IMG/VR virus record: IMGVR_UViG_3300048091_000193 | Location: 1 to 52,696 of that record | DNA length: 52,696 bases | Origin: a virus | Strand: one strand, 5' to 3' | In this document: positions 1 to 52,696 of the stretch, piece after piece | Layout: each line of letters starts with the position of its first letter | Numbering within the stretch: the stretch's first letter is position 1 | Notes under the pieces: generated by a model | What the model was told of the DNA's origin: nothing | Seen by the model: the letters and a program-made list of their open reading frames with translations, nothing else | Database searches by the model: none | Position numbers and translations under genes: made by a program

Positions 1-29
1 AATTGAAAACGACAGCAACGCGAGACTGA
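1..29 (+). CDS. 3' end of Rz1 o-spanin gene (continues from the right edge)
   Basis: If base 52696 is joined to base 1, the o-spanin frame that is open at the right edge continues as ..YQWM-ELKTTATRD and stops at TGA 27-29. This is the last nine codons of the lipoprotein that starts at 52441. The reading rests on frame continuity only, so the closed or permuted topology is an inference, but a clean stop nine codons after the junction fits a normal-length o-spanin of about 94 residues. Confidence 0.6.
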
Positions 30-178
30 TGAGAACGTGATGTGTATCGCGCCGGGGTGAGCCCGGCTGGTGGATGGGCGCGAGATGCGCTCCCTCAACC
101 TGGCTACGCCGTGAAGTCGGCGAGGCGGGAAATACAGGAAATCCCCAGCTTCCCATGGTGCGCATCTCCCACCCACCT
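30..178. other. Non-coding leader region upstream of the outer-membrane gene
   Basis: No convincing gene is present. A GC-rich hairpin (CCGGG-GTGAG-CCCGG) lies near 51-66 just after the Rz1 stop and could act as a terminator, although no T-run follows. The motif TTCCCATGG occurs at 151-158, the first of six copies of this 9-mer in the early non-coding DNA. Confidence 0.4.
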
Positions 179-242
179 CCAGCCGTAACCCGCGCATCGC
201 TGTGTGATGTTCGAGAAATCGCAACAGCACAGAAGGACCACC
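179..242 (+). promoter_or_regulatory. Early leader element, divergent copy 0
   Basis: A CCAGCCGTAACCCGC segment resembles the CCAGCCGCAATCCG box of the other leaders. It is followed by an imperfect dyad (GCTGTGTGAT ... ATCGCAACAGC) and then AGAAGGA, 6 bases before the ATG at 243. It is the weakest of the six leaders, but it ties the outer-membrane gene to the same regulatory class as the neighbouring phage genes. Confidence 0.45.
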
Positions 243-860
243 ATGAAGAAGACCATTCTTTCCATCGCCATTCTGCTTTCCGGAACGGCTCTGTCCCATG
301 CAGCCGATCAATACCGGCCCGCCGCTCCGATTCCATACACGGAGCCCTTCACCTGGAGCGGTCTCTATGTCGGCGCCGTGGGTGGCTATGGCCAGTCGTC
401 CTCGCAGGGGCTCGACATGAAGAGTGGCACGGCCGGCGGAACGGTTGGCTTCAACGCGCAGTGGGAATCCCTGGTGTTCGGCCTCGAGGGCGATGTGTCG
501 TGGCTTGGGCTCAAGCAATCCATCGGGCCGATCGTCGCCGAGACCAACCACCTGATCACCGTGCGCGGACGCATTGGCTACGCCTTTGACCGTCTGCTGA
601 TCTACGGCACCGCCGGCATCGCCTCGGTCGAGAACCAGCTGTCGGTCGGTGGGCTGTCGGATCGGCGCAGCCATGATGGCTTCGTCTACGGCGCCGGCAT
701 CGAATACGGCATCACCAATGCCTGGTCGGCCAAGGTCGAATATCTGCGCCTGGCGCTGCAGTCCGCCAACTATTTCGAGAAGGATCTCGGGGTGGGCGTG
801 CCGAGCGGATCCGTGGATATCGACATGGTCCGCGCTGGCGTGAGCTATCGCTTCCGTTAA
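243..860 (+). CDS. Omp25/31-like outer-membrane beta-barrel protein
   Basis: A 205-residue protein with a Sec signal peptide (MKKTILSIAILLSGTALSHA, cleavage after ALSHA) and a small porin-like barrel. It shows the typical start FTWSGLYVGAVGGYG, the glycine-rich strands FGLEGDV and RGRIGYAFDRLLIYGTAG, and a C-terminal strand ending YRFR with a terminal aromatic-X-Arg pattern. The start at 243 is preferred over 204 because it follows an AAGGA site and begins the signal peptide. Such barrels are abundant Rhizobiales surface proteins. In a phage genome the role would be lysogenic conversion or receptor masking, as proposed for lambda Lom-type proteins; that role is inferred. Its leader resembles those of the following phage genes, so it is probably resident cargo and not a chance fragment of host DNA. 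Confidence 0.85.
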   Translation: MKKTILSIAILLSGTALSHAADQYRPAAPIPYTEPFTWSGLYVGAVGGYGQSSSQGLDMKSGTAGGTVGFNAQWESLVFGLEGDVSWLGLKQSIGPIVAETNHLITVRGRIGYAFDRLLIYGTAGIASVENQLSVGGLSDRRSHDGFVYGAGIEYGITNAWSAKVEYLRLALQSANYFEKDLGVGVPSGSVDIDMVRAGVSYRFR

Positions 861-863
861 CTG

Positions 864-915
864 CCAACCGCAATCCGAAATGTGTTGTGAGATTGTCTGA
901 TCTCACAACAGCAAC
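864..915 (+). promoter_or_regulatory. Early leader element 1 (box, stem-loop, AGAG)
   Basis: CCAACCGCAATCCGAAA is followed by an 11-bp perfect stem (883-893 with 900-910, TGTTGTGAGAT) and a 6-base loop, then an AGAGAAC ribosome site before the ATG at 929. The same architecture precedes 1431 and 1824 with different but still complementary stems. Confidence 0.75.
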
Positions 916-928
916 GAGAGAACACAGA

Positions 929-1363
929 ATGGCACGACTGGTATTCAATGCGACGGATCTTCTCCGCGTGGTCGATCACTCGATCGCCAACAAGCAAGCT
1001 CGGTTTCTGTCGGATTGGGACGAAAAGAAGAAAGAAGCGGTCTACAGCGTGCCGGCGAAACCCGCGGTGCTGCTGGTCAAGGATTCGGGCATCTACATGA
1101 TGTCGAACGGTGACCCCGGCGATCTCGTGGATCCGTCCAAGGCGAACGAGAAATTCGCGCAGCGCTACATCGTCTACGCCAAGGGTTGCAATCCCAAGAC
1201 CGATGGCGACGACGTCTGGGAGAAATGCCAGCGCATGGTCGGCGGCGATGACTTCGGTGAGACCATCGAGTGGGCCGACGCCATCAAGGAGCTAATCACT
1301 CGCGGCGCCAAGGAGATCATCGTGAATTTCACCACGCGCAAGATGTCCCTGTCGGCCAAGTAA
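929..1363 (+). CDS. DUF3085-like protein
   Basis: 144 residues. The central pattern PAVLLVKDSGIYMMSNG, then YIVYAKGCNPKTDGDDVW and MVGGDDFGETI, matches what I remember of the DUF3085 family, which is common on phages, plasmids and conjugative elements and has no assigned function. The start at 929 follows the leader stem-loop and an AGAGAAC site; the upstream in-frame ATG at 887 lies inside the stem and is unlikely. It is the first of three successive genes that each carry their own leader. Confidence 0.7.
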   Translation: MARLVFNATDLLRVVDHSIANKQARFLSDWDEKKKEAVYSVPAKPAVLLVKDSGIYMMSNGDPGDLVDPSKANEKFAQRYIVYAKGCNPKTDGDDVWEKCQRMVGGDDFGETIEWADAIKELITRGAKEIIVNFTTRKMSLSAK

Positions 1364-1368
1364 CGCTG

Positions 1369-1419
1369 CCAGCCGCAATCCGAAATGCGCTGTGACACAA
1401 TTCAGTGTCACAGCAGCAG
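1369..1419 (+). promoter_or_regulatory. Early leader element 2
   Basis: CCAGCCGCAATCCGAAA is followed by a 10-bp perfect stem (1389-1398 with 1405-1414, GCTGTGACAC), loop AATTCA, then AGAGAGAAC before the ATG at 1431. The stem sequence differs from element 1 at several positions while pairing is kept. Confidence 0.75.
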
Positions 1420-1430
1420 AGAGAACGACG

Positions 1431-1754
1431 ATGACCCAGAACAATTTCAAGATCGCCTTCGAGATCCTCGCGACCGATCGCGCCCGCGTCTACCTCAATG
1501 ACGCGTCCGTGGGGCATGTGCGCATCCACGACGTCATCACCAAGGGAAAGCGCCTGCCGCGCCTGACGTATCGCAACAGCTCCAGCCCGTTCAAGAACCT
1601 GATTCCCACTGACCAGTGGACCGATCTCGCCAACGAGACCGTCGAGAGCCTGCTCAAGCGCTCCGACGTCTATCGCCATGTCTGTGCCGCCGTGATCCGC
1701 GGTGCGCTCTACTACCACGAAATCAACGAGCTCCCGCTGCATAAAGCCGCCTGA
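1431..1754 (+). CDS. Hypothetical protein, early region
   Basis: 107 residues, soluble, no recognised domain. It opens MTQNNFKIAFEILATDRARVY and carries a basic patch (TKGKRLPRLTYR). The start at 1431 is chosen because it follows the leader stem-loop and GAGAGAAC; the longer frame from 1392 would start inside the hairpin. Autonomous leaders on both this gene and its neighbours suggest separate control of each small early protein. Function unknown. Confidence 0.75.
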   Translation: MTQNNFKIAFEILATDRARVYLNDASVGHVRIHDVITKGKRLPRLTYRNSSSPFKNLIPTDQWTDLANETVESLLKRSDVYRHVCAAVIRGALYYHEINELPLHKAA

Positions 1755-1759
1755 TCATC

Positions 1760-1813
1760 CCAGCCGCATTCCGAAAAGCGTTGTGCGACAGTGACTTATC
1801 GCACAACGTAGAG
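1760..1813 (+). promoter_or_regulatory. Early leader element 3
   Basis: CCAGCCGCATTCCGAAA is followed by a 10-bp perfect stem (1779-1788 with 1799-1808, CGTTGTGCGA) and a 10-base loop, then TAGAGAGC before the ATG at 1824. The loop reads CAGTGACTTA, which resembles one arm of the dispersed operator. Confidence 0.75.
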
Positions 1814-1823
1814 AGCAAACGAC

Positions 1824-2165
1824 ATGATCAACGCGCTCCAGCTCCAGTATCTTCCCGAATTCGAGCAGATCGTCTGCACGTTTTCCGTCGAGCCGACGCT
1901 GATCGAGCGCCTCGACGCCGCGCTATTCAATGATGCGAACCGCGATTTTCAGCTTTGGGATGGTGAGGAGGGAAAGTGGGCCTGCGGATTTATCCGCTCA
2001 GCCTTTGGCCTGCTCGATCTTGGCGGCGATCGCTCATCTGGTGAGATCCGTATCGCCATGTCGCCCGAATACGATCCACTCGATCCGTCCGCGCTGCCTG
2101 ATATTCGCGCTCACTGGATCTATTTCGTTCAGCCCGTCAAAAAGATCCTGAAAGTTCTCCGATGA
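1824..2165 (+). CDS. Hypothetical protein, early region
   Basis: 113 residues, soluble, mixed alpha/beta composition, with no motif I recognise. It ends in a basic tail (PVKKILKVLR). The start ATG follows GAGAGC in leader 3. The stop overlaps the next start (ATGA at 2162-2165), so it heads a translationally coupled run of small genes extending to 4798. Confidence 0.75.
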   Translation: MINALQLQYLPEFEQIVCTFSVEPTLIERLDAALFNDANRDFQLWDGEEGKWACGFIRSAFGLLDLGGDRSSGEIRIAMSPEYDPLDPSALPDIRAHWIYFVQPVKKILKVLR

Positions 2166-2443
2166 TCACCTTCAGCATGGTCACGGACAAAGGTTCTCAC
2201 ACGCTGCGCCATCTGACGCTGCGCGACATGATGAACCACATCGAGGAGGTGATGCGGAACGCGCGCATCACCAAGGTTAGCGGCAAATTCATCGCGCCGC
2301 CATCGGAGCTCACCGAGGTCGACCTGGCCAAGGCCGACGCCTATCTGCGCGGCGTCGCCAACGACATCATCTTCGAGCGCCATTTCGTGGACGGTGTGCT
2401 CGATATCTATCAACTCGCCAACTATCCCAGGAGAACGGCGTGA
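2162..2443 (+). CDS. Hypothetical protein
   Basis: 93 residues, probably mostly helical (LTLRDMMNHIEEVMRNARITK; EVDLAKADAYLRGVANDIIFE). No family recognised. It starts with a 4-base ATGA overlap with the upstream gene, and its own stop overlaps the GTG start of the next gene. Confidence 0.72.
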   Translation: MITFSMVTDKGSHTLRHLTLRDMMNHIEEVMRNARITKVSGKFIAPPSELTEVDLAKADAYLRGVANDIIFERHFVDGVLDIYQLANYPRRTA

Positions 2444-2844
2444 CCACAGATCCAGACAGGGTTCAGAAGGGCATGAAGCATGTCCGCAAGCTGATCGACC
2501 TCTATGTCGGGGAACGGTCATGGCATATCGTCGAGATGTTCCGCGCGCAGCTTGTCCAATTCCGCGATAAAGGTGATCCGCACGCTTCCGAAGCCGTCAA
2601 CCAGGCGCTGCGGGAGCTCTACGACGGGGAAATAGCCTATATCGACGCCCAAGTAGTAGCGCCGCGCCCCAGGGCGGCGGATCCCACGTTCATCATCCTC
2701 GATGAGCTCCATCATCTGGAGCCGCGAGAGATGCCGAATATCCGCGAGCCCGATCCTGACCAGAATCCATTCTATAGCCGCGAGCCGCGCGCCCGTGACT
2801 GGGAAAAGCGCAAATTCAGACCGAACCGCAAGAGGAGAGGGTGA
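2440..2844 (+). CDS. Hypothetical protein with basic, proline-rich C-terminus
   Basis: 134 residues from a GTG start that overlaps the previous stop (GTGA); AGGAG sits 6 bases upstream and fixes the start. The N-terminal half is helical (VRKLIDLYVGERSWHIVEMF); the last 40 residues are charged and end KRKFRPNRKRRG, which could bind nucleic acid. Function unknown. Confidence 0.72.
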   Translation: MTTDPDRVQKGMKHVRKLIDLYVGERSWHIVEMFRAQLVQFRDKGDPHASEAVNQALRELYDGEIAYIDAQVVAPRPRAADPTFIILDELHHLEPREMPNIREPDPDQNPFYSREPRARDWEKRKFRPNRKRRG

Positions 2845-3008
2845 TGGCGACCAAGCCACTGCAGCCCGATGCCGAGATCGTCAAATCGCTCCTCGCGCTC
2901 AAGGCGGAGCTGGAGAAGGTATATCTCGGCCGCAGCGGTGAGGGCGCGATCATCACCATGAAGATCAATTCGTGCCTCTACGGCAAATATCCGGCAGACC
3001 GGTCATGA
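2844..3008 (+). CDS. Small hypothetical protein (54 aa)
   Basis: An ATG at 2844 overlaps the preceding stop (TGATG), with GAGGAGAGGG directly upstream as a strong ribosome site. The product is helical (AEIVKSLLALKAELEKVYLG) and ends YGKYPADRS. Its stop overlaps the next ATG (ATGA at 3005-3008). The perfect chaining at both ends supports a real gene despite its length. Confidence 0.65.
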   Translation: MATKPLQPDAEIVKSLLALKAELEKVYLGRSGEGAIITMKINSCLYGKYPADRS

Positions 3009-3430
3009 GCCAGGGCGCTCGCATCAAGGAAGATGAGAAGGGGCTCTATTTGCTCTGTGACGGGTGCATCGCGCGCCCGTTTCCAGGTGGCATCGAATAC
3101 GAGTGCCGCATGGATGACGGCGGGCTGAAAGCTGGCGACTATACCAAGGTGCTGCGCCTGGCTGGCACCGACCTGGTGCAGCTGTATGGATTGGCGCAAT
3201 GGGAAGGGGAGCGCTTCAACTGGCGCATCGAGAAGCCGATATCGATGCGGTGCGAGCGCTGCGACGGGGAAGGTGTGGTCTCAGGCCACAGCGTCGATGC
3301 GAAACGGTGTCCGGTTTGCTACGGTAGCGGCAACAAACAGCCCAGGAGCGTCGCCAAGATGACACTCGAGGATATGGACAAGAAACAGGCCGCCGAGCCG
3401 CGCGGTGCCAACTGGGGAGCATGGGGATGA
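3005..3430 (+). CDS. Protein with DnaJ-type CxxCxGxG zinc-finger repeats
   Basis: 141 residues. The C-terminal third holds CERCDGEGVV and CPVCYGSG, a pair of CxxCxGxG repeats as in the DnaJ cysteine-rich domain, probably binding one zinc ion; an N-terminal CDGC may add ligands. There is no J domain, so this is a zinc-ribbon protein and not a co-chaperone. The start at 3005 overlaps the previous stop; the longer frame from 2972 has no such support. Role unknown; protein or nucleic-acid binding is plausible. Confidence 0.72.
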   Translation: MSQGARIKEDEKGLYLLCDGCIARPFPGGIEYECRMDDGGLKAGDYTKVLRLAGTDLVQLYGLAQWEGERFNWRIEKPISMRCERCDGEGVVSGHSVDAKRCPVCYGSGNKQPRSVAKMTLEDMDKKQAAEPRGANWGAWG

Positions 3431-3654
3431 CACTCCCTACATCAATGAAGGATCTGATCAACAGTTACGCGGCAGATGGCAACATCGTCGCGCTGCGACA
3501 GCTCCGAAATCAGAATGCCGAATCCATGGCACGGATCGCTATGATGCCAAGCGATAACGCCGACATGCGAAAGCAGGTGATGGCCTATTACCTGGAGAAC
3601 GTCGACCACATCGACCGGGAAATCGAGAAACTGGGGCCGAGGCAAGTCAAATGA
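3427..3654 (+). CDS. Hypothetical protein (75 aa)
   Basis: A small helical protein (MTLPTSMKDLINSYAADGN start, DMRKQVMAYYLENVDHIDREIEKL end). The ATG at 3427 overlaps the previous stop as ATGA, with GGGAGCATGGGG upstream. The stop overlaps the next ATG at 3651. No family recognised. Confidence 0.7.
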   Translation: MTLPTSMKDLINSYAADGNIVALRQLRNQNAESMARIAMMPSDNADMRKQVMAYYLENVDHIDREIEKLGPRQVK

Positions 3655-3866
3655 CCGCCAAATACATCAAGTGCGACGGCTGCGGTGAAACCATCGACCG
3701 TAGACCGGCAGGAGACCACACCAACGGTGGTCATTGGGGCAAGACCGAAGGGCAGAACCTGCGCACCTATGCTCGCTCGATCGGCTGGCAGACCGGTGTT
3801 CAAACCGCTGATAGCTCCTGGGACAGCAACGACTATTGTCCCGCTTGTAAGCCGGTGAAGCCATAA
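3651..3866 (+). CDS. Small zinc-ribbon protein
   Basis: 71 residues with an N-terminal CDGCGE knuckle and a C-terminal CPAC, giving a four-cysteine treble-clef or zinc-ribbon pattern across the protein. Small CxxC proteins recur in this genome (3005, 7558, 14971). The stop codon overlaps an ATA that appears to start the next frame. Confidence 0.7.
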   Translation: MTAKYIKCDGCGETIDRRPAGDHTNGGHWGKTEGQNLRTYARSIGWQTGVQTADSSWDSNDYCPACKPVKP

Positions 3867-4162
3867 CCGCTGAACAGCTGGCCCAGGCGATCGGCACCGC
3901 CCTCCATACGCATGCCGGCGACAAGTGCGCCTGGAGCACCGAACCGGAGCCTGATTGCTCTTGGGATTCCCCAGACCCAAAAGACGATGGAAAGCCGATA
4001 CCGAGCACGCTGCGCATGAATTACGACGGCGAGATCGATCTGGTGGAGCTCGCCAAAGCCATTCTCGAGGCCCATGGTGGTTCCCTGACACCGGGCCGGC
4101 CTGATAGGGTGAACCAACAAGGGCAGCTGGGAACGAGACTGAATGGCGAATCTGCACCGTAA
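3863..4162 (+). CDS. Hypothetical protein apparently starting at ATA (no ATG/GTG/TTG start)
   Basis: A 99-residue open frame fills the gap between 3866 and 4143. It has no standard start near its 5' end. An ATA at 3863-3865 overlaps the preceding TAA exactly as ATGA does elsewhere in this operon, with GGTGAAG just upstream. The product looks protein-like, with a Trp/Cys-containing N-half (KCAWSTEPEPDCSW), an acidic stretch and a helix (EIDLVELAKAILEAHGG). Alternatives are a CTG start a few codons in, a -1 frameshift from the zinc-ribbon gene, or an internal ATG at 4016. It overlaps the next gene by 20 bases. Confidence 0.5.
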   Translation: MTAEQLAQAIGTALHTHAGDKCAWSTEPEPDCSWDSPDPKDDGKPIPSTLRMNYDGEIDLVELAKAILEAHGGSLTPGRPDRVNQQGQLGTRLNGESAP

Positions 4163-4379
4163 CGAGACCGCGAAGCTCGCTGCTAATTTCCTGAACACTT
4201 GCGCGGCCTCCCTGATCACCGTGGGTATATTCACACCGACAGCGGCATATCTGTATGGGATCACAGAGCTAAAGGAAGCATGGCTTCTTGATTATCTTCC
4301 TTATATTTGCATCTGCGGGTCGATCGTCTTACATTTATTCGGGATAGCCGTGCTCCGGCTGATGGAGGACACACCATGA
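4143..4379 (+). CDS. Small membrane protein with two transmembrane segments
   Basis: 78 residues with two hydrophobic segments (about residues 14-38, FLNTCAASLITVGIFTPTAAYLYG, and 49-71, LPYICICGSIVLHLFGIAVL) separated by a short charged loop. The ATG at 4143 has only a weak upstream site (GGGAACGAG). The stop overlaps the following ATG. Function unknown; it pairs with another membrane protein immediately downstream. Confidence 0.68.
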   Translation: MANLHRNETAKLAANFLNTCAASLITVGIFTPTAAYLYGITELKEAWLLDYLPYICICGSIVLHLFGIAVLRLMEDTP

Positions 4380-4798
4380 GCGCCACTCTAGCTCTCACCA
4401 TGCCAGCGATCGCCGTGGGCGCCCTGGGGCTCATGGCCGGCGGTGTAGCCCTGCTGGTCAACAAGCTCTATCCGCGGACGAAGCCACAAGTCAGCGAGGA
4501 GGTCTTCGTCGAGGCGACGGAAACTATGCCGGCGGATGTTATCTACGGCTTAGACAGGGCGCGCACGCTGCACGAGATGCTATCCAGCGCCAGCAAGCTC
4601 CCTACCGGTCCGAGTGCATCCAGCGCGAATTTCGCAGATGTCACCATGGCCGCTCTAAACGCAGGTCTCCCCACGACCAGGCGGCGCTATTTCGTAAAGA
4701 TGCTCAAGCACGTCCATGAGGAGAGGTTCTCTGATAAGGTGCCGGTCAGGTCGCAGGCGGACATTGTCGCGGCGCTCTCGAAAAGCAACACCTTCTAA
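4376..4798 (+). CDS. Membrane-anchored hypothetical protein
   Basis: 140 residues. One transmembrane helix near residues 5-28 (ALTMPAIAVGALGLMAGGVALLV) is followed by a positive KLYPRTK stop-transfer and a soluble C-terminal domain of about 105 residues. The start at 4376 is set by the ATGA overlap with the previous gene. It ends the coupled early operon; a long non-coding region follows. Confidence 0.7.
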   Translation: MSATLALTMPAIAVGALGLMAGGVALLVNKLYPRTKPQVSEEVFVEATETMPADVIYGLDRARTLHEMLSSASKLPTGPSASSANFADVTMAALNAGLPTTRRRYFVKMLKHVHEERFSDKVPVRSQADIVAALSKSNTF

Positions 4799-4870
4799 AA
4801 TCAGCCTGGCATTCGCGCCTAAGCTGTAACACGCCAATCCTGTAATTGCAGGTAGCGCCGCCTAACACCG

Positions 4871-4980
4871 GTGCCGGGCGGTTGGTTGCGAGAGAACAGG
4901 CCTCGCCCTGCATATTAACTTCCACGATCCCCACCAGCTTCGTGAGGCCACGGTCGTCTATTTTGCAGGCCGCCCGGCAC
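4871..4980. other. Candidate structured RNA or DNA element with crossed stems
   Basis: An 11-bp perfect inverted repeat (4871-4881 with 4970-4980, GTGCCGGGCGG) encloses 88 bases. Two further 6-bp pairings inside are interleaved: GGCCTC 4899-4904 with GAGGCC 4944-4949, and CCTGCA 4907-4912 with TGCAGG 4964-4969. They would form a pseudoknot if transcribed. No gene overlaps. Covariation data are needed to separate this from chance. Confidence 0.35.
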
Positions 4981-5068
4981 ACTTGAAGGCCATATGTTCT
5001 CGCGCCTCGTCAAGCCGGGCATGGCCAACCAAGACCATGGGATATCCTCCCGACCATCAACACCTAAG

Positions 5069-5084
5069 AAATCAATACTGACTT
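5069..5084. promoter_or_regulatory. Dispersed dyad operator, site 1 (AAATCA-ATAC-TGACTT)
   Basis: One mismatch in the left arm. It lies inside the gene-poor region and is followed on the right by the SOS box. No start codon with a good ribosome site is close. Confidence 0.6.
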
Positions 5085-5245
5085 GGCTAGTCCGCGGACG
5101 CATGGCGATCCCCTGTTTCCGGGGTAGTCTCGCCTTCACAAAACAACCAGTAGGACTGGTGATTGTAACAACAAAGACACACCCGGAACTGTTGGTCGCA
5201 AACACAAATCATCCGTCTAATGACAGAATTTCTAGGGATTATCTG

Positions 5246-5270
5246 TATAAAAACTGTTCATTTACTGTTC
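5246..5270 (+). promoter_or_regulatory. Putative LexA (SOS) box with an adjacent -10
   Basis: GTTC-ATTTACT-GTTC at 5256-5270 matches exactly the alphaproteobacterial LexA consensus GTTC-N7-GTTC. A TATAAA at 5246-5251 would place the box at the transcription start, a normal repression geometry. A related dyad (ACTGTTCGT at 5264-5272 with ACGAACAGT near 5295) overlaps it. Transcription would run right into a region with no clear gene. Confidence 0.6.
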
Positions 5271-5474
5271 GTCGGGAGACAAAATCATCTGAAAACGAAC
5301 AGTTCCCGATCGAGATAGCTCTCAAGTTCCCAGGCGAATCGGTAGAAGAAAGGCCCGAACTTCTCCGAGTCATCACCAAAACGAGTGAAGCGGTTATAAG
5401 CCGCACCTGACTATTTTCGAGATAGAAGAACAAAGCTCCAGAAATAATAAAAACCTCAATAACGGTCGCACCCA

Positions 5475-5615
5475 ATGATCGTCCGTAAGAGAGCACCGTC
5501 ACCCACCAGAGAGACGAACGACCATAGAGACGCACACGCCCTAAGAGAGCACCAACACATAGAGCGGACGCATAGACCTATAGAGACGCGTAGAGGGGAG
5601 AGGGTGTGCGAATAG
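5475..5615 (+). CDS. Doubtful small basic ORF (46 aa)
   Basis: The ORF opens MIVRKRAPSPTRETNDHRDA and is very rich in Arg and His. It lies downstream of the SOS box but lacks a ribosome site, and it covers most of a 56-bp direct repeat whose period is not a multiple of three. The repeat is therefore more likely DNA or RNA structure than coding sequence. Listed because nothing else follows the SOS promoter. Confidence 0.15.
   Translation: MIVRKRAPSPTRETNDHRDAHALREHQHIERTHRPIETRRGERVCE
5486..5597. repeat. Imperfect 56-bp tandem direct repeat (iteron-like)
   Basis: Two units start at 5486 and 5542. TAAGAGAGCACC opens both, and ATAGAGACGC recurs at 5524 and 5580 with the same 56-base spacing. 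The strand is strongly purine-biased. Such repeats near a partition system could mark a replication or maintenance locus, which is an inference. Confidence 0.5.
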
Positions 5616-5699
5616 AAAGAGAAAAGACGGTGGGTGTAGGCGGCGGGGCCGTTCGCCTTACCATTCCACATTCCCTAAAAGCCACCCAAGGCCGCTCCG

Positions 5700-5980
5700 T
5701 CAGTTCCCATGGCAAAATCAGGAACCGGTAGAGATCTCCTACCGGCAAGACCCCAACTCGCTCCGTGGCGAAAGCCATCTGGAATCTGGGAGCCCACACC
5801 GGAATTCCCATGGTTTCGCCTTCACCATGGGGCGCCCTTCTATTCCCGGAGTGTGCCATGGCCAGGCCGAGAGCTTCCGACCCGGAAGTTCGCCGCGCTT
5901 CGTCTATATACAATACTTAAGTAAGTAAGAGACGAAGCGCGGACACGGAAGTTACATGGGATACTCAGCTATCCATGGCA
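5700..5980. repeat. CCATGG-rich non-coding stretch A
   Basis: CCATGG occurs at 5707, 5808, 5825, 5856 and 5973, two of these as TTCCCATGG. The stretch also holds ACCGGT and a GGAACCGGTAG motif shared with stretches B and C (near 7015 and 7871). No plausible gene is present on either strand. Confidence 0.5.
5893..5942. repeat. Large inverted repeat, copy 1
   Basis: A 13-bp perfect dyad (CCGCGCTTCGTCT at 5893-5905 with its complement at 5930-5942) flanks an AT-rich 24-base centre beginning ATATA and containing CTTAAG. A second version with a 15-bp stem occurs at 18214-18277. The arms are direct-flanked by CGGAAGTT on both sides. Confidence 0.7.
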
Positions 5981-6009
5981 TTTCCGGTGCGACGTTCTCC
6001 CTGAAGACC

Positions 6010-6089
6010 CCAGCCGCAATCCACAAAATCAGCTGTCATGTTGTGTTTGTCGCAATCAAGCGACGCACAACACAGAGAGCACGACGACA
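6010..6089 (+). promoter_or_regulatory. Early leader element 4
   Basis: CCAGCCGCAATCCACAAAA is followed by a bulged stem (GTTGTG-TTT-GTCGC with GCGAC-G-CACAAC), then CAGAGAGCACGACGACA before the ATG at 6090. The upstream CTCCCTGAAGACC is also shared with leader 5, so the conserved unit extends about 12 bases 5' of the box. Confidence 0.65.
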
Positions 6090-6932
6090 ATGGCAAAGAC
6101 CACGAAGAAGGCGAAGACCAAGACAGAAATTGCGGCCGAGACCACTGAGGCGAATGACGCCGTCGCCTTGATGGCGATCGACACGCTCACCGAAGCGGAT
6201 ATGTCCGTCATCGACACCCTGGAGGCGGTATCGACCGTCCAGGCCGAGGCAGTCTCCGAGATCGTCCTCGAAGCGCCGGCCATGACCGACAATGGCGAAA
6301 CCTTCGAGCAGGTGATGGCGAATGTCGACGACGACATGGTGGACAAGGCCGTCTTCGCCGTCGCAAAGGCGATCGATGACCGCGCCGCCTACGAGAACAT
6401 TCATGGACACCCCAACATCCAGCGCGTTCTCAAGAGCGTGCGCACCGCTTTCGTCTCCAAGTCCGCCACGCGGGCCATGCTCGCTGCCGGTTTCGACGAA
6501 GCGGACATCAATCGCTCGGTGCATGACGGCAAGCGCTACAACGTCTATGCGCTCGGCAAGCTCGCCGATGCCATCAAGGCGCTGTCCGGTGGCCAGATCA
6601 ACAACGCCATCAACAATGCCTGCATGCGCTCCCTCTTTAAGTTCAACAAGGCGAATGTCGCCTTCACGATGGACATGGCGAAAGCAGCCTGTTCCGCACA
6701 GATCCGCGTCGATGCCGCGGTGAAGGGTCTCCTGGTCAGGCATACGGTGTCACCGAGCACCGCGCCCACCCAGGCCTCCTCCACCATGCAGGCATTGGTC
6801 AGCCTCGGTGTCGTCACGTCGTCTGGAGGTGGTCGCAACCCCACCTTCACCGTGACCGAGGCGCCGGCCGCGAAGAAGCTCATGGCGATGCTCTCGACTG
6901 AGGGAGAGGAGGTGCAGGCGCAAGCGGCCTGA
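6090..6932 (+). CDS. Hypothetical protein, paralogue of the 8299-8880 product
   Basis: 280 residues: a low-complexity Lys/Thr/Glu N-terminus (MAKTTKKAKTKTEIAAETTE), then a helical core. From about residue 105 the core aligns by eye with the leftward protein at 8299-8880: NxQR, AMLxA, a T-D-x-x-x-A-x-C-S segment, and R....STAPTQASST versus R....STVATQHNST. The C-terminus (VTSSGGGRNPTFTVTEAPAAKKL) resembles a small beta-wing. The start ATG follows GAGAGCACGACGACA in leader 4. No family recognised; an abundant early protein with a nucleic-acid role is possible but unproven. Confidence 0.78.
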   Translation: MAKTTKKAKTKTEIAAETTEANDAVALMAIDTLTEADMSVIDTLEAVSTVQAEAVSEIVLEAPAMTDNGETFEQVMANVDDDMVDKAVFAVAKAIDDRAAYENIHGHPNIQRVLKSVRTAFVSKSATRAMLAAGFDEADINRSVHDGKRYNVYALGKLADAIKALSGGQINNAINNACMRSLFKFNKANVAFTMDMAKAACSAQIRVDAAVKGLLVRHTVSPSTAPTQASSTMQALVSLGVVTSSGGGRNPTFTVTEAPAAKKLMAMLSTEGEEVQAQAA

Positions 6933-7175
6933 CAAGCACATTATGGCGTAAGGGGAGGGGCTTCTGGCTCCTCCTCAGTATTACCGGGCTTTCCCATGGA
7001 AGTTCTAGGTTTAGGAACCGGTGGGGTCCTTGGGACCCACTGATGAGGATCCGTGTGGCGAACGGCGCCGGCCTATCCCAGGCCTGGTCTCCCATGGTGC
7101 GGCCACGGACCGCGTCTCCCTCGGCCAGGCCATGGTGTCTCCGCTGCCGGCCACGGCGCAGCACTCCCTGAAAGC
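6933..7175. other. Non-coding stretch B with CCATGG and hairpin repeats
   Basis: CCATGG occurs at 6994, 7092 and 7130. A strong hairpin GTGGGGTCC-TT-GGGACCCAC lies at about 7021-7040, preceded by TAGGAACCGG; the same arrangement recurs diverged at 7870-7897 (GGTAGGGTCCATGGGATCCGC). GGGGAGGGGC...GCTCCTCCTC near 6953-6977 could be a weak terminator for the upstream gene. No gene seen. Confidence 0.45.
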
Positions 7176-7241
7176 CCCACCCGCAATCCAGGTTTTCATC
7201 TGTCAATGTTGACTTACAGCAACACGACAGAGACCAGCGAC
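7176..7241 (+). promoter_or_regulatory. Early leader element 5, containing dispersed operator site 2
   Basis: CCCCACCCGCAATCC is the box. The dyad that follows is not a leader-type stem but the dispersed operator (CTGTCA-ATGT-TGACTT, 7200-7215). ACAGAGACC then precedes the ATG at 7242. This is the one place where the two repeat families meet in a single 5' region. Confidence 0.65.
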
Positions 7242-7478
7242 ATGAACGACAAGCGCCTCTCCCTCATCAAGACCGCGATCGCCTCCACTCTCAACACCAT
7301 GAAGCGCACCAAGGGCACCGACATCGAGATCACGGTGCATCGTGCCCTGATCCAGATGCGCAGCGCGCTGCGACGCGAGCTCACCGGTGAGGATTCGACC
7401 CTGGAGATGATCAGCGCCTCGGCATACCTCGAGAGTGCCAGCTACGCCCTCGGCTTCGTCCCGGTGACCGCACGATGA
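7242..7478 (+). CDS. Hypothetical helical protein (78 aa)
   Basis: A soluble, all-alpha-looking protein (MNDKRLSLIKTAIASTLNTM; IEITVHRALIQMRSALRREL). The ATG at 7242 lies downstream of leader 5; the longer frame from 7053 reads through non-coding repeats and is rejected. Its stop overlaps the start of a micro-ORF at 7475. Function unknown. Confidence 0.7.
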   Translation: MNDKRLSLIKTAIASTLNTMKRTKGTDIEITVHRALIQMRSALRRELTGEDSTLEMISASAYLESASYALGFVPVTAR

Positions 7479-7561
7479 CCGCGGACATCAAGTGGATGTT
7501 CCGGCTCGCCGTGATAGGTTCGATCGCCATACCCCTTCTCATGGCCTGGAGATTCAATTGA
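7475..7561 (+). CDS. Single-pass membrane micro-protein (28 aa)
   Basis: The ATG at 7475 overlaps the previous stop (ATGA). The product has one hydrophobic segment (MFRLAVIGSIAIPLLMAW) with positive residues on both sides. The stop overlaps a TTG start for the next gene (TTGA at 7558). Junctions of this type at both ends argue for a genuine translated ORF, although its length leaves doubt. Confidence 0.5.
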   Translation: MTADIKWMFRLAVIGSIAIPLLMAWRFN

Positions 7562-7740
7562 CCACGGTCTGTCTATGCGGCGTCTGTCGCCGGGAGCTTT
7601 CTGAGGAAGACGAGAAGACCGAACACAAGGTCTTCAAGCTTGGTGAACTCGCCTATATCGAGCTCGCCCATGTCGCCTGTGGTCGACGTGAGAACCTGGA
7701 TCTCAAACTAATGTTGCAACCACCCTACTGGGGCCGCTGA
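7558..7740 (+). CDS. Small zinc-finger-like protein (60 aa)
   Basis: A TTG start at 7558 overlaps the micro-ORF stop, with GGAG 8 bases upstream. The N-terminus carries CLCGVCRREL and a later HVACGRR, giving Cys/His ligands for one zinc ion. Most of the longer frame from 7492 lies across the micro-ORF in another frame, so the shorter start is preferred. A clear hairpin terminator follows at 7750. Confidence 0.6.
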   Translation: MTTVCLCGVCRRELSEEDEKTEHKVFKLGELAYIELAHVACGRRENLDLKLMLQPPYWGR

Positions 7741-7749
7741 AAGGAGCCA

Positions 7750-7777
7750 GGAGCGCCGCAGGGCGCTCCTTCCTTCT
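7750..7777 (+). terminator. Rho-independent-type terminator
   Basis: GGAGCGCC at 7750-7757 pairs with GGCGCTCC at 7762-7769, with a 4-base loop followed by TTCCTTCT. It ends the rightward 7242-7740 transcript. Confidence 0.65.
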
Positions 7778-8020
7778 ACCGGGCACTTCCCATGGTTGCC
7801 GGGCCTGGGCGCCATGGAGGCGGCTACAGGGCTTTGAGGAACGGGCAGCTTTATAGGTGTTCGGTGGTAGGAACCGGTAGGGTCCATGGGATCCGCTAAT
7901 GCGGCCCGAGCCGGCCAAGGCGATCGCCATGGGGTTTCCCATGGGAGGGGCGGGGTCCGCCGTGTGGCTGGAATGCCACTGTGACGGTAGTGCCACGTGG
8001 CTTTTTGACCACGTGACTAT
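7778..8020. other. Non-coding stretch C with CCATGG cluster
   Basis: CCATGG occurs at 7790, 7812, 7884, 7927 and 7939; two of these are TTCCCATGG. TAGGAACCGGTAGGGTCC near 7868-7885 repeats stretch B. No gene on either strand. It sits between a rightward terminator and the ends of leftward genes. Confidence 0.45.
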
Positions 8021-8036
8021 AAGTCAACACTGACTC
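8021..8036. promoter_or_regulatory. Dispersed dyad operator, site 3 (AAGTCA-ACAC-TGACTC)
   Basis: It overlaps the stop codon of the leftward gene at 8035 and is the only copy not clearly upstream of a gene. One mismatch at the right end. Confidence 0.6.
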
Positions 8037-8235
8037 AAAATTCGTGACGCGCTTGCGCATAGCGTTCATGCGCTTCTTGCATGTCTAGGACTTCGTCTTC
8101 GTCATAGTCCAGGAGATCGTCGACATCGACACTATCGAATGCAGCGCGTGCGAGTGCTTTCGCTGTCTTGCTGACGTGACGCTGGACTCGGTGCTGTGAC
8201 TGCGCTGCGCTCATAATCGCGTTATAGAAGCTCAT
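8035..8235 (-). CDS. Small acidic hypothetical protein (66 aa)
   Basis: MSFYNAIMSAAQSQHRVQRH opens the protein; the centre is basic and the C-terminus strongly acidic (VDVDDLLDYDEDEVLDMQ). The leftward ATG at 8233-8235 follows CAACAGAGAGAACACGTC, the same 3' leader wording used by the rightward early genes. It lies downstream of the 8299-8880 gene on the same strand. No family recognised. Confidence 0.65.
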   Translation of the reverse strand: MSFYNAIMSAAQSQHRVQRHVSKTAKALARAAFDSVDVDDLLDYDEDEVLDMQEAHERYAQARHEF

Positions 8236-8298
8236 GACGTGTTCTCTCTGTTGAGTGAAGCGAGAGAGCGCGCTTTGTCTGCGCGCTCTGTGTGACGC

Positions 8299-8880
8299 TT
8301 ACAGCGCGATCTGAAAGTGTTCTGCGATCTTGACGACAGCAGCATTGTCGCGCTTGAGCGTAAACGTCTCGTCATTCGCTGCATTGCGCGCGACATTGAA
8401 CATATCGAGCGCGATCATCGCATTGATCGTGCTGTTGTGCTGCGTCGCAACAGTGCTCTGTGACTTCGTCGTCTGCACGCGCGTTGCTTTGATCTTCGCA
8501 TCAAACTTCGTCTTGATATCGTTCGAGCAAAGCGAAGCGATGACATCGCGCGTCACTTCAATCTTTGCATCTTCGAGCGCGAACATGCTGCGAATTGTCG
8601 CATTCGTGTAGACGTCAAGCTTGTCGAGTGCAGACGACGCTGCGAAGCGTGCAGTGGAGATCATCTTCTCAACTGCATATGCGTTCTTGCTGACATTCGC
8701 GACGCTGAAATTGCAAGCGACAAGCATTGCAACGACGTCGTCATGATCTGCAGCTTTTGCATACTTGTCGAGATTGCGCTGCATATTTGCATTGCTTGCG
8801 TTCTTCGTCAGTTCAGCTGCTTTGCGCATTGCGAATGCTGCAGCGATATCGGACTTGAGCGTTTCGATTGCGTTTGTCAT
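8299..8880 (-). CDS. Hypothetical protein, paralogue of the 6090-6932 product
   Basis: 193 residues from the ATG at 8880, preceded by CAACAGAGAGACACGACG (the frame from 8907 would start inside this leader). It is all-helical in appearance. Its central 130 residues follow the 6090 protein in order and spacing: AMLVACNFSVANV, RSMFALEDAKIEVTRDVIASLCS and TRVQTTKSQSTVATQHNST. It lacks the low-complexity N-terminus. Ser, Asn and Ala content is high and codon choice looks less GC-rich than its neighbours. The duplication is divergently placed around 1.3 kb of repeats. Confidence 0.75.
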   Translation of the reverse strand: MTNAIETLKSDIAAAFAMRKAAELTKNASNANMQRNLDKYAKAADHDDVVAMLVACNFSVANVSKNAYAVEKMISTARFAASSALDKLDVYTNATIRSMFALEDAKIEVTRDVIASLCSNDIKTKFDAKIKATRVQTTKSQSTVATQHNSTINAMIALDMFNVARNAANDETFTLKRDNAAVVKIAEHFQIAL

Positions 8881-9509
8881 CGTCGTGTCTCTCTGTTGTG
8901 TGTGCATCGCGTTGTTGCGATGACTAGATAATAGCTATTAGACGCGAGTAAGCAATTCACACATTGTTACAAGTCAGAACTGACTTATACATTGATATGC
9001 ACGTATGGACGCGCATTCTCGCTCGATTAGCGATCGTGGGACTGGGTGTAGAAATTAAATTGCGAGAAGCGAAGTCCTAGAGAAATTTTGTTGCTTTGAT
9101 CCCATTGCCTTCTGGCTCGCCGAGACGATTCCATTCCGGTCCTTGGCCGATCAATCTGCTGCAGTCCTAGCGTTGATCGCTATATTGAGAGCAACCCTCT
9201 CGCGGAGGTGTGGAAAGTAGACACGCTGCGCTCTCATCCGGTTCGCCGGAATGAGCCAATGGTTCTGGGCCTGTCGGTGCTAGTGCTCCTCGGAGACACG
9301 AACCTAAGAACGACAGACGCCGGGGTAACGACCGGCCCGCGAGAGGGGATTTATCCCGGTCCTTGGCCGATCGACAGAACTTTCATCGATCTTAGATGCG
9401 CGATAGTTGTGACGGGTCTACGGGTGTCGCCCCTATACGGGATCGCGTATAAAGGACGGATATACGCGCGTGCGTATAAATCCCGAGGGCAGTGGGACGG
9501 GTCCTTGGC
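8881..9509. other. 629-base gene-free region with direct repeats and a tRNA-Leu-like segment
   Basis: No credible gene. Contents: operator site 4 (8971-8986); a 17-base repeat CCGGTCCTTGGCCGATC at 9136 and 9356 with a shortened GGTCCTTGGCC copy at 9500; a segment resembling the 5' half of tRNA-Leu at 9202-9233; a TTCG-loop hairpin at about 9230-9256; and a run of CGTATA words near 9447-9480. The density of structure suggests a non-coding RNA or a replication/maintenance locus. Confidence 0.5.
8971..8986. promoter_or_regulatory. Dispersed dyad operator, site 4 (AAGTCA-GAAC-TGACTT)
   Basis: Perfect arms, extended to ACAAGTCAG...CTGACTTAT. It lies about 90 bases upstream of the leftward gene starting at 8880. 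Confidence 0.75.
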
Positions 9510-9510
9510 C
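9136..9510. repeat. GGTCCTTGGCC direct repeats (three copies)
   Basis: CCGGTCCTTGGCCGATC is exact at 9136-9152 and 9356-9372 (220 bases apart); GGTCCTTGGCC recurs at 9500-9510, touching the end of the leftward gene. GGTCCTTGG also appears in the hairpin near 7025. Confidence 0.6.
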
Positions 9511-9734
9511 TATAGCTCGTTCTTGATGCGCCAGGCTTTGACTAGACCTTCGCGCCAGCTCTCTCCCAGCCGATCGAGGGCTTCCATGAGCCCCTTATGC
9601 GAGCCTGGGAGGAGGTCGAGGTTCTCGGTGATCAGCGCAACGGCGATCACCTCCGCGGTGGACATGCGCCCGAGGCTTTCGGGGCTGCGCTCGTAGCGCT
9701 CCGCGAGGCCTAAAATGATCTCGACCGGGTCCAT
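9510..9734 (-). CDS. Hypothetical helical protein (74 aa)
   Basis: Starts MDPVEIILGLAERYERSPES. It is helical, with a mid segment STAEVIAVALITENLDLL. The ATG at 9734 follows the lipoprotein stop by 2 bases, so it is the distal gene of the leftward parA operon. The longer frame to 9782 overlaps the lipoprotein coding region and is rejected. No family recognised. Confidence 0.6.
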   Translation of the reverse strand: MDPVEIILGLAERYERSPESLGRMSTAEVIAVALITENLDLLPGSHKGLMEALDRLGESWREGLVKAWRIKNEL

Positions 9735-9736
9735 GA

Positions 9737-9964
9737 TCAGCTCAGATCCTGGGTGACGTTGTAGCCGCGCTCGCGCATGCACTTGGAGATCATGCCGCCT
9801 GGGGTGATGAGGCCGGCGTTCTTCTTACGCTCGGTGCAATCGGCGAGATCGTTGGCGTATTTCTGCTGATCGACGCCGCGCATATCGACCGTGGGCGGCG
9901 CATAGGCCGAAGGGGTAGAACAGCCTGTCAGAAGGAACATACAGGCGAGGGTCAGATACCGCAT
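9737..9964 (-). CDS. Small lipoprotein (75 aa)
   Basis: A short signal peptide ends in a lipobox: MRYLTLACMFLLTGCSTPSA, with Cys15 as the predicted lipidated residue. The mature part (about 60 residues) is polar, with two further cysteines (ADCTERKK; SKCMRERGY). The ATG at 9964 follows an AGAGAACGAATA site. It lies in the partition operon and not the lysis cassette, so superinfection exclusion or surface modification is more likely than spanin function; this is inference. Confidence 0.72.
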   Translation of the reverse strand: MRYLTLACMFLLTGCSTPSAYAPPTVDMRGVDQQKYANDLADCTERKKNAGLITPGGMISKCMRERGYNVTQDLS

Positions 9965-9974
9965 TATTCGTTCT

Positions 9975-10316
9975 CTAAAGTGAACCTTTTGCGCCGCGCA
10001 GGTTCGTTGTGTCGAGGTCGAGGGCTGCCAGGCGCTTCTTGTCGTCCTCGTCCCCATACACCTCTACCCAGCACCGATAGGTGGCGACAAGCATTTCTTT
10101 CATTGGCATGTTGCGTGCCGTCGCGGACATCTTGAACGCTCTGTGAAAGCCGATGGACGTCTTGAAGTTCATATCCTGGATGCCTGAATTAGGCCTCGAC
10201 AGATTGTCCGGGATCTCCTCGGTCTTCGGGATCGGGATATTCAGTCCGCGGTTGCGGGCGCGCGGAGGCGGCGGGACGCTGTTGGCTGGTTTTGGGGTCT
10301 CGTCTGTCATGCTCAT
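9975..10316 (-). CDS. Putative ParA-partner, ribbon-helix-helix-like centromere-binding protein
   Basis: 113 residues. An unstructured Pro/Arg-rich N-terminus (TPKPANSVPPPPRARNRG) precedes a segment MNFKTSIGFHRAFKMSATARNMPMKEMLVATY that has the strand-helix-helix pattern of ParG/CopG proteins. The start at 10316 overlaps the ParA stop (ATGA); an alternative ATG lies at 10310. Small ribbon-helix-helix proteins with flexible N-termini directly downstream of a short ParA are the hallmark of type Ib plasmid partition. The family call rests on pattern and context. Confidence 0.6.
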   Translation of the reverse strand: MSMTDETPKPANSVPPPPRARNRGLNIPIPKTEEIPDNLSRPNSGIQDMNFKTSIGFHRAFKMSATARNMPMKEMLVATYRCWVEVYGDEDDKKRLAALDLDTTNLRGAKGSL

Positions 10317-10954
10317 GATCCGGTCAGCTCGTTGGTGCGATCGATGATCTCCTGGGCGAGGGTGATCGAGCGCGCGTTCAAGGTGTCGTATTCGGTCTCC
10401 GCCAGCGTGCGGCCGGCGTTCTGGGCGTTCACATAGGCGGTCTTCACGGGGAGGGTGGTCTTCGCCACCTTGAAGCCGGCATCGGTGATGAAGGTGCGAG
10501 CCTCGTTGATGCCGGCGGGGCTATCGGTGACCTTGTTGAGGACGAACAGCATCTTGGCATTCGCCACGCCGCGGGCTTTCAGTTCCTGGCCGAACCGCAC
10601 CTGCGGCGCCAGGTCGTCGGCCGAGAGCCCGGTGGGGATCACGACCAGATCGGCCTCTTTGGCCAGCGACAGGGTCTGAGTGTCACTGTCGGGCTTGCCA
10701 TCGAACACCATGAGATCGAGCTCCATGGCGTTCTTCATCGCCCTGGAGACCTCAGTATAAGCTTCGGCCGGGATCTCGGGCTCGACGCCCTGGCCCATGC
10801 GCACAGCCGCCCAATCGACGGAGGTCTTCTGCTTGATGTTGAAGTCGGCGATCTTCACCTGCCACCCGCCGGTGGCATAGGTGCGCGCGATCAGACGCGC
10901 CAATGTGGATTTTCCCACTCCGCCCTTCTGTGAAAGGCAGGCTATCGCAAGCAT
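10313..10954 (-). CDS. parA: ParA/MinD-family partition ATPase
   Basis: 213 residues with a deviant Walker A at residues 10-17 (KGGVGKST), a switch segment FDGKPDSDT, and VVIPTGLSADDLAP as in small ParA (Ib) proteins without an N-terminal HTH. LFVLNKV supplies the later strand motif. It would polymerise or form gradients on the nucleoid to segregate low-copy DNA. It heads a leftward operon with the ribbon-helix-helix-like gene; the upstream 80 bases hold three nested dyads that could be the operator or centromere. Presence of ParA and apparent absence of an integrase suggest a plasmid prophage. Confidence 0.9.
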   Translation of the reverse strand: MLAIACLSQKGGVGKSTLARLIARTYATGGWQVKIADFNIKQKTSVDWAAVRMGQGVEPEIPAEAYTEVSRAMKNAMELDLMVFDGKPDSDTQTLSLAKEADLVVIPTGLSADDLAPQVRFGQELKARGVANAKMLFVLNKVTDSPAGINEARTFITDAGFKVAKTTLPVKTAYVNAQNAGRTLAETEYDTLNARSITLAQEIIDRTNELTGS

Positions 10955-10960
10955 TGGATT

Positions 10961-11032
10961 CCCCTCTGGACGATTTAGCGAAATCGTTACATCGCTACGG
11001 TTAACAGGGTGTTAACCGAGTCGCCAGAGGGG
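10961..11032. promoter_or_regulatory. Nested dyads upstream of parA (candidate operator/centromere)
   Basis: Outer arms CCCCTCTGG 10961-10969 and CCAGAGGGG 11024-11032 are perfect. Inside are CGATTT-AGCG-AAATCG (10971-10986) and CGGTTAAC-AGGGT-GTTAACCG (10998-11018). The block fills the gap between parA and the upstream gene, the normal place for a ParA-system centromere that doubles as an operator. Confidence 0.6.
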
Positions 11033-11039
11033 CTGTGGA

Positions 11040-11756
11040 TTAGGCGACGGTCAGTTTGACGACGGATTGAGGCGCCAAGAACGACGTGCCCCAGTTAGAT
11101 CCGAGATAGCGAAGGCCCGACTTGGCGGGTTCCGGCTCGATCTTCATCGGCATGGTCGCCTGCATAAGCTTCATCGCATCCTTGAGCTTTTCCACGGTAA
11201 GCGTTGAAGTATTTGCGGAATTCGTGGTCGGTGGACCGGCAATAGCAGAGCCAAGGCTGGCCGAGAGGGCATTCAAGGCAGCGACATTGAGCTTCGGCGC
11301 TCGGATGATCGCATCGGTCCAGCTGTCATCGGCCTCGACGATCACATCGATCCGGGCCTGAATATCTGGCTCCTTGTGATCAGCGGGCTCGAACGCCGGC
11401 AGGTCGAACACCCACTCGTAGTCCTCGAGGCTGATCATCAGGACAGGCCACCTGAAGCCGAGACCAGGCCGATCGCTTTCGCTGAATTCGACGGCGGATT
11501 CGGGAACCCAAAACCGCTTCTTCATCTCCTCAATGCCGAAATAGATGATGTCGGTCTGGTGGATAAAGCTATTGCGAGTGTCGAGCTGAAAACTGCGGCT
11601 CTCATCAAACACGCCGCCATATTCGTCGATCTTGGCGTGATCGATATGGATCTGCAGCCTGCCGCGCGCATCAAGCTCGGTCTGATGCGACGTCAGATGA
11701 CCGACCAGCTGCGCATAGCCGCCCAGCCAGACCTGAAGTGGGCCTTTGACGATCAT
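11040..11756 (-). CDS. Hypothetical protein (238 aa)
   Basis: The N-terminal 130 residues are beta-rich (VWLGGYAQLVGHLTSHQTEL; LGFRWPVLMISLEDYEWVFD). A Ser/Thr/Ala-rich linker near residues 170-190 leads to a C-terminal part ending LGSNWGTSFLAPQSVVKLTVA. The start at 11756 overlaps the stop of the kinase-like gene, so the two are translated as a pair. No family recognised. Confidence 0.75.
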   Translation of the reverse strand: MIVKGPLQVWLGGYAQLVGHLTSHQTELDARGRLQIHIDHAKIDEYGGVFDESRSFQLDTRNSFIHQTDIIYFGIEEMKKRFWVPESAVEFSESDRPGLGFRWPVLMISLEDYEWVFDLPAFEPADHKEPDIQARIDVIVEADDSWTDAIIRAPKLNVAALNALSASLGSAIAGPPTTNSANTSTLTVEKLKDAMKLMQATMPMKIEPEPAKSGLRYLGSNWGTSFLAPQSVVKLTVA

Positions 11757-12367
11757 GCCGCGGCCTGTGCCCAGGAATAGTCGATCACGAGCTGGTGGAT
11801 CTTAGCCTCGAGATCCTTACGGGCGTCCGCCGGCGCCAGGCCGCGGGCTAGCCCGTCATTCTCGATCCAGACGCTGACCGCGCTCTCGTCGAACCGATCG
11901 AAGGCGTTGCCAGTCGGCTGCGCCTGCGGGTTCCGGATGCCGATGATCAGCCCGCCGCGCTGCACGAAGTAGTGGCCCTGGGTCTTGCGCACCGAGCCGA
12001 ACGAGAAGGGGCCAGGTCCGACCAGTCCGGCTGCAGCCGTCATCGGCATCACGAATTCACCCATCAGGGTCTCGAGCATCTCGCCGGCCCGGCCGAGCAC
12101 GATGCGCCAGGTCATGTGTTCGCCGGTGCGCGCGTCGATGTTCGGTGCGCCGTCGGGCCAATAGGCGAGCTTGGCTTTGCCTTCCTGGGTGTTCACGTCG
12201 TCGGGCTTGGCGCCGAAGTGACGCATTGCGAGATCGCGCAGCACAAAGCCGTCGTCGACCGGCGTCACGCCGTAGTGATTGAGCAGGATCTCCTGGACCA
12301 GGGACTTGCCCGATTTCGGGTGACCGCAGAGCGCGATGAAGCGGGGCAGTTTGTAGATGTTTCTCAT
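11753..12367 (-). CDS. P-loop kinase, deoxynucleoside-monophosphate-kinase-like
   Basis: 204 residues with a Walker A near the N-terminus (ALCGHPKSGKS, residues 13-23), followed by a helix and VDDGFVLRDLAMRHFG, the layout of phage dNMP kinases. Later RNPQAQPTGN and a C-terminal WIENDGL segment could be the lid or nucleotide-base region. It would phosphorylate dNMPs, or in some phages a hypermodified base precursor. The start lies only 4 bases from operator site 5 with no Shine-Dalgarno sequence, so a leaderless transcript or an internal start should be considered. Confidence 0.6.
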   Translation of the reverse strand: MRNIYKLPRFIALCGHPKSGKSLVQEILLNHYGVTPVDDGFVLRDLAMRHFGAKPDDVNTQEGKAKLAYWPDGAPNIDARTGEHMTWRIVLGRAGEMLETLMGEFVMPMTAAAGLVGPGPFSFGSVRKTQGHYFVQRGGLIIGIRNPQAQPTGNAFDRFDESAVSVWIENDGLARGLAPADARKDLEAKIHQLVIDYSWAQAAA

Positions 12368-12371
12368 TTGT

Positions 12372-12387
12372 AATTCAGTTCTGACTT
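12372..12387. promoter_or_regulatory. Dispersed dyad operator, site 5 (AATTCA-GTTC-TGACTT)
   Basis: It lies immediately upstream of the leftward kinase-like gene. One mismatch in the left arm. TACAAA next to the arm on the minus strand would serve as a -10. Confidence 0.65.
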
Positions 12388-12428
12388 ATACGTTTGGACA
12401 GCAAAAAACACCCACCATAGGAGAGTGC

Positions 12429-12617
12429 TTAGTGGAACACGGGCTTTGCTGCTTCGCTCGGTTCCTGGTTCTTGGCCTGGCGCCGCAACATGCGGATCGT
12501 TCGCGCCAGCTGCCTCTCGAGGAGCGCGCATCGGCGCTCCAGTTGTTCGTATGACAGGATCGAGCGCCCTTTGGCGTCGAACACATGCACGGGGTCAACG
12601 AGACGTTTTCTGCTCAT
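12429..12617 (-). CDS. Small coiled-coil protein (62 aa)
   Basis: MSRKRLVDPVHVFDAKGRSI is followed by a heptad-like helix (YEQLERRCALLERQLARTIRML). The ATG at 12617 is preferred to a TTG two codons upstream. It follows the helicase gene by 18 bases on the same strand. Function unknown; a helicase accessory role is only suggested by position. Confidence 0.55.
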   Translation of the reverse strand: MSRKRLVDPVHVFDAKGRSILSYEQLERRCALLERQLARTIRMLRRQAKNQEPSEAAKPVFH

Positions 12618-12635
12618 GATCAATATATAGTTGGT

Positions 12636-14240
12636 TCACGCAGCTTTGCGCATATTAAACAGATGCCAAGGTAGATCCTGCCCGTCCGGAATGATGCCTT
12701 CGGCAAAGCCCGGCGTGGTCTCGACGATCGCACGGCGTTCCTTGGCGTGATCGCGCAGCGTCGAGTTGAGCTGGTCGCGGTAATCGACGATGAATGCCAC
12801 GTTCGGACCCTTCTTCTTGGCGCGCAGCCCGCGGCCGATGCGCTGCCGGTGGGCAACCTCGGCTTTGCCGCCGCCGGCAAGGATCACCAGACCGATCGCC
12901 GGCACGTCGACGCCGACATCGACGATGGTGGTGCCGATCAGCGCATCGAGCTCGCCGCTCGCCAGGTCATTCAGCGCCTTCTTGCGCTCGACCTGATCAT
13001 TCTCGCCCTGGATCTGCCGCACCTTCAGTCCCGCGGCGCGCAGCATCTTCACCAGGATCGGGCCGTGGGCCTTGCGCTGCACCAGGATTAGGGTCGATAG
13101 CCCGTGCGCCTTGGCCTTCTTCGCCATTTCGACGACATGACTGTTGCGGGTCTCGGACTCGGTAATCCCGAGCTGATAGGCGCGCTGCCAGGGTGACGAC
13201 TTGCGCAGCTTCGTCGCCGGCGGGGGATCTGCGAACAGGAAATAGGGCTTGGCCAGCACGCCGCGCTTGATCAGCGTATCCTCTGACACCGTCAGCAGGA
13301 TGGGGCCGAACGCAGCCATCAGCCGCATATTATCTTCTTCGTTGCCCCGCATGAACGGCGTCGCAGTCAGAGCCACCCGGATATGGGCGTTCTTGCACCA
13401 GCGCAGGATCTCGTAATACGAATTGCCGCCCGCCTCGTGCGCTTCCTCGCCGATCACCACCTCTATCATCTCGAGGATCTTTATCAGCCGGTTCCGGACC
13501 TTCACCTTCTGGTCGTAAGCATGCTGGCCGAGCGCCGCGATCTGCTCGCGGGTGAGATGTAGTTCCTTGATTGCGTCCTGGCGCACGATCTCCAGGCGCT
13601 CCGCCTCGAGCTTGGGCTCCTCCAGCTGTGACACCAGAGTCTGCACCATGCCGACATTGATGCCCTTGGTCGGCGTGAATTGCCCGTCGCCGATGACGCC
13701 GACGTTGAACTTACAGTCGCGCTCGAAGGCTTCCTTCATCTGATACATCAGGACGCCGCGCGTGGTGATGAACAGGGTCGGGCGCCGGTAGCGCGCCGTG
13801 ATCAGCTTTGCGATCTTGGATTTGCCGCCGCCGGTGGCCACCCGAATGATGCCGCGGCCGTGCTTCTCGACCTGGCGCACCGCCTTCATCTGGAAGTCGT
13901 AGCGCGGGTCGTCATTGCCGAATTCATCGACGATCGGGTTCTCGGGACCGTTCGGCGCCGGCAGCGGGCGCCGTGCCAGCATCACCTGGTAGCCCTTCCG
14001 GGTCAGCTCGTGCTGAACCATGTGAACGAAGCCGGCCGGGAACATGCAGGTGCGGCGCGCAAAGAAGCTCGATCGGCCATTCCAGCCGCCCTGGCTGAAC
14101 GTATTCATGCGCTCGTGGCCGAGAACGACGTAGCTCAAGACCTTCGTCACCACGTCTTTCACCGCGGTCAAATGCGCCGGATCGACCGGGGTGACTTTGG
14201 CGTCGATCGCATTGAAGGCGATTTTGACGATCTGTTTCAA
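12636..14240 (-). CDS. SF2 DNA helicase, UvsW-like
   Basis: 534 residues. Motif I is ATGGGKS (135-141), motif II reads EEAH (265-268) where DEAH or DECH is usual, motif III is TAT (292-294), and motif VI is QRIGRG (466-471). An N-terminal domain of about 110 residues precedes the two RecA-like domains, as in T4 UvsW, which unwinds branched DNA and R-loops in recombination-dependent replication. It is the only clear replication enzyme in the genome. It is transcribed divergently from the ParB-like operon across operator site 6. Confidence 0.85.
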   Translation of the reverse strand: MKQIVKIAFNAIDAKVTPVDPAHLTAVKDVVTKVLSYVVLGHERMNTFSQGGWNGRSSFFARRTCMFPAGFVHMVQHELTRKGYQVMLARRPLPAPNGPENPIVDEFGNDDPRYDFQMKAVRQVEKHGRGIIRVATGGGKSKIAKLITARYRRPTLFITTRGVLMYQMKEAFERDCKFNVGVIGDGQFTPTKGINVGMVQTLVSQLEEPKLEAERLEIVRQDAIKELHLTREQIAALGQHAYDQKVKVRNRLIKILEMIEVVIGEEAHEAGGNSYYEILRWCKNAHIRVALTATPFMRGNEEDNMRLMAAFGPILLTVSEDTLIKRGVLAKPYFLFADPPPATKLRKSSPWQRAYQLGITESETRNSHVVEMAKKAKAHGLSTLILVQRKAHGPILVKMLRAAGLKVRQIQGENDQVERKKALNDLASGELDALIGTTIVDVGVDVPAIGLVILAGGGKAEVAHRQRIGRGLRAKKKGPNVAFIVDYRDQLNSTLRDHAKERRAIVETTPGFAEGIIPDGQDLPWHLFNMRKAA

Positions 14241-14273
14241 CTGAAGCCTCTTGATCTTGGTCTGATTTCTGCT

Positions 14274-14289
14274 AAGTCAGTTCTGACTT
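14274..14289. promoter_or_regulatory. Dispersed dyad operator, site 6 (AAGTCA-GTTC-TGACTT)
   Basis: Perfect core, extended to TAAGTCAG...CTGACTTA. It sits in the 62-base gap between the divergent helicase and ParB-like genes and could control both; the rightward start is 13 bases away. Confidence 0.8.
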
Positions 14290-14302
14290 ATAAAGGAACG
14301 AG

Positions 14303-14971
14303 ATGCAGCTGCCAAACCAAATAGTCGTAGAAATCGGCCTTCTGCGCCCGAACCCGTGGAATTCCAATCACGTTTCACCCGATAACGAGGAGAAACTGCA
14401 GGAGTCCATTCGTCAGTTTGGACTGTTCAAGCCGATCGTGGTGCGGGACAAGTTGGACTATTACGAGATCCTGGGCGGTCAGCATCGCTGGGAAGCGGCC
14501 AAAGAGGTCGGACTCACCGAAGTTCCCATCTTTGTCGTCGAGGCCGATGACAACATGGCCAAGCGGATCACGCTGGCCGACAACGCGCGCTACGGCGCCG
14601 ACGACAGCATCGAACTCGCAAAGCTGATGGAGGAGATCGGGACTTCCGAAGATCTTCAGGGGTTCTTGCCCTACACCGACGCTGACGTGAATGCTATTTT
14701 CTCTCACGTCAATATAGCGCTCGATGAGCTGGATCTGTCGGGCGGATTCGAAGAAACCGAAGAAAAAGTCGTCGAGCCGAAGGCTGAGCGGGTCGCCAAG
14801 ACTCACACGATGATGCGTTTCAAGGTCGGCATCACCGACGCCGAGAAGATCACCGCGCTGATCGCCAAGATTCAGAAGCGCCAGGGTCTCACAGCGTCGG
14901 ACGAGCTGACCAATGCCGGCGACGCGTTGGTGTTCGCGCTGCTCAATGCAAGCGCCGGTGAGGACGACTGA
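14303..14971 (+). CDS. ParB/Srx-fold protein 1
   Basis: 222 residues. The N-terminal 100 residues have the ParB/sulfiredoxin fold: LRPNPWNSNHVSPDNEEKL, then QFGLFKPIVVRD, the box YEILGGQHRWEAAKEVG and VPIFVVEADD. In phage proteins of this fold the box binds or hydrolyses nucleotides; many act as nucleases or accompany DNA-modifying enzymes. The C-terminal half is family-specific. The start follows AAGGAACGAG. It opens a 3.9-kb operon in which eight genes abut or overlap. It is not next to parA, so a role in partition is unlikely. Confidence 0.82.
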   Translation: MQLPNQIVVEIGLLRPNPWNSNHVSPDNEEKLQESIRQFGLFKPIVVRDKLDYYEILGGQHRWEAAKEVGLTEVPIFVVEADDNMAKRITLADNARYGADDSIELAKLMEEIGTSEDLQGFLPYTDADVNAIFSHVNIALDELDLSGGFEETEEKVVEPKAERVAKTHTMMRFKVGITDAEKITALIAKIQKRQGLTASDELTNAGDALVFALLNASAGEDD

Positions 14972-15156
14972 TGTTCGTCAAGCCGCGCCACGACGAGTGC
15001 AAAGGCTGCAAGTTCTTCAATCCGAACCGGCCTGCGCGCGAATGTCTGCCGTGCGGCAATGGTGAATTCTTCGAGGCGCGCATCCGCGATCGCGCTCCGA
15101 CCGACAACGAACTCATGAAAATGTATGCAGGGATGGGCTATGACCACGACGATTGA
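14971..15156 (+). CDS. Small four-cysteine protein (61 aa)
   Basis: CKGCKFFNP followed by CLPCGNGEFF gives two CxxC knuckles, a zinc-ribbon signature. The ATG shares a base with the previous stop (TGATG), and the 3' end overlaps the next ParB-like gene by 17 bases. It is likely a partner in the surrounding operon; function unknown. Confidence 0.75.
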   Translation: MFVKPRHDECKGCKFFNPNRPARECLPCGNGEFFEARIRDRAPTDNELMKMYAGMGYDHDD

Positions 15157-15847
15157 TGTCTCCAAGCTGCCGATCGAGGTCTGGGATATCACCCGGCTCA
15201 TTCCGCATCCGCAGAACGCTAAGAAGCACCCCGACGACAAGACCAAGCTGCTGTCGAAGTCGATCCAGCGCATCGGCATAGCCAATCCGATCCAGGTCGA
15301 ACCGCCCATCTATGCCGACGGCGAGACCAACCCAGAGCCTGGCCTGATCATCGCAGGCCACGGGCGCCGGCTCGCTGCGCTCGATGCTGCCTGGGCCAAG
15401 GTGCCGGTGATCGTGCGCCACGACCTGACCAAGCTGGAATGCGCCGCGCTGCGCATCGCCGACAACACCACGGTTTCGAACGATTACGACACCGAGCTGA
15501 TGAAGATGGAGATCAACCTGCTCGGCGACGGCGGGTTCGAGCTCGATGCCATAGGCTTCGACGACAAGCAGCTGCAAACCATGGTCGACGACTTCGGCGA
15601 TCTGGATAACGACGTCTTCGTCGAAGACATCGGCCAGGCCGTGGAGACCCAGAAGACCGAGAACGTTGCGGCAGCGGCTGCGATCGACCAGTCGGCGGCG
15701 CCGATCGGCGATGCCCTGGGCTTCAAGCGCGTCACCGTCGAGCAGAGCCGCAAGATCCGCGAGCTCATGGATGCGGCCGCGGGCAAGTTCACCGGGCTGA
15801 ACAAGAGCCCCGCCGAGATCCTGATCGCTGTGCTGGAGGACTATTGA
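15140..15847 (+). CDS. ParB/Srx-fold protein 2
   Basis: 235 residues. ITRLIPHPQNAKKHPDD, then IGIANPIQVEPP, the box LIIAGHGRRLAALDAAW, VPVIVRHDLTKLE and ALRIADNTTVSNDYD match the ParB/Srx domain that phages often carry near the terminase. It is distinct from the first copy at 14303 but likely related by old duplication. The start at 15140 is used because ATGACCACG begins the domain; 15125 is the alternative. The Ala-rich linker near residue 180 separates a small C-terminal helical domain. Confidence 0.85.
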   Translation: MTTTIDVSKLPIEVWDITRLIPHPQNAKKHPDDKTKLLSKSIQRIGIANPIQVEPPIYADGETNPEPGLIIAGHGRRLAALDAAWAKVPVIVRHDLTKLECAALRIADNTTVSNDYDTELMKMEINLLGDGGFELDAIGFDDKQLQTMVDDFGDLDNDVFVEDIGQAVETQKTENVAAAAAIDQSAAPIGDALGFKRVTVEQSRKIRELMDAAAGKFTGLNKSPAEILIAVLEDY

Positions 15848-16200
15848 TGGCTGAGATTATCAACGCCTTCGGGCGCAAGGCTGGCGATCCGCTGCCCGTC
15901 AGCGAACCGGTCAAGATCAAGGTCTGCAGCGCATCGTTGACGCTTATCAAGGAGCTCACGCGCCTGGTCGAAGCCGGCGAGGTGCGTAATCTGTGCGCTA
16001 TCGGTGTCAGTGACGGGCGCCCCGTCGCGGCATTCGGTATCCATACCCAGGAATTCAGCGAAATGGCGCTGCTTAGCGTCGCCGCGGACAGTCTGAAGGA
16101 GCGCCTGCGCGACATCATCGGTCAATTCCGGTCCGCCGTTCAGACCATCGAAGATGGCGACGACGATATGTATGACGGCGACGAGGATCAACCCTCGTGA
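15847..16200 (+). CDS. Hypothetical protein (117 aa)
   Basis: It opens MAEIINAFGRKAGDPLPVSE and has a beta-rich middle (VRNLCAIGVSDGRPVAAFGIH) and an acidic C-terminus (EDGDDDMYDGDEDQPS). A TTG at 15844 is an alternative start; GGAGG at 15834 serves either. The stop overlaps the GTG of the ABC ATPase. The pattern resembles small phage proteins of unknown role next to ParB-like genes. Confidence 0.72.
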   Translation: MAEIINAFGRKAGDPLPVSEPVKIKVCSASLTLIKELTRLVEAGEVRNLCAIGVSDGRPVAAFGIHTQEFSEMALLSVAADSLKERLRDIIGQFRSAVQTIEDGDDDMYDGDEDQPS

Positions 16201-16907
16201 AATACATCATCGACAAGCGCTTCAATACCTCGGTTGAGCGCACGCCCCGCGTTCTCGAGGTTGCCGAAGGCTTCGGCCTGGGCCTGACCGACAAGGAATT
16301 CGTCATCTACGACAATTTCGAGGTCGAGGTGATGCCGGGCGATGTCATCTATGTCACCGGGCAGTCCGGATCCGGCAAGTCGCTGATCCTCAACGAGATG
16401 GCGCGGCAGATGGCCGACGAGGGCCTGCGCGTCGCCGATCTGAACAAGCTCGACCTGCCGAACAAGCCGGTCATCGAATGCGTCGGCGAGACGACCACCC
16501 AGGCTGCGGATCTGCTGGCGAAAGCTGGGATCTCGGACGCCTATATCTACCTGCGCAAGCCGTCGGAGCTGTCGGACGGGCAGCGTTATCGCCTGAAGCT
16601 TGCCATTCTGATGGGCATGCCGGCCGATGTCTGGGTCGCTGATGAATTCGGCGCCATTCTCGACCGTGTCACCGCGAAATGCGTCGCCTTCAACATGCAG
16701 AAGGTCGCCCGCGCGCTCGGCAAGACCCTCATTGTCGCCACCACGCACACCGATCTGAAGGACGAACTAGGTCCGTCGCTGACGATCACCAAGCGGTTCC
16801 GCCAGAAGATGGAGCTCGATCGCGCCATCGCCGAGATCGTGCCGCCCGTCGAGAGCGGGCCTTTCACTCGCTCGGTCGTCGAGACCGGGGAGGTGGAACG
16901 TGTTTGA
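16197..16907 (+). CDS. Soluble ABC-type ATPase (COG2401-like ATPase half)
   Basis: 236 residues. Walker A is G55-QSGSGKS, the signature is LSDGQ at 125-129, Walker B ends D149-E150 (VWVADE), and the switch histidine is H184 (TTHTD). There is no membrane domain, so it is not a transporter; soluble ABC ATPases of this type act on DNA or RNA complexes. COG2401 proteins fuse such an ATPase to a GNAT domain; here the GNAT protein is encoded separately two genes downstream. A GTG start overlaps the previous stop. It probably forms a complex with the GNAT and ParB-fold proteins (inference). Confidence 0.82.
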   Translation: MKYIIDKRFNTSVERTPRVLEVAEGFGLGLTDKEFVIYDNFEVEVMPGDVIYVTGQSGSGKSLILNEMARQMADEGLRVADLNKLDLPNKPVIECVGETTTQAADLLAKAGISDAYIYLRKPSELSDGQRYRLKLAILMGMPADVWVADEFGAILDRVTAKCVAFNMQKVARALGKTLIVATTHTDLKDELGPSLTITKRFRQKMELDRAIAEIVPPVESGPFTRSVVETGEVERV

Positions 16908-17031
16908 TCGCATGTCCTCCGCCGGCGTGTTCCTGGCTTTTCTGCTGCTGGTCGCCACCTGGGGCGGGCTGGTCTATGTGATGCGTGAGGACACGGCCGC
17001 GCCGCCGGTGATCGATCGGGTGATCCATTGA
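16900..17031 (+). CDS. Single-pass membrane protein (43 aa)
   Basis: A GTG start at 16900 follows GGGAGGTGGAAC and overlaps the ATPase end by 8 bases. The product has one membrane helix (AGVFLAFLLLVATWGGLVYV) and a short tail. Its stop overlaps the TTG of the GNAT gene. It could anchor the ATPase-GNAT complex at the membrane, which would be unusual for a DNA modification system. Confidence 0.6.
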   Translation: MFDRMSSAGVFLAFLLLVATWGGLVYVMREDTAAPPVIDRVIH

Positions 17032-17942
17032 TCTCAGGGAGCGTCACTGGTGCGTCCGAAGACCCGAGTGCATACGACACGCTTGTAGAGCGTGCGGACG
17101 CACCACGACCCCGTTTCTCGCTGCTCGACAGCATGATTGTCGAGCGGGGCACCAAAGCTGACTGGGATCTGCTGCACGATCTGCACTACAAGGCCGAAAA
17201 CCTGCCGATCGGGCCGCGTTTCTGGAAGCTGACGCTCTACGGCGAGACCATCGGCGTGCTCGTGACCGCGAACCCGAAGGGGCTTTTGAAGGAGCGCCAC
17301 ATCGCGTTCCCGAAGATCAAGCCCAAGGGGTCCGACGGCAAGATCCAGAACACCTATCGCTACGTCTTCATCAACAAGAACTTCCGCGTCATCTCGCGTT
17401 TCGTGGTCGACACCATGTATCGCGGCATCGGCGCCGGCTACCGGATGATGAACCTGGTCTCGCGCATGGAGGGCAACACCTTCATGGAGATCCAGTCCTC
17501 GATGTCGAAATTCAACCTGTTCGGTCAGAAGGCAGGCTTCCGCTTCGTCAAGCCGATGAACGCCAACAAGTATGAGGCGGGGCTCAAGTTCTTCCGGACC
17601 AACTTCGCGAGCTCGCCGCAAGACTTCGAGGCGATCCTGGCGGAGCTCGAGTCCAAGGACCAGGCCGGACGCGATCGGCTGCTGCAGGAATGCAAGGACT
17701 TCTACTATCGCCATTCGGCGCTGGAGAAGACCGGCAACAACCGCGACAAGGGGCAGGGCCGCGTCGACGGCATGGACGCCCGGACGATCATCAAGGGTAT
17801 TCAGCAGATCACCCTGGCATCGCCGATGTATGGCATCTGGAAGAACCCGGATGCCGGACGCCCAGTCCCACAGCGGCTGCCGCTCACGGCATTCGAGAAG
17901 CAGGGTCCCAACGAGCCGTCGAACCTGGTCGGCCTGGAATGA
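17028..17942 (+). CDS. GNAT-fold acyltransferase-like protein (COG2401-like, Mom-type candidate)
   Basis: 304 residues. Residues 35-170 carry a GNAT core: SLLDSMIVERGTKADWDLLH, KLTLYGETIGVLVTANPKG, then ISRFVVDTMYRGIGAG with the acyl-CoA loop R132-GIGAG, and IQSSMSKFNLFGQKAGFRFV as the last strand pair. About 130 further residues are specific. GNAT folds in phage genomes include the DNA-modifying Mom of phage Mu. The TTG start at 17028 overlaps the previous stop; no strong ribosome site is visible. With the ABC ATPase and ParB-fold proteins it forms the core of the candidate system. Confidence 0.75.
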   Translation: MISGSVTGASEDPSAYDTLVERADAPRPRFSLLDSMIVERGTKADWDLLHDLHYKAENLPIGPRFWKLTLYGETIGVLVTANPKGLLKERHIAFPKIKPKGSDGKIQNTYRYVFINKNFRVISRFVVDTMYRGIGAGYRMMNLVSRMEGNTFMEIQSSMSKFNLFGQKAGFRFVKPMNANKYEAGLKFFRTNFASSPQDFEAILAELESKDQAGRDRLLQECKDFYYRHSALEKTGNNRDKGQGRVDGMDARTIIKGIQQITLASPMYGIWKNPDAGRPVPQRLPLTAFEKQGPNEPSNLVGLE

Positions 17943-18199
17943 CCAGTATCTTCGCCTCGACCGCAAAGCAGACCGAGATCATGACCATCGTCTGCGCGGC
18001 GTCATCGCGCGGGGCGGAGATTTCGACCGGCGATCTGAGGGCTGCCCTGAGCTGGGCGCCGAAGCTTGCCGCTTTCCACTGTTCGCTGAAGTTCCTCAAG
18101 GACCACGGCATGCTTGTGGTTGAGAATCACGGCCGCAATGGTGGCACCGTGAGGCCGACTACTGCCGGATATGCCTTGTTCAAGCCGAAGCCAGTCTAA
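17939..18199 (+). CDS. Winged-helix-like small protein (86 aa)
   Basis: MTSIFASTAKQTEIMTIVCA is followed by a helix-turn-helix-like pattern (ISTGDLRAALSWAPKLAAFHCSLKFLKDHGMLVVENHG) and a wing (GGTVRPTTAGYALF). This is the layout of a small DNA-binding winged helix. The ATG overlaps the GNAT stop. It is the only clear DNA-binding regulator candidate outside the early region, so it might control the operon or the dispersed operators (inference). Confidence 0.65.
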   Translation: MTSIFASTAKQTEIMTIVCAASSRGAEISTGDLRAALSWAPKLAAFHCSLKFLKDHGMLVVENHGRNGGTVRPTTAGYALFKPKPV

Positions 18200-18200
18200 T

Positions 18201-18277
18201 CCCGGAATTCCGGGTCCTCGCTTCGTCTATATAAACACTATCTCTAATAGTTAGTAGTTAAGAGACGAAGCGAGGAC
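18201..18277. repeat. Large inverted repeat, copy 2, with EcoRI-centred palindrome
   Basis: A 14-bp perfect palindrome CCCGGAATTCCGGG (18201-18214) abuts a 15-bp perfect dyad (GTCCTCGCTTCGTCT, 18214-18228 with 18263-18277) around a 34-base AT-rich centre starting ATATAAA. Copy 1 at 5893 shares GCTTCGTCTATATA and AGAGACGAAGCG. Its place 50 bases before the small terminase makes it a candidate packaging or regulatory site. Confidence 0.75.
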
Positions 18278-18303
18278 TTGGAAATCTCCGGGACAAAGGA
18301 TAT

Positions 18304-18319
18304 AAGTCAATACTGAATG
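18304..18319. promoter_or_regulatory. Dispersed dyad operator, site 7 (AAGTCA-ATAC-TGAATG)
   Basis: Left arm perfect with TATA before it; right arm degenerate. It sits 8 bases before the small-terminase ATG, with GATAAA as a possible -10. Confidence 0.65.
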
Positions 18320-18326
18320 ATAAAAG

Positions 18327-18986
18327 ATGCCTGATCCAGACGATGAAAATAGCTCCGGCCCGGAGAAAAAGCGACTTTCGCCAGAGGATTGGCGCGAGAT
18401 CGAGGTTCATTGGGAATGGGGCACCATGCGGACCAAGGAGATCTGCTCGAAGTGGGGCATCACTCCGTCCGCGGTCGCGCAGCATTTCGAACGTCTGAAG
18501 AAGGCCGGCACGCCGATCGTCAAGGGTGCCAAGAAGATCGAGCTCCAGAAGCAGGCCGCGGCGCGGGTCGCCGGCGGGGCCGCGGTTCAGACCGCAAACA
18601 AGGTCATCTCGGAATTCGAGAGCAAGCGCAAGGACCGCATCGAGCAGGTCAAGGAGATGGCCTACCGCTCCTCGATGAGCGTGAAGCAGCAGTTTGCGAA
18701 GGTTCAGAAGGAGATCGCCGACGGCGCCCGCACCCTGGAGGGCTCCTACAATGCCTTCAAGTCGCTGCGCATGGCCGAGGCCTTCCTGAAGCTGAACAAG
18801 GACAACCTCTACGACGTCCTGGATATCGCGACCGACGTCGACGACCGCGACCTGCCGACGCTGGTGTTCGAGGATCTCACCGAGACCGAGATTCTGGCGA
18901 TCCAGGCCGGCGAGGATGAATTCGACGACGATATCGAGCTGCCTGATGCGCCGGACGATGACGACATCATTGAGGACAAGGCGTGA
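18327..18986 (+). CDS. terS: Terminase small subunit
   Basis: 219 residues with an N-terminal helix-turn-helix (MRTKEICSKWGITPSAVAQHFERL), a central coiled helix that would mediate ring assembly (SKRKDRIEQVKEMAYRSSMS), and a very acidic tail (EFDDDIELPDAPDDDDIIED). It recognises the packaging site and regulates the large subunit. The position directly upstream of the large terminase with a GTGA overlap supports the call. Confidence 0.8.
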   Translation: MPDPDDENSSGPEKKRLSPEDWREIEVHWEWGTMRTKEICSKWGITPSAVAQHFERLKKAGTPIVKGAKKIELQKQAAARVAGGAAVQTANKVISEFESKRKDRIEQVKEMAYRSSMSVKQQFAKVQKEIADGARTLEGSYNAFKSLRMAEAFLKLNKDNLYDVLDIATDVDDRDLPTLVFEDLTETEILAIQAGEDEFDDDIELPDAPDDDDIIEDKA

Positions 18987-20266
18987 CCACCCATCGTCAC
19001 GTCCTGAAGATGCACGGCAAACAGCGCGAGGTCTTCCAGGATCCGCACCGGTTCAAGTGCGTCGTCGCCGGACGTCGTTGGGGTAAGACCCAGCTTTCCA
19101 AGCTGAAGATCTGCAAAGCCGCGACCAAGGCCAAGCAGCTGATCTGGTATGTCGCGCCGACCTACGCGATGGCGCGCGGCATTCTGTGGGAGGAGCTGAA
19201 GGACGCGATCCCGCGTAAGTGGGTCCATTCCTACAACGAAACCCGCATGACCATCCGGCTGCACAATGGCACCCGGATCGAGCTCAAGGGCGCCGACAAG
19301 CCCGACACCCTGCGCGGCGTCGGTCTGAACCTGCTGATCATCGACGAAGCGCAGGATATCAAGCCCGACACCTGGTATAAGGTGTTGCGTCCGACGCTCG
19401 CCTCGACGCGCGGCGAAGCCATCATCATCGGCACGCCGAAGTCCTTCAACTGGCTCTACGACGTCTACATGCTGGGTCAGCAGGGCGAGACGATCGAGAT
19501 CACAAAGGGTCGGAACAAGGGCCGGCGGCGCCCGAACCCCTGGAAGTCCTGGCAGTTCCCGACCATCACCTCGCCATTCATCCCCAAGGGTGAAATCGAG
19601 GCGGCGCGCGCCGACATGGACGAAAAGTCGTTCCGCCAGGAATTCGAGGCGTCGTTCGAGACGATGTCCGGCCGCGTCTATTACACCTTCGATCGCAAGG
19701 TTCACGTCGGGCAGTATCCGTTCAATCCGAGGCTCCCGATCTGGGTTGGCCAGGACTTCAACATCGACCCAATGTCGTCGGTCATCATGCAGCCCCAGCC
19801 GAACGGGGAAGTGTGGATCGTCGACGAGGTGGTGCTGCGCGGCTCGAACACGCAGGAGACCGCGGACGAGCTCTCCCGGCGATATTTCAAATGGCAGAAG
19901 CAGACCGTCATCTATCCAGATCCGGCCGGCGCGCAGCGATCGACCAAGGGCCGCGGCGAGTCCGACATCGATATTCTCAAGGATGCCGGCTTCAAGTGGA
20001 TCAAGGTTCGCCGCAAGCATCCGAAGATCGCCGATCGCGTCAACGCGGTGAACCGCATGTTCAAGGCGGCCGACGGCACGGTCCGGATGCGGATCGACTC
20101 GACCTGCAAAAAGACGATCGAGGCCTTCGAGCAAACGACCTACAAGGAAAACACCCGCGAGGTCGACAAGACCAAGAACATCGAGCACGCCGCGGACGCC
20201 TGCGGCTATTGCATCGACATTGAATTCCCGTGGAAGGACAAGACCGCGTTCGGCATCTCTATCTAG
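18983..20266 (+). CDS. terL: Terminase large subunit
   Basis: 427 residues from a GTG start. Walker A is G30-RRWGKT-36, Walker B is LLIID121-E122, and a GTPKSFN coupling motif lies near residue 150. The nuclease domain starts WVGQDFNIDP near residue 255 with the first catalytic Asp, and HAADACGY near residue 405 holds the last. It is the packaging motor and headful or cohesive-end nuclease. The family type (cos or pac) cannot be fixed from sequence alone. It ends just before operator site 8. Confidence 0.95.
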   Translation: MTTHRHVLKMHGKQREVFQDPHRFKCVVAGRRWGKTQLSKLKICKAATKAKQLIWYVAPTYAMARGILWEELKDAIPRKWVHSYNETRMTIRLHNGTRIELKGADKPDTLRGVGLNLLIIDEAQDIKPDTWYKVLRPTLASTRGEAIIIGTPKSFNWLYDVYMLGQQGETIEITKGRNKGRRRPNPWKSWQFPTITSPFIPKGEIEAARADMDEKSFRQEFEASFETMSGRVYYTFDRKVHVGQYPFNPRLPIWVGQDFNIDPMSSVIMQPQPNGEVWIVDEVVLRGSNTQETADELSRRYFKWQKQTVIYPDPAGAQRSTKGRGESDIDILKDAGFKWIKVRRKHPKIADRVNAVNRMFKAADGTVRMRIDSTCKKTIEAFEQTTYKENTREVDKTKNIEHAADACGYCIDIEFPWKDKTAFGISI

Positions 20267-20268
20267 GC

Positions 20269-20297
20269 TTGATTATAAGTCAGTTCTGACTTATAAT
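20269..20297 (+). promoter_or_regulatory. Operator site 8 inside a near-consensus promoter
   Basis: The core AAGTCA-GTTC-TGACTT (20277-20292) extends to a 12-bp-armed palindrome over 20272-20297. TTGATT (20269-20274), then 17 bases, then TATAAT (20292-20297) read as -35 and -10, so the operator fills the spacer. It would drive the portal gene. Confidence 0.8.
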
Positions 20298-20328
20298 CTG
20301 GGATCGCTTTCCCGTTCGGTGACCCGTT

Positions 20329-21891
20329 TTGGCTGATCAGAAGACCCTCAAGAAGTTCCTGGAGCGCCGTCATCCCGATTACAAGCGGATGGCGGGCCAC
20401 TGGCGTTTCCTGGAAGCCACCTATGAGGGTGGCCGCGACTGGTTCGAATGCGGCAACATCTTCCGCTACATCAAGGAAGGCGACAAGGAATACAAGGAGC
20501 GCGTCGAGCGCGCCTATCGCTTCAACCATACGCGCGAGGTCACGGATCTCGTCCAGAAATACATCTTCAAGTCGCCGATCATCCGTGATGACACCGACGC
20601 TCCGCTCGAAATAAAGACGTTCTGGGAGAATGCCACGCTGTCGGGGCTCGACGTCAACCAGTTCATGAAGCTGGTCTCGACCGAATCCTCCAAGCTCGGG
20701 CGCTGCTATGTCGTGGTCGATACGACCATGCCGGCTGTCGAAACGACCGGCGCTCCTATTTCCAAGGCCCAGGCAAGGGCGATCAAGGCGCGCGCCTACG
20801 CCTATATCGTCAGCCCGCTCGACGTCCTCGATATCGGTTTCGACGAGCAGGGCGACATGACATGGGTTCTGATCCGCGAGCGTGTCCGTGACGACGCTGA
20901 TCCGATCAATTCGACCGGCGCCTGCTATGAGCAGTTCCGGCTCTGGACCAAGACCTATCATCAACTGTTCACCGTCGAGCTGCGCAAGAACGATATTTTC
21001 GTTGTGCCTGGGCCGCAGGTGCCGCATGCCGTCGGCACCGTGCCGGTGTTCGCCGTGGACCACGTCATCGGTGACAACAAGTATTCGGCGCCGGCCCTGA
21101 TCAACGACATCGCGTATCTCGACCGCGCCGCGGCGAACTACCTGTCGAACCTCGACGCCATCATTCAGGATCAGACCTTCTCGCAGCTGGTTATGCCGGC
21201 GCAGGGCCTGATGCCCGGTGAGGACAAATACAATGCTCTGATCGAAATGGGCACCAAGCGGATCTTTGCCTATGACGGCGAGGGCGGCGCGAAGCCGGAA
21301 TACATCTCCCCGGACGTCAAGCAGGCCCAGCTGATCATCACGGTGATCAACAAGATCATCACCGAAATCTATCACACCATCGGCATGGCCGGTGAGCGCA
21401 CGAAGACCGACAACGGCATGGGCATCGACAATTCGTCGGGTGTCGCCAAGGCCTACGACTTCGAGCGCATGAACTCCCTTCTCACGTCCAAGGCCGACTC
21501 CCTGGAGAATGCCGAGAATAAGCTCATTAATCTCGTCATGGCCTGGAATGCCAAGAAGGCTCCCGAAAAGGAGCTCGTGAAATACCCGGACACGTTCGAC
21601 GTCCGGTCCCTGTTCGATGAATTCACGATCGCCGAGAGACTGGCGCTTGTGGACGCACCGGACACCCTGCGTCAGGAGCAAATGAAGCAGGTGATCGAGA
21701 AGCTGTTTCCTCGGCTCGCCGAGGATCTGCGGAAGAAGATGGAGACCGATCTGAAATCGTGGCCGCCGAAGCTTGAAGATCTCGCGACGACGGTCGCGGG
21801 TGGGAGCAAGCAGCCGACGATCCCCGCAAAGGGACCGAAACCCGCCGCGTCCAAGCGCCAAGGACAGGTGACCAAAACTACCGGGCAATAA
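20329..21891 (+). CDS. Portal protein
   Basis: 520 residues, a typical portal length, beginning TTG at 20329 after GGTGA. The N-terminal part RRHPDYKRMAGHWRFLEATY and the segment RYRFNHTREVTDLVQKYIFKSP-type helix, then a beta-rich clip and wing region and a long helix (ADSLENAENKLINLVMAWNA), fit the DUF4055-like portal group. The C-terminus is Lys/Pro-rich (AKGPKPAASKRQGQ). It lies right after TerL. It forms the dodecameric vertex for DNA entry. Confidence 0.85.
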   Translation: MADQKTLKKFLERRHPDYKRMAGHWRFLEATYEGGRDWFECGNIFRYIKEGDKEYKERVERAYRFNHTREVTDLVQKYIFKSPIIRDDTDAPLEIKTFWENATLSGLDVNQFMKLVSTESSKLGRCYVVVDTTMPAVETTGAPISKAQARAIKARAYAYIVSPLDVLDIGFDEQGDMTWVLIRERVRDDADPINSTGACYEQFRLWTKTYHQLFTVELRKNDIFVVPGPQVPHAVGTVPVFAVDHVIGDNKYSAPALINDIAYLDRAAANYLSNLDAIIQDQTFSQLVMPAQGLMPGEDKYNALIEMGTKRIFAYDGEGGAKPEYISPDVKQAQLIITVINKIITEIYHTIGMAGERTKTDNGMGIDNSSGVAKAYDFERMNSLLTSKADSLENAENKLINLVMAWNAKKAPEKELVKYPDTFDVRSLFDEFTIAERLALVDAPDTLRQEQMKQVIEKLFPRLAEDLRKKMETDLKSWPPKLEDLATTVAGGSKQPTIPAKGPKPAASKRQGQVTKTTGQ

Positions 21892-21955
21892 TGCCCAAAT
21901 GGGAAGCCGAGAAACTGTGCGACCCAACCACCCCGTAGACCGAGAGACTGGATCT

Positions 21956-22957
21956 ATGAATACGCGTTCGACCACTGCACTGACCCCGATGATTGCCGGC
22001 CCGGCGCCGCGCGACCATTACATCACCTTCCCGATCGCCGGCATGCGTCTGTTGGACGGCGAAAGCGAAGCCGATAAGGCCACTCGTCTGGCTGCTGAAG
22101 CCGAGACCGCCCGTCTCGCCAAGGAAGCTTCCGACGCAGCTGCGGCCGAAGCTGCTCGCATCCAGAAGGAAAAGGACGACGCCGAAGCCGCTGATGCGGC
22201 CGAGAAGGCCCGCCTGGCCCAGGAGCGCAAAGACGGCAAGCTCACCGACAAGGAATTCGAACTTCTCACCGACGCCATGAAGCACAAGGCGACCGCGCGT
22301 GCCGCTGCGCGCCTGGCCGACGAAGCAACTGCCAAGCTGAAGGCGTTCGAAGGCATCGATCCGGCGAAGATTCGCGACCTGATCAAGGCCGAGGAAACCG
22401 CCAAGGCTGCCCAGGTCGCCGCAGAGCTCAAGGCTGCCGAGAAGGCCGGCGACGTGGAACGCATCAAGGAAATGATGGCCGCGGAGCATACCAAGGTCGT
22501 CACCACCCTCGAAGGCACCATCAAGGACAAGGACGCCGCCCTCGACGTCGCCCAGAACACGATCAGCGATCTCACGGTCGGTGCCGCTTTCTCGAACTCG
22601 ACCTATATCAAGGACGAGCTCGTGCTGACGCCGCAGATCGCGCGCCAGGTCTACAGCTCCTACTTCGATGTCGTCGATCGCAAGGTTGTCGCCTATGACA
22701 AGCCGCGCGGCGAAGCAGGTCGCACCCCACTGACCGGTGCGGACGGCAAGGGCGTCGGTTTCGAAGATGCGATCAAGAAGATCGTCGAGGCGCAGCCCGA
22801 CAAGGACTCGATCCTGAAGTCGAAGCTCGGCTCCGGCGCTCAGTCGCGCACCGAGAAGGGCAACACGACCGAAAACAAGGACGGCGAGCTCAAGGGCGCG
22901 GCACGAATTGCGGCAGCATTGTCCGCAGGCGCGTTCAAAAAGGCGGCCGCGAAATAA
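21956..22957 (+). CDS. Scaffolding protein
   Basis: 333 residues with a long Ala/Glu/Lys coiled coil (residues about 40-200: ADKATRLAAEAETARLAKEA; EETAKAAQVAAELKAAEKAG), then SDLTVGAAFSNSTYIKDELV, a segment seen in phage scaffolds just upstream of the capsid gene. The start at 21956 is chosen over 21899; neither has a strong ribosome site. It would direct procapsid assembly and be removed before packaging. Confidence 0.75.
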   Translation: MNTRSTTALTPMIAGPAPRDHYITFPIAGMRLLDGESEADKATRLAAEAETARLAKEASDAAAAEAARIQKEKDDAEAADAAEKARLAQERKDGKLTDKEFELLTDAMKHKATARAAARLADEATAKLKAFEGIDPAKIRDLIKAEETAKAAQVAAELKAAEKAGDVERIKEMMAAEHTKVVTTLEGTIKDKDAALDVAQNTISDLTVGAAFSNSTYIKDELVLTPQIARQVYSSYFDVVDRKVVAYDKPRGEAGRTPLTGADGKGVGFEDAIKKIVEAQPDKDSILKSKLGSGAQSRTEKGNTTENKDGELKGAARIAAALSAGAFKKAAAK

Positions 22958-22958
22958 A

Positions 22959-22974
22959 AAGTCAGTCTTGACTT
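22959..22974. promoter_or_regulatory. Dispersed dyad operator, site 9 (AAGTCA-GTCT-TGACTT)
   Basis: Perfect arms directly after the scaffold stop, first of a tandem pair before the capsid gene. Confidence 0.75.
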
Positions 22975-23017
22975 AAAAACTTCTTGGAAATTATATTTCG
23001 CCGGGTTACTCTATTGT

Positions 23018-23033
23018 CAGTCAATACTGACTT
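23018..23033. promoter_or_regulatory. Dispersed dyad operator, site 10 (CAGTCA-ATAC-TGACTT)
   Basis: Second of the pair, 59 bases after site 9 and 37 bases before the capsid ATG. One mismatch in the left arm. Two operators before one gene occur only here. Confidence 0.75.
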
Positions 23034-23069
23034 ACAGTTTCCCGGCGATTTTTCTCTAAGGAGTTCGCA

Positions 23070-23972
23070 ATGCCGTTGCTTGAGACCGAAGCCAACAAGC
23101 TCTCGCAGGAGTTGCTTGAGCGTGGCGTCATCGAGGAGATCATCGATCGCGATGAGCTTTTCGCCCTGTTCCCGTTCAAGACCGTGAACGGCAAAGCCTA
23201 CCTCTACAATCGCGAGAAGACCCTCTCCGAAGGCGAATTCCTCGATCCCTACGAAGCTGTGCCGGAAGGCGCCGCGACGTTCGACGAGGTCACGACCCGT
23301 CTGCGCATTCTGGCTGGCGACGTCGACATGGACAAGTTCCTCCTGTCGACCCAGTCCGATTCCAACCCGCAGCTTGCGATCCAGATCGCAGCGAAGGCGA
23401 AGGCTCTGTCGCGCAAGTTCCGCCGCACCCTGGTCAACGGCAACAACGGCGTCAATTCGAAGGAATTCGACGGCCTGAAGGTGCTGACCCCGGCCGCTCA
23501 GACGCTGGTCGCTGGTGCCAACGGTGCTGCCGTCACGTTCTCGATGCTCGACGAGTTGAAGGACACCGTGAAGAACGGCGCCGACTGCTTCATGATGCGC
23601 CTGAGCACCTGGCGTGCGATCCGCGCCCTGTTGCGCGGCATGGGTGGCAACACCGCCGAGACCATCATGATCCCGAACTTCGGCAAGCCAGTGCCGGCGA
23701 TCGACGGCATGCCCGTCATCGTGAACGACTTCATCACCACGGATGAAGTGATGGGCTCCAGCTCGGCTACCACCTCCATCTACGCGATGAAGCTGGACGA
23801 GTCGGTCGGCCTCCACGGCATCGTCGGCGGCGAGGCTGCTGGCCTCAAGGTCGAGGAAATCGGCACCATCCAGAACAAGGATGCGGTCCGGTATCGCGTG
23901 AAGTGGTATGTCGGCACGGCGCTGAAGTCGACCCAGTCGATCGCTCGCCTCAAGGGTATCACCAACATTTAA
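23070..23972 (+). CDS. Major capsid protein
   Basis: 300 residues, HK97-fold type. The N-terminal arm MPLLETEANKLSQELLERGV and E-loop region are followed by a P-domain-like helix (SDSNPQLAIQIAAKAKALSRKFRRTLVNG), GLKVL, then MRLSTWRAIRALLRGMGG and PAIDGMPVIVNDFITTD, close to other siphovirus capsids. A strong TAAGGAG ribosome site precedes the ATG. The gene is isolated between two upstream operators and a downstream operator-terminator pair, so it can be expressed independently at high level. Confidence 0.88.
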   Translation: MPLLETEANKLSQELLERGVIEEIIDRDELFALFPFKTVNGKAYLYNREKTLSEGEFLDPYEAVPEGAATFDEVTTRLRILAGDVDMDKFLLSTQSDSNPQLAIQIAAKAKALSRKFRRTLVNGNNGVNSKEFDGLKVLTPAAQTLVAGANGAAVTFSMLDELKDTVKNGADCFMMRLSTWRAIRALLRGMGGNTAETIMIPNFGKPVPAIDGMPVIVNDFITTDEVMGSSSATTSIYAMKLDESVGLHGIVGGEAAGLKVEEIGTIQNKDAVRYRVKWYVGTALKSTQSIARLKGITNI

Positions 23973-23982
23973 GCTAGACTGT

Positions 23983-23998
23983 AAGTCAGAACTGACTT
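23983..23998. promoter_or_regulatory. Dispersed dyad operator, site 11 (AAGTCA-GAAC-TGACTT)
   Basis: Perfect arms extended to GTAAGTCAG...CTGACTTAC. It is preceded by TAGACT (possible -35, 17-bp spacing to TACATT), and site 18 has the identical TAGACTGTAAGTCA. A terminator follows at 24004. Confidence 0.8.
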
Positions 23999-24003
23999 AC
24001 ATT

Positions 24004-24030
24004 AGGGCGGGGCTCAAACCCCGCCCTTTA
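24004..24030 (+). terminator. Terminator after the capsid gene
   Basis: AGGGCGGGG (24004-24012) pairs with CCCCGCCCT (24019-24027) around CTCAAA, followed by TTA. Because it lies downstream of operator 11 it would also attenuate any transcript starting there. Confidence 0.75.
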
Positions 24031-24047
24031 GCTTGTCTGGGATCTCC

Positions 24048-24302
24048 ATGGACCACAAACTCGAAATCTACGGGCAGGACGACTGTCGGTTCTGCGCCGC
24101 TGCCGTGGCCTTCTGTGACAAGCGCGGTCTGCCCTACGTCTACCTCAACATGACCAGCTCTCCGATCCTGCGCGTCGAGATGTTGGAGCGCGCACCGGGC
24201 GCCAAGACGGCCCCACAGATCTTCATCGGACCACATCGGATTGGCGGGTTTGACGACCTGCAGCGCAGCTATCCGGTCGTTCAGCAAATCCTCGGAGGCT
24301 AA
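24048..24302 (+). CDS. Glutaredoxin-like thioredoxin-fold protein
   Basis: 84 residues. A strand then the redox motif C13-RFC-16 (GQDDCRFCAAAVAFCDKRG), the cis-proline segment KTAPQIFIGPHRIGGFDDL and a C-terminal helix are diagnostic of glutaredoxin. Phage glutaredoxins usually feed ribonucleotide reductase, but none was recognised here, and this gene sits in the head cluster, so a role in virion assembly or a structural disulfide is possible. The start at 24048 is used; 24033 (TTG) overlaps the terminator region. Confidence 0.85.
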   Translation: MDHKLEIYGQDDCRFCAAAVAFCDKRGLPYVYLNMTSSPILRVEMLERAPGAKTAPQIFIGPHRIGGFDDLQRSYPVVQQILGG

Positions 24303-24303
24303 T

Positions 24304-25119
24304 TTGAATCTTGTTACCGTCAAAATCCTGGCAGCAGGCTGGGAAACGTTCAATGGCGATTTCTGCGGCTGGGAATTCAAGGACGCCGTGTCGGTCAGCC
24401 CCGTGCCCCGTGTGATCTCGGATCGCATGTCGGCAATCCTTCACTGCGAAATCACCGATCTCGACGGTAATGAGCTGGGGCAGGGCGGCGCCGCTGCGCG
24501 CCTGGCCGGCGCCAAGGAGGTCTCTGCCGAGGTGACTGCGCCGCTGGCGTTTGCGACCGAGGCTGAAGTTGCGGCCGAGCAGGCCAAGGCCCTGCACGAC
24601 GCAGGCATCCAGGTCGGTGAGAAGATCTACACCGAGAAGGAGCTCGAGGCGATCGCGTCCGCCGACGGCATCGAGGGTATACGCCTGATCGCCAAGCCTT
24701 ACGGCGTCAAGGATCGCTCCATCGCCAAGTTGATCGTCGAGATCATCAAGGCGCAGAACAAGCATCTCGCCCGCAAGGCCGAGCTGATCGACGAGCAGAA
24801 GCTGGCACGCGCCAAGGCCGGCGACGAAGCTATGAAGGCGATGCTCGAGCACGAAGCCAAGATCACGGCCGCGGCGCGTGTCCTGGCCGACGACAGGACC
24901 CCGAATGCGATCGGTCCCGACGGCAAGGCGATCTATGTGGCTCCGGTTGAGCCGACGCCGCCCGCTGCCGAGACCGAAACACCTGCTGAGACGACCGCGG
25001 ATGAACCGGCGCCTGAGCAGACCGATGCCTCGACCGAAGCCCAGACGGCTATCGGTGAGATGGCAAAGGAACAGACCGAGCAGACCGAAGCCCCACAGGG
25101 CGAAGGCGAGCAGGTCTAA
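24304..25119 (+). CDS. Head-region hypothetical protein with acidic tail
   Basis: 271 residues from a TTG at 24304 with GGAGG 5 bases upstream (longer upstream reading overlaps glutaredoxin). The N-terminal 70 residues are beta-rich (MNLVTVKILAAGWETFNGDF). The middle carries YTEKELEAIASADGIEGIRLIAKPYGVKDRSI, like a short SAP or helix-extension-helix fold. The C-terminal 60 residues are Glu/Thr/Pro-rich and disordered. Position after the capsid suggests a head decoration or connector role. Confidence 0.65.
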   Translation: MNLVTVKILAAGWETFNGDFCGWEFKDAVSVSPVPRVISDRMSAILHCEITDLDGNELGQGGAAARLAGAKEVSAEVTAPLAFATEAEVAAEQAKALHDAGIQVGEKIYTEKELEAIASADGIEGIRLIAKPYGVKDRSIAKLIVEIIKAQNKHLARKAELIDEQKLARAKAGDEAMKAMLEHEAKITAAARVLADDRTPNAIGPDGKAIYVAPVEPTPPAAETETPAETTADEPAPEQTDASTEAQTAIGEMAKEQTEQTEAPQGEGEQV

Positions 25120-25907
25120 TGATCGGCATTCCCGTCGGTTCTGACGCCACCCTCGATGTTCCGTTCGTGGATCTCAACGGCGACCCGGTCACTCCGACCG
25201 GGCTTGCCTATGCGGTCTATGACGGCGAGGGCGTGCCGATCGTCGAATTGACGCCGATCGCAGATCTGACGGGAACGCATGCCACCATCACCGTGCCGGC
25301 CGGGCTTCACGCTCAGCCGGGCGGCTATTCCATTCAGCTGTTCATCACCGTGGGTTCGCAGACCTTTATCGAGGAGGTCGTCTACGGCGTCTTCGCGGTC
25401 AACTCACTGGTGTTTCTCAAGAACAGCTTTCAGACCTTCGCGCAGGCCTTCTACTTGGCGACCAATATTCCGAACCTGACGTCGATCACCGGATCCTCCA
25501 AGAAGGAGATCGTGCCGGCGCTGATCGAGGCGTTCGATCGCATCACCAAGTTGAACTTCGTCATTCCCTGGCCCGAACTGCTCGATATGCAGAGCCGGAT
25601 CGCGCCGCATTACAAGCAGGGCCTGACCCCGCTGATGTGGCCGCTGATGACCGAGGAGCTGTTCGCGCAGTATCCGGAGAACTTTCGCAAGGCGCTGTGC
25701 AAGGCCCAAGTCGTCGAGGCCAATCAGATCCTCACCGGTGACAGCTATGCCAGCCGGCGCCGCGCCGGCCTGATGTCCGAATCTGTCGGCGAGAGCTCGA
25801 TGATGTTCAAGGCCGGCGTTCGCCCGCTGGATCTCGGCATGTCGCGCGAGGCCCTGGATTGCCTGACCGGCTTCCTCAATAACCGCATCACCACGACCCG
25901 CGCATGA
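25119..25907 (+). CDS. Head-tail connector region protein (262 aa)
   Basis: The N-terminal 90 residues look like an immunoglobulin-type beta domain (MIGIPVGSDATLDVPFVDLN; ITVPAGLHAQPGGYSIQLFI). After a linker, a helical domain (LIEAFDRITKLNFVIPWPEL; TEELFAQYPENFRKALCKAQ) resembles phage adaptor proteins. The ATG overlaps the previous stop (TAATG). The likely role is the head-tail joining interface, placed by gene order. Confidence 0.6.
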   Translation: MIGIPVGSDATLDVPFVDLNGDPVTPTGLAYAVYDGEGVPIVELTPIADLTGTHATITVPAGLHAQPGGYSIQLFITVGSQTFIEEVVYGVFAVNSLVFLKNSFQTFAQAFYLATNIPNLTSITGSSKKEIVPALIEAFDRITKLNFVIPWPELLDMQSRIAPHYKQGLTPLMWPLMTEELFAQYPENFRKALCKAQVVEANQILTGDSYASRRRAGLMSESVGESSMMFKAGVRPLDLGMSREALDCLTGFLNNRITTTRA

Positions 25908-26665
25908 TCCCGACGCAAATCATGTCGGCGATGGCCGACGCTGCCGCCCAGCGCTACGGCATGCTGCTCGACGGGTTCAAGACGATCTACGCCCGCGCGC
26001 TCGATGCGCCGGATTTCGGCACGCCCAAACAGATCAGTGACGCCGCATACCAGGCGGTCAGTATGTCGTCCTTCTACCTGATCAAGGAAGAAGCCGATAT
26101 CGAAGATAATCTCGACATCATCGCAGAAACAGCGCTTACAGCGACCCGCGATGAACTGAGCGTCGCACATCAAGAAGCACTTCCCGACGACGTCAGCGAG
26201 CACCTGAACGCATTCTCGGTGTATATGCTCGATGAACTGCGCTTGCAGATCGAGCGCGACATCGCTTTCCTGAACAAGACCCTGCGCGCGACCCATCTCA
26301 CTGTGCATCTGGCCGCCCGCGCCCAGCGAGTGCCGCTGCGCGCCGCGCTCATTACGCATCGGGTAGGCAACTCGTCGCCCCTGCAATTCGCATTTCATGA
26401 TCGTCGCAGCGCAAAGTGGCCCTCGAAGCGGCACGTTCGCACGTTCTGGCGCCACAACCTTCTCGCCGTCTACAACGACAGCGTTCTCATGACGCTGGCC
26501 GATCACGGCATCGACAACGCGCAGATCAAGCATAACGACCCGGCATCCGAGTTTCACGGCATGATCGTCACCATGTCGCCCTCGACCGACGGGCCGACCT
26601 ATGCCGACGTCAAGGATGCCGCGTTTCATCCGAACGCCGAGGCTGTCCTTGTGAGGTCGGTCTGA
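25904..26665 (+). CDS. Possible MuF-like minor head protein
   Basis: 253 residues. The N-terminal half is helical. The C-terminal part (RHNLLAVYNDSVLMTLADHG; ASEFHGMIVTMSPSTDGPTYADVKDAAFHPNAEA) follows the order seen at the end of MuF-type minor head proteins, where DxxTxxxCxxLhG leads to HPN. The cysteines are absent, so the assignment is tentative. It starts with an ATGA overlap. Confidence 0.45.
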   Translation: MIPTQIMSAMADAAAQRYGMLLDGFKTIYARALDAPDFGTPKQISDAAYQAVSMSSFYLIKEEADIEDNLDIIAETALTATRDELSVAHQEALPDDVSEHLNAFSVYMLDELRLQIERDIAFLNKTLRATHLTVHLAARAQRVPLRAALITHRVGNSSPLQFAFHDRRSAKWPSKRHVRTFWRHNLLAVYNDSVLMTLADHGIDNAQIKHNDPASEFHGMIVTMSPSTDGPTYADVKDAAFHPNAEAVLVRSV

Positions 26666-27009
26666 TGATGATCCCGAACACCTTCGGCATGCTGTCGCGG
26701 CGCGGCGCCAAGAACATCTACGGCGAATTCTCCTTTGTCGCGCCGGTGCGCGTCCCATGCGCCGTCGTGCATTCGACGCGTGCGAACCTGAAGACGCCAG
26801 TGCGCGCCGACAGTTCGGCCAGCCGGGGTGCTGCCGAGGAGAAGGTTGCCGTCTCCAAGATCCTGTTTCCAAAGACCGTCGCCATCGACACGAACGACAA
26901 GTTCGAAATCGACGGCAAGGTTCTGCGCGTCACCGGCATCGAGGAGCGCAAGAACGTCCTGGGGCAGCTCGATCATTTTGAGGTCGATTTCGAGATGTTC
27001 CCGGCATGA
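26665..27009 (+). CDS. Head closure/stopper-like protein (114 aa)
   Basis: A small beta-rich protein (FSFVAPVRVPCAVVHSTRA; KILFPKTVAIDTNDKFEIDGKVLRVTGIEERKN) of the size and position of siphovirus stopper or head-closure proteins, directly before an HK97 gp10-like gene. The start shares one base with the previous stop. Confidence 0.55.
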   Translation: MMIPNTFGMLSRRGAKNIYGEFSFVAPVRVPCAVVHSTRANLKTPVRADSSASRGAAEEKVAVSKILFPKTVAIDTNDKFEIDGKVLRVTGIEERKNVLGQLDHFEVDFEMFPA

Positions 27010-27458
27010 AGGCGAAAATGTCCATGACGGGTGCCGACACTCTGATGGCTCAGCTGCGCAATGCCGCGGTGAAGGTGCCGGAGAACGCGCGCAAGACCAT
27101 GAACCGCGAGAGCGTGAAGATCATGGAGCTCGCAAAGAAGATGGCGCCCGAGGATGACGCCGAGCTCACGGACTCAATCCATCTCGAGAAGATGTATGAG
27201 AGCCGCGGCCGCCTGGTCATCAACATCGTCGCCGGCGGCACCGTGCGCGGGGTCAACGTCGATAGATACGCGATGCTGATTCACGAGAACTACGAGGGCA
27301 TGGTCCCCGGCGAGATCACCATCCTGAAGCGCCAGATCTACCCGGACATCTATGTCGGCGGGAAGTTCATCGAGCGCGCGGTCGAACAATCCAAACCCAA
27401 GCTCGAGAAGGCGCTGATCGTCAGCGTCACAAACGACATGGAAATGTTGATCGGATGA
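27006..27458 (+). CDS. HK97 gp10-like tail completion protein
   Basis: 150 residues. The pattern MTGADTLMAQLRNAAVKVPE, then a helix ending in the conserved AKKMAPEDDAELTDSI segment and a beta half with YAMLIHENYEG, matches the HK97-gp10 family, which forms the joint between head connector and tail. The last helix (FIERAVEQSKPKLEKAL) is typical. ATGA overlaps at both ends. Confidence 0.8.
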   Translation: MKAKMSMTGADTLMAQLRNAAVKVPENARKTMNRESVKIMELAKKMAPEDDAELTDSIHLEKMYESRGRLVINIVAGGTVRGVNVDRYAMLIHENYEGMVPGEITILKRQIYPDIYVGGKFIERAVEQSKPKLEKALIVSVTNDMEMLIG

Positions 27459-27853
27459 AACTCGAAATTCTAGCCAAGGTGCTCGAAGACGCCGACTGCG
27501 GCACGATCGGTGAAACGATCTTTGTGCATCGCATGGATGCCGAGACCCGCATCGGCGTGCTGCTACGCAATCCCCTCGACGGCACCCCGGTCGATCCGAA
27601 TTTGCCCGGCTATTACCGCTCCAAGCTGCAGGCGATCGTTCGGCACGACGGCCAGGCCGAGGGCGATCTCCTGGCCGACAAGGTCGGCAAGGCGCTGAAG
27701 ATGTTCAACCGCCGCTTCACCGGGCCGGGCAACCAGCTCGTGATGAAGGTCAATCACATTTTCCCGTCGCAGCTCCCAATCACCTACCCGCGTCTGCCGG
27801 GGCAGGGGATCGAGTGGTCGCTGAATTTCACCACCTCCTACGTTCAACCATAA
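27455..27853 (+). CDS. Tail terminator-like protein (132 aa)
   Basis: MKLEILAKVLEDADCGTIGE opens the protein; a beta-rich middle (IGVLLRNPLDGTPVDPNLPGYYRSKLQAIVR) and the segment MFNRRFTGPGNQLVMKVNHIFPSQLP resemble phage minor capsid/tail terminator proteins that follow gp10-like genes. It would cap the tail tube at the head end. Assigned mainly from size and order. Confidence 0.6.
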   Translation: MKLEILAKVLEDADCGTIGETIFVHRMDAETRIGVLLRNPLDGTPVDPNLPGYYRSKLQAIVRHDGQAEGDLLADKVGKALKMFNRRFTGPGNQLVMKVNHIFPSQLPITYPRLPGQGIEWSLNFTTSYVQP

Positions 27854-27862
27854 GGATCAGAA

Positions 27863-28393
27863 ATGCCCGCGCTACCCTCCGCCTATGCCTGGCTCAATGA
27901 CGAGCCCGGTCCGAAGCTTCTCCTCGAAATGCTCAAGCTCTACGGCACGGTCGAAAAGCCCGGCGCCGGCGACAACCCCCAGATCATTGCCTGGGCCAAC
28001 GAGATCGGCGTCGGCAAGACCTACGTTCATGACTCGACTCCTTGGTGTGGCCTTGCGACCGGCGTCGCAGCGCAGCGCGCCGGCAAGTCCATTCCGAAGA
28101 CCCCGCTCTGGGCGCTGTCGTGGGCTGAGTTCGGCGTGAAGGTGCCGCGACCGATGCTCGGCGACGTTCTGGTGTTCAAGCGCGAGGGCGGCGGGCACGT
28201 CACGGTCTATGTCGGCGAAGACGACACGGCCTATCACTGCCTGGGCGGCAACCAGTCGGACCAGGTCAACATCACCCGTATCGCGAAGAACCGTCTCTAC
28301 GCCGCGCGTCGCCCACTGATGACCGTGGCTCCGACGAACATTCGCGTCGTGAGGTTGTCCAGCGGCGGGCGTCTGTCCCAAAACGAGGCCTGA
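27863..28393 (+). CDS. TIGR02594-type NlpC/P60-like peptidase, putative endolysin
   Basis: 176 residues. Cys62 in DSTPWCGLATGVAAQRAGKS and His112 in GGGHVTVYVGED are the expected catalytic pair, and CLGGNQSDQVNI followed by a YAARRP end is characteristic of the family. It would cleave peptidoglycan peptides. There is no signal sequence, so it would need a holin or delivery with the tail. It lies between tail terminator and tail tube genes, far from the lysis cassette, where no other endolysin is seen. Confidence 0.78.
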   Translation: MPALPSAYAWLNDEPGPKLLLEMLKLYGTVEKPGAGDNPQIIAWANEIGVGKTYVHDSTPWCGLATGVAAQRAGKSIPKTPLWALSWAEFGVKVPRPMLGDVLVFKREGGGHVTVYVGEDDTAYHCLGGNQSDQVNITRIAKNRLYAARRPLMTVAPTNIRVVRLSSGGRLSQNEA

Positions 28394-28400
28394 TATTATA

Positions 28401-28416
28401 CGTCAGTATTGACTTG
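28401..28416. promoter_or_regulatory. Dispersed dyad operator, site 12 (ACGTCA-GTAT-TGACTT)
   Basis: One mismatch. Outer bases ATTAT and GTAATAT extend the dyad. It precedes the major tail gene by about 65 bases; TGTAAT next to the arm could be the -10. Confidence 0.75.
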
Positions 28417-28482
28417 TAATATGTCGCCGATGCCTTAAAATATTGGCAGTCATTTCTCGACAGCTCTGAAAAGGACTTTGCT

Positions 28483-29343
28483 ATGTCGAATACCGAGAAT
28501 GTTAAGCTGGGCGTCTGCAATGTGTCCTTTGACGGGAACGACCTGGGCTATACCCAGGGCGGTGTCGAAGTCGCCGTTGCGTCCACGACCCATGAAGTGA
28601 AGGTCGACCAGTTCGGCGACTCGCCGGTCAACGAATACATCATGGGCCGCACCTGCACCGCGAAGGTTCCGCTCGCCGAAACCACCCTGGAAAACCTCGT
28701 GCGCATCATGCCGGGTGCGACCCTGTCGCAGACGGGCGGCGCCAAGGCGTCGGGCACCGTGACGTTCGTGACCGCTCCCCCGGTCGACGGCGACAAGGTG
28801 ACCGTCAACGGCGTGGATTTCACCTTCAAGACCAGCCCGGTCGGTGCCAACGATATTGCCATTCCTGGCACGATCGCTGCCGCTGCGACCGCTCTCGCCG
28901 CGAAGATCAATGCGTCGACCAACCCGGCCATTACCGTTGGCGCGGTTGCTGCAGCTGGAGCCGTTACTCTGACGGCCGATAGCTTCGGCGTCGCCGGCAA
29001 CGCGGTGACCCTGGCTAAGACCGCTGTCACCTCGGCCAATCTCACCGTCTCCGGTGCGACCCTGACCGGCGGCACCGCTCCGACCAAGGTTGCCGTGAAG
29101 GTCACCAACGCGATCGGCACCTCGCTGCTGGCCTCGGCCAAGAAGCTGGTTCTGCATCCGGTTGCGCTGCCGCCCGAAGACACGAGCGAGGACTTCATCA
29201 TCCCGCTGGCCAACACCGCCGGCGCGCTGCAGTTCTCGTTCAAGCTCGACCAGGAGCGCCTGTTCCCGGTCGACTTCAAGGCCTATCCGGATCCGGTCAC
29301 CAAGACGCTGTTCATCGTCGGCGACGAAACCGCAGCCGCCTAA
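28483..29343 (+). CDS. Major tail tube protein with inserted domain
   Basis: 286 residues. The flanks (MSNTENVKLGVCNVSFDGND to about residue 88; about 198 to the end, ALQFSFKLDQERLFPVDFKA) form a tail-tube fold. Residues about 89-198 are an inserted Ala/Thr/Val-rich domain (GTVTFVTAPPVDGDKVTVNG; ITVGAVAAAGAVTLTADSFG) of a type that recurs in phage tail and surface proteins and would decorate the tube exterior. AAAAGGAC precedes the ATG. It is bracketed by operator 12 and by operator 13 plus a terminator, as the capsid gene is. Confidence 0.82.
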   Translation: MSNTENVKLGVCNVSFDGNDLGYTQGGVEVAVASTTHEVKVDQFGDSPVNEYIMGRTCTAKVPLAETTLENLVRIMPGATLSQTGGAKASGTVTFVTAPPVDGDKVTVNGVDFTFKTSPVGANDIAIPGTIAAAATALAAKINASTNPAITVGAVAAAGAVTLTADSFGVAGNAVTLAKTAVTSANLTVSGATLTGGTAPTKVAVKVTNAIGTSLLASAKKLVLHPVALPPEDTSEDFIIPLANTAGALQFSFKLDQERLFPVDFKAYPDPVTKTLFIVGDETAAA

Positions 29344-29369
29344 TTTGGCCTTGTCTTCGGCCGAATTAT

Positions 29370-29385
29370 AAGTCAATACTGACTG
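29370..29385. promoter_or_regulatory. Dispersed dyad operator, site 13 (AAGTCA-ATAC-TGACTG)
   Basis: Right-end mismatch; preceded by ATTAT. It overlaps by three bases the left arm of the terminator at 29383. Confidence 0.7.
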
Positions 29386-29418
29386 ACAGCGCTTAACCCG
29401 CGCTGTCAGTTTTTCTTT
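29383..29418 (+). terminator. Rho-independent terminator after the major tail gene
   Basis: CTGACAGCGC (29383-29392) pairs perfectly with GCGCTGTCAG (29400-29409) around TTAACCC, followed by TTTTTCTTT. This is the strongest intrinsic terminator in the window. Confidence 0.9.
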
Positions 29419-29437
29419 GTCACCAACGCGGGGCCAC

Positions 29438-29794
29438 ATGGCAAAAACAAACACCGTTTATCTCGATCTGGACACCGTCGTTCCGGAGATGGAGATCGTC
29501 GTCAAGCTGGACAAAAAGAGCCATCCGCTGATGCCGATTTCGGTCGAGGACTTCGTCAAGAATATCCAGACGCTGGAGAAGCTCGGCACGGGCCAGCTCG
29601 ATACGGCGACTGAGAAGGGTTTGATCGTCGACATGCTGGTGCAGGTGCTGCCCTCGATCGGCACCGAGCGCCTCAACAAGCTCTCCATGTTGCAGCTGAA
29701 CAAGTTGATCGATTTTACCCGTGAACACTCGGGCGAGAAGAAGGTGGAGGCCGCAGCAACGGTAGTCTCCAAGGACCCTCCGACGGGAGAGTAA
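29438..29794 (+). CDS. Tail assembly chaperone (G-type)
   Basis: 118 residues between the tail tube and tape measure genes, the fixed place of lambda G-like chaperones. The protein is alpha-helical (SVEDFVKNIQTLEKLGTGQL; TERLNKLSMLQLNKLIDFTR) with a short disordered end. The ATG at 29438 is preferred to 29417 because it is nearer the family length and avoids the terminator tail. It is expected to coat the tape measure before tube assembly, and to be partly extended by a -1 frameshift into the next frame. Confidence 0.75.
   Translation: MAKTNTVYLDLDTVVPEMEIVVKLDKKSHPLMPISVEDFVKNIQTLEKLGTGQLDTATEKGLIVDMLVQVLPSIGTERLNKLSMLQLNKLIDFTREHSGEKKVEAAATVVSKDPPTGE
29725..29794 (+). other. Putative -1 programmed frameshift overlap (G to G-T)
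   Basis: The downstream chaperone frame is open without a stop from 29725, so it overlaps the last 70 bases of the G gene in the -1 frame. The downstream ATG at 29833 has no ribosome site. No textbook X-XXY-YYZ heptamer is obvious; candidate slips are GAG-AAG-AAG (near 29735), TCC-AAG-GA (29768) and ACG-GGA just before the stop. Confidence 0.6.
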
Positions 29795-29832
29795 TCAAGT
29801 CGATCGACTTCGGCTTCTTATTCTCCCGTGTC

Positions 29833-30135
29833 ATGGCTTTCTACCCGTTGGGCTTCCTCGAAACGCGTCAGCTTCCGCTGAAGACGTTTTGGGGGCTCAA
29901 CAAGAACATCGACCGCATCAGTGCCGAGCGCGACCTGCGCCAGGCAATGATCGGGATCCGAAGCCAGTCTTCGGAAGGCGTCAAAGAGATGATGACCGAT
30001 CTGCGAGGGCAGATGGGCACCGTCTACGAGATCGACGAACGCGCAGAGGCAGCAAACACGGTTCGGACCAGTCGGGAAGAACTGCGCCGTATCGCGCGTA
30101 TCGGAGATCTGAAGAATAATGTCTATCCGCGTTGA
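29833..30135 (+). CDS. Tail assembly chaperone T-domain (expressed by frameshift)
   Basis: 100 residues as drawn from the ATG; as a G-T fusion it would include up to 36 upstream codons of the same frame. MAFYPLGFLETRQLPLKTFW and SAERDLRQAMIGIRSQSSEG are helical, as in lambda T-domains that recruit the tape measure. It overlaps the tape measure start by 17 bases. The lack of a ribosome site argues that independent translation is minor. Confidence 0.65.
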   Translation: MAFYPLGFLETRQLPLKTFWGLNKNIDRISAERDLRQAMIGIRSQSSEGVKEMMTDLRGQMGTVYEIDERAEAANTVRTSREELRRIARIGDLKNNVYPR

Positions 30136-33100
30136 GCTTGAGCTAGACGATGGTTCGTTTACGACCCGCATGATCCATGCGGGCGAAACCGTCCGTCAAT
30201 TCCAAGGCAACGTGAACGGCACGATCTCCTCGATCAGCCGGCTCAATGAAACCAACACCACCTTCCTCGGCACCATGCGCGACATTACGGTCGTGCTTGG
30301 TCTGGCCTCGATGGCGTTCAACAACGTCAAGGGTGTGATGACCGGCTGGGCCGGCGACATCATCAAGGTCAATGCCGAAATGGAGCGCCTGAAGACGCTG
30401 CTCTCCGGCATGTCGAAGGCCGCGGATCCGATGAAGGATGCCGCGCAGCAGGTCAAGTTCCTGCGCGATTTCGCCAAGGATGCGCCGTTCGCGCTCAACA
30501 CCCTGGCCGATACGTTCGTGAAGATGAAGTCGACCGGCATCGATCCCATGAGCGGTGCGCTCAAGGGGCTGGTCGACGGTGTCGCGGCATTCGGCGGCAA
30601 CGATGAAACCCTGAAGCGCGCAACGGTCGCGATCACCCAGATGGCGGGTAAGGGCGTCATCCAGATGGAAGAATTGCGGCAGCAGCTCGGTGAAGCAATG
30701 CCGCGCGCCGTGGAGCTTATGGCTCGCTCGATGGGCGTGTCGATGGGTCAGCTGATCCAGGAGATCGGTAAGGGCACGCTCGACGCCAAGACGTCGCTCG
30801 CAGCCTTCAACATGGAACTGGAGCGATCGTTCGGCGGCGCCGCGGCGGCGCAGATGAACACCTTCAATGGTTTGATCTCGCGCACCAAGACGCTGATGCA
30901 GAACCTCGCGCTCGACATCGGCGAAGCCGGCTTCTTCGCCGCCGTCAAGGATCAGGTCCGGGATCTCAATCGCGCGCTGTCCGGCGACACGTTCAAATCC
31001 ATGTCCCAGGTCGTCGGTCAGACGCTCGCGACCGTTGTGAATTCGCTCGGCAGCGGCATCAAGTGGGTGATCGAGTTCCGCAACGAGATCGCAGCGGCCG
31101 GCACGATGCTGGCGACCATGTTCGGCGCCAAGATCCTCGCCCAGCTGACGCTGGGCCTGGTCGGCATGTTCCAGACCTGGCGCGCAGAGATGTCGCTGAC
31201 GATGGTGCAGCTGACGATGGTGCGCAACGGGTTCATGGGGCTCGGCAGCGTCATTGCCGGCGTGCGCTCGATGTCTGACGCGATGACTGCAGCGACGCTC
31301 ACCGCGGGCGCTCTGTCGCGCGTGCTGCCCTTGATCGGCTCCGGTCTCGTGTTCCTGGGCGGCTGGGTGCCGCTGATCGTCTCCGCGGTGTCGATGCTCG
31401 CGCTCGCATTCGGCAAATCGTCGGACGCGTCCAAGGACGCCTACGAAAATCTGGCCAAATACGGCGCCGAGAGCAAGAAGCAGGCCAACGAGGCCGCTGC
31501 CTTCCTGCCGCGCCTGGCCAAGGAAATCGAGACGATGAAGGCGCTGAAGGAGTCGCAGGAAAGCGACCCTTCGAACTCACTGGGCGGCGTCTGGATCACC
31601 GACGAGGATATTAAGAAGCTCGAAGACCAGTATGAGAAGGCGAAAGAGGTCGTCGGCAAGGGCTCCAAGGTCGGCGCAGCGAAGGATGCCGACAAGTTCA
31701 TCGAGAGCCAGAACGAGATCCTGGATGCGCGCTTGGCCGGCATCCGCAAGGGTATCGACGCCGAGCGCACACTCGCCAGCAAACAGTATGAGGACCAGCT
31801 CAAGTTCCTCAACGAGAACAAGAAGGACACGGCCAAACTTCAGGAGGATTACGCCTCCGAGAAGCGCCGCAAGGATCTCGAAGTCTATAAGAACGAGCAG
31901 AGCGCCTATTCGGAACAGCTGATCCAGCTGCAGATGATGGCGAACAATGGCAATGCCGAGGCCTTGGCGGCGCAGGATCGCTACCAGGCGGAGCTGCAGG
32001 CCAAGATCGCGGACAGTCAGGCGAAGATCGAGACCCTGACGGTCATGTCGTTGAAGCCGGTGTCGGTCGACAAGGGCGCGAACGTCGAGAAGGTGCTCGA
32101 ACAGGCGCGCGGCAAGCTGGACAACCTGAATGCAACGCTCGCCAGTCAGCGCGCCGAGCTCAACGGCGTGTCCGGTGAATACGCCAAGATGGCCTATTTG
32201 ATCGAGGACGCCGTCTCGAAGTCGAACGGCATGTGGACCTTGAACAATGAAAAGGTCATGGCCGTCGTCTCCGCGCTGAAGGAGGCACAGAAGCAGTCCG
32301 ACGAGCTCACGGAAAAGATCACCGGTCAGAAGCAGTTCGACAGCGACCTTCAGGCGGCCGAAGCCAAAGCGCGCCAGGAATACAATGCCGCCGTAGCCAA
32401 TGGCAAAACCGGCCTGGATGCGATCGCCGCTAAGATGCAGGCGGGTCTCTACAGCGGTCAGGGCGCCATCGCGCGCATGAACGGCGGGGTTGCGGGACTG
32501 GTCGACGTCGCGACGAACGCCGGCAAGGCCATGGACGGCGCCTTCGGTGACCAGATCCAGAACAAGGGCATCGGCCTGCTCGGCATCGTTGAGAAACTTG
32601 GCGCTGCGTGGAGCACGCTGCGCAACAATGCGACCGGCATCAATGCGGGCGACTACAAGTCCATGTCGCTGGAAAGCGGCACCTATAAGCCTGGCTCGAC
32701 CTATACCGCGAACGTGATCCGCCAGGAGAGCGGCGGACGTGCCGATGCCGCGTCAGACACGTCGACTGCGGTCGGTCTTGGGCAGTTTATCGAGGAAACC
32801 TGGCTCAAGTTCCTCAAGGATATGCACCCGGACATGCTCAATGCCGGGAAGCAGGCTGCACTCGATCTGCGCAAGAATCCGATCCTGTCGGAAGAAGCGA
32901 TCAACTGGCTGGCGTCCAAGAATATGGGCCAGCTGGATAAGGCCGGCGTGCCCACAACCGACGCGAACGTGTATCTGGCACATATGCTCGGCGCCGATGG
33001 CGCAATCTCAGCGCTGACCAAGAGCTCGGATACGATGCTCTCGACCATCAAGACGCTCGAGCCGGCGCTGAAATCGAACCCCACCTTGCGGGGTATGAGT

Positions 33101-34621
33101 GTCGGGGATCTGCAGGCATGGGCCAAGAGCTTCATGGGTCCGTTGTCGACCGCGTCACCCTCGGGCGCAAACACGAATGCATTAAGCACCGTGCTGCAGG
33201 GGTCGACGACTTCGGGGCAGGTGCAGTCGGCGTTGCGCACACAGCAGCTTAACGAGGCGACCGCGCGGCTCACCGGCGACAACAAGCTGACCGACAAGAT
33301 GAAGGAGGTTGCGCTCTCGATCGCCGCAGCCGACGACAATCAGGACGGTCTCAACAAGCGCTTGACGACGATGCGCAAGCTGATCTCGGAAGGTGAATTC
33401 GGCACCGACCGCGATCCGGATTCGCAGCGCTACAAGAACCTGATCAAGCTGGCGAACGACTGGGATGCTGCGGACGCCAAGGCTGCAAAGGCGAAGAAGG
33501 ACCGCGCTCAGATCACAGCGATCACGGAGCGGTTGCCGCGCGACCAGGAGGCGCTTGATCAGAAGGATGACGAGAACCTGCGCCGTCTCACGGACGAGCA
33601 GAAGTTCAAGTTCTCGGACAGCTATTATGCCGAGCTGAAGAAGACCCTGAAGGAAATCAACATCCTGAAGGCCGATGCCGACCGCACGCCGGCGAATGCT
33701 GACCGCAACAACGGCTTCATCGATACCCTCAACAATCAGCTCAATCAGCGTCGCGACGCCGAGATCGCCAATCAGGTTGTGATCGAACAGCAGAAGACGC
33801 TGGTGATCGAGCAGAGCCTGATGACGGCGGACCAGGCGCGCGAAAGCCAGCATCAGCGCGACATCGCGCGTCTTCAGGAATACCTGAAGCTGCTCGGTGA
33901 CAGTGACAGTAAGTTGCGGGGCATCATCGAGGGCACGATTGCGCGTTCGCAGGCGGCTTATTCCCGCGCGACTGTCGCGGCGAGCCCGATCGCCAAGTCG
34001 ATGAAGGAATGGAGCGACGTCTCCAACAATCTTCAGAAGTCGGCCGTGTCCTGGATGGACAGCGCGACCGACAAGATGGCCGATTTTGCGATTACCGGAA
34101 AGGCTACCTGGGCAGACCTCTCGAACGCGGTCTCCAAGGATCTCGCGCGCATGACGATCCGGGGCGGTCTCGGCAGCATCTTTGGTTCGCTGGGTGGCGG
34201 ATTGTTCGGCGGCGGCACCGCGGGCGGCGGCTCGGGCAAGATGGTCGCGCAGCACCACTCGGGCGGCATGGCCGGCTCGGTCGGCGCATCGCGCATGATC
34301 GACCCTTCGGTGTTTCAGGACGCCCGGCGCTGGCACACCGGCACCGGCGGCATGACGCTGGGCGGCGATGAGATCCCGATTATCGCCAAGCGCGGCGAAC
34401 AGGTCGACTGGCCCGAAAACCTCGCCAAGCAATATGGCGGGGCAGGCGGCGGTGTTCAGATGAGCGTGGGCGATATTCATGTCTCGGGCGGAGCCGGCAC
34501 GCCGGCACAGAACGACGATCTGGTTACCAAGATGATGCAGGCGTTCAACGACTCCGCGCAGGAGCTCGTCACCGCACAGATCCGCAAACAGATGCGGCCC
34601 GGCGGTTTGCTGAAAGGATAA
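30119..34621 (+). CDS. Tape measure protein with lytic transglycosylase domain
   Basis: 1500 residues. Residues about 80-290 match the TIGR02675 tape-measure N-domain (FLRDFAKDAPFALNTLADTF; QMEELRQQLGEAMPRAVELM). Hydrophobic helices near 300-430 and long coiled coils follow. An SLT/lysozyme-like domain around residues 860-985 has the catalytic Glu870 in RQESGGRADAASDTSTAVGLGQF. The Gly-rich C-terminus (SIFGSLGGGLFGGGTAGGGS) is typical of lambda H. The protein sets tail length, is ejected and helps open peptidoglycan; the length predicts a tail of roughly 220 nm at 1.5 angstrom per residue (rule of thumb). Confidence 0.93.
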   Translation: MSIRVELELDDGSFTTRMIHAGETVRQFQGNVNGTISSISRLNETNTTFLGTMRDITVVLGLASMAFNNVKGVMTGWAGDIIKVNAEMERLKTLLSGMSKAADPMKDAAQQVKFLRDFAKDAPFALNTLADTFVKMKSTGIDPMSGALKGLVDGVAAFGGNDETLKRATVAITQMAGKGVIQMEELRQQLGEAMPRAVELMARSMGVSMGQLIQEIGKGTLDAKTSLAAFNMELERSFGGAAAAQMNTFNGLISRTKTLMQNLALDIGEAGFFAAVKDQVRDLNRALSGDTFKSMSQVVGQTLATVVNSLGSGIKWVIEFRNEIAAAGTMLATMFGAKILAQLTLGLVGMFQTWRAEMSLTMVQLTMVRNGFMGLGSVIAGVRSMSDAMTAATLTAGALSRVLPLIGSGLVFLGGWVPLIVSAVSMLALAFGKSSDASKDAYENLAKYGAESKKQANEAAAFLPRLAKEIETMKALKESQESDPSNSLGGVWITDEDIKKLEDQYEKAKEVVGKGSKVGAAKDADKFIESQNEILDARLAGIRKGIDAERTLASKQYEDQLKFLNENKKDTAKLQEDYASEKRRKDLEVYKNEQSAYSEQLIQLQMMANNGNAEALAAQDRYQAELQAKIADSQAKIETLTVMSLKPVSVDKGANVEKVLEQARGKLDNLNATLASQRAELNGVSGEYAKMAYLIEDAVSKSNGMWTLNNEKVMAVVSALKEAQKQSDELTEKITGQKQFDSDLQAAEAKARQEYNAAVANGKTGLDAIAAKMQAGLYSGQGAIARMNGGVAGLVDVATNAGKAMDGAFGDQIQNKGIGLLGIVEKLGAAWSTLRNNATGINAGDYKSMSLESGTYKPGSTYTANVIRQESGGRADAASDTSTAVGLGQFIEETWLKFLKDMHPDMLNAGKQAALDLRKNPILSEEAINWLASKNMGQLDKAGVPTTDANVYLAHMLGADGAISALTKSSDTMLSTIKTLEPALKSNPTLRGMSVGDLQAWAKSFMGPLSTASPSGANTNALSTVLQGSTTSGQVQSALRTQQLNEATARLTGDNKLTDKMKEVALSIAAADDNQDGLNKRLTTMRKLISEGEFGTDRDPDSQRYKNLIKLANDWDAADAKAAKAKKDRAQITAITERLPRDQEALDQKDDENLRRLTDEQKFKFSDSYYAELKKTLKEINILKADADRTPANADRNNGFIDTLNNQLNQRRDAEIANQVVIEQQKTLVIEQSLMTADQARESQHQRDIARLQEYLKLLGDSDSKLRGIIEGTIARSQAAYSRATVAASPIAKSMKEWSDVSNNLQKSAVSWMDSATDKMADFAITGKATWADLSNAVSKDLARMTIRGGLGSIFGSLGGGLFGGGTAGGGSGKMVAQHHSGGMAGSVGASRMIDPSVFQDARRWHTGTGGMTLGGDEIPIIAKRGEQVDWPENLAKQYGGAGGGVQMSVGDIHVSGGAGTPAQNDDLVTKMMQAFNDSAQELVTAQIRKQMRPGGLLKG

Positions 34622-34624
34622 GCG

Positions 34625-34972
34625 ATGGCTCTCGATACGTTCGTTCCCCCGGTGCGTCAGTCACCGGGGACCAAGATCAAACCGACGGTCAAGATCAAGA
34701 AGGCTGAATTCGGCGACGGCTATACGCAGAAGATGCCGGATGGTCTGAACCATATCCGCGACGGCGTCACGCTGACCTGGGACACGCTGCTGCCGGAACA
34801 GGCCAAGGAGATGGAAGCCTTCATGAAGGCAAAGCTCGGCACGATCCCATTTCTCTATGACGTGGACGAGGGTGAGTTCGTGACCTGGACCTGTGAGGTT
34901 TGGGAGCGGGGCCGCGGCGATCAGCACACGTTCACGGCCACCTTCGAGCAATACTTTGGCCCTTTAGTTTAA
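34625..34972 (+). CDS. Minor tail protein, lambda M-like
   Basis: 115 residues. FVPPVRQSPGTKIKPTVKIKKAEFGDGYTQ, then VTLTWDTLLPEQAKEMEAF and WERGRGDQHTFTATFEQYF, fit the phage minor tail protein M family in the tail tip next to the tape measure. The ATG follows the tape measure stop by 3 bases with AAAGGATAAG as ribosome site. Confidence 0.78.
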   Translation: MALDTFVPPVRQSPGTKIKPTVKIKKAEFGDGYTQKMPDGLNHIRDGVTLTWDTLLPEQAKEMEAFMKAKLGTIPFLYDVDEGEFVTWTCEVWERGRGDQHTFTATFEQYFGPLV

Positions 34973-34986
34973 GTCAGTGTTGACTT
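34971..34986. promoter_or_regulatory. Dispersed dyad operator, site 14 (AAGTCA-GTGT-TGACTT)
   Basis: Perfect arms. TTTAGT (34963), 17 bases, TATACT (34986) could be the -35/-10 pair around it. It overlaps the last two bases of the M-like gene (stop TAA 34970-34972) and precedes the L-like gene. Confidence 0.75.
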
Positions 34987-35014
34987 ATACTACGGCTCCA
35001 ATAAATAGGTGGTC

Positions 35015-35740
35015 ATGTCACTTTCCGCGGTTTCACAGTCGCTTACGCCTGGTGCCGAGATCTTTCTCTATCGGCTCGACGCTACAGCTGCGAATGCGGG
35101 GATCCACTATTTTGTCCAGGCTAAACAGGTCAATGGGCAACCGCTGACCTTCGGCGGACAGGCCTATACGCCGATCGATATCTCGGTCGAGGACTTCGAG
35201 AGCAACGCGGGCGGCGCACTGCCGACTCCGAAGATGCAGATCGCGAATTCGGATTCGTTCATCCAGGATATGGTCAACCTCTACGGTGACCTGGCTGGCT
35301 GCGAGATCCGCCGCGTCCGCACCTTCGCCCGTTTTCTGGATGGCTTCCCGGAAGCGGATCCGAATTCCTTCGTCGGTCCCGACGTGTTCCGCATTGAGCG
35401 CAAGTCCAACGAGAGCCCTGTCTTTATCGAGTGGGAACTGTCGGCAGCGATCGACCAGGAAGGCAAGATGCTGCCCGGTCGCCAGTATCTGCGCGACGTC
35501 TGCACGCGGCGCTATCGCCGGTTCGACCCAACCAATCCCTCGGCTCATCCGGATGGCTACGTCTATCCGACGGTGCATCCGTGCCCCTACAGCGGCTCGG
35601 CCGCCTTCACGCCTGCCGGCGCCCCGACGACGGCTGCGAATGATCGATGCGGTCGCAAGGACAGCGACTGTCGTCTGCGCTTCGGCGAAGACGGCGTGCT
35701 GCCGACCGGCGCATTCCCTGGCATTGCGCGGGTGCAGTAA
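35015..35740 (+). CDS. Minor tail protein, lambda L-like (Fe-S type)
   Basis: 241 residues. The N-domain ends near residue 140; the C-terminal part carries cysteines in CTRRYRR, HPCPYSG, NDRCGRKDSDCRLRFG. Lambda gpL uses four C-terminal cysteines for an iron-sulfur cluster, and this spacing is compatible. AGGTGG precedes the ATG; the GTG at 35009 is an alternative. It lies at the tail tip between M and K. Confidence 0.8.
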   Translation: MSLSAVSQSLTPGAEIFLYRLDATAANAGIHYFVQAKQVNGQPLTFGGQAYTPIDISVEDFESNAGGALPTPKMQIANSDSFIQDMVNLYGDLAGCEIRRVRTFARFLDGFPEADPNSFVGPDVFRIERKSNESPVFIEWELSAAIDQEGKMLPGRQYLRDVCTRRYRRFDPTNPSAHPDGYVYPTVHPCPYSGSAAFTPAGAPTTAANDRCGRKDSDCRLRFGEDGVLPTGAFPGIARVQ

Positions 35741-36540
35741 TGATCCACGAATACGAATCTCTGGTCGCGACCAAGCTCGGCGCCAAGGCGCTGGAAGCCG
35801 CGAAGCAGCACGCCATCCACGAATTCCCGAACGAGAGCTGCGGCTTCATCGCGCGCGGGCGCTACATCGCCTGCGAGAACAAGCACGTCACCCCGGCGAC
35901 GCATTTCAAGATCGACGACGAGCGCTATGACCGGGCTGTCGCCAACGGCACCCTGAAGGCCGTCGTTCACTCGCACCCCAACGGCCCGATCTTCCCCTCG
36001 CACGCCGACATGATGGGGCAGCTGACCACGGACAAGCCGTGGGTGATCATCTCCCTCAACGAGATCGGCATTCACAAGATCGTCGCTTGGGGCGGTGAGC
36101 TCCCGATTGCGCCCGTGATCGCGCGCCCGTTCCTACATGGGGTGTTCGACTGCATGTCGCTCATTCGCGACGTGTATCGCACCGGGCGCACCGAATTGCT
36201 GAAGCAGGGCGTGCATTGGCCGTTCGAGCCGATCCCCTTTGCTGACGTCGCCCGCGAAGACAACTGGTGGCAGGGCGAAGCTGATCTATACACCGCGAAT
36301 TTCGCCAAGTGGGGCTTCAAAAAGATCACGATGTCCGAGGTGCAGGCGGGCGACGTGTTCCTGATTGCCGTCGGCGATCGCCGCGCCAATCCGCAGCAGA
36401 AGCTCAATCACGGCGGCGTGCTCCTCGAGCATGACCAGATCCTGCACCACCTGCCGACGCGTCCGTCTGCTCGCACCCCTGCCGGCGTCTGGGCGCGGGC
36501 CGCCGATATGTGGGTCCGCTACGAGGGTCTGCCGGCATGA
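35740..36540 (+). CDS. Tail tip peptidase, lambda K-like (JAMM + NlpC/P60)
   Basis: 266 residues. The N-terminal JAMM metalloprotease motif H77-SH79-P...S87-HAD90 is complete, with ESCGFI upstream. The C-terminal NlpC/P60 domain has Cys138 (FDCMSLIRD) and His224 (LNHGGVLL). It processes tail tip components and/or cuts peptidoglycan during entry. The ATG overlaps the previous stop (TAATG). Confidence 0.88.
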   Translation: MIHEYESLVATKLGAKALEAAKQHAIHEFPNESCGFIARGRYIACENKHVTPATHFKIDDERYDRAVANGTLKAVVHSHPNGPIFPSHADMMGQLTTDKPWVIISLNEIGIHKIVAWGGELPIAPVIARPFLHGVFDCMSLIRDVYRTGRTELLKQGVHWPFEPIPFADVAREDNWWQGEADLYTANFAKWGFKKITMSEVQAGDVFLIAVGDRRANPQQKLNHGGVLLEHDQILHHLPTRPSARTPAGVWARAADMWVRYEGLPA

Positions 36541-37277
36541 TGCGCACCATTCACCTGCACGGCCGGCTCAAGAAGCAGTTTGGCCCCAAGCATCGTTTCG
36601 ACGTGGGGACAGCTGCCGAAGCGCTACGCGCGCTCAACTGTGCGTTCCCCGGTGACTTCGTCACTGCGTTGCAGACGGGCAGCTACAAGCTCGTGCGCGG
36701 GGACAAGCGCTCGGGCATGAACCTCGATATCGACCTGACCTGCAAGCTTCAACTCGGCGGTGCGGACCTGCACATCATGCCGGCCCCGGAAGGCGCAGCG
36801 AATAGCAAGGGCGTCGCCAAAACGATCGTCGGGTCGGTTCTGATCGGCAGCGCCATCTTCTTTTCGGGTGGCGGACTCGCTGCGCCTTTAAGCGCAATGA
36901 GCACCGAAGCGTTTGCGATCGGCGGCATGAGCGTGACTTGGGGCAACATCGCGCTTGTCGGCCTCGGACTGGCACTCTCCGGCGCATCGTCGCTTCTCGC
37001 CAAGACCGATAGCTCTGCTTCCGACAGCAAGAGCGAGGAAAGCTACTCGATCAACGGTCCGGACAATGTCGCGCGCCAGGGCAGCGCCATCTCGCTGATC
37101 TACGGCGAGGTGATCACCGGCATCGTCACGATCTCCTTTGACGCCGATATCGAGGACATCGGCTCCTATCAGGGTCAGAGCAGTGCGCTCAGCTCCAGCA
37201 CCGAGATCCTGACGTCCATTGGTCTCGATGGTCTCGTCAAGAACGTCGTCTATCAGAACGGAATAGCGGTTACATGA
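36537..37277 (+). CDS. Tail assembly protein, lambda I-like
   Basis: 246 residues. IHLHGRLKKQFGPKHRFDVG and EALRALNCAFPGDFVTAL match the lambda I N-domain (ubiquitin-like). Two hydrophobic stretches (VGSVLIGSAIFFSGGGLAAP; NIALVGLGLALSGASSLL) are characteristic. The C-terminus AISLIYGEVITG is shared with these proteins. It works with K and J in tip assembly. ATGA overlap at both ends. Confidence 0.85.
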   Translation: MMRTIHLHGRLKKQFGPKHRFDVGTAAEALRALNCAFPGDFVTALQTGSYKLVRGDKRSGMNLDIDLTCKLQLGGADLHIMPAPEGAANSKGVAKTIVGSVLIGSAIFFSGGGLAAPLSAMSTEAFAIGGMSVTWGNIALVGLGLALSGASSLLAKTDSSASDSKSEESYSINGPDNVARQGSAISLIYGEVITGIVTISFDADIEDIGSYQGQSSALSSSTEILTSIGLDGLVKNVVYQNGIAVT

Positions 37278-40200
37278 TCATCGAAGGCGCCAAAGGTAAA
37301 GGCGATAGCTCGAGTCCGGAAGAAGCCTCGAACACGCTGCGCTCGACGTCGATCATTAACATCGTCGGCGCGCTGGGCGAGGGCGAGATCGAGGGCCTGG
37401 TTAACGGCGATCGCTCGATATTCTTCGACGGCACGCCGCTGATGAACATCGACGGCTCGCTGAATCGTCAGGGCGTCAGCTGGACGCAGCGCCTCGGCTT
37501 GCCTGATCAGGATCCGGTTTTCACCAACGCACGCGCCGGCACGCCGCACTCGGTCGAGCAGGAGGTCAAGAACGGGACCGGGCGCGTCATTCGCACCGTC
37601 ACCGAAACGAACGCTGCCGACGTCATGGTCGTGGTGCGCATCGACGCGCTTGCCCAGACGAACACCGAGACCGGCGACGTCACCGGTGCCTCGGTGCAAT
37701 ACGTCGTCGAGCGTCGCGCGGCCGGCGGCGACTGGGAGATCATCGACAATGTCGGGATCTTCAACCAGAAGTGCATGAGCCCGTATTTCAAAAAGAGCGT
37801 GATCCCGCGCCCGGACGGCAACGAGGTCTGGGATATCGCCGTGCGTCGGCTGACCCCGGACAGCGATAGTCTCACGCTGCAGAACAATACGGTATTCGAC
37901 AACTACATCACGCGGGTCAAGGGTCGCTACAGCTACGGCGACACCGCCCTGATCGCGATGCGGATCGATAGCCAGACCTTCGGCTCGTCGCTCGGCACAA
38001 TCACGGCGCACGTCCGCGGTCTCAAGATCGCGGTCCCGTCGAACTATGACCCGATCACCCGCGCCTATACCGGCGTCTGGGACGGCACTTTCGTCAAGCG
38101 CTGGACAAACAATCCGGCCTGGGTGTTCTGGGATCTGCTGACCAATACGCGCTATGGCCTCGGCGAATTCGTCGACCCGACGCTGGCCGACAAGTGGTCG
38201 CTGTATCAGATCGCCCGCTATTGCGATCAGCTCGTTCCCTCGGGCTTCAAGACCACGACCGGCGCCGACATTATGGAGCCGCGCTTCACGTTCAATGGCG
38301 TGATCAACAGTCGCGAGGAGGCCTACAAGGTCCTCCAGAACATCACGACGTCGTTCCGCGGCATGGCCTATTGGTCGCTGAGCCAGGTCTTCGTGTCCTG
38401 CGACATGCCTTCGGATCCCGTGGTTGCTCTGTCGCCGGCAAATGTCGTCGGCGGCGTGTTCAATTACTCGGGCACGGCGGTTAAAGCACGCCACTCGGTT
38501 GCGCTCTGCACCTGGAACGACCCGCAGGATCACTACAAGACCGCAATCGAGGTCGTCCAGGACGACGACCAGATGCAGAAATTCGGCTGGCGCCAGACCG
38601 ACGTCACGCTGGTCGGCTGCACCTCGCGCGGGCAGGCGCATCGTTTCGGCTCGTGGATCCTCGACACCGAAAAGAGCGAGACCGAAACGGTCCAGTTCAC
38701 CATGAGCTGGGACGGCTATGTCCTCGAGAACAACCTGACCCTGCAGCCGGGCAACATCATTCTGGTCTCGGACCCGCGTAAGAACGGCGGTTTCCGCTCG
38801 GGCGGGCGCTTCGCAACCACGATCTCGGCATCTGAATTCGTGCTCGACGCGCCATTTGAAACCCAGAGCGGCCAGACCTATACGATCGGCTCGCTGCTGC
38901 CCTCGGGCAAATACGAGACCCGTCCAATCATCTCCTTCGGCGGCGACGACAAGACCATCACGGTCAGTCCCGCATTTAGCGATAAGCCTGTTGATGGCGC
39001 CGACTGGATCATCCAGGGCACCAATATGGCCGCGCGCCGCTACCGCGTCATGGCTGTGCAGGAGACCGACACCAATCTGTTCAAGATCACGGCGCTGTTC
39101 AATGACCCGACAAAGTATGCGCGGGTCGAGCAGAACATCAACATCGAGCCGATCCCCTATGTTCGGCCGCGCGATGTCATCAGTCAGGTCACCAATATCA
39201 AGGCCAATGAGGCGCGCTACTTCCAGAACGGTGTCTCGCATTCCCGCGTGACTCTGTCCTGGACCGCGCCCAACGACTTCTTGGTGAAAGACTTCACGAT
39301 CACCGCGGACAGCCCGCGGGGCTTCGCCAACCTGGGTTCCTCGGTCGTTCCGTCGATCGACATCACCGACGCGGCGCCGGGCGAGTGGACATTCTACATC
39401 TCTGCACGATCGATGACGGGCGCTGTCTCGGTGCCGGTGAGCTTCGTCTTCACGGTCGAGGGCTGGGAAGCCGTCGATGGCCCGATCCCGTCGAACTTGC
39501 GCACTTCGGACGGCGGCAACGAATTCCACGGCCGCGCCGCGACCATGCTTTGGGACAACGTGTTCCCGCCGAGCTCCGTCACCTATGCGGTCGAGAACGT
39601 GGTGCGCGTCTACAGCGCCTCGAACCAGCTGCTGCGCGCCGAGACCGTGCGCCAGCCTAATTACACCTATGATTTGGAGCGCAATCTTAACGACGGCGGG
39701 CCGCGCCGCTCGTTCCGCGTCGACGTTTCCGCCAAATCGGTCACGGGCACCGAAAGCCAAGTTGCCTCGCTCACCGTCTCGAACCCGGTGCCGGCCAAGG
39801 TCGTGCCGGCGCTGAAGGGCGGCATCGGCTTTATCGAGGTCAGCTATGCCCCGAACGATAATGATTTCGCCGGCGCGCTGATCTGGGCGTCGACCAACCC
39901 AACCTATGTGCCGGTGTTGAGCGAAGCGCTCTATGACGGCCCTGATACCACGGTCACGTTGAACCTCGCGGCCGGCAACTGGTTTATCTTCGTCGCTGTC
40001 TACGACACCTTCGGCAAGGAAGGCCTTTTGGTGTCCTCGCCGGTGTCGCTCGGCATCAACGATCTTCAGGGCACGCTGTCGCAGGTTCTCCCGGCGCTGA
40101 TCGAAGCCAAAGGTGGCGTCACGACCGACGACATCGAGGGCATCGCCGACCAGATCGCCGGCATGCTGACCCAGATGATCGCCGACCGCGACGACAACGA

Positions 40201-40861
40201 CGAGCTGCATAAGCGCAGCCATCAGGAACTCGCCGTCCGCACTTCGGATCTGACTGCGATTGTCGCTCGTGAGACCACAGCGCGCATCGAGGGAGACTTC
40301 GCGGAAGCGACGGCCCGCGAGCTCCTCCAGGTCACCATCAATACCCAGGTGATCGCGGCGATCGCCGAGGAAAAGCTCGTTCGTGCCTCGGCCGACGAAG
40401 CTCTCACGAGCTCGCTGACGCTGCAGACGTCGCGCATCGATACGACGCAAGCATCTATCGCAACTGAAGCGACGACGCGCGCAACGCAGACTAGCGCGCT
40501 TGCTGCACAGTATTCGACCCTGTCGACGACTGTCGGGCAGAACACGGCCTCGATCTCGACCCTAGTGACGAGTGTCGACGGCGTGAAGGTGCAATTCGGC
40601 GTCATCGGCACCATCGACGGCGTCACCGGCGGCTTCATTATGACCGGCGTCAAGTCGCTGGACGGCACGGTGTCGTTTGCGATGCAGATCCGCGGCAACC
40701 TGATCGTCGACGGCACGATCGGCGCCAGCAAGATGAACGTGATCAACCTCGCGGCGCTTAGTGCCAATCTCGGCACGGTGACGGCCGGCATCATTCAGAG
40801 CACCGATGGCCTCAGTGTTTGGAACCTGAATGCCGGCTATTTCCTGATCTCGCAGCCATGA
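37274..40861 (+). CDS. Central tail tip/host specificity protein, lambda J-like
   Basis: 1195 residues. The N-terminal third carries LRSTSIINIVGALGEGEIEG and WDLLTNTRYGLGEFVDPTLA, hallmarks of J. Fibronectin-type beta domains cover about 640-930. Then a helical region (DQIAGMLTQMIADRDDNDEL; AIAEEKLVRASADEALTSSL) leads to the C-terminal IDGVTGGFIMTGVKSLDGTV and IVDGTIGASKMNVINLAALS, a DUF1983-like end. It forms the central fibre that contacts the host. An open antisense frame of 1065 codons is a composition artefact. Confidence 0.93.
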   Translation: MIIEGAKGKGDSSSPEEASNTLRSTSIINIVGALGEGEIEGLVNGDRSIFFDGTPLMNIDGSLNRQGVSWTQRLGLPDQDPVFTNARAGTPHSVEQEVKNGTGRVIRTVTETNAADVMVVVRIDALAQTNTETGDVTGASVQYVVERRAAGGDWEIIDNVGIFNQKCMSPYFKKSVIPRPDGNEVWDIAVRRLTPDSDSLTLQNNTVFDNYITRVKGRYSYGDTALIAMRIDSQTFGSSLGTITAHVRGLKIAVPSNYDPITRAYTGVWDGTFVKRWTNNPAWVFWDLLTNTRYGLGEFVDPTLADKWSLYQIARYCDQLVPSGFKTTTGADIMEPRFTFNGVINSREEAYKVLQNITTSFRGMAYWSLSQVFVSCDMPSDPVVALSPANVVGGVFNYSGTAVKARHSVALCTWNDPQDHYKTAIEVVQDDDQMQKFGWRQTDVTLVGCTSRGQAHRFGSWILDTEKSETETVQFTMSWDGYVLENNLTLQPGNIILVSDPRKNGGFRSGGRFATTISASEFVLDAPFETQSGQTYTIGSLLPSGKYETRPIISFGGDDKTITVSPAFSDKPVDGADWIIQGTNMAARRYRVMAVQETDTNLFKITALFNDPTKYARVEQNINIEPIPYVRPRDVISQVTNIKANEARYFQNGVSHSRVTLSWTAPNDFLVKDFTITADSPRGFANLGSSVVPSIDITDAAPGEWTFYISARSMTGAVSVPVSFVFTVEGWEAVDGPIPSNLRTSDGGNEFHGRAATMLWDNVFPPSSVTYAVENVVRVYSASNQLLRAETVRQPNYTYDLERNLNDGGPRRSFRVDVSAKSVTGTESQVASLTVSNPVPAKVVPALKGGIGFIEVSYAPNDNDFAGALIWASTNPTYVPVLSEALYDGPDTTVTLNLAAGNWFIFVAVYDTFGKEGLLVSSPVSLGINDLQGTLSQVLPALIEAKGGVTTDDIEGIADQIAGMLTQMIADRDDNDELHKRSHQELAVRTSDLTAIVARETTARIEGDFAEATARELLQVTINTQVIAAIAEEKLVRASADEALTSSLTLQTSRIDTTQASIATEATTRATQTSALAAQYSTLSTTVGQNTASISTLVTSVDGVKVQFGVIGTIDGVTGGFIMTGVKSLDGTVSFAMQIRGNLIVDGTIGASKMNVINLAALSANLGTVTAGIIQSTDGLSVWNLNAGYFLISQP

Positions 40862-41283
40862 GCCTTGGTCGCATTTACGGTGATGCCAGCCGGTTCTCGA
40901 TTTCGAGACCTGGCTATGACGTGCGCTTCGTGCCGCGCACGCCGGATTATATGGCTATCGACTCGTCGTTTGCGCAATCGCTTCGGCTTCTGATGAGCGG
41001 CGTCCTTTTCGGCGTAGCGGCGACATCAAGCCCGACCGTATTCTACGGCACCACTTACGCGACGCCCCCTTTTGTAGAGTTGTATCCTTACAACGCGGGG
41101 ATCTCGCGCATTGAGCAGCAGATTAATTACCAGCAGAGCGGCGGCGGCTCGGCCGTGTTCGGCACGAACATCAATATTAACCAGCAGGCCAATCGCTTTT
41201 CATTCAATCCGTCAATTGTCGGCCCCTCCGGCGGATACGAAAGTGTCCCGCGGGATTGGATCTACTTTGTGTATCCAGGATGA
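40858..41283 (+). CDS. Tail tip accessory protein, tandem paralogue 1
   Basis: 141 residues. It shares the layout of the next two genes: PGYDVRFVPRTPDYMAIDSS, then LLMSGVLFGV, SPTVFYGTTYATPPFVELYP, and a C-terminal WIYFVYPG. Mostly beta. It starts with an ATGA overlap after J. Position after J suggests a small tail-tip or fibre-attachment protein; the sheet-rich fold could bind surface sugars. No family recognised. Confidence 0.7.
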   Translation: MSLGRIYGDASRFSISRPGYDVRFVPRTPDYMAIDSSFAQSLRLLMSGVLFGVAATSSPTVFYGTTYATPPFVELYPYNAGISRIEQQINYQQSGGGSAVFGTNININQQANRFSFNPSIVGPSGGYESVPRDWIYFVYPG

Positions 41284-41675
41284 TTGATCGTTGGCTCTGG
41301 GGACGTCATCCGCTCGACGGTAGCTATGGTGCCTGGCTCTCAAAGCCAGGCATCAATGTGCGCAGCACAGTCGACCCTGACCTTATGCTTATCTCGCCGT
41401 CCAAGAAGAACGAGCAGATCCTGCTTTCCGGGATGGTCGTTATCGGCGCTGGCGGCACTGCCACTGTATTCTACCCGGAAAACTTCAGCTCGATTCCTTT
41501 CGTGCAATTCTATTCGAGCAACTCGGGTGACCAAATTACCTGTCCGCCGCCCTTTTACTCTGCCAACGGCGGATCGATGGTCTACGTCAACCAATTCACC
41601 AATGCCGCAACATTCACGAACAGTTCAAATCTTACATTGGCGATATTTTACGCCGTTGCGGCGAGGGCAGGCTAA
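41280..41675 (+). CDS. Tail tip accessory protein, tandem paralogue 2
   Basis: 131 residues. PGINVRSTVDPDLMLISPSK, ILLSGMVVIGAGGTATVFYPENFSSIPFVQFY align by eye with the copies on both sides. The start at 41280 overlaps the previous stop. The C-terminus NLTLAIFYAVAARAG takes the place of WIYFVYPG and WTILLLRP in the other copies. Confidence 0.7.
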   Translation: MIDRWLWGRHPLDGSYGAWLSKPGINVRSTVDPDLMLISPSKKNEQILLSGMVVIGAGGTATVFYPENFSSIPFVQFYSSNSGDQITCPPPFYSANGGSMVYVNQFTNAATFTNSSNLTLAIFYAVAARAG

Positions 41676-42127
41676 TGGCACTTCCGCGTGCACGAATGAT
41701 GAGTGGCCAGTCCGCAGCGCTGCAAGTCAGCCTGCCTGGCTTCAATGTCGAGACTACGACGCTGAACAATATGGCGTTCGACGCGCGTTTTGCGAACATG
41801 CACGTCTTCCTGAAGACGCAAGTGTCGTTTGGTGAAATCGTCGGTCGCAATGACGTCCTGCAGCAGACGATCTTTTACCCAGAGACGCTTCCGCAGCCGC
41901 CTTTGTGCCTAGTGCGAATTCAGCAGACCGCGGGAACGGGCGGCGCTCCGCCGCCGAACGGCTCCTCGTTTCTCTATATCGACCAGCGCGATACATCGAC
42001 CATAGGCTTCTGCGGCTTCGTCGGTCGTAGCAGCATGACCCTCCACGTCGAAGGCGCCAATCATAAGCGCCCAAACGACAATGTCGTCTTTCCGACCATC
42101 TGGACAATTCTTCTTCTACGACCGTAA
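41675..42127 (+). CDS. Tail tip accessory protein, tandem paralogue 3
   Basis: 150 residues. PGFNVETTTLNNMAFDARFA, VFLKTQVSFGEIVGRNDVLQQTIFYPETLPQPPLCLVRI continue the family pattern, with a longer C-terminal half (PPPNGSSFLYIDQRDTSTIG). The start shares one base with the previous stop. Confidence 0.7.
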   Translation: MALPRARMMSGQSAALQVSLPGFNVETTTLNNMAFDARFANMHVFLKTQVSFGEIVGRNDVLQQTIFYPETLPQPPLCLVRIQQTAGTGGAPPPNGSSFLYIDQRDTSTIGFCGFVGRSSMTLHVEGANHKRPNDNVVFPTIWTILLLRP

Positions 42128-42136
42128 GGACCTAAA

Positions 42137-42568
42137 ATGCTGATTATCTTTCAGGAAACGGGACAGATCGACCAGGTCGTTCTGACCGGCGAAATCGAAA
42201 AGCTCAAGGAAATCTATGAGCAGAACGGTCATCTCGCGATGGAGTCGTTCGAAGATCATATCAACCTCGCGGACGTCTATGTCGAGAACCCGCTGGACGA
42301 AGCGCGCCGCAAACTCTCGCCGCGTTATTACGTCGGCGTCGATTATGACCGCACGGAGCTGAAGGCTGACGGTGCGGATGAGATCGTGCTGACGCCGGCT
42401 CTGCCGTGCAAGATCGCGGTCCAGTTCAGCGGAGCCACCATTGCGATGGGTGATCTTGCCGGCGAGCCGCTGCAGTTCTCGGCCGACGACCCCGGCGTTT
42501 ATACGCTCACCTTCACCCCGCCGTTCCCCTATAAGTCGAGCATCATCCATATCGAGGCCACGACATGA
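42137..42568 (+). CDS. Hypothetical tail-region protein (143 aa)
   Basis: MLIIFQETGQIDQVVLTGEI opens a mixed alpha/beta domain. The C-terminal half (LTPALPCKIAVQFSGATIAM; PGVYTLTFTPPFPYKSSIIH) is an all-beta segment ending in a typical phage beta-sandwich edge. AAGGACCTAAA precedes the ATG. Unknown role in the distal tail. Confidence 0.7.
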   Translation: MLIIFQETGQIDQVVLTGEIEKLKEIYEQNGHLAMESFEDHINLADVYVENPLDEARRKLSPRYYVGVDYDRTELKADGADEIVLTPALPCKIAVQFSGATIAMGDLAGEPLQFSADDPGVYTLTFTPPFPYKSSIIHIEATT

Positions 42569-42933
42569 AACTGACCGCAAGTCCGCTCGAAAAACTGAAG
42601 AAGGCCGCCGAGGACGTCATCACTGCCGCGTTCAGTCCGACATCGATGGATCTCATTCATGACCGCAAGCGCCAGATTGCGCAGGCGGTCCTCGGCGGAG
42701 CCACGCCGCCGGCCGAGTTCGTCGAAGCAGCGACGATCGAGGAGCTGACCGCGTTCGAACTGGCAACCCTAATTATAGGCAAGCCTGATGATCTCATGAT
42801 TAGGGAAAACCTGCGCCGACAGATCATTCTGGAGCTGCGGGCGCTGACCCAGGCTGACCAGGTCGAGCCGTTCCTGGCTGGTCATGGCCTGGTGCTGCGT
42901 CCAAGCATTGCCAGCCCGTTCGTTCTGCCCTAA
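42565..42933 (+). CDS. Small helical tail-region protein (122 aa)
   Basis: An all-alpha protein (SPLEKLKKAAEDVITAAFSP; IEELTAFELATLIIGKPDDL; ENLRRQIILELRALTQADQV). It could be a fibre chaperone, as small helical proteins next to fibre genes often are. ATGA overlap with the previous gene; operator 15 follows. Confidence 0.6.
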   Translation: MKLTASPLEKLKKAAEDVITAAFSPTSMDLIHDRKRQIAQAVLGGATPPAEFVEAATIEELTAFELATLIIGKPDDLMIRENLRRQIILELRALTQADQVEPFLAGHGLVLRPSIASPFVLP

Positions 42934-42938
42934 ACTAT

Positions 42939-42954
42939 AAGTCAGTATTGACTT
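42939..42954. promoter_or_regulatory. Dispersed dyad operator, site 15 (AAGTCA-GTAT-TGACTT)
   Basis: Perfect arms with TATA to the left. 29 bases before the fibre ATG. Confidence 0.78.
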
Positions 42955-42982
42955 ACACGTTGGGCGGGATTATTCGGGCTTA

Positions 42983-45373
42983 ATGGCAACTCTGACGCTC
43001 TACATCGACGGCTCGATCGATTTCACGAACGGCTCCGCGGCTATCGTGGGCAGCGGAACCACGTTCACGGCCCTTTTGCAGGGCGATCCTGTATTCGGCC
43101 CCGACGGCAAGTGGTATGAGCTCGATCTCATCACCGACGATACCCACGCGACGCTGAACACGACCTACAAGGGCGCAACGGCGCTTGCGTCGCCGGGCGG
43201 TGTCTGGACGATCCTGAAGTCTGCCAAGGGGCGTGACTCCGTCCGCACTGCAACCAAGCAGCTGACCGACATTACGTCGATCTATCGCCGAATCATCAAT
43301 CTCACCAATTCCGACCAGACGCTGCGTCTCAACAAGGCGACCGCGGCCGATCGGGCAGGTTCGATCATTCAGAAGGCGGGCCTGGATCTGTTCCAGGCCG
43401 GCTCGTTCGAAGACGACGATTTCTCGATCCGTTACCTGCTGGCTACGACCTGGACCAAGGCGCTCGGTGTCGATCCGACCACGGGCGGCTTCTCGCTGTA
43501 TTCGCAGCTCCTGTTCGGCAATATTATTACGCCGCTGCAGTTCACCGCGACCGTTAATAACTTCGCCCCCGAGGGTATCGCGCAGGCCAATGTCCTGCGT
43601 CTGAGCAGCAACGGCTCGCGTGCGCTGACCGGCATTGCCGGCGGCGTGGATGGTCGCGTCCTGGCCGTCATGAACGTGGGCTCCAACGATATCGACCTTG
43701 AAAACGAGGGCGGCACCTCGACCGCTGCCAATCGCTTCAAGCTGACCGGCAATATCACGATCTCGCCCGATAGCTCTGTCCTGCTGATGTATGACGGCGG
43801 CTCGAGCCGCTGGCGTCAGATGGCCGGCAGTGGCGCAGGTGGCGGCGGTGACAGCGACGGTGACAAGGGTTGGTCGCCGGTTCTAGCCTATGTGGCTGAC
43901 GGCGAACGCCTAGTAGCCAAAATCGTCGACTGGGTCGGCGGCGAGGGTGCCAAGCCGGCTTCAGGATCTTTCATCGGCGCAACTGGTCCGGTCGATAATG
44001 CGGCGGACGCCGTCAGTGTTCTCGGTCCCAAGGGCGATCAGGTTGAATTTCGCGTCGATCTGCCGAGCAAGCAGGTCCAGTGGCGCTATGCCGGCACGCT
44101 GAACTGGATCGACCTGGTTCCTTTCGATGCCATCACCGGCCCGACATCGACGCTGGAATGGGATTTCTCGACCGCTATCACCGACACGACGCCGGGTGAC
44201 GGCGCCATCCGCTTCAACAGCGGCACCTTCGGCACGATTACGCATCTGTATTTCTCGAAGAAGTATCGCCAGGGCACCGACGCCTCGGCGTTCCTGAATT
44301 CGTTTGACGATTCCAGCTCCTTGCCGAACCGCGGCACGCTGATGCTGCTCGACACCCTCGACCGAACCAAGTTCTCGGTCTTCCAGGTGATCGACAACGT
44401 CATCGACGCCGGCGACTACATCAAGGTGCCGGTTACCCCGACGGGCGGCCAGATCTTCGGCAATACCCGTCGCGTTTCGGTGATGTTCCTGCGCACCGGC
44501 GATAAGGGTATTCCGGGCATCATTCCGCGCGGCAATTTTGATATCGCCCATAGCTACATCGTCGGCGACGTCGTCGACTGGTCGGGCTCGTCCTATATCT
44601 CGCTGGTTCAACCGAACCTCGGTCATCTGCCGGCCTTCGAAAGCACCAATACCTATTGGGCTCTGTTCGCGCGCGGCGTGAACGATGAGTTCGTCACTGC
44701 GATCAACCTGACGCTGACACAGGCGCAGGAGCGCGCCGCCGCGGCCCTCGCAAGCCAGATCCTCGCCGCCCGTTATGCTCAGACCAGCGACGCCTATGTC
44801 GTCGGCCTCGAGAATTCGGCGAAGTCCTGGGCGATCGGCGGCACCGGCGAGGGTCAGCCTGACGCGGGCGACGCCAAGAGCTGGGCGACCAAGATCACCG
44901 GCACGGTCGACGGCACGCTCTACAGCGCCAAGCAATATTCGATCAATACCAAGATCATCTACGACGACGCCGTGGCACTGCATACCGACATGCTGCTGCT
45001 GGAAAGCTCGACTGCGGACTCCGCGGCTGAAGCGGCCAGTGCCGCAATCACGGCCGCATCGGGCGCCACGACCGCGACGACCCAGGCCGGCATCGCCACC
45101 ACCAAGGCGTCAGAGGCCACGACAGCAGCGACGACTGCGACCGGCAAGGCCGCAGAGGCTGTTGTATCCGCCACTGGCGCCGCGCTGTCGGCAGACGATG
45201 CCGAGGATTCCTCGACCGACGCAAGCTCGCAGCGCGCCGCCGCAGAGGCTGCCCGTGACGCCGCAATCGGCGCCGCCGCGGCCGCAGCCGGCTACGCCGC
45301 AATTCTCGCCAATCCCGACTACGGATTTTTCACGGAAACCCCGGCTGACAGCCGAGATTATGGATCCTTCTAA
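42983..45373 (+). CDS. Tail fibre protein with one beta-module and Ala-rich coiled tail
   Basis: 796 residues. Residues about 183-283 form a module (VNNFAPEGIAQANVLRLSSN; STAANRFKLTGNITISPDSS; SRWRQM) that recurs three times in the next gene. Short collagen-like GDKG and GPKGDQ/GDKGIPG turns lie near 293, 351 and 510. The last 130 residues are a low-complexity Ala/Thr coiled region ending in YGFFTETPADSRDYGSF, a typical fibre joint. No RBS is obvious; GGGCTTA precedes the ATG. Confidence 0.78.
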   Translation: MATLTLYIDGSIDFTNGSAAIVGSGTTFTALLQGDPVFGPDGKWYELDLITDDTHATLNTTYKGATALASPGGVWTILKSAKGRDSVRTATKQLTDITSIYRRIINLTNSDQTLRLNKATAADRAGSIIQKAGLDLFQAGSFEDDDFSIRYLLATTWTKALGVDPTTGGFSLYSQLLFGNIITPLQFTATVNNFAPEGIAQANVLRLSSNGSRALTGIAGGVDGRVLAVMNVGSNDIDLENEGGTSTAANRFKLTGNITISPDSSVLLMYDGGSSRWRQMAGSGAGGGGDSDGDKGWSPVLAYVADGERLVAKIVDWVGGEGAKPASGSFIGATGPVDNAADAVSVLGPKGDQVEFRVDLPSKQVQWRYAGTLNWIDLVPFDAITGPTSTLEWDFSTAITDTTPGDGAIRFNSGTFGTITHLYFSKKYRQGTDASAFLNSFDDSSSLPNRGTLMLLDTLDRTKFSVFQVIDNVIDAGDYIKVPVTPTGGQIFGNTRRVSVMFLRTGDKGIPGIIPRGNFDIAHSYIVGDVVDWSGSSYISLVQPNLGHLPAFESTNTYWALFARGVNDEFVTAINLTLTQAQERAAAALASQILAARYAQTSDAYVVGLENSAKSWAIGGTGEGQPDAGDAKSWATKITGTVDGTLYSAKQYSINTKIIYDDAVALHTDMLLLESSTADSAAEAASAAITAASGATTATTQAGIATTKASEATTAATTATGKAAEAVVSATGAALSADDAEDSSTDASSQRAAAEAARDAAIGAAAAAAGYAAILANPDYGFFTETPADSRDYGSF

Positions 45374-47190
45374 TGAGCAGCGAAGTCAAACATCGTCGTG
45401 GCACCAAGACCGAAATCGACGGCGCAACGCTTGCGATCGCCGAAATCGGCATGGAGACCACGCGAAAGAAGTTCCGCTTCGGTGACGGGCTGAAGCAGGG
45501 CGGTTTCCGCCTCCAGCGCGAGAACTGGCGTGACAGCGCGGCGTTTGACCTCGGCGCGAATACCAATGATTGGTCGCCGACGGCGTTCGAAGAACTCGGC
45601 GTTCTGCTGGTCAATCCCACAGTCGATGTGCTGCTTACCGGCCTGGTCGGCGGCATCGTCGGACGCGACATCGAGATCCGCGTCGAAGCGGCCGCGACCA
45701 AGAAGCTGACGATCGGTCACCAGAACGCGGCGTCCGCGGCGGCGAACCGCTTCAATACCGTCACCGGCAAGAACATCGTCCTCAACCCAGGTCAGTCCGC
45801 ATTCGCCTCCTATGATGCGGTGAATTCGCGCTGGCTGTGCCGAACGGTCAACGCCAACCAGACGGCGATCGTCCCGGTCGGTGTGCAGCAGAATGCCGAC
45901 GTTCAGGCTGTTGTCGATGCGCTCGCAAACCGGCTGCCCCAGATCATCGCGCGCAGTATTCTCGCGCCTCCCGGCGCTCCGGTGAACGGCGACACCTATA
46001 TCGTGCCGGCTGCGGCGACTGGTGCCTGGGCAGGTCAGACGGACAACATCGCGACCTGGTCGACAAATGTCTCGCCGGCTGCCTGGCAGTTCACCGTGCC
46101 TACGACCAACCAGTATGTGATCTCCTACGAAGATCAGCGCCTTCTGACCTATCAGGGCGGCTGGATCCTGCCGCGCATCAACTTCTATCTGTCCAACGAG
46201 CTCACCCCGTCGGCGATCGCGGCCGATATCGCGAACTATGCGCCGGCAGGCCTTTATGGCGCCAATGTCGTCCGCTTCTCGACCGACCAGGCGGGCCGCA
46301 AGATCTCCGGCATCGCGGGCGGTGACGCCGGTCAATACAAGGTGTTCTTCAACGCCGGTGCGAACCCAACCATCTTCACGGACGAAGATGCGGCCTCGAC
46401 CGCGGGTAACCGTCTCGCGCTCGGTATGAACATCACGGTGCGAAAGGGCGAAAGCATCACACTGCGCTACGACGCGACGGTCAGCCGCTGGGTGATGATC
46501 GCTCGCGGCGTTCTGACCTACAACGAGTTCCAGAGCGAAATCTTTCTGACGGGCTCAATCTCGCCGGCTATTGCCGCGTCGCAGAACAACTGGGCGCCGG
46601 CCGGCATCGCCAATGCCAATACCGTCTACCTGGCTCTGACCGCAAACGCGAATATCACCGGCATCGGGGCCAGCACCGAAGGTCGCGAAATCTCGTTCTT
46701 CAACACGACCGCATTCACCGCGACATTCAAGGAGCAGTCCTCGAGCTCGACAGCAGCCAATCGCTTTGCCTTTGGTGGTGATCTGGTCGTTCCCCCGAAT
46801 ACCTCGACCACGCTGCGCTACAACGCCGCCCTGGGTCGCTGGATCATCAAGTCGGCTCCTTCGACCATTGCACTGGCTGCGGCCGTCGCTGCGATCACGG
46901 CCGGCTCGGCCGTGGGTGTCTCCGATACCCTCGTCAATGTGCTGGCAACCGCTCAAGCCTCCGCCGCAGCGGCGCAGGCTGCTATCGACGCGATCAAGGT
47001 GGGCTCGACGGCCGGTGTCTCAGATACGCTCGCGAACGTGCTCGCTGCGGCCCAGGCATCGACCGCGGCTGTCCTGGCGGCGCTCAACGCCGTGAAAGCG
47101 GGCTCGGTCGCTGGTCAGTCCGATACGCTGGTCAATGTGCTGAACTCGGCCACATCCAACGCCGCAGGTCTTGCGATTGCGCTTGGATAA
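45373..47190 (+). CDS. Tail fibre/tropism protein with Mtd-type N-domain and repeated modules
   Basis: 605 residues. The N-terminus SSEVKHRRGTKTEIDGATLA...KFRFGDGLKQGGF is the short hinge domain found at the start of phage Mtd-type tropism proteins. Three about 100-residue beta modules follow at roughly 55-156, 276-376 and 394-495, each with an ANRF...RYDAxxSRW signature. Three about 33-residue repeats (AGSAVGVSDTLVNVL; VGSTAGVSDTLANVL; AGSVAGQSDTLVNVL) end the protein. The start overlaps the first fibre stop (TAATG). No reverse transcriptase or variable-repeat pair was seen, so diversification of the Bordetella phage type is not indicated. Confidence 0.8.
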   Translation: MSSEVKHRRGTKTEIDGATLAIAEIGMETTRKKFRFGDGLKQGGFRLQRENWRDSAAFDLGANTNDWSPTAFEELGVLLVNPTVDVLLTGLVGGIVGRDIEIRVEAAATKKLTIGHQNAASAAANRFNTVTGKNIVLNPGQSAFASYDAVNSRWLCRTVNANQTAIVPVGVQQNADVQAVVDALANRLPQIIARSILAPPGAPVNGDTYIVPAAATGAWAGQTDNIATWSTNVSPAAWQFTVPTTNQYVISYEDQRLLTYQGGWILPRINFYLSNELTPSAIAADIANYAPAGLYGANVVRFSTDQAGRKISGIAGGDAGQYKVFFNAGANPTIFTDEDAASTAGNRLALGMNITVRKGESITLRYDATVSRWVMIARGVLTYNEFQSEIFLTGSISPAIAASQNNWAPAGIANANTVYLALTANANITGIGASTEGREISFFNTTAFTATFKEQSSSSTAANRFAFGGDLVVPPNTSTTLRYNAALGRWIIKSAPSTIALAAAVAAITAGSAVGVSDTLVNVLATAQASAAAAQAAIDAIKVGSTAGVSDTLANVLAAAQASTAAVLAALNAVKAGSVAGQSDTLVNVLNSATSNAAGLAIALG

Positions 47191-47211
47191 CAGTCAGAAC
47201 TGACTTATACT
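47183..47211 (+). promoter_or_regulatory. Operator site 16 inside a promoter (CAGTCA-GAAC-TGACTT)
   Basis: The core is 47191-47206. TTGGAT (47183-47188), 17 bases, TATACT (47206-47211) read as -35 and -10. It is the second-clearest promoter of the set. Confidence 0.8.
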
Positions 47212-47240
47212 CTCCTGACATTTCGTTCTAAGGATTAAAG

Positions 47241-47570
47241 ATGTCGTTGACGCGTTTCACCACCCGGAACATCGGCACTGTGCTTGTGGCGTTGAACACG
47301 GCTGTTCCGGCCAACAAGAGCATGACCGCCGTCGGTATGTCCTTTTGCAATAAGGCGTCCGTCGAGGTTTCTCTGGACTTTTTGGTCCGCGACGCTGGCG
47401 CGCTCGACACCTACATTCAATACGCCTTCAAGATCCCGCCCGGTGAAACATTCTATCCTTGGGGTATCCTCGGCAAGGGCGTGATGATTACTGGCGACGT
47501 CGGGTTCGCCAAGTCCAGCCTCGCAAATTCGCTCGATTGCTACATGCCCGTCTATTTCGAGGCCGCGTAA
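47241..47570 (+). CDS. Small beta-rich tail protein (109 aa)
   Basis: MSLTRFTTRNIGTVLVALNT and VEVSLDFLVRDAGALDTYIQYAFKIPPGETFYPWGILGKG are beta-sandwich-like, with one possible head-to-tail contact domain. It resembles small phage proteins that attach receptor-binding proteins. TAAGGATTAAAG precedes the ATG. Its stop overlaps the next start. Confidence 0.7.
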   Translation: MSLTRFTTRNIGTVLVALNTAVPANKSMTAVGMSFCNKASVEVSLDFLVRDAGALDTYIQYAFKIPPGETFYPWGILGKGVMITGDVGFAKSSLANSLDCYMPVYFEAA

Positions 47571-48667
47571 TGAGCGCGTTTGCTGGGGCAGGGCGCTCGG
47601 CTGCGCAGGTTGACGAGGCGTCGCTCGCAGGTGCGGGCGATACCCGATATCTGCTGCTTAAGCCTAATACGCTCGGCATCAAGCAAATTCCGGTCTCCTG
47701 GTTGGATCAGGCGTCTATTCGTGCGCTGCTCGGCATTCAGAAGAAGAACTATATCATCAATGGCGCCATGATGGTGTCGCAGGAAAACGGCGCTACGCCA
47801 GGTGCTACAAACACCTATTATCCTGTCGATCAATTCTTCATCGCCAGCACGCGAACCGGTGCCTTCACGGCGGCCCAGGTCACCGCATTAACACCTGGCG
47901 GATCGCCAAACCGATTGCGCTTCACCGTCACAACGGCCGGCGCGAGCGTAGCCGCGGGCGATCTGGCGCTGATTGTTCACAACATTGAGGGTATTCGCAC
48001 CTCTGATCTAAAATACGGCACATCGGCAGCAAAGCCGACGATACTTCAGTTTGGCGTGAAGGCGCCCGCTGGAACATATTGTATTTCGATCGAGAATTCG
48101 GCACAGACCCGCGCCTTCGTCGCTGAATATGTGATTCTTCCAGGTGAAGCGAACACGGAAGTTGTGAAGTCGGTCCTCATCCCTGGGGATCTATCGGGCG
48201 CTTGGTTGAACACAAATGGTGTTGGGCTCCGGATCTATTGGTCTCTTATGGTGGGGTCCACTTTCCAACAGGGTCTTGGCTGGGGAACAGGTAATTTTCT
48301 TGGAACGCCTAACCAGTTCAATCTCATGAGCACGGTCGGCAACGTGTTCGAGTTGTTCGATGTAGGGCTCTACGAGGGCGTCGATGCGCCTCCATTCGTC
48401 GTGCCTGATTACGACGACTGTTTGCGAGATTGTCAGCGTTTCTGGGAATTGGTGGGTATGACGGTGACGACCGTTGCGCCGCCGTATCACAACACGGCCT
48501 GGTATCGAGTCACTAAGCGCACGGCGCCTACGCTGACTCCGATCGGAAATGCGCAGTCGGCCACGGTTGGACCGGTCTCAAGCAGTCCGGCCGATGGCGT
48601 GCGTCAGATTAACCCAGCATCCACTCCCGCCGATATCGGCATATCAGTGAACGCGAGACTTTCGTAA
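47570..48667 (+). CDS. Receptor-binding tail protein A
   Basis: 365 residues. YIINGAMMVSQENG with PVDQFF, and near residue 285 CQRFWELVGM with VTKRTAPTLTPIG, belong to a common phage receptor-binding fold whose core starts N-G/S-x-M/F-x-I/V-S/N-Q. The same motifs occur in the 49091 gene, so the two are alternative or successive binding proteins. The N-terminal 65 residues attach to the tail. Start TAATG overlap. Confidence 0.75.
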   Translation: MSAFAGAGRSAAQVDEASLAGAGDTRYLLLKPNTLGIKQIPVSWLDQASIRALLGIQKKNYIINGAMMVSQENGATPGATNTYYPVDQFFIASTRTGAFTAAQVTALTPGGSPNRLRFTVTTAGASVAAGDLALIVHNIEGIRTSDLKYGTSAAKPTILQFGVKAPAGTYCISIENSAQTRAFVAEYVILPGEANTEVVKSVLIPGDLSGAWLNTNGVGLRIYWSLMVGSTFQQGLGWGTGNFLGTPNQFNLMSTVGNVFELFDVGLYEGVDAPPFVVPDYDDCLRDCQRFWELVGMTVTTVAPPYHNTAWYRVTKRTAPTLTPIGNAQSATVGPVSSSPADGVRQINPASTPADIGISVNARLS

Positions 48668-49059
48668 TGGCTGAATACAAACTTTCCACTTTTGACACTG
48701 TTATTCGGATCGCGGATGGCGCCGTTATTCCTAAGGTTCTGGCTAATTGCGATTATGCAGCATTTTTGGCCTGGTGCGAGATCGAAGGTAACACACCGGA
48801 TCCGGCGGATGAACCCGTCGTTATGGTGCCGACTTCAGCGTCCAAGCTCGGTCTCAAGCGCGCCTTCGCTGAACTCGGTATGTGGGAGCAGGTCAAAGCG
48901 ACGCTCGCCGCTAACGAAGATGCTCAGGAAGAATGGGATCTGGCGATCGAGATCAAGCGCACGGATACAATCGTCCAGGACTTCATCGCCATTTTTGAGT
49001 TGACGCCAGAGTTCGTGGATCAGCTCCTGATCCGCGCCGCATTTCTGACAAAATCGTAA
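48667..49059 (+). CDS. Tail fibre assembly-type protein (130 aa)
   Basis: Two parts: an N-terminal domain ending ADEPVVM, with YAAFLAWCEIEGNTPDPAD as in many tail-fibre-linked proteins, and a C-terminal helical domain (RAFAELGMWEQVKATLAANE; AIFELTPEFVDQLLIRAAFL) widespread beside phage fibre genes. It is probably a chaperone for receptor-binding protein A or B. Confidence 0.72.
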   Translation: MAEYKLSTFDTVIRIADGAVIPKVLANCDYAAFLAWCEIEGNTPDPADEPVVMVPTSASKLGLKRAFAELGMWEQVKATLAANEDAQEEWDLAIEIKRTDTIVQDFIAIFELTPEFVDQLLIRAAFLTKS

Positions 49060-49073
49060 GTCAGTTCTGACTT
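49058..49073. promoter_or_regulatory. Dispersed dyad operator, site 17 (AAGTCA-GTTC-TGACTT)
   Basis: Perfect arms (GTAAGTCAG...CTGACTTTTAC). 18 bases before the ATG of receptor-binding protein B. Confidence 0.78.
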
Positions 49074-49090
49074 TTACCACGGGATAGTCA

Positions 49091-50203
49091 ATGTCGGGTT
49101 TTGCAGGTAACGGACCAAGCGGTGCAGGGCGTCTATCGCGCTATCAGGTGACACTGCTAGCGGGCCAAGCGACCGTGTCCGGCAAGGACGACAACGGTCT
49201 TACGATCCGTATTCCGATCGGAATGGAGAGTGTCTACTTCAAGGGGCGCAAACTTCCGCCGAGCGACTATCTCGTGACCAGCTCCAGCATTACCTTGCCG
49301 GGTGGTGCGGCTGCTGGCGATGTCCTGGAGATCTATGCACCCGAGGTGCAGACGAGTGCGAACACGTTTGATCGTCTCCAGAATGGAGCGGATATTGCAG
49401 ACAAGGCCATCTTCGCAGCTAATGTAGGCATTTCGCGTCCGAGCATACTGGATAACAGCGACTTTCGAATCAATCAACGCGTCTACACGTCGGCGGCAGT
49501 GCTTTCTGCCGGCGCCTACGGACACGATCGTTGGAAGGCGGGCGCGGCCGGCGGCGATTATTCATTCGCTCAGCTCGCCAGCTCGACCACGATCACGATC
49601 GCGCCCGGTAAATCGATTATTCAGGTGGTCGAGGACAAGGATGTAGAGGGTGGCACCTATGTTCTGTCGTGGGCCGGCACTGCGCAAGCGCGCGTAGGTG
49701 TTAACTCGGCGACGCCATCTGGTAGTTATTCCGCAAGTCCGCTGGTTATCAATGGGCAGACTGCTGGCACTGTTATGTCGGTCGAGTTCAATGCTGGCAC
49801 ACTTGGCAAGACGAAACTCGAAGTTGGTTCGACGCCGACGCCATTTCTGATGCAGAAATGGCCCGCTGAACTAATCCGATGTCAGCGCTTCTATGAGAAA
49901 TATTATGCTCAAGCTACGCCGCCCGGTGCCGCTAGCCCGCAATTCATGGAGTTTTTTACGAATACCGGCATCGGCTCATATCAAATGCCCGGAGCAACTT
50001 TCAAAGTTACCAAGCGCACGACCCCTACGGTTATCTTGTATTCTGCAAATGGGGGCGCAGGTGGCTACGTATTCGCGGTTAATGTGAATGCGAATGTCAC
50101 GACGAATTTGGAGGCTCCGGGGGAGAACGGCTTCAACTTCTATCCTGCCGTGTCAGCTGGCGATCTAATTCGGTATTGTTGGACAGCGAGCTCGGATCTT
50201 TAA
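49091..50203 (+). CDS. Receptor-binding tail protein B
   Basis: 370 residues. The N-terminal 100 residues differ from protein A (a beta domain with YFKGRKLPPSDYLVTSSSIT), but both start MS-F-AG-G. From residue about 118 the shared fold appears: DNSDFRINQRVYTSAAVLSA, GHDRWKAG, then CQRFYEKYYA and VTKRTTPTVILY. It would bind a surface polysaccharide or protein. It is under its own operator, separate from A. Confidence 0.77.
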   Translation: MSGFAGNGPSGAGRLSRYQVTLLAGQATVSGKDDNGLTIRIPIGMESVYFKGRKLPPSDYLVTSSSITLPGGAAAGDVLEIYAPEVQTSANTFDRLQNGADIADKAIFAANVGISRPSILDNSDFRINQRVYTSAAVLSAGAYGHDRWKAGAAGGDYSFAQLASSTTITIAPGKSIIQVVEDKDVEGGTYVLSWAGTAQARVGVNSATPSGSYSASPLVINGQTAGTVMSVEFNAGTLGKTKLEVGSTPTPFLMQKWPAELIRCQRFYEKYYAQATPPGAASPQFMEFFTNTGIGSYQMPGATFKVTKRTTPTVILYSANGGAGGYVFAVNVNANVTTNLEAPGENGFNFYPAVSAGDLIRYCWTASSDL

Positions 50204-50205
50204 TC

Positions 50206-50979
50206 ATGGCTGTATCTTCTGTTTGGAATGAAGCGCGCTCGGGTGGCATCGCCGCTGGTCTCCTGTTTGGTTTGACCATGTCGACCGCGGGTGGCAGCGC
50301 GACGCTGTCTGTTGCGCCGGGCTTCTGCGCCGATAGCACGGGCCTGCATCGGATCTCACTCGGCGCAGCGCTGGCTAAGACGACCGCGATCTGGGCTGCA
50401 GGTGCGGGTGGTGGCCTGGACGCCGGCACGATCGCCAACAACACCTGGTATCACTGGTATGCCATCTTCAACCCGACGACCGGCGCTTCGGACGTCGTGT
50501 TCAGCGCGACCACGACGCCGCTTGCTGGGCCGACGGCGTTGCCTGCTGGCTTCACCGCTTGGCGTCGTCTTGGGTGGTGGAAGACGAATGGATCTGGTCA
50601 GTGGCTTTCGATTAGACAGACTGGAGATGTGTTTCAGCTCGACATTCCCGTTTCGGTCGTCTCTGCCGCTACGCAGAACACAAGCGCTAACACATATACG
50701 ATGCCGCTTCCGATCGGTATTCCCTATGAACTGTTGTTCGGCGCATACGGAACTTCAGCTGCAGCTCTCGTGCTTAGTATTATTTCATTTGAGCTGACCG
50801 GCAACAGCGTCGCCAGTGCTCATTTTGTTACAACCCCAAATGGGTTCGGTAGCGTGAATTCTCGTCTACCGCTTGGTCCAAGTGGATCAATTAAAACCGT
50901 CGCTAATGGCACCAGCGTCACCGACTTTAACCTGTTTGTTCAAGGTTGGGTCGACACCCGCGGCCGCCTGGCCGCATAA
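50206..50979 (+). CDS. Tail-associated surface protein (257 aa)
   Basis: An all-beta, Gly/Ala/Thr-rich protein. MAVSSVWNEARSGGIAAGLL, then APGFCADSTGLHRISLGAAL, NNTWYHWYAIFNPTTGASDVVFSATTTPLAGPTALPAGFTAWRRLGW match a family of phage tail proteins found with fibre genes. The C-terminus ends VQGWVDTRGRL, a typical outer strand. It follows the previous gene by 2 bases. The binding target is unknown. Confidence 0.72.
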   Translation: MAVSSVWNEARSGGIAAGLLFGLTMSTAGGSATLSVAPGFCADSTGLHRISLGAALAKTTAIWAAGAGGGLDAGTIANNTWYHWYAIFNPTTGASDVVFSATTTPLAGPTALPAGFTAWRRLGWWKTNGSGQWLSIRQTGDVFQLDIPVSVVSAATQNTSANTYTMPLPIGIPYELLFGAYGTSAAALVLSIISFELTGNSVASAHFVTTPNGFGSVNSRLPLGPSGSIKTVANGTSVTDFNLFVQGWVDTRGRLAA

Positions 50980-50988
50980 GGAGCACAC

Positions 50989-51285
50989 ATGCCTTCCATG
51001 ATCATCAAGCAAGAGGTGGAGGCCACTCCGGCTCTCGTCCTCGAGCAACTCTGCAAGCATCGCGATCGCCTCGCGAACTCCAAGTTCCCCTGGAGCCGCG
51101 ACTCCAAGCTGATCATTAAGCCTGCCTATCTCGAGGCCGTCGGCGGCATTCCCGGCATGCCGTCCCTGGTGCTGTCCTCGCAGCAGGGCACCCCGCTCGG
51201 CATGGTGGCGATCTACAAGGCCGACGGCGACATTACGATGGCTTATGTCACAGAAGACCAGGTCGAAAGCATCTACCAGGCCTGA
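50989..51285 (+). CDS. Hypothetical protein (98 aa)
   Basis: MPSMIIKQEVEATPALVLEQLCKHRDRLAN, then a mixed segment (MPSLVLSSQQGTPLGMVAIY) and YVTEDQVESIYQA. AAGGAGCACAC gives a strong ribosome site. It ends the fibre operon. No family recognised. Confidence 0.68.
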   Translation: MPSMIIKQEVEATPALVLEQLCKHRDRLANSKFPWSRDSKLIIKPAYLEAVGGIPGMPSLVLSSQQGTPLGMVAIYKADGDITMAYVTEDQVESIYQA

Positions 51286-51324
51286 GTTCCGTATTCCATT
51301 TGACAGGCTCGGGTGATAGACTGT

Positions 51325-51340
51325 AAGTCAAAACTGACTT
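51325..51340. promoter_or_regulatory. Dispersed dyad operator, site 18 (AAGTCA-AAAC-TGACTT)
   Basis: Perfect arms, extended to CTGTAAGTCA...TGACTTACAG. It shares TAGACTGTAAGTCA with site 11. 15 bases before the first lysis-cassette gene. Confidence 0.8.
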
Positions 51341-51355
51341 ACAGGATTTGCCGCT

Positions 51356-51733
51356 ATGTTTTTCCGAGTCGTTGCATACGCCAAACAGGCAAGCGTCGTT
51401 CTCGGCGGTATCACGGCCGTCTGTGTCGCCTATGTAGCGATCGGACTGCCGGTGCCGATGACTGAGGCTTCGGTGAACGCCAAGGTCAATCCGATCATCA
51501 GCGCGCTGAATTCGCTGCGATCGACCCAGTCGATCATTCTTAGCGATCTCGGGTCCTTGCAGCGCTCGACGCTGCGCAATGAGCGCTTTGCTCTGGAGCG
51601 TGCGGCTGTCGGAGCCGATCCGGCCACGAAGATCACGCTGAACCTGCGCATCAACCAGATCCAGGACGAACTGTCCCGCATCGACCGTCGCGACGATTCT
51701 GTTCGCGAGGACGACTTTAAGCAGAAGCGATAA
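51356..51733 (+). CDS. Membrane-anchored coiled-coil protein of the lysis cassette
   Basis: 125 residues. One N-terminal transmembrane helix (VVLGGITAVCVAYVAIGL, residues about 13-31), then a periplasmic or cytosolic helix with charged heptads (LRNERFALERAAVGADP; ITLNLRINQIQDELSRIDRR). The shape is that of an antiholin or spanin-like accessory. It directly precedes the holin-like gene by 5 bases and follows operator 18. Confidence 0.65.
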   Translation: MFFRVVAYAKQASVVLGGITAVCVAYVAIGLPVPMTEASVNAKVNPIISALNSLRSTQSIILSDLGSLQRSTLRNERFALERAAVGADPATKITLNLRINQIQDELSRIDRRDDSVREDDFKQKR

Positions 51734-51738
51734 ATCCT

Positions 51739-52095
51739 ATGGGTATCTCGAAGATCCTCGACGAAAAGGCCCGAACCGCGATCTTTACCGACAACTGGCC
51801 CATCCGGCGTCGCTGGATGAAGTGGTCGCTGTTCTTCATGGCCGGCAACATCGAGGCCCTGATCGCCTGGACGATCTACACCGGCGGAGGTGCGTATGGC
51901 GTTCAGATTGTCATGGCGCTGCTGACGGCCGCCGTATCCATCCTGATGTTCTACATCTTCGGCGCGGTCTGGGATGACCACTCCAAGCGCCGGTTCATGG
52001 GCGGCTTCGGTCGGCGTGAGACCGAGGACAGCGACGGTGACGACGAGGAGGGCGGTGACGCCGCCTCGAACCCGCTCAAGGCAGAGAGGGAATGA
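51739..52095 (+). CDS. Putative holin with two transmembrane helices
   Basis: 118 residues. Two membrane segments (about residues 27-48, MKWSLFFMAGNIEALIAWTI, and 55-75, VQIVMALLTAAVSILMFYIF) join by a short loop, with a charged C-terminus (RRETEDSDGDDEEGG). This matches class II holin-like topology next to spanin genes. It would form holes or collapse the membrane potential; function is from context. Stop overlaps the Rz ATG (ATGA). Confidence 0.7.
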   Translation: MGISKILDEKARTAIFTDNWPIRRRWMKWSLFFMAGNIEALIAWTIYTGGGAYGVQIVMALLTAAVSILMFYIFGAVWDDHSKRRFMGGFGRRETEDSDGDDEEGGDAASNPLKAERE

Positions 52096-52625
52096 TCGTG
52101 TCCGCTCTCACCGCATTCGGCACCTGGATGGCATCCAAGACGATCCCCTGGAAGTGGATCGGCATTCTCGTTGCGATCCTGATCTTGGTCGGGGTCGGCG
52201 CCGGCATCTATCTGCATGTCGACGGCCTGAAGAAGGATCTCGTTGAAACCACCCAGAAGCTGGCGACCGAGGAGCTACTGAAGAAGGAAGCCGAGGCCCG
52301 CGCCGACGACATCATGACTCAGCACAGCCTTCAGGTCGAACGAATCGAAACGCTCGAAGACCAGCGCCGCCGCATCGCCGGCGAGGTGATGGCCCTGCGC
52401 AAAACCATCCAGGATCTGGATATCGAAGGAGACCTTGAAAGTGACAATGCTGAACAGGCCGATAGTGCGATTGCTCGCCTCAATGCTCGCAATGAGCACC
52501 TTAACCGGCTGCTTGAGCACGCAAGCGGAAAAGACGTCGTTCGTGCCAACCCAGGTGCAGCAGGCAAAGCCAGCAAGGCCGGCGCCCCTTCAGCTCTACA
52601 ACGAGCCCTGGAAGCGCTGCGGTAA
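52092..52625 (+). CDS. i-spanin (Rz-like)
   Basis: 177 residues. One N-terminal transmembrane helix (WIGILVAILILVGVGAGIYL, about residues 22-41) is followed by a long coiled coil (VETTQKLATEELLKKEAEAR; MALRKTIQDLDIEGDLESDN), the canonical inner-membrane spanin layout. A lipoprotein ORF in the +1 frame is embedded in its last third. The pair would fuse inner and outer membranes at lysis. Confidence 0.85.
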   Translation: MIVSALTAFGTWMASKTIPWKWIGILVAILILVGVGAGIYLHVDGLKKDLVETTQKLATEELLKKEAEARADDIMTQHSLQVERIETLEDQRRRIAGEVMALRKTIQDLDIEGDLESDNAEQADSAIARLNARNEHLNRLLEHASGKDVVRANPGAAGKASKAGAPSALQRALEALR

Positions 52626-52696
52626 GATGGCCTGTCTGACCGCAGCGGAAGCCAAGCGGTCCCTCGACAACAAGGTGCAGGTCTATCAGTGGATGG
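52441..52696 (+). CDS. o-spanin lipoprotein (Rz1-like), cut by the window edge
   Basis: It starts GTG at 52441, with GAAGGAGA 8 bases upstream, in the +1 frame inside Rz; ATG at 52447 is the alternative. The signal is MLNRPIVRLLASMLAMSTLTGC, so the lipobox LTGC gives a lipidated Cys. A Pro/Gln-rich linker follows (FVPTQVQQAKPARPAPLQL), then LYNEPWKRCGKMACLTAAEA. No stop occurs before 52696; joining to base 1 gives nine more codons and TGA at 27-29. Confidence 0.85.
   Translation, partial: MTMLNRPIVRLLASMLAMSTLTGCLSTQAEKTSFVPTQVQQAKPARPAPLQLYNEPWKRCGKMACLTAAEAKRSLDNKVQVYQWM

Follow-up and report, generated by a model that had tools for sequence, protein, structure and literature searches.

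The dispersed palindrome AAGTCA-N4-TGACTT is, in our reading (probability about 0.85), the operator of a phage-plasmid prophage repressor, most likely the protein encoded at 67007-67453, which would silence lytic genes and spare plasmid genes. The stretch analysed here (the window) covers positions 1-52696 of a virus record 116,696 bp in length. A motif scan of the window with ≤2 mismatches found 18 matches against 0.91 expected, and none of 100 shuffled windows reached that number (largest count, 4). All 18 copies lay at the starts listed in an earlier note on this DNA, except that at 28400, listed as 28401 (Table 1). Over the whole record, the dyad occurred 32 times with ≤1 mismatch, against 0 for a reversed control pattern, and 38 times with ≤2 mismatches; a symmetric weight matrix identified 39 dyads.

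Table 1. Dyads and plasmid or virion genes in the window
Feature	Position	Strand	Context
Dyad AAATCAATACTGACTT, 1 mismatch	5069..5084		No predicted start nearby
Dyad CTGTCAATGTTGACTT, 2 mismatches	7200..7215		Overlaps predicted start of small ORF
Dyad AAGTCAACACTGACTC, 1 mismatch	8021..8036		
Dyad AAGTCAGAACTGACTT, perfect	8971..8986		Before minus-strand gene 8299-8880
Dyad AATTCAGTTCTGACTT, 1 mismatch	12372..12387		Minus-strand gene 11753-12367 starts 5 bp on
Dyad, perfect	14274..14289		Between divergent helicase (-) and ParB-like (+) genes
Dyad AAGTCAATACTGAATG, 2 mismatches	18304..18319		Upstream of terminase region
Dyad, perfect	20277..20292		Portal gene 37 bp on; within TTGATT/TATAAT spacer
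Dyad, perfect	22959..22974		Own TTGACT a possible -35 for TATATT 17 bp further
Dyad, 1 mismatch	23018..23033		Major capsid gene 37 bp on
Dyad, perfect	23983..23998		After capsid gene, just downstream of TAGACT
Dyad ACGTCAGTATTGACTT, 1 mismatch	28400..28415		Before gene 28483-29343
Dyad AAGTCAATACTGACTG, 1 mismatch	29370..29385		Before gene 29438-29794
Dyad, perfect	34971..34986		Tail-region gene 35015-35740 29 bp on; TATACT overlaps right edge
Dyad, perfect	42939..42954		Gene 42983-45373 29 bp on; -10-like TAAACT directly upstream
Dyad, 1 mismatch	47191..47206		Gene 47241-47570 35 bp on; within TTGGAT/TATACT spacer
Dyad, perfect	49058..49073		Before gene 49175-50203
Dyad, perfect	51325..51340		Gene 51356-51733 16 bp on; just downstream of TAGACT
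ParA-like partition ATPase (plasmid function)	10313..10954	-	No dyad ≤300 bp upstream
Small protein downstream of parA	9975..10316	-	Syntenic with RHH/ParG-like protein of Rhizobium phage RHph_N1_15
ParB-like protein	14303..14971	+	
Second ParB-like protein	15140..15847	+	
Portal protein	20329..21891	+	Query for finding relatives (phages and plasmids)

Record-wide, 37 of the 39 matrix dyads were mostly outside predicted genes, compared with 13% of 16-mers (p ~2e-30), in line with the earlier description of copies lying almost all between genes. The median distance from the end of a dyad to the next start codon was 37 bp, and 25 of 38 dyads had a start codon within 60 bp, on gene calls from a home-made codon model in which small ORFs and starts are uncertain. 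Genes preceded by dyads include portal, capsid, DnaB and CobT/CobS, and early/middle as well as late gene blocks were preceded by them; the computation supports the idea that the sites lie at promoters across the whole phage. Neither repC nor parA ever carried a dyad within 300 bp upstream. Orthologous genes were preceded by dyads across relatives (Fisher p from 2e-18 to 3e-4, among genomes that are related and not independent).

Many dyads came directly after the -10, covering +1; others supplied or overlapped the -35. The arrangement noted earlier at 20277 and 47191, with the dyad filling the 17-bp spacer, is present in the sequence, but several registers were seen; comparison of flanking letters position by position found no single promoter register, and the spacer rule was dropped. 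The expectation that transcription starts 5-9 bases to the right of each dyad was likewise not supported as a rule. All 6 CAAACC-spacer-TATATT promoters of the genome had a dyad close by. The promoter scan was not counted as independent evidence, being partly circular: TTGACT and TATA letters are part of the dyad itself.

The record combines virion genes (portal, capsid) with plasmid RepC, ParA and ParB-like proteins. RepC scored 193.8 bits against NF040974 (cut-off 150) and matched Pfam RP-C at 4e-34, and a 127-bp terminal repeat at the record ends is consistent with a circle. Virion genes combined in one replicon with plasmid genes for replication and partition class the record among the phage-plasmids, in the SSU5-like supergroup. 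Some of its relatives are listed as Rhizobium phages and others as plasmids of 115-118 kb from Methylobacterium and Pararhizobium, carried for example by Methylobacterium AMS5 and Pararhizobium T808; these plasmid relatives share 55-57% portal identity, the present record being a virus contig.

The earlier note had seen no obvious binder in the window, and the candidate is indeed encoded 14 kb past the window end, beside repC. This 148-aa Cro/CI-type protein carries an XRE HTH (HTH_3, E 0.006, below the curated cut-off; phrog_8, 3e-7) and matched the 434 Cro profile (E 0.0036). The fold was predicted on an ortholog and not on the record's own protein (pLDDT 86); Foldseek matched it to C.AhdI, P22 C2 and lambda CI domains (E 0.004-0.05). 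With a recognisable profile and a modelled five-helix HTH domain, the candidate is assigned to the Cro/CI-type (XRE) HTH repressors. A weaker dyad lies at 66873, in the candidate's own promoter, and in most relatives too a dyad precedes the repressor gene. A single-sequence search of viral contigs with the candidate returned no matches; a nine-sequence repressor profile was too diverse for searching, and narrower alignments were used instead.

Repressor and dyad occurred together across relatives. All 11 alphaproteobacterial records with a repressor ortholog contained 19-49 dyads each (≤2 mismatches), and lytic relatives free of the dyad also lacked the ortholog. At the same threshold, SSU5, nickie, Stenotrophomonas BUCTxx99 and Klebsiella pJN2-26 had 4-5 AAGTCA-type dyads each. 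Only 12 proteins were common to all 8 alphaproteobacterial phage-plasmids compared and absent from two lytic relatives; three of them, including the candidate repressor, recur in enteric relatives, and of these three the candidate alone has a recognised DNA-binding domain.

At half-site position 5, C accompanied the recognition helices YDKP, YDQP and YERP (0.84-1.0), A accompanied the YSNP helix of Rhizobium phage B1VFA (0.97), which has N at position 55 where the candidate has K, and mixed letters accompanied W[TS]QS helices. Homologs with YASP and YSSP also accompanied AGTCA sites. Operator letters shift with the recognition helix, and sequence-specific binding of the palindrome by a dimer is predicted. 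No dyads surrounded homologs from cellular genomes that share the helix (Rhodoblastus, for example), so a site cannot be deduced from the helix by itself.

From site number, placement and conservation, the phyletic link, helix covariation and the spared plasmid genes, we infer a scheme in which binding, dimerization, repression, the plasmid state of this record and its mode of induction are all proposed. A repressor dimer would occupy about 39 palindromes, each overlying the -35, the spacer, the -10 or the start of a lytic promoter, and exclude RNA polymerase, shutting off in turn the operons for replication, metabolism, virion structure and lysis. The element would persist as a plasmid through RepC and ParA, whose genes are site-free, and the repressor would damp its own gene through the weaker dyad. 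The idea of one regulator able to silence the whole phage is supported by computation, as a prediction. Of the two roles originally offered, timing fits less well than silencing in a plasmid-prophage state, because relatives are found as plasmids and the dyads leave repC and parA free.

A clear precedent exists, which qualifies the earlier notion of a different design. P1 C1 acts at 22 dispersed operators at lytic promoters of a phage kept as a plasmid, with the repressor gene self-controlled (PMC8546580), and the same features are proposed here for a single repressor. As a mechanism, dispersed-operator control of the P1 C1 type is predicted, with one motif at many lytic promoters and plasmid-maintenance genes spared. 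The operators of P1, however, are 17 bp long and asymmetric (ATTGCTCTAATAAATTT), whereas the record's dyads are symmetric and more numerous (39); the P1 operator had 0 matches in the window with ≤3 mismatches, and operator sequence would set the system apart from the P1 C1 family. The candidate also differs from C1 in being a small Cro/CI-type HTH protein. It shares that type with 434 Cro, lambda CI and P22 C2, but these have few clustered operators and the candidate appears to have about 39 dispersed ones. The best reading is dispersed immunity like that of P1 C1, exerted through symmetric operators by a small repressor other than C1.

The notion of a different design did stand with respect to L5. 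Cluster A phages such as L5 have up to ~30 dispersed sites per genome, with site motif and repressor diverging together (PMC6550527), and the present system resembles them in both respects. Their stoperators, however, are asymmetric and oriented with transcription (PMC6550527) and lie mostly away from promoters, and their repressor is monomeric (PMC9283540). The record's sites are true palindromes near gene starts and are not stoperators of this kind. That many of them are nevertheless roadblocks, at which the same repressor halts elongation away from promoters, seems unlikely: for a few dyads the nearest start is distant or no clear promoter is seen (e.g., 5069, 8021, 113370) and a tandem pair precedes the capsid gene, but most are close to start codons, often overlapping -10 or -35 letters. 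A minority of sites may act in this way.

Enteric phage-plasmids of the SSU5 type (SSU5, Cyrano/pLF82, Klebsiella pJN2-26) have a homologous portal and 22-29 dispersed dyads (TAAGTAAGTACTTACTTA), counted with fixed patterns against shuffles because iterative matrices drifted to AT-rich sequence. Cyrano and pJN2-26 also have a homologous HTH repressor, which in Cyrano is CYRAN_45. They differ from the present record in operator sequence, in a second dispersed dyad (AAACAA-N-TTGTTT) and, for Cyrano, in a RepA replication protein. In published RNA of the Cyrano lysogen, 1/57 genes behind the TAAGTA dyad were expressed versus 13/66 others, with p from 0.30 to 0.0001 depending on mismatch and operon-gap choices. 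This silence favours the repressor reading and speaks against an activator or timing factor of lytic growth for which the dyads would mark promoter classes to be switched on. Dyads before both early/middle and late blocks, and beside every CAAACC-type promoter, would suit such lytic marks; but the distance to the -10 is not fixed, the site often covers the -10, start or spacer as polymerase exclusion would have it, and the dyad is missing from two lytic relatives sharing much of the core, making an activator improbable.

Still less probable is a role as promoter element recognised by a sigma-like protein that the phage itself encodes (71833-72483). All 8 alphaproteobacterial phage-plasmids have a Sigma70 region 2-like protein, absent from two lytic relatives, but this protein has no homolog in the enteric phage-plasmids carrying a related dyad, and the dyad's two-fold symmetry, its variable register to -10 letters and its presence in the repressor's own promoter all argue against this role. 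Partition, replication or packaging sites (parS or iteron-like) are the least credible reading: ParA, ParB-like proteins and RepC are encoded, but the dyads are spread genome-wide at gene starts, conserved gene by gene across relatives, and not clustered by repC/parA, which have none.

Returning to the repressor-operator reading, we consider it somewhat more probable than otherwise that a single, undescribed immunity design is common to the supergroup, whose hosts range from enteric bacteria to alphaproteobacteria of several orders. In this design a small Cro/CI-type repressor would occupy 20-60 near-symmetric operators, roughly one for each transcription unit. On several occasions operator and helix would have changed in concert, and the lytic offshoots would have lost the whole system (nickie, BUCTxx99) or the repressor only. 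The latter would apply to SSU5, which has kept 26 TAAGTA-type dyads, yet has no detectable repressor homolog, a point that weighs against the repressor-operator reading. In the literature searched, no operator set was reported for such phage-plasmids, and dispersed operators go unmentioned in the announcement of Rhizobium phages B1VFA and V1VFA-S. B1VFA encodes a protein orthologous to the candidate and contains 39 dyads; the operator of B1VFA and V1VFA-S differs in being of the TAAGTAA type.

With a repressor-operator code that can be tested, one could predict immunity groups and the genes that stay on in lysogens; such a code would also show how lytic variants arise and would supply, for a Cro-like protein, a natural series in which helix and operator changes are paired. 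Phage-plasmids are widespread, with 904 plasmid records matched in the portal search alone.

Scanning with at most two mismatches recovered all 18 copies of the palindrome AAGTCA-N4-TGACTT that the earlier note had reported in the window (one starting at 28400, not 28401), where 0.9 would be expected. The window covers bases 1-52,696 of a virus record 116,696 bp long, and the whole record carries 38 copies at the same threshold. A symmetric weight matrix with consensus TAAGTCAGTACTGACTTA found 39 sites, 37 of them mostly outside predicted genes, compared with 13% of 16-mers (p ~2e-30), bearing out the proposed intergenic placement; dyad ends lay a median of 37 bp from the next start codon. We conclude that the dyads form a real, functional-looking regulatory network.

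From its gene content, the record is read as a phage-plasmid, because it encodes virion proteins (portal, capsid protein) together with RepC, ParA and two ParB-like proteins, and because its portal has both phage and plasmid relatives. These include ten Rhizobium phage records (115-122 kb) and plasmids of Methylobacterium oryzae (116,758 bp), Methylobacterium AMS5 (117,697 bp) and Pararhizobium (115,652 bp), together with hundreds of plasmids from enteric bacteria and Acinetobacter. An exact 127-bp repeat at the termini of the record would fit a circular molecule. The authors of the related B1VFA and V1VFA-S genomes likewise took theirs for phage-plasmids (PMC12509600).

Maintenance and candidate regulatory genes of the record
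Feature	Record coordinates	Length	Remarks
RepC, RepABC-type	65000-66046		NF040974 193.8 bits (cut-off 150); Pfam RP-C 4e-34
ParA	10313-10954		encoded in record
Candidate repressor	67007-67453	148 aa	adjoins repC across a 960-bp intergenic stretch

The earlier note saw no obvious dyad binder within the window, and we agree: the best candidate, a Cro/CI-type protein, lies 14 kb past its end. This protein matches the transcriptional regulator families phrog_8 (3e-7) and, short of the Pfam cut-off, HTH_3 (0.006); a profile of its family hits 434 Cro (E 0.0036). The predicted fold of an ortholog (pLDDT 86) was nearest to C.BclI, C.AhdI, lambda CI and P22 C2, with modest Foldseek E-values of 0.004-0.05. 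Four lines of evidence favour it as the binder: co-occurrence with dyads, distribution among relatives, covariation of operator and recognition helix, and a dyad at its own promoter. Each of the 11 alphaproteobacterial records tested in which tblastn or HMMER detected an ortholog, the record itself included, contained 19-49 dyads at ≤2 mismatches; the counts in SSU5, nickie, Stenotrophomonas BUCTxx99 and Klebsiella pJN2-26 were 4-5, the reversed-control level. Twelve record proteins were common to all eight alphaproteobacterial phage-plasmids compared and missing in two dyad-free lytic relatives. Three of the 12 recur in enteric phage-plasmids, and only the candidate repressor among these has a recognised DNA-binding domain. 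Another protein present in all eight and missing in the two lytic relatives is weakly similar to Sigma70 region 2 (record 71833-72483; L005:19137-19787).

Repressor homologs in Rhodoblastus, Ferrovibrio, Salipiger and some metagenome bins were found with neither dyads nor a phage portal; loci L127, L128, L129, L131 and L132 from this group have the same or a similar helix and no dyads nearby. On an Azospirillum doebereinerae contig (L130), strong dyads (26.7 and 13.9 bits) stand just upstream of the homolog. A related portal was not found in that genome, and the homolog possibly belongs to the remains of a phage-plasmid or to some other element.

Operator letters varied with the recognition helix. 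Where the helix begins YDKP, YDQP or YERP, C occupied half-site position 5 in 0.84-1.0 of half-sites; in B1VFA (YSNP) that position was A in 0.97, and the three W[TS]QS relatives showed a C/A mixture there and mixed A and G at position 3. Alignment to 434 Cro maps the variable YDKP-type stretch to the start of the recognition helix, which in 434 contacts bases directly; we infer similar direct contact by the candidate repressor. Residue 55 (N versus K, Q, R or S) matches the operator letters better than residue 54, since L117 (YASP) and L124 (YSSP), two further homolog loci, likewise accompany AGTCA sites. In N1_15, Y2_11 and the Pararhizobium plasmid, position 3 splits evenly between A and G; symmetry may be relaxed in this lineage, because many sites pair one CAATCA-like with one AAGTCA-like half. 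Upstream of the record's own repressor gene lies a dyad at 66873. Such an upstream dyad, of 13-28 bits and usually degenerate, occurs in the record, IMG G001, IMG G002, Y2_11, N1_15, Pararhizobium, M. oryzae, B1VFA, Faunimonas and Azospirillum.

Dyads precede orthologous genes in different relatives far above chance (Fisher p 2e-18 to 3e-4), whether or not the dyad letters differ. In almost every one of the nine genomes compared, the portal, capsid, DnaB, CobT and CobS genes each have a dyad no more than ~90 bp away, and RepC and ParA genes, wherever found, lack any dyad within 300 bp. Silencing of lytic genes with plasmid maintenance left on would be expected to give such a pattern. The suggested fit of dyads against the -10 element holds at 20277, 47191 and 34971, where the hexamer overlaps the dyad's right edge, and does not generalise, registers being mixed over nine genomes pooled. 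At 42939, 52868, 95893, 102776 and others, TATATT, TATAAT or TAAACT stops two bases short of the dyad, and the start point would then lie under the dyad; at 22959 the dyad-internal TTGACT can act as -35. Overlap irrespective of register is more in keeping with steric exclusion of polymerase than with an activator at a fixed position. The record's right half holds six near-identical CAAACC-spacer-TATATT promoters (60727, 83945, 89325, 94199, 95866, 102749), with CAAACC occupying the expected -35 place; all six have a dyad close by, the sequence within 35 bp of any dyad making up 2.9% of the genome.

In enteric relatives, TAAGTAAGTACTTACTTA occurs at ≤4 mismatches in 26 (SSU5), 22 (Cyrano) and 29 (Klebsiella pJN2-26) copies, with <1 expected, and in none in nickie and BUCTxx99. 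CYRAN_45, annotated as a putative repressor, shares 56% identity with the candidate's homolog in pJN2-26 and is listed among the genes expressed in the Cyrano lysogen (PMC9928086). In those published RNA data, 1 of 57 genes in operons behind a dyad was expressed versus 13 of 66 others (p 0.0015), this operon test yielding p values from 0.30, at the strictest site definition with short gaps, to 0.0001; expressed genes directly behind a dyad numbered zero under every setting tried. This silence in a distant relative favours dyad repression, with an outcome sensitive to analysis choices. A second dispersed dyad, AAACAA-N-TTGTTT (SSU5 20, Cyrano 18, pJN2-26 17 copies; <1 expected), likewise stands just ahead of genes and does not track gene silence in the lysogen.

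SSU5 keeps its dyads though no repressor homolog was detected, and around 41776-42761 it lacks the block holding the integrase and repressor of Cyrano and pJN2-26. SSU5 may use another repressor; the simplest reading is that it is a repressor-loss isolate, thereafter growing lytically, and possibly a natural repressor deletion.

Our literature search, in which subscription journals were thinly covered so that earlier mention is possible, found the operator set unreported, and we regard the network as a new variant of dispersed-operator immunity. The mechanism resembles that of phage P1, whose repressor C1 occupies 22 dispersed operators (PMC8546580); the P1 operators, however, are asymmetric and are absent here. 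The L5 stoperators differ in being asymmetric and mostly away from promoters (PMC6550527).
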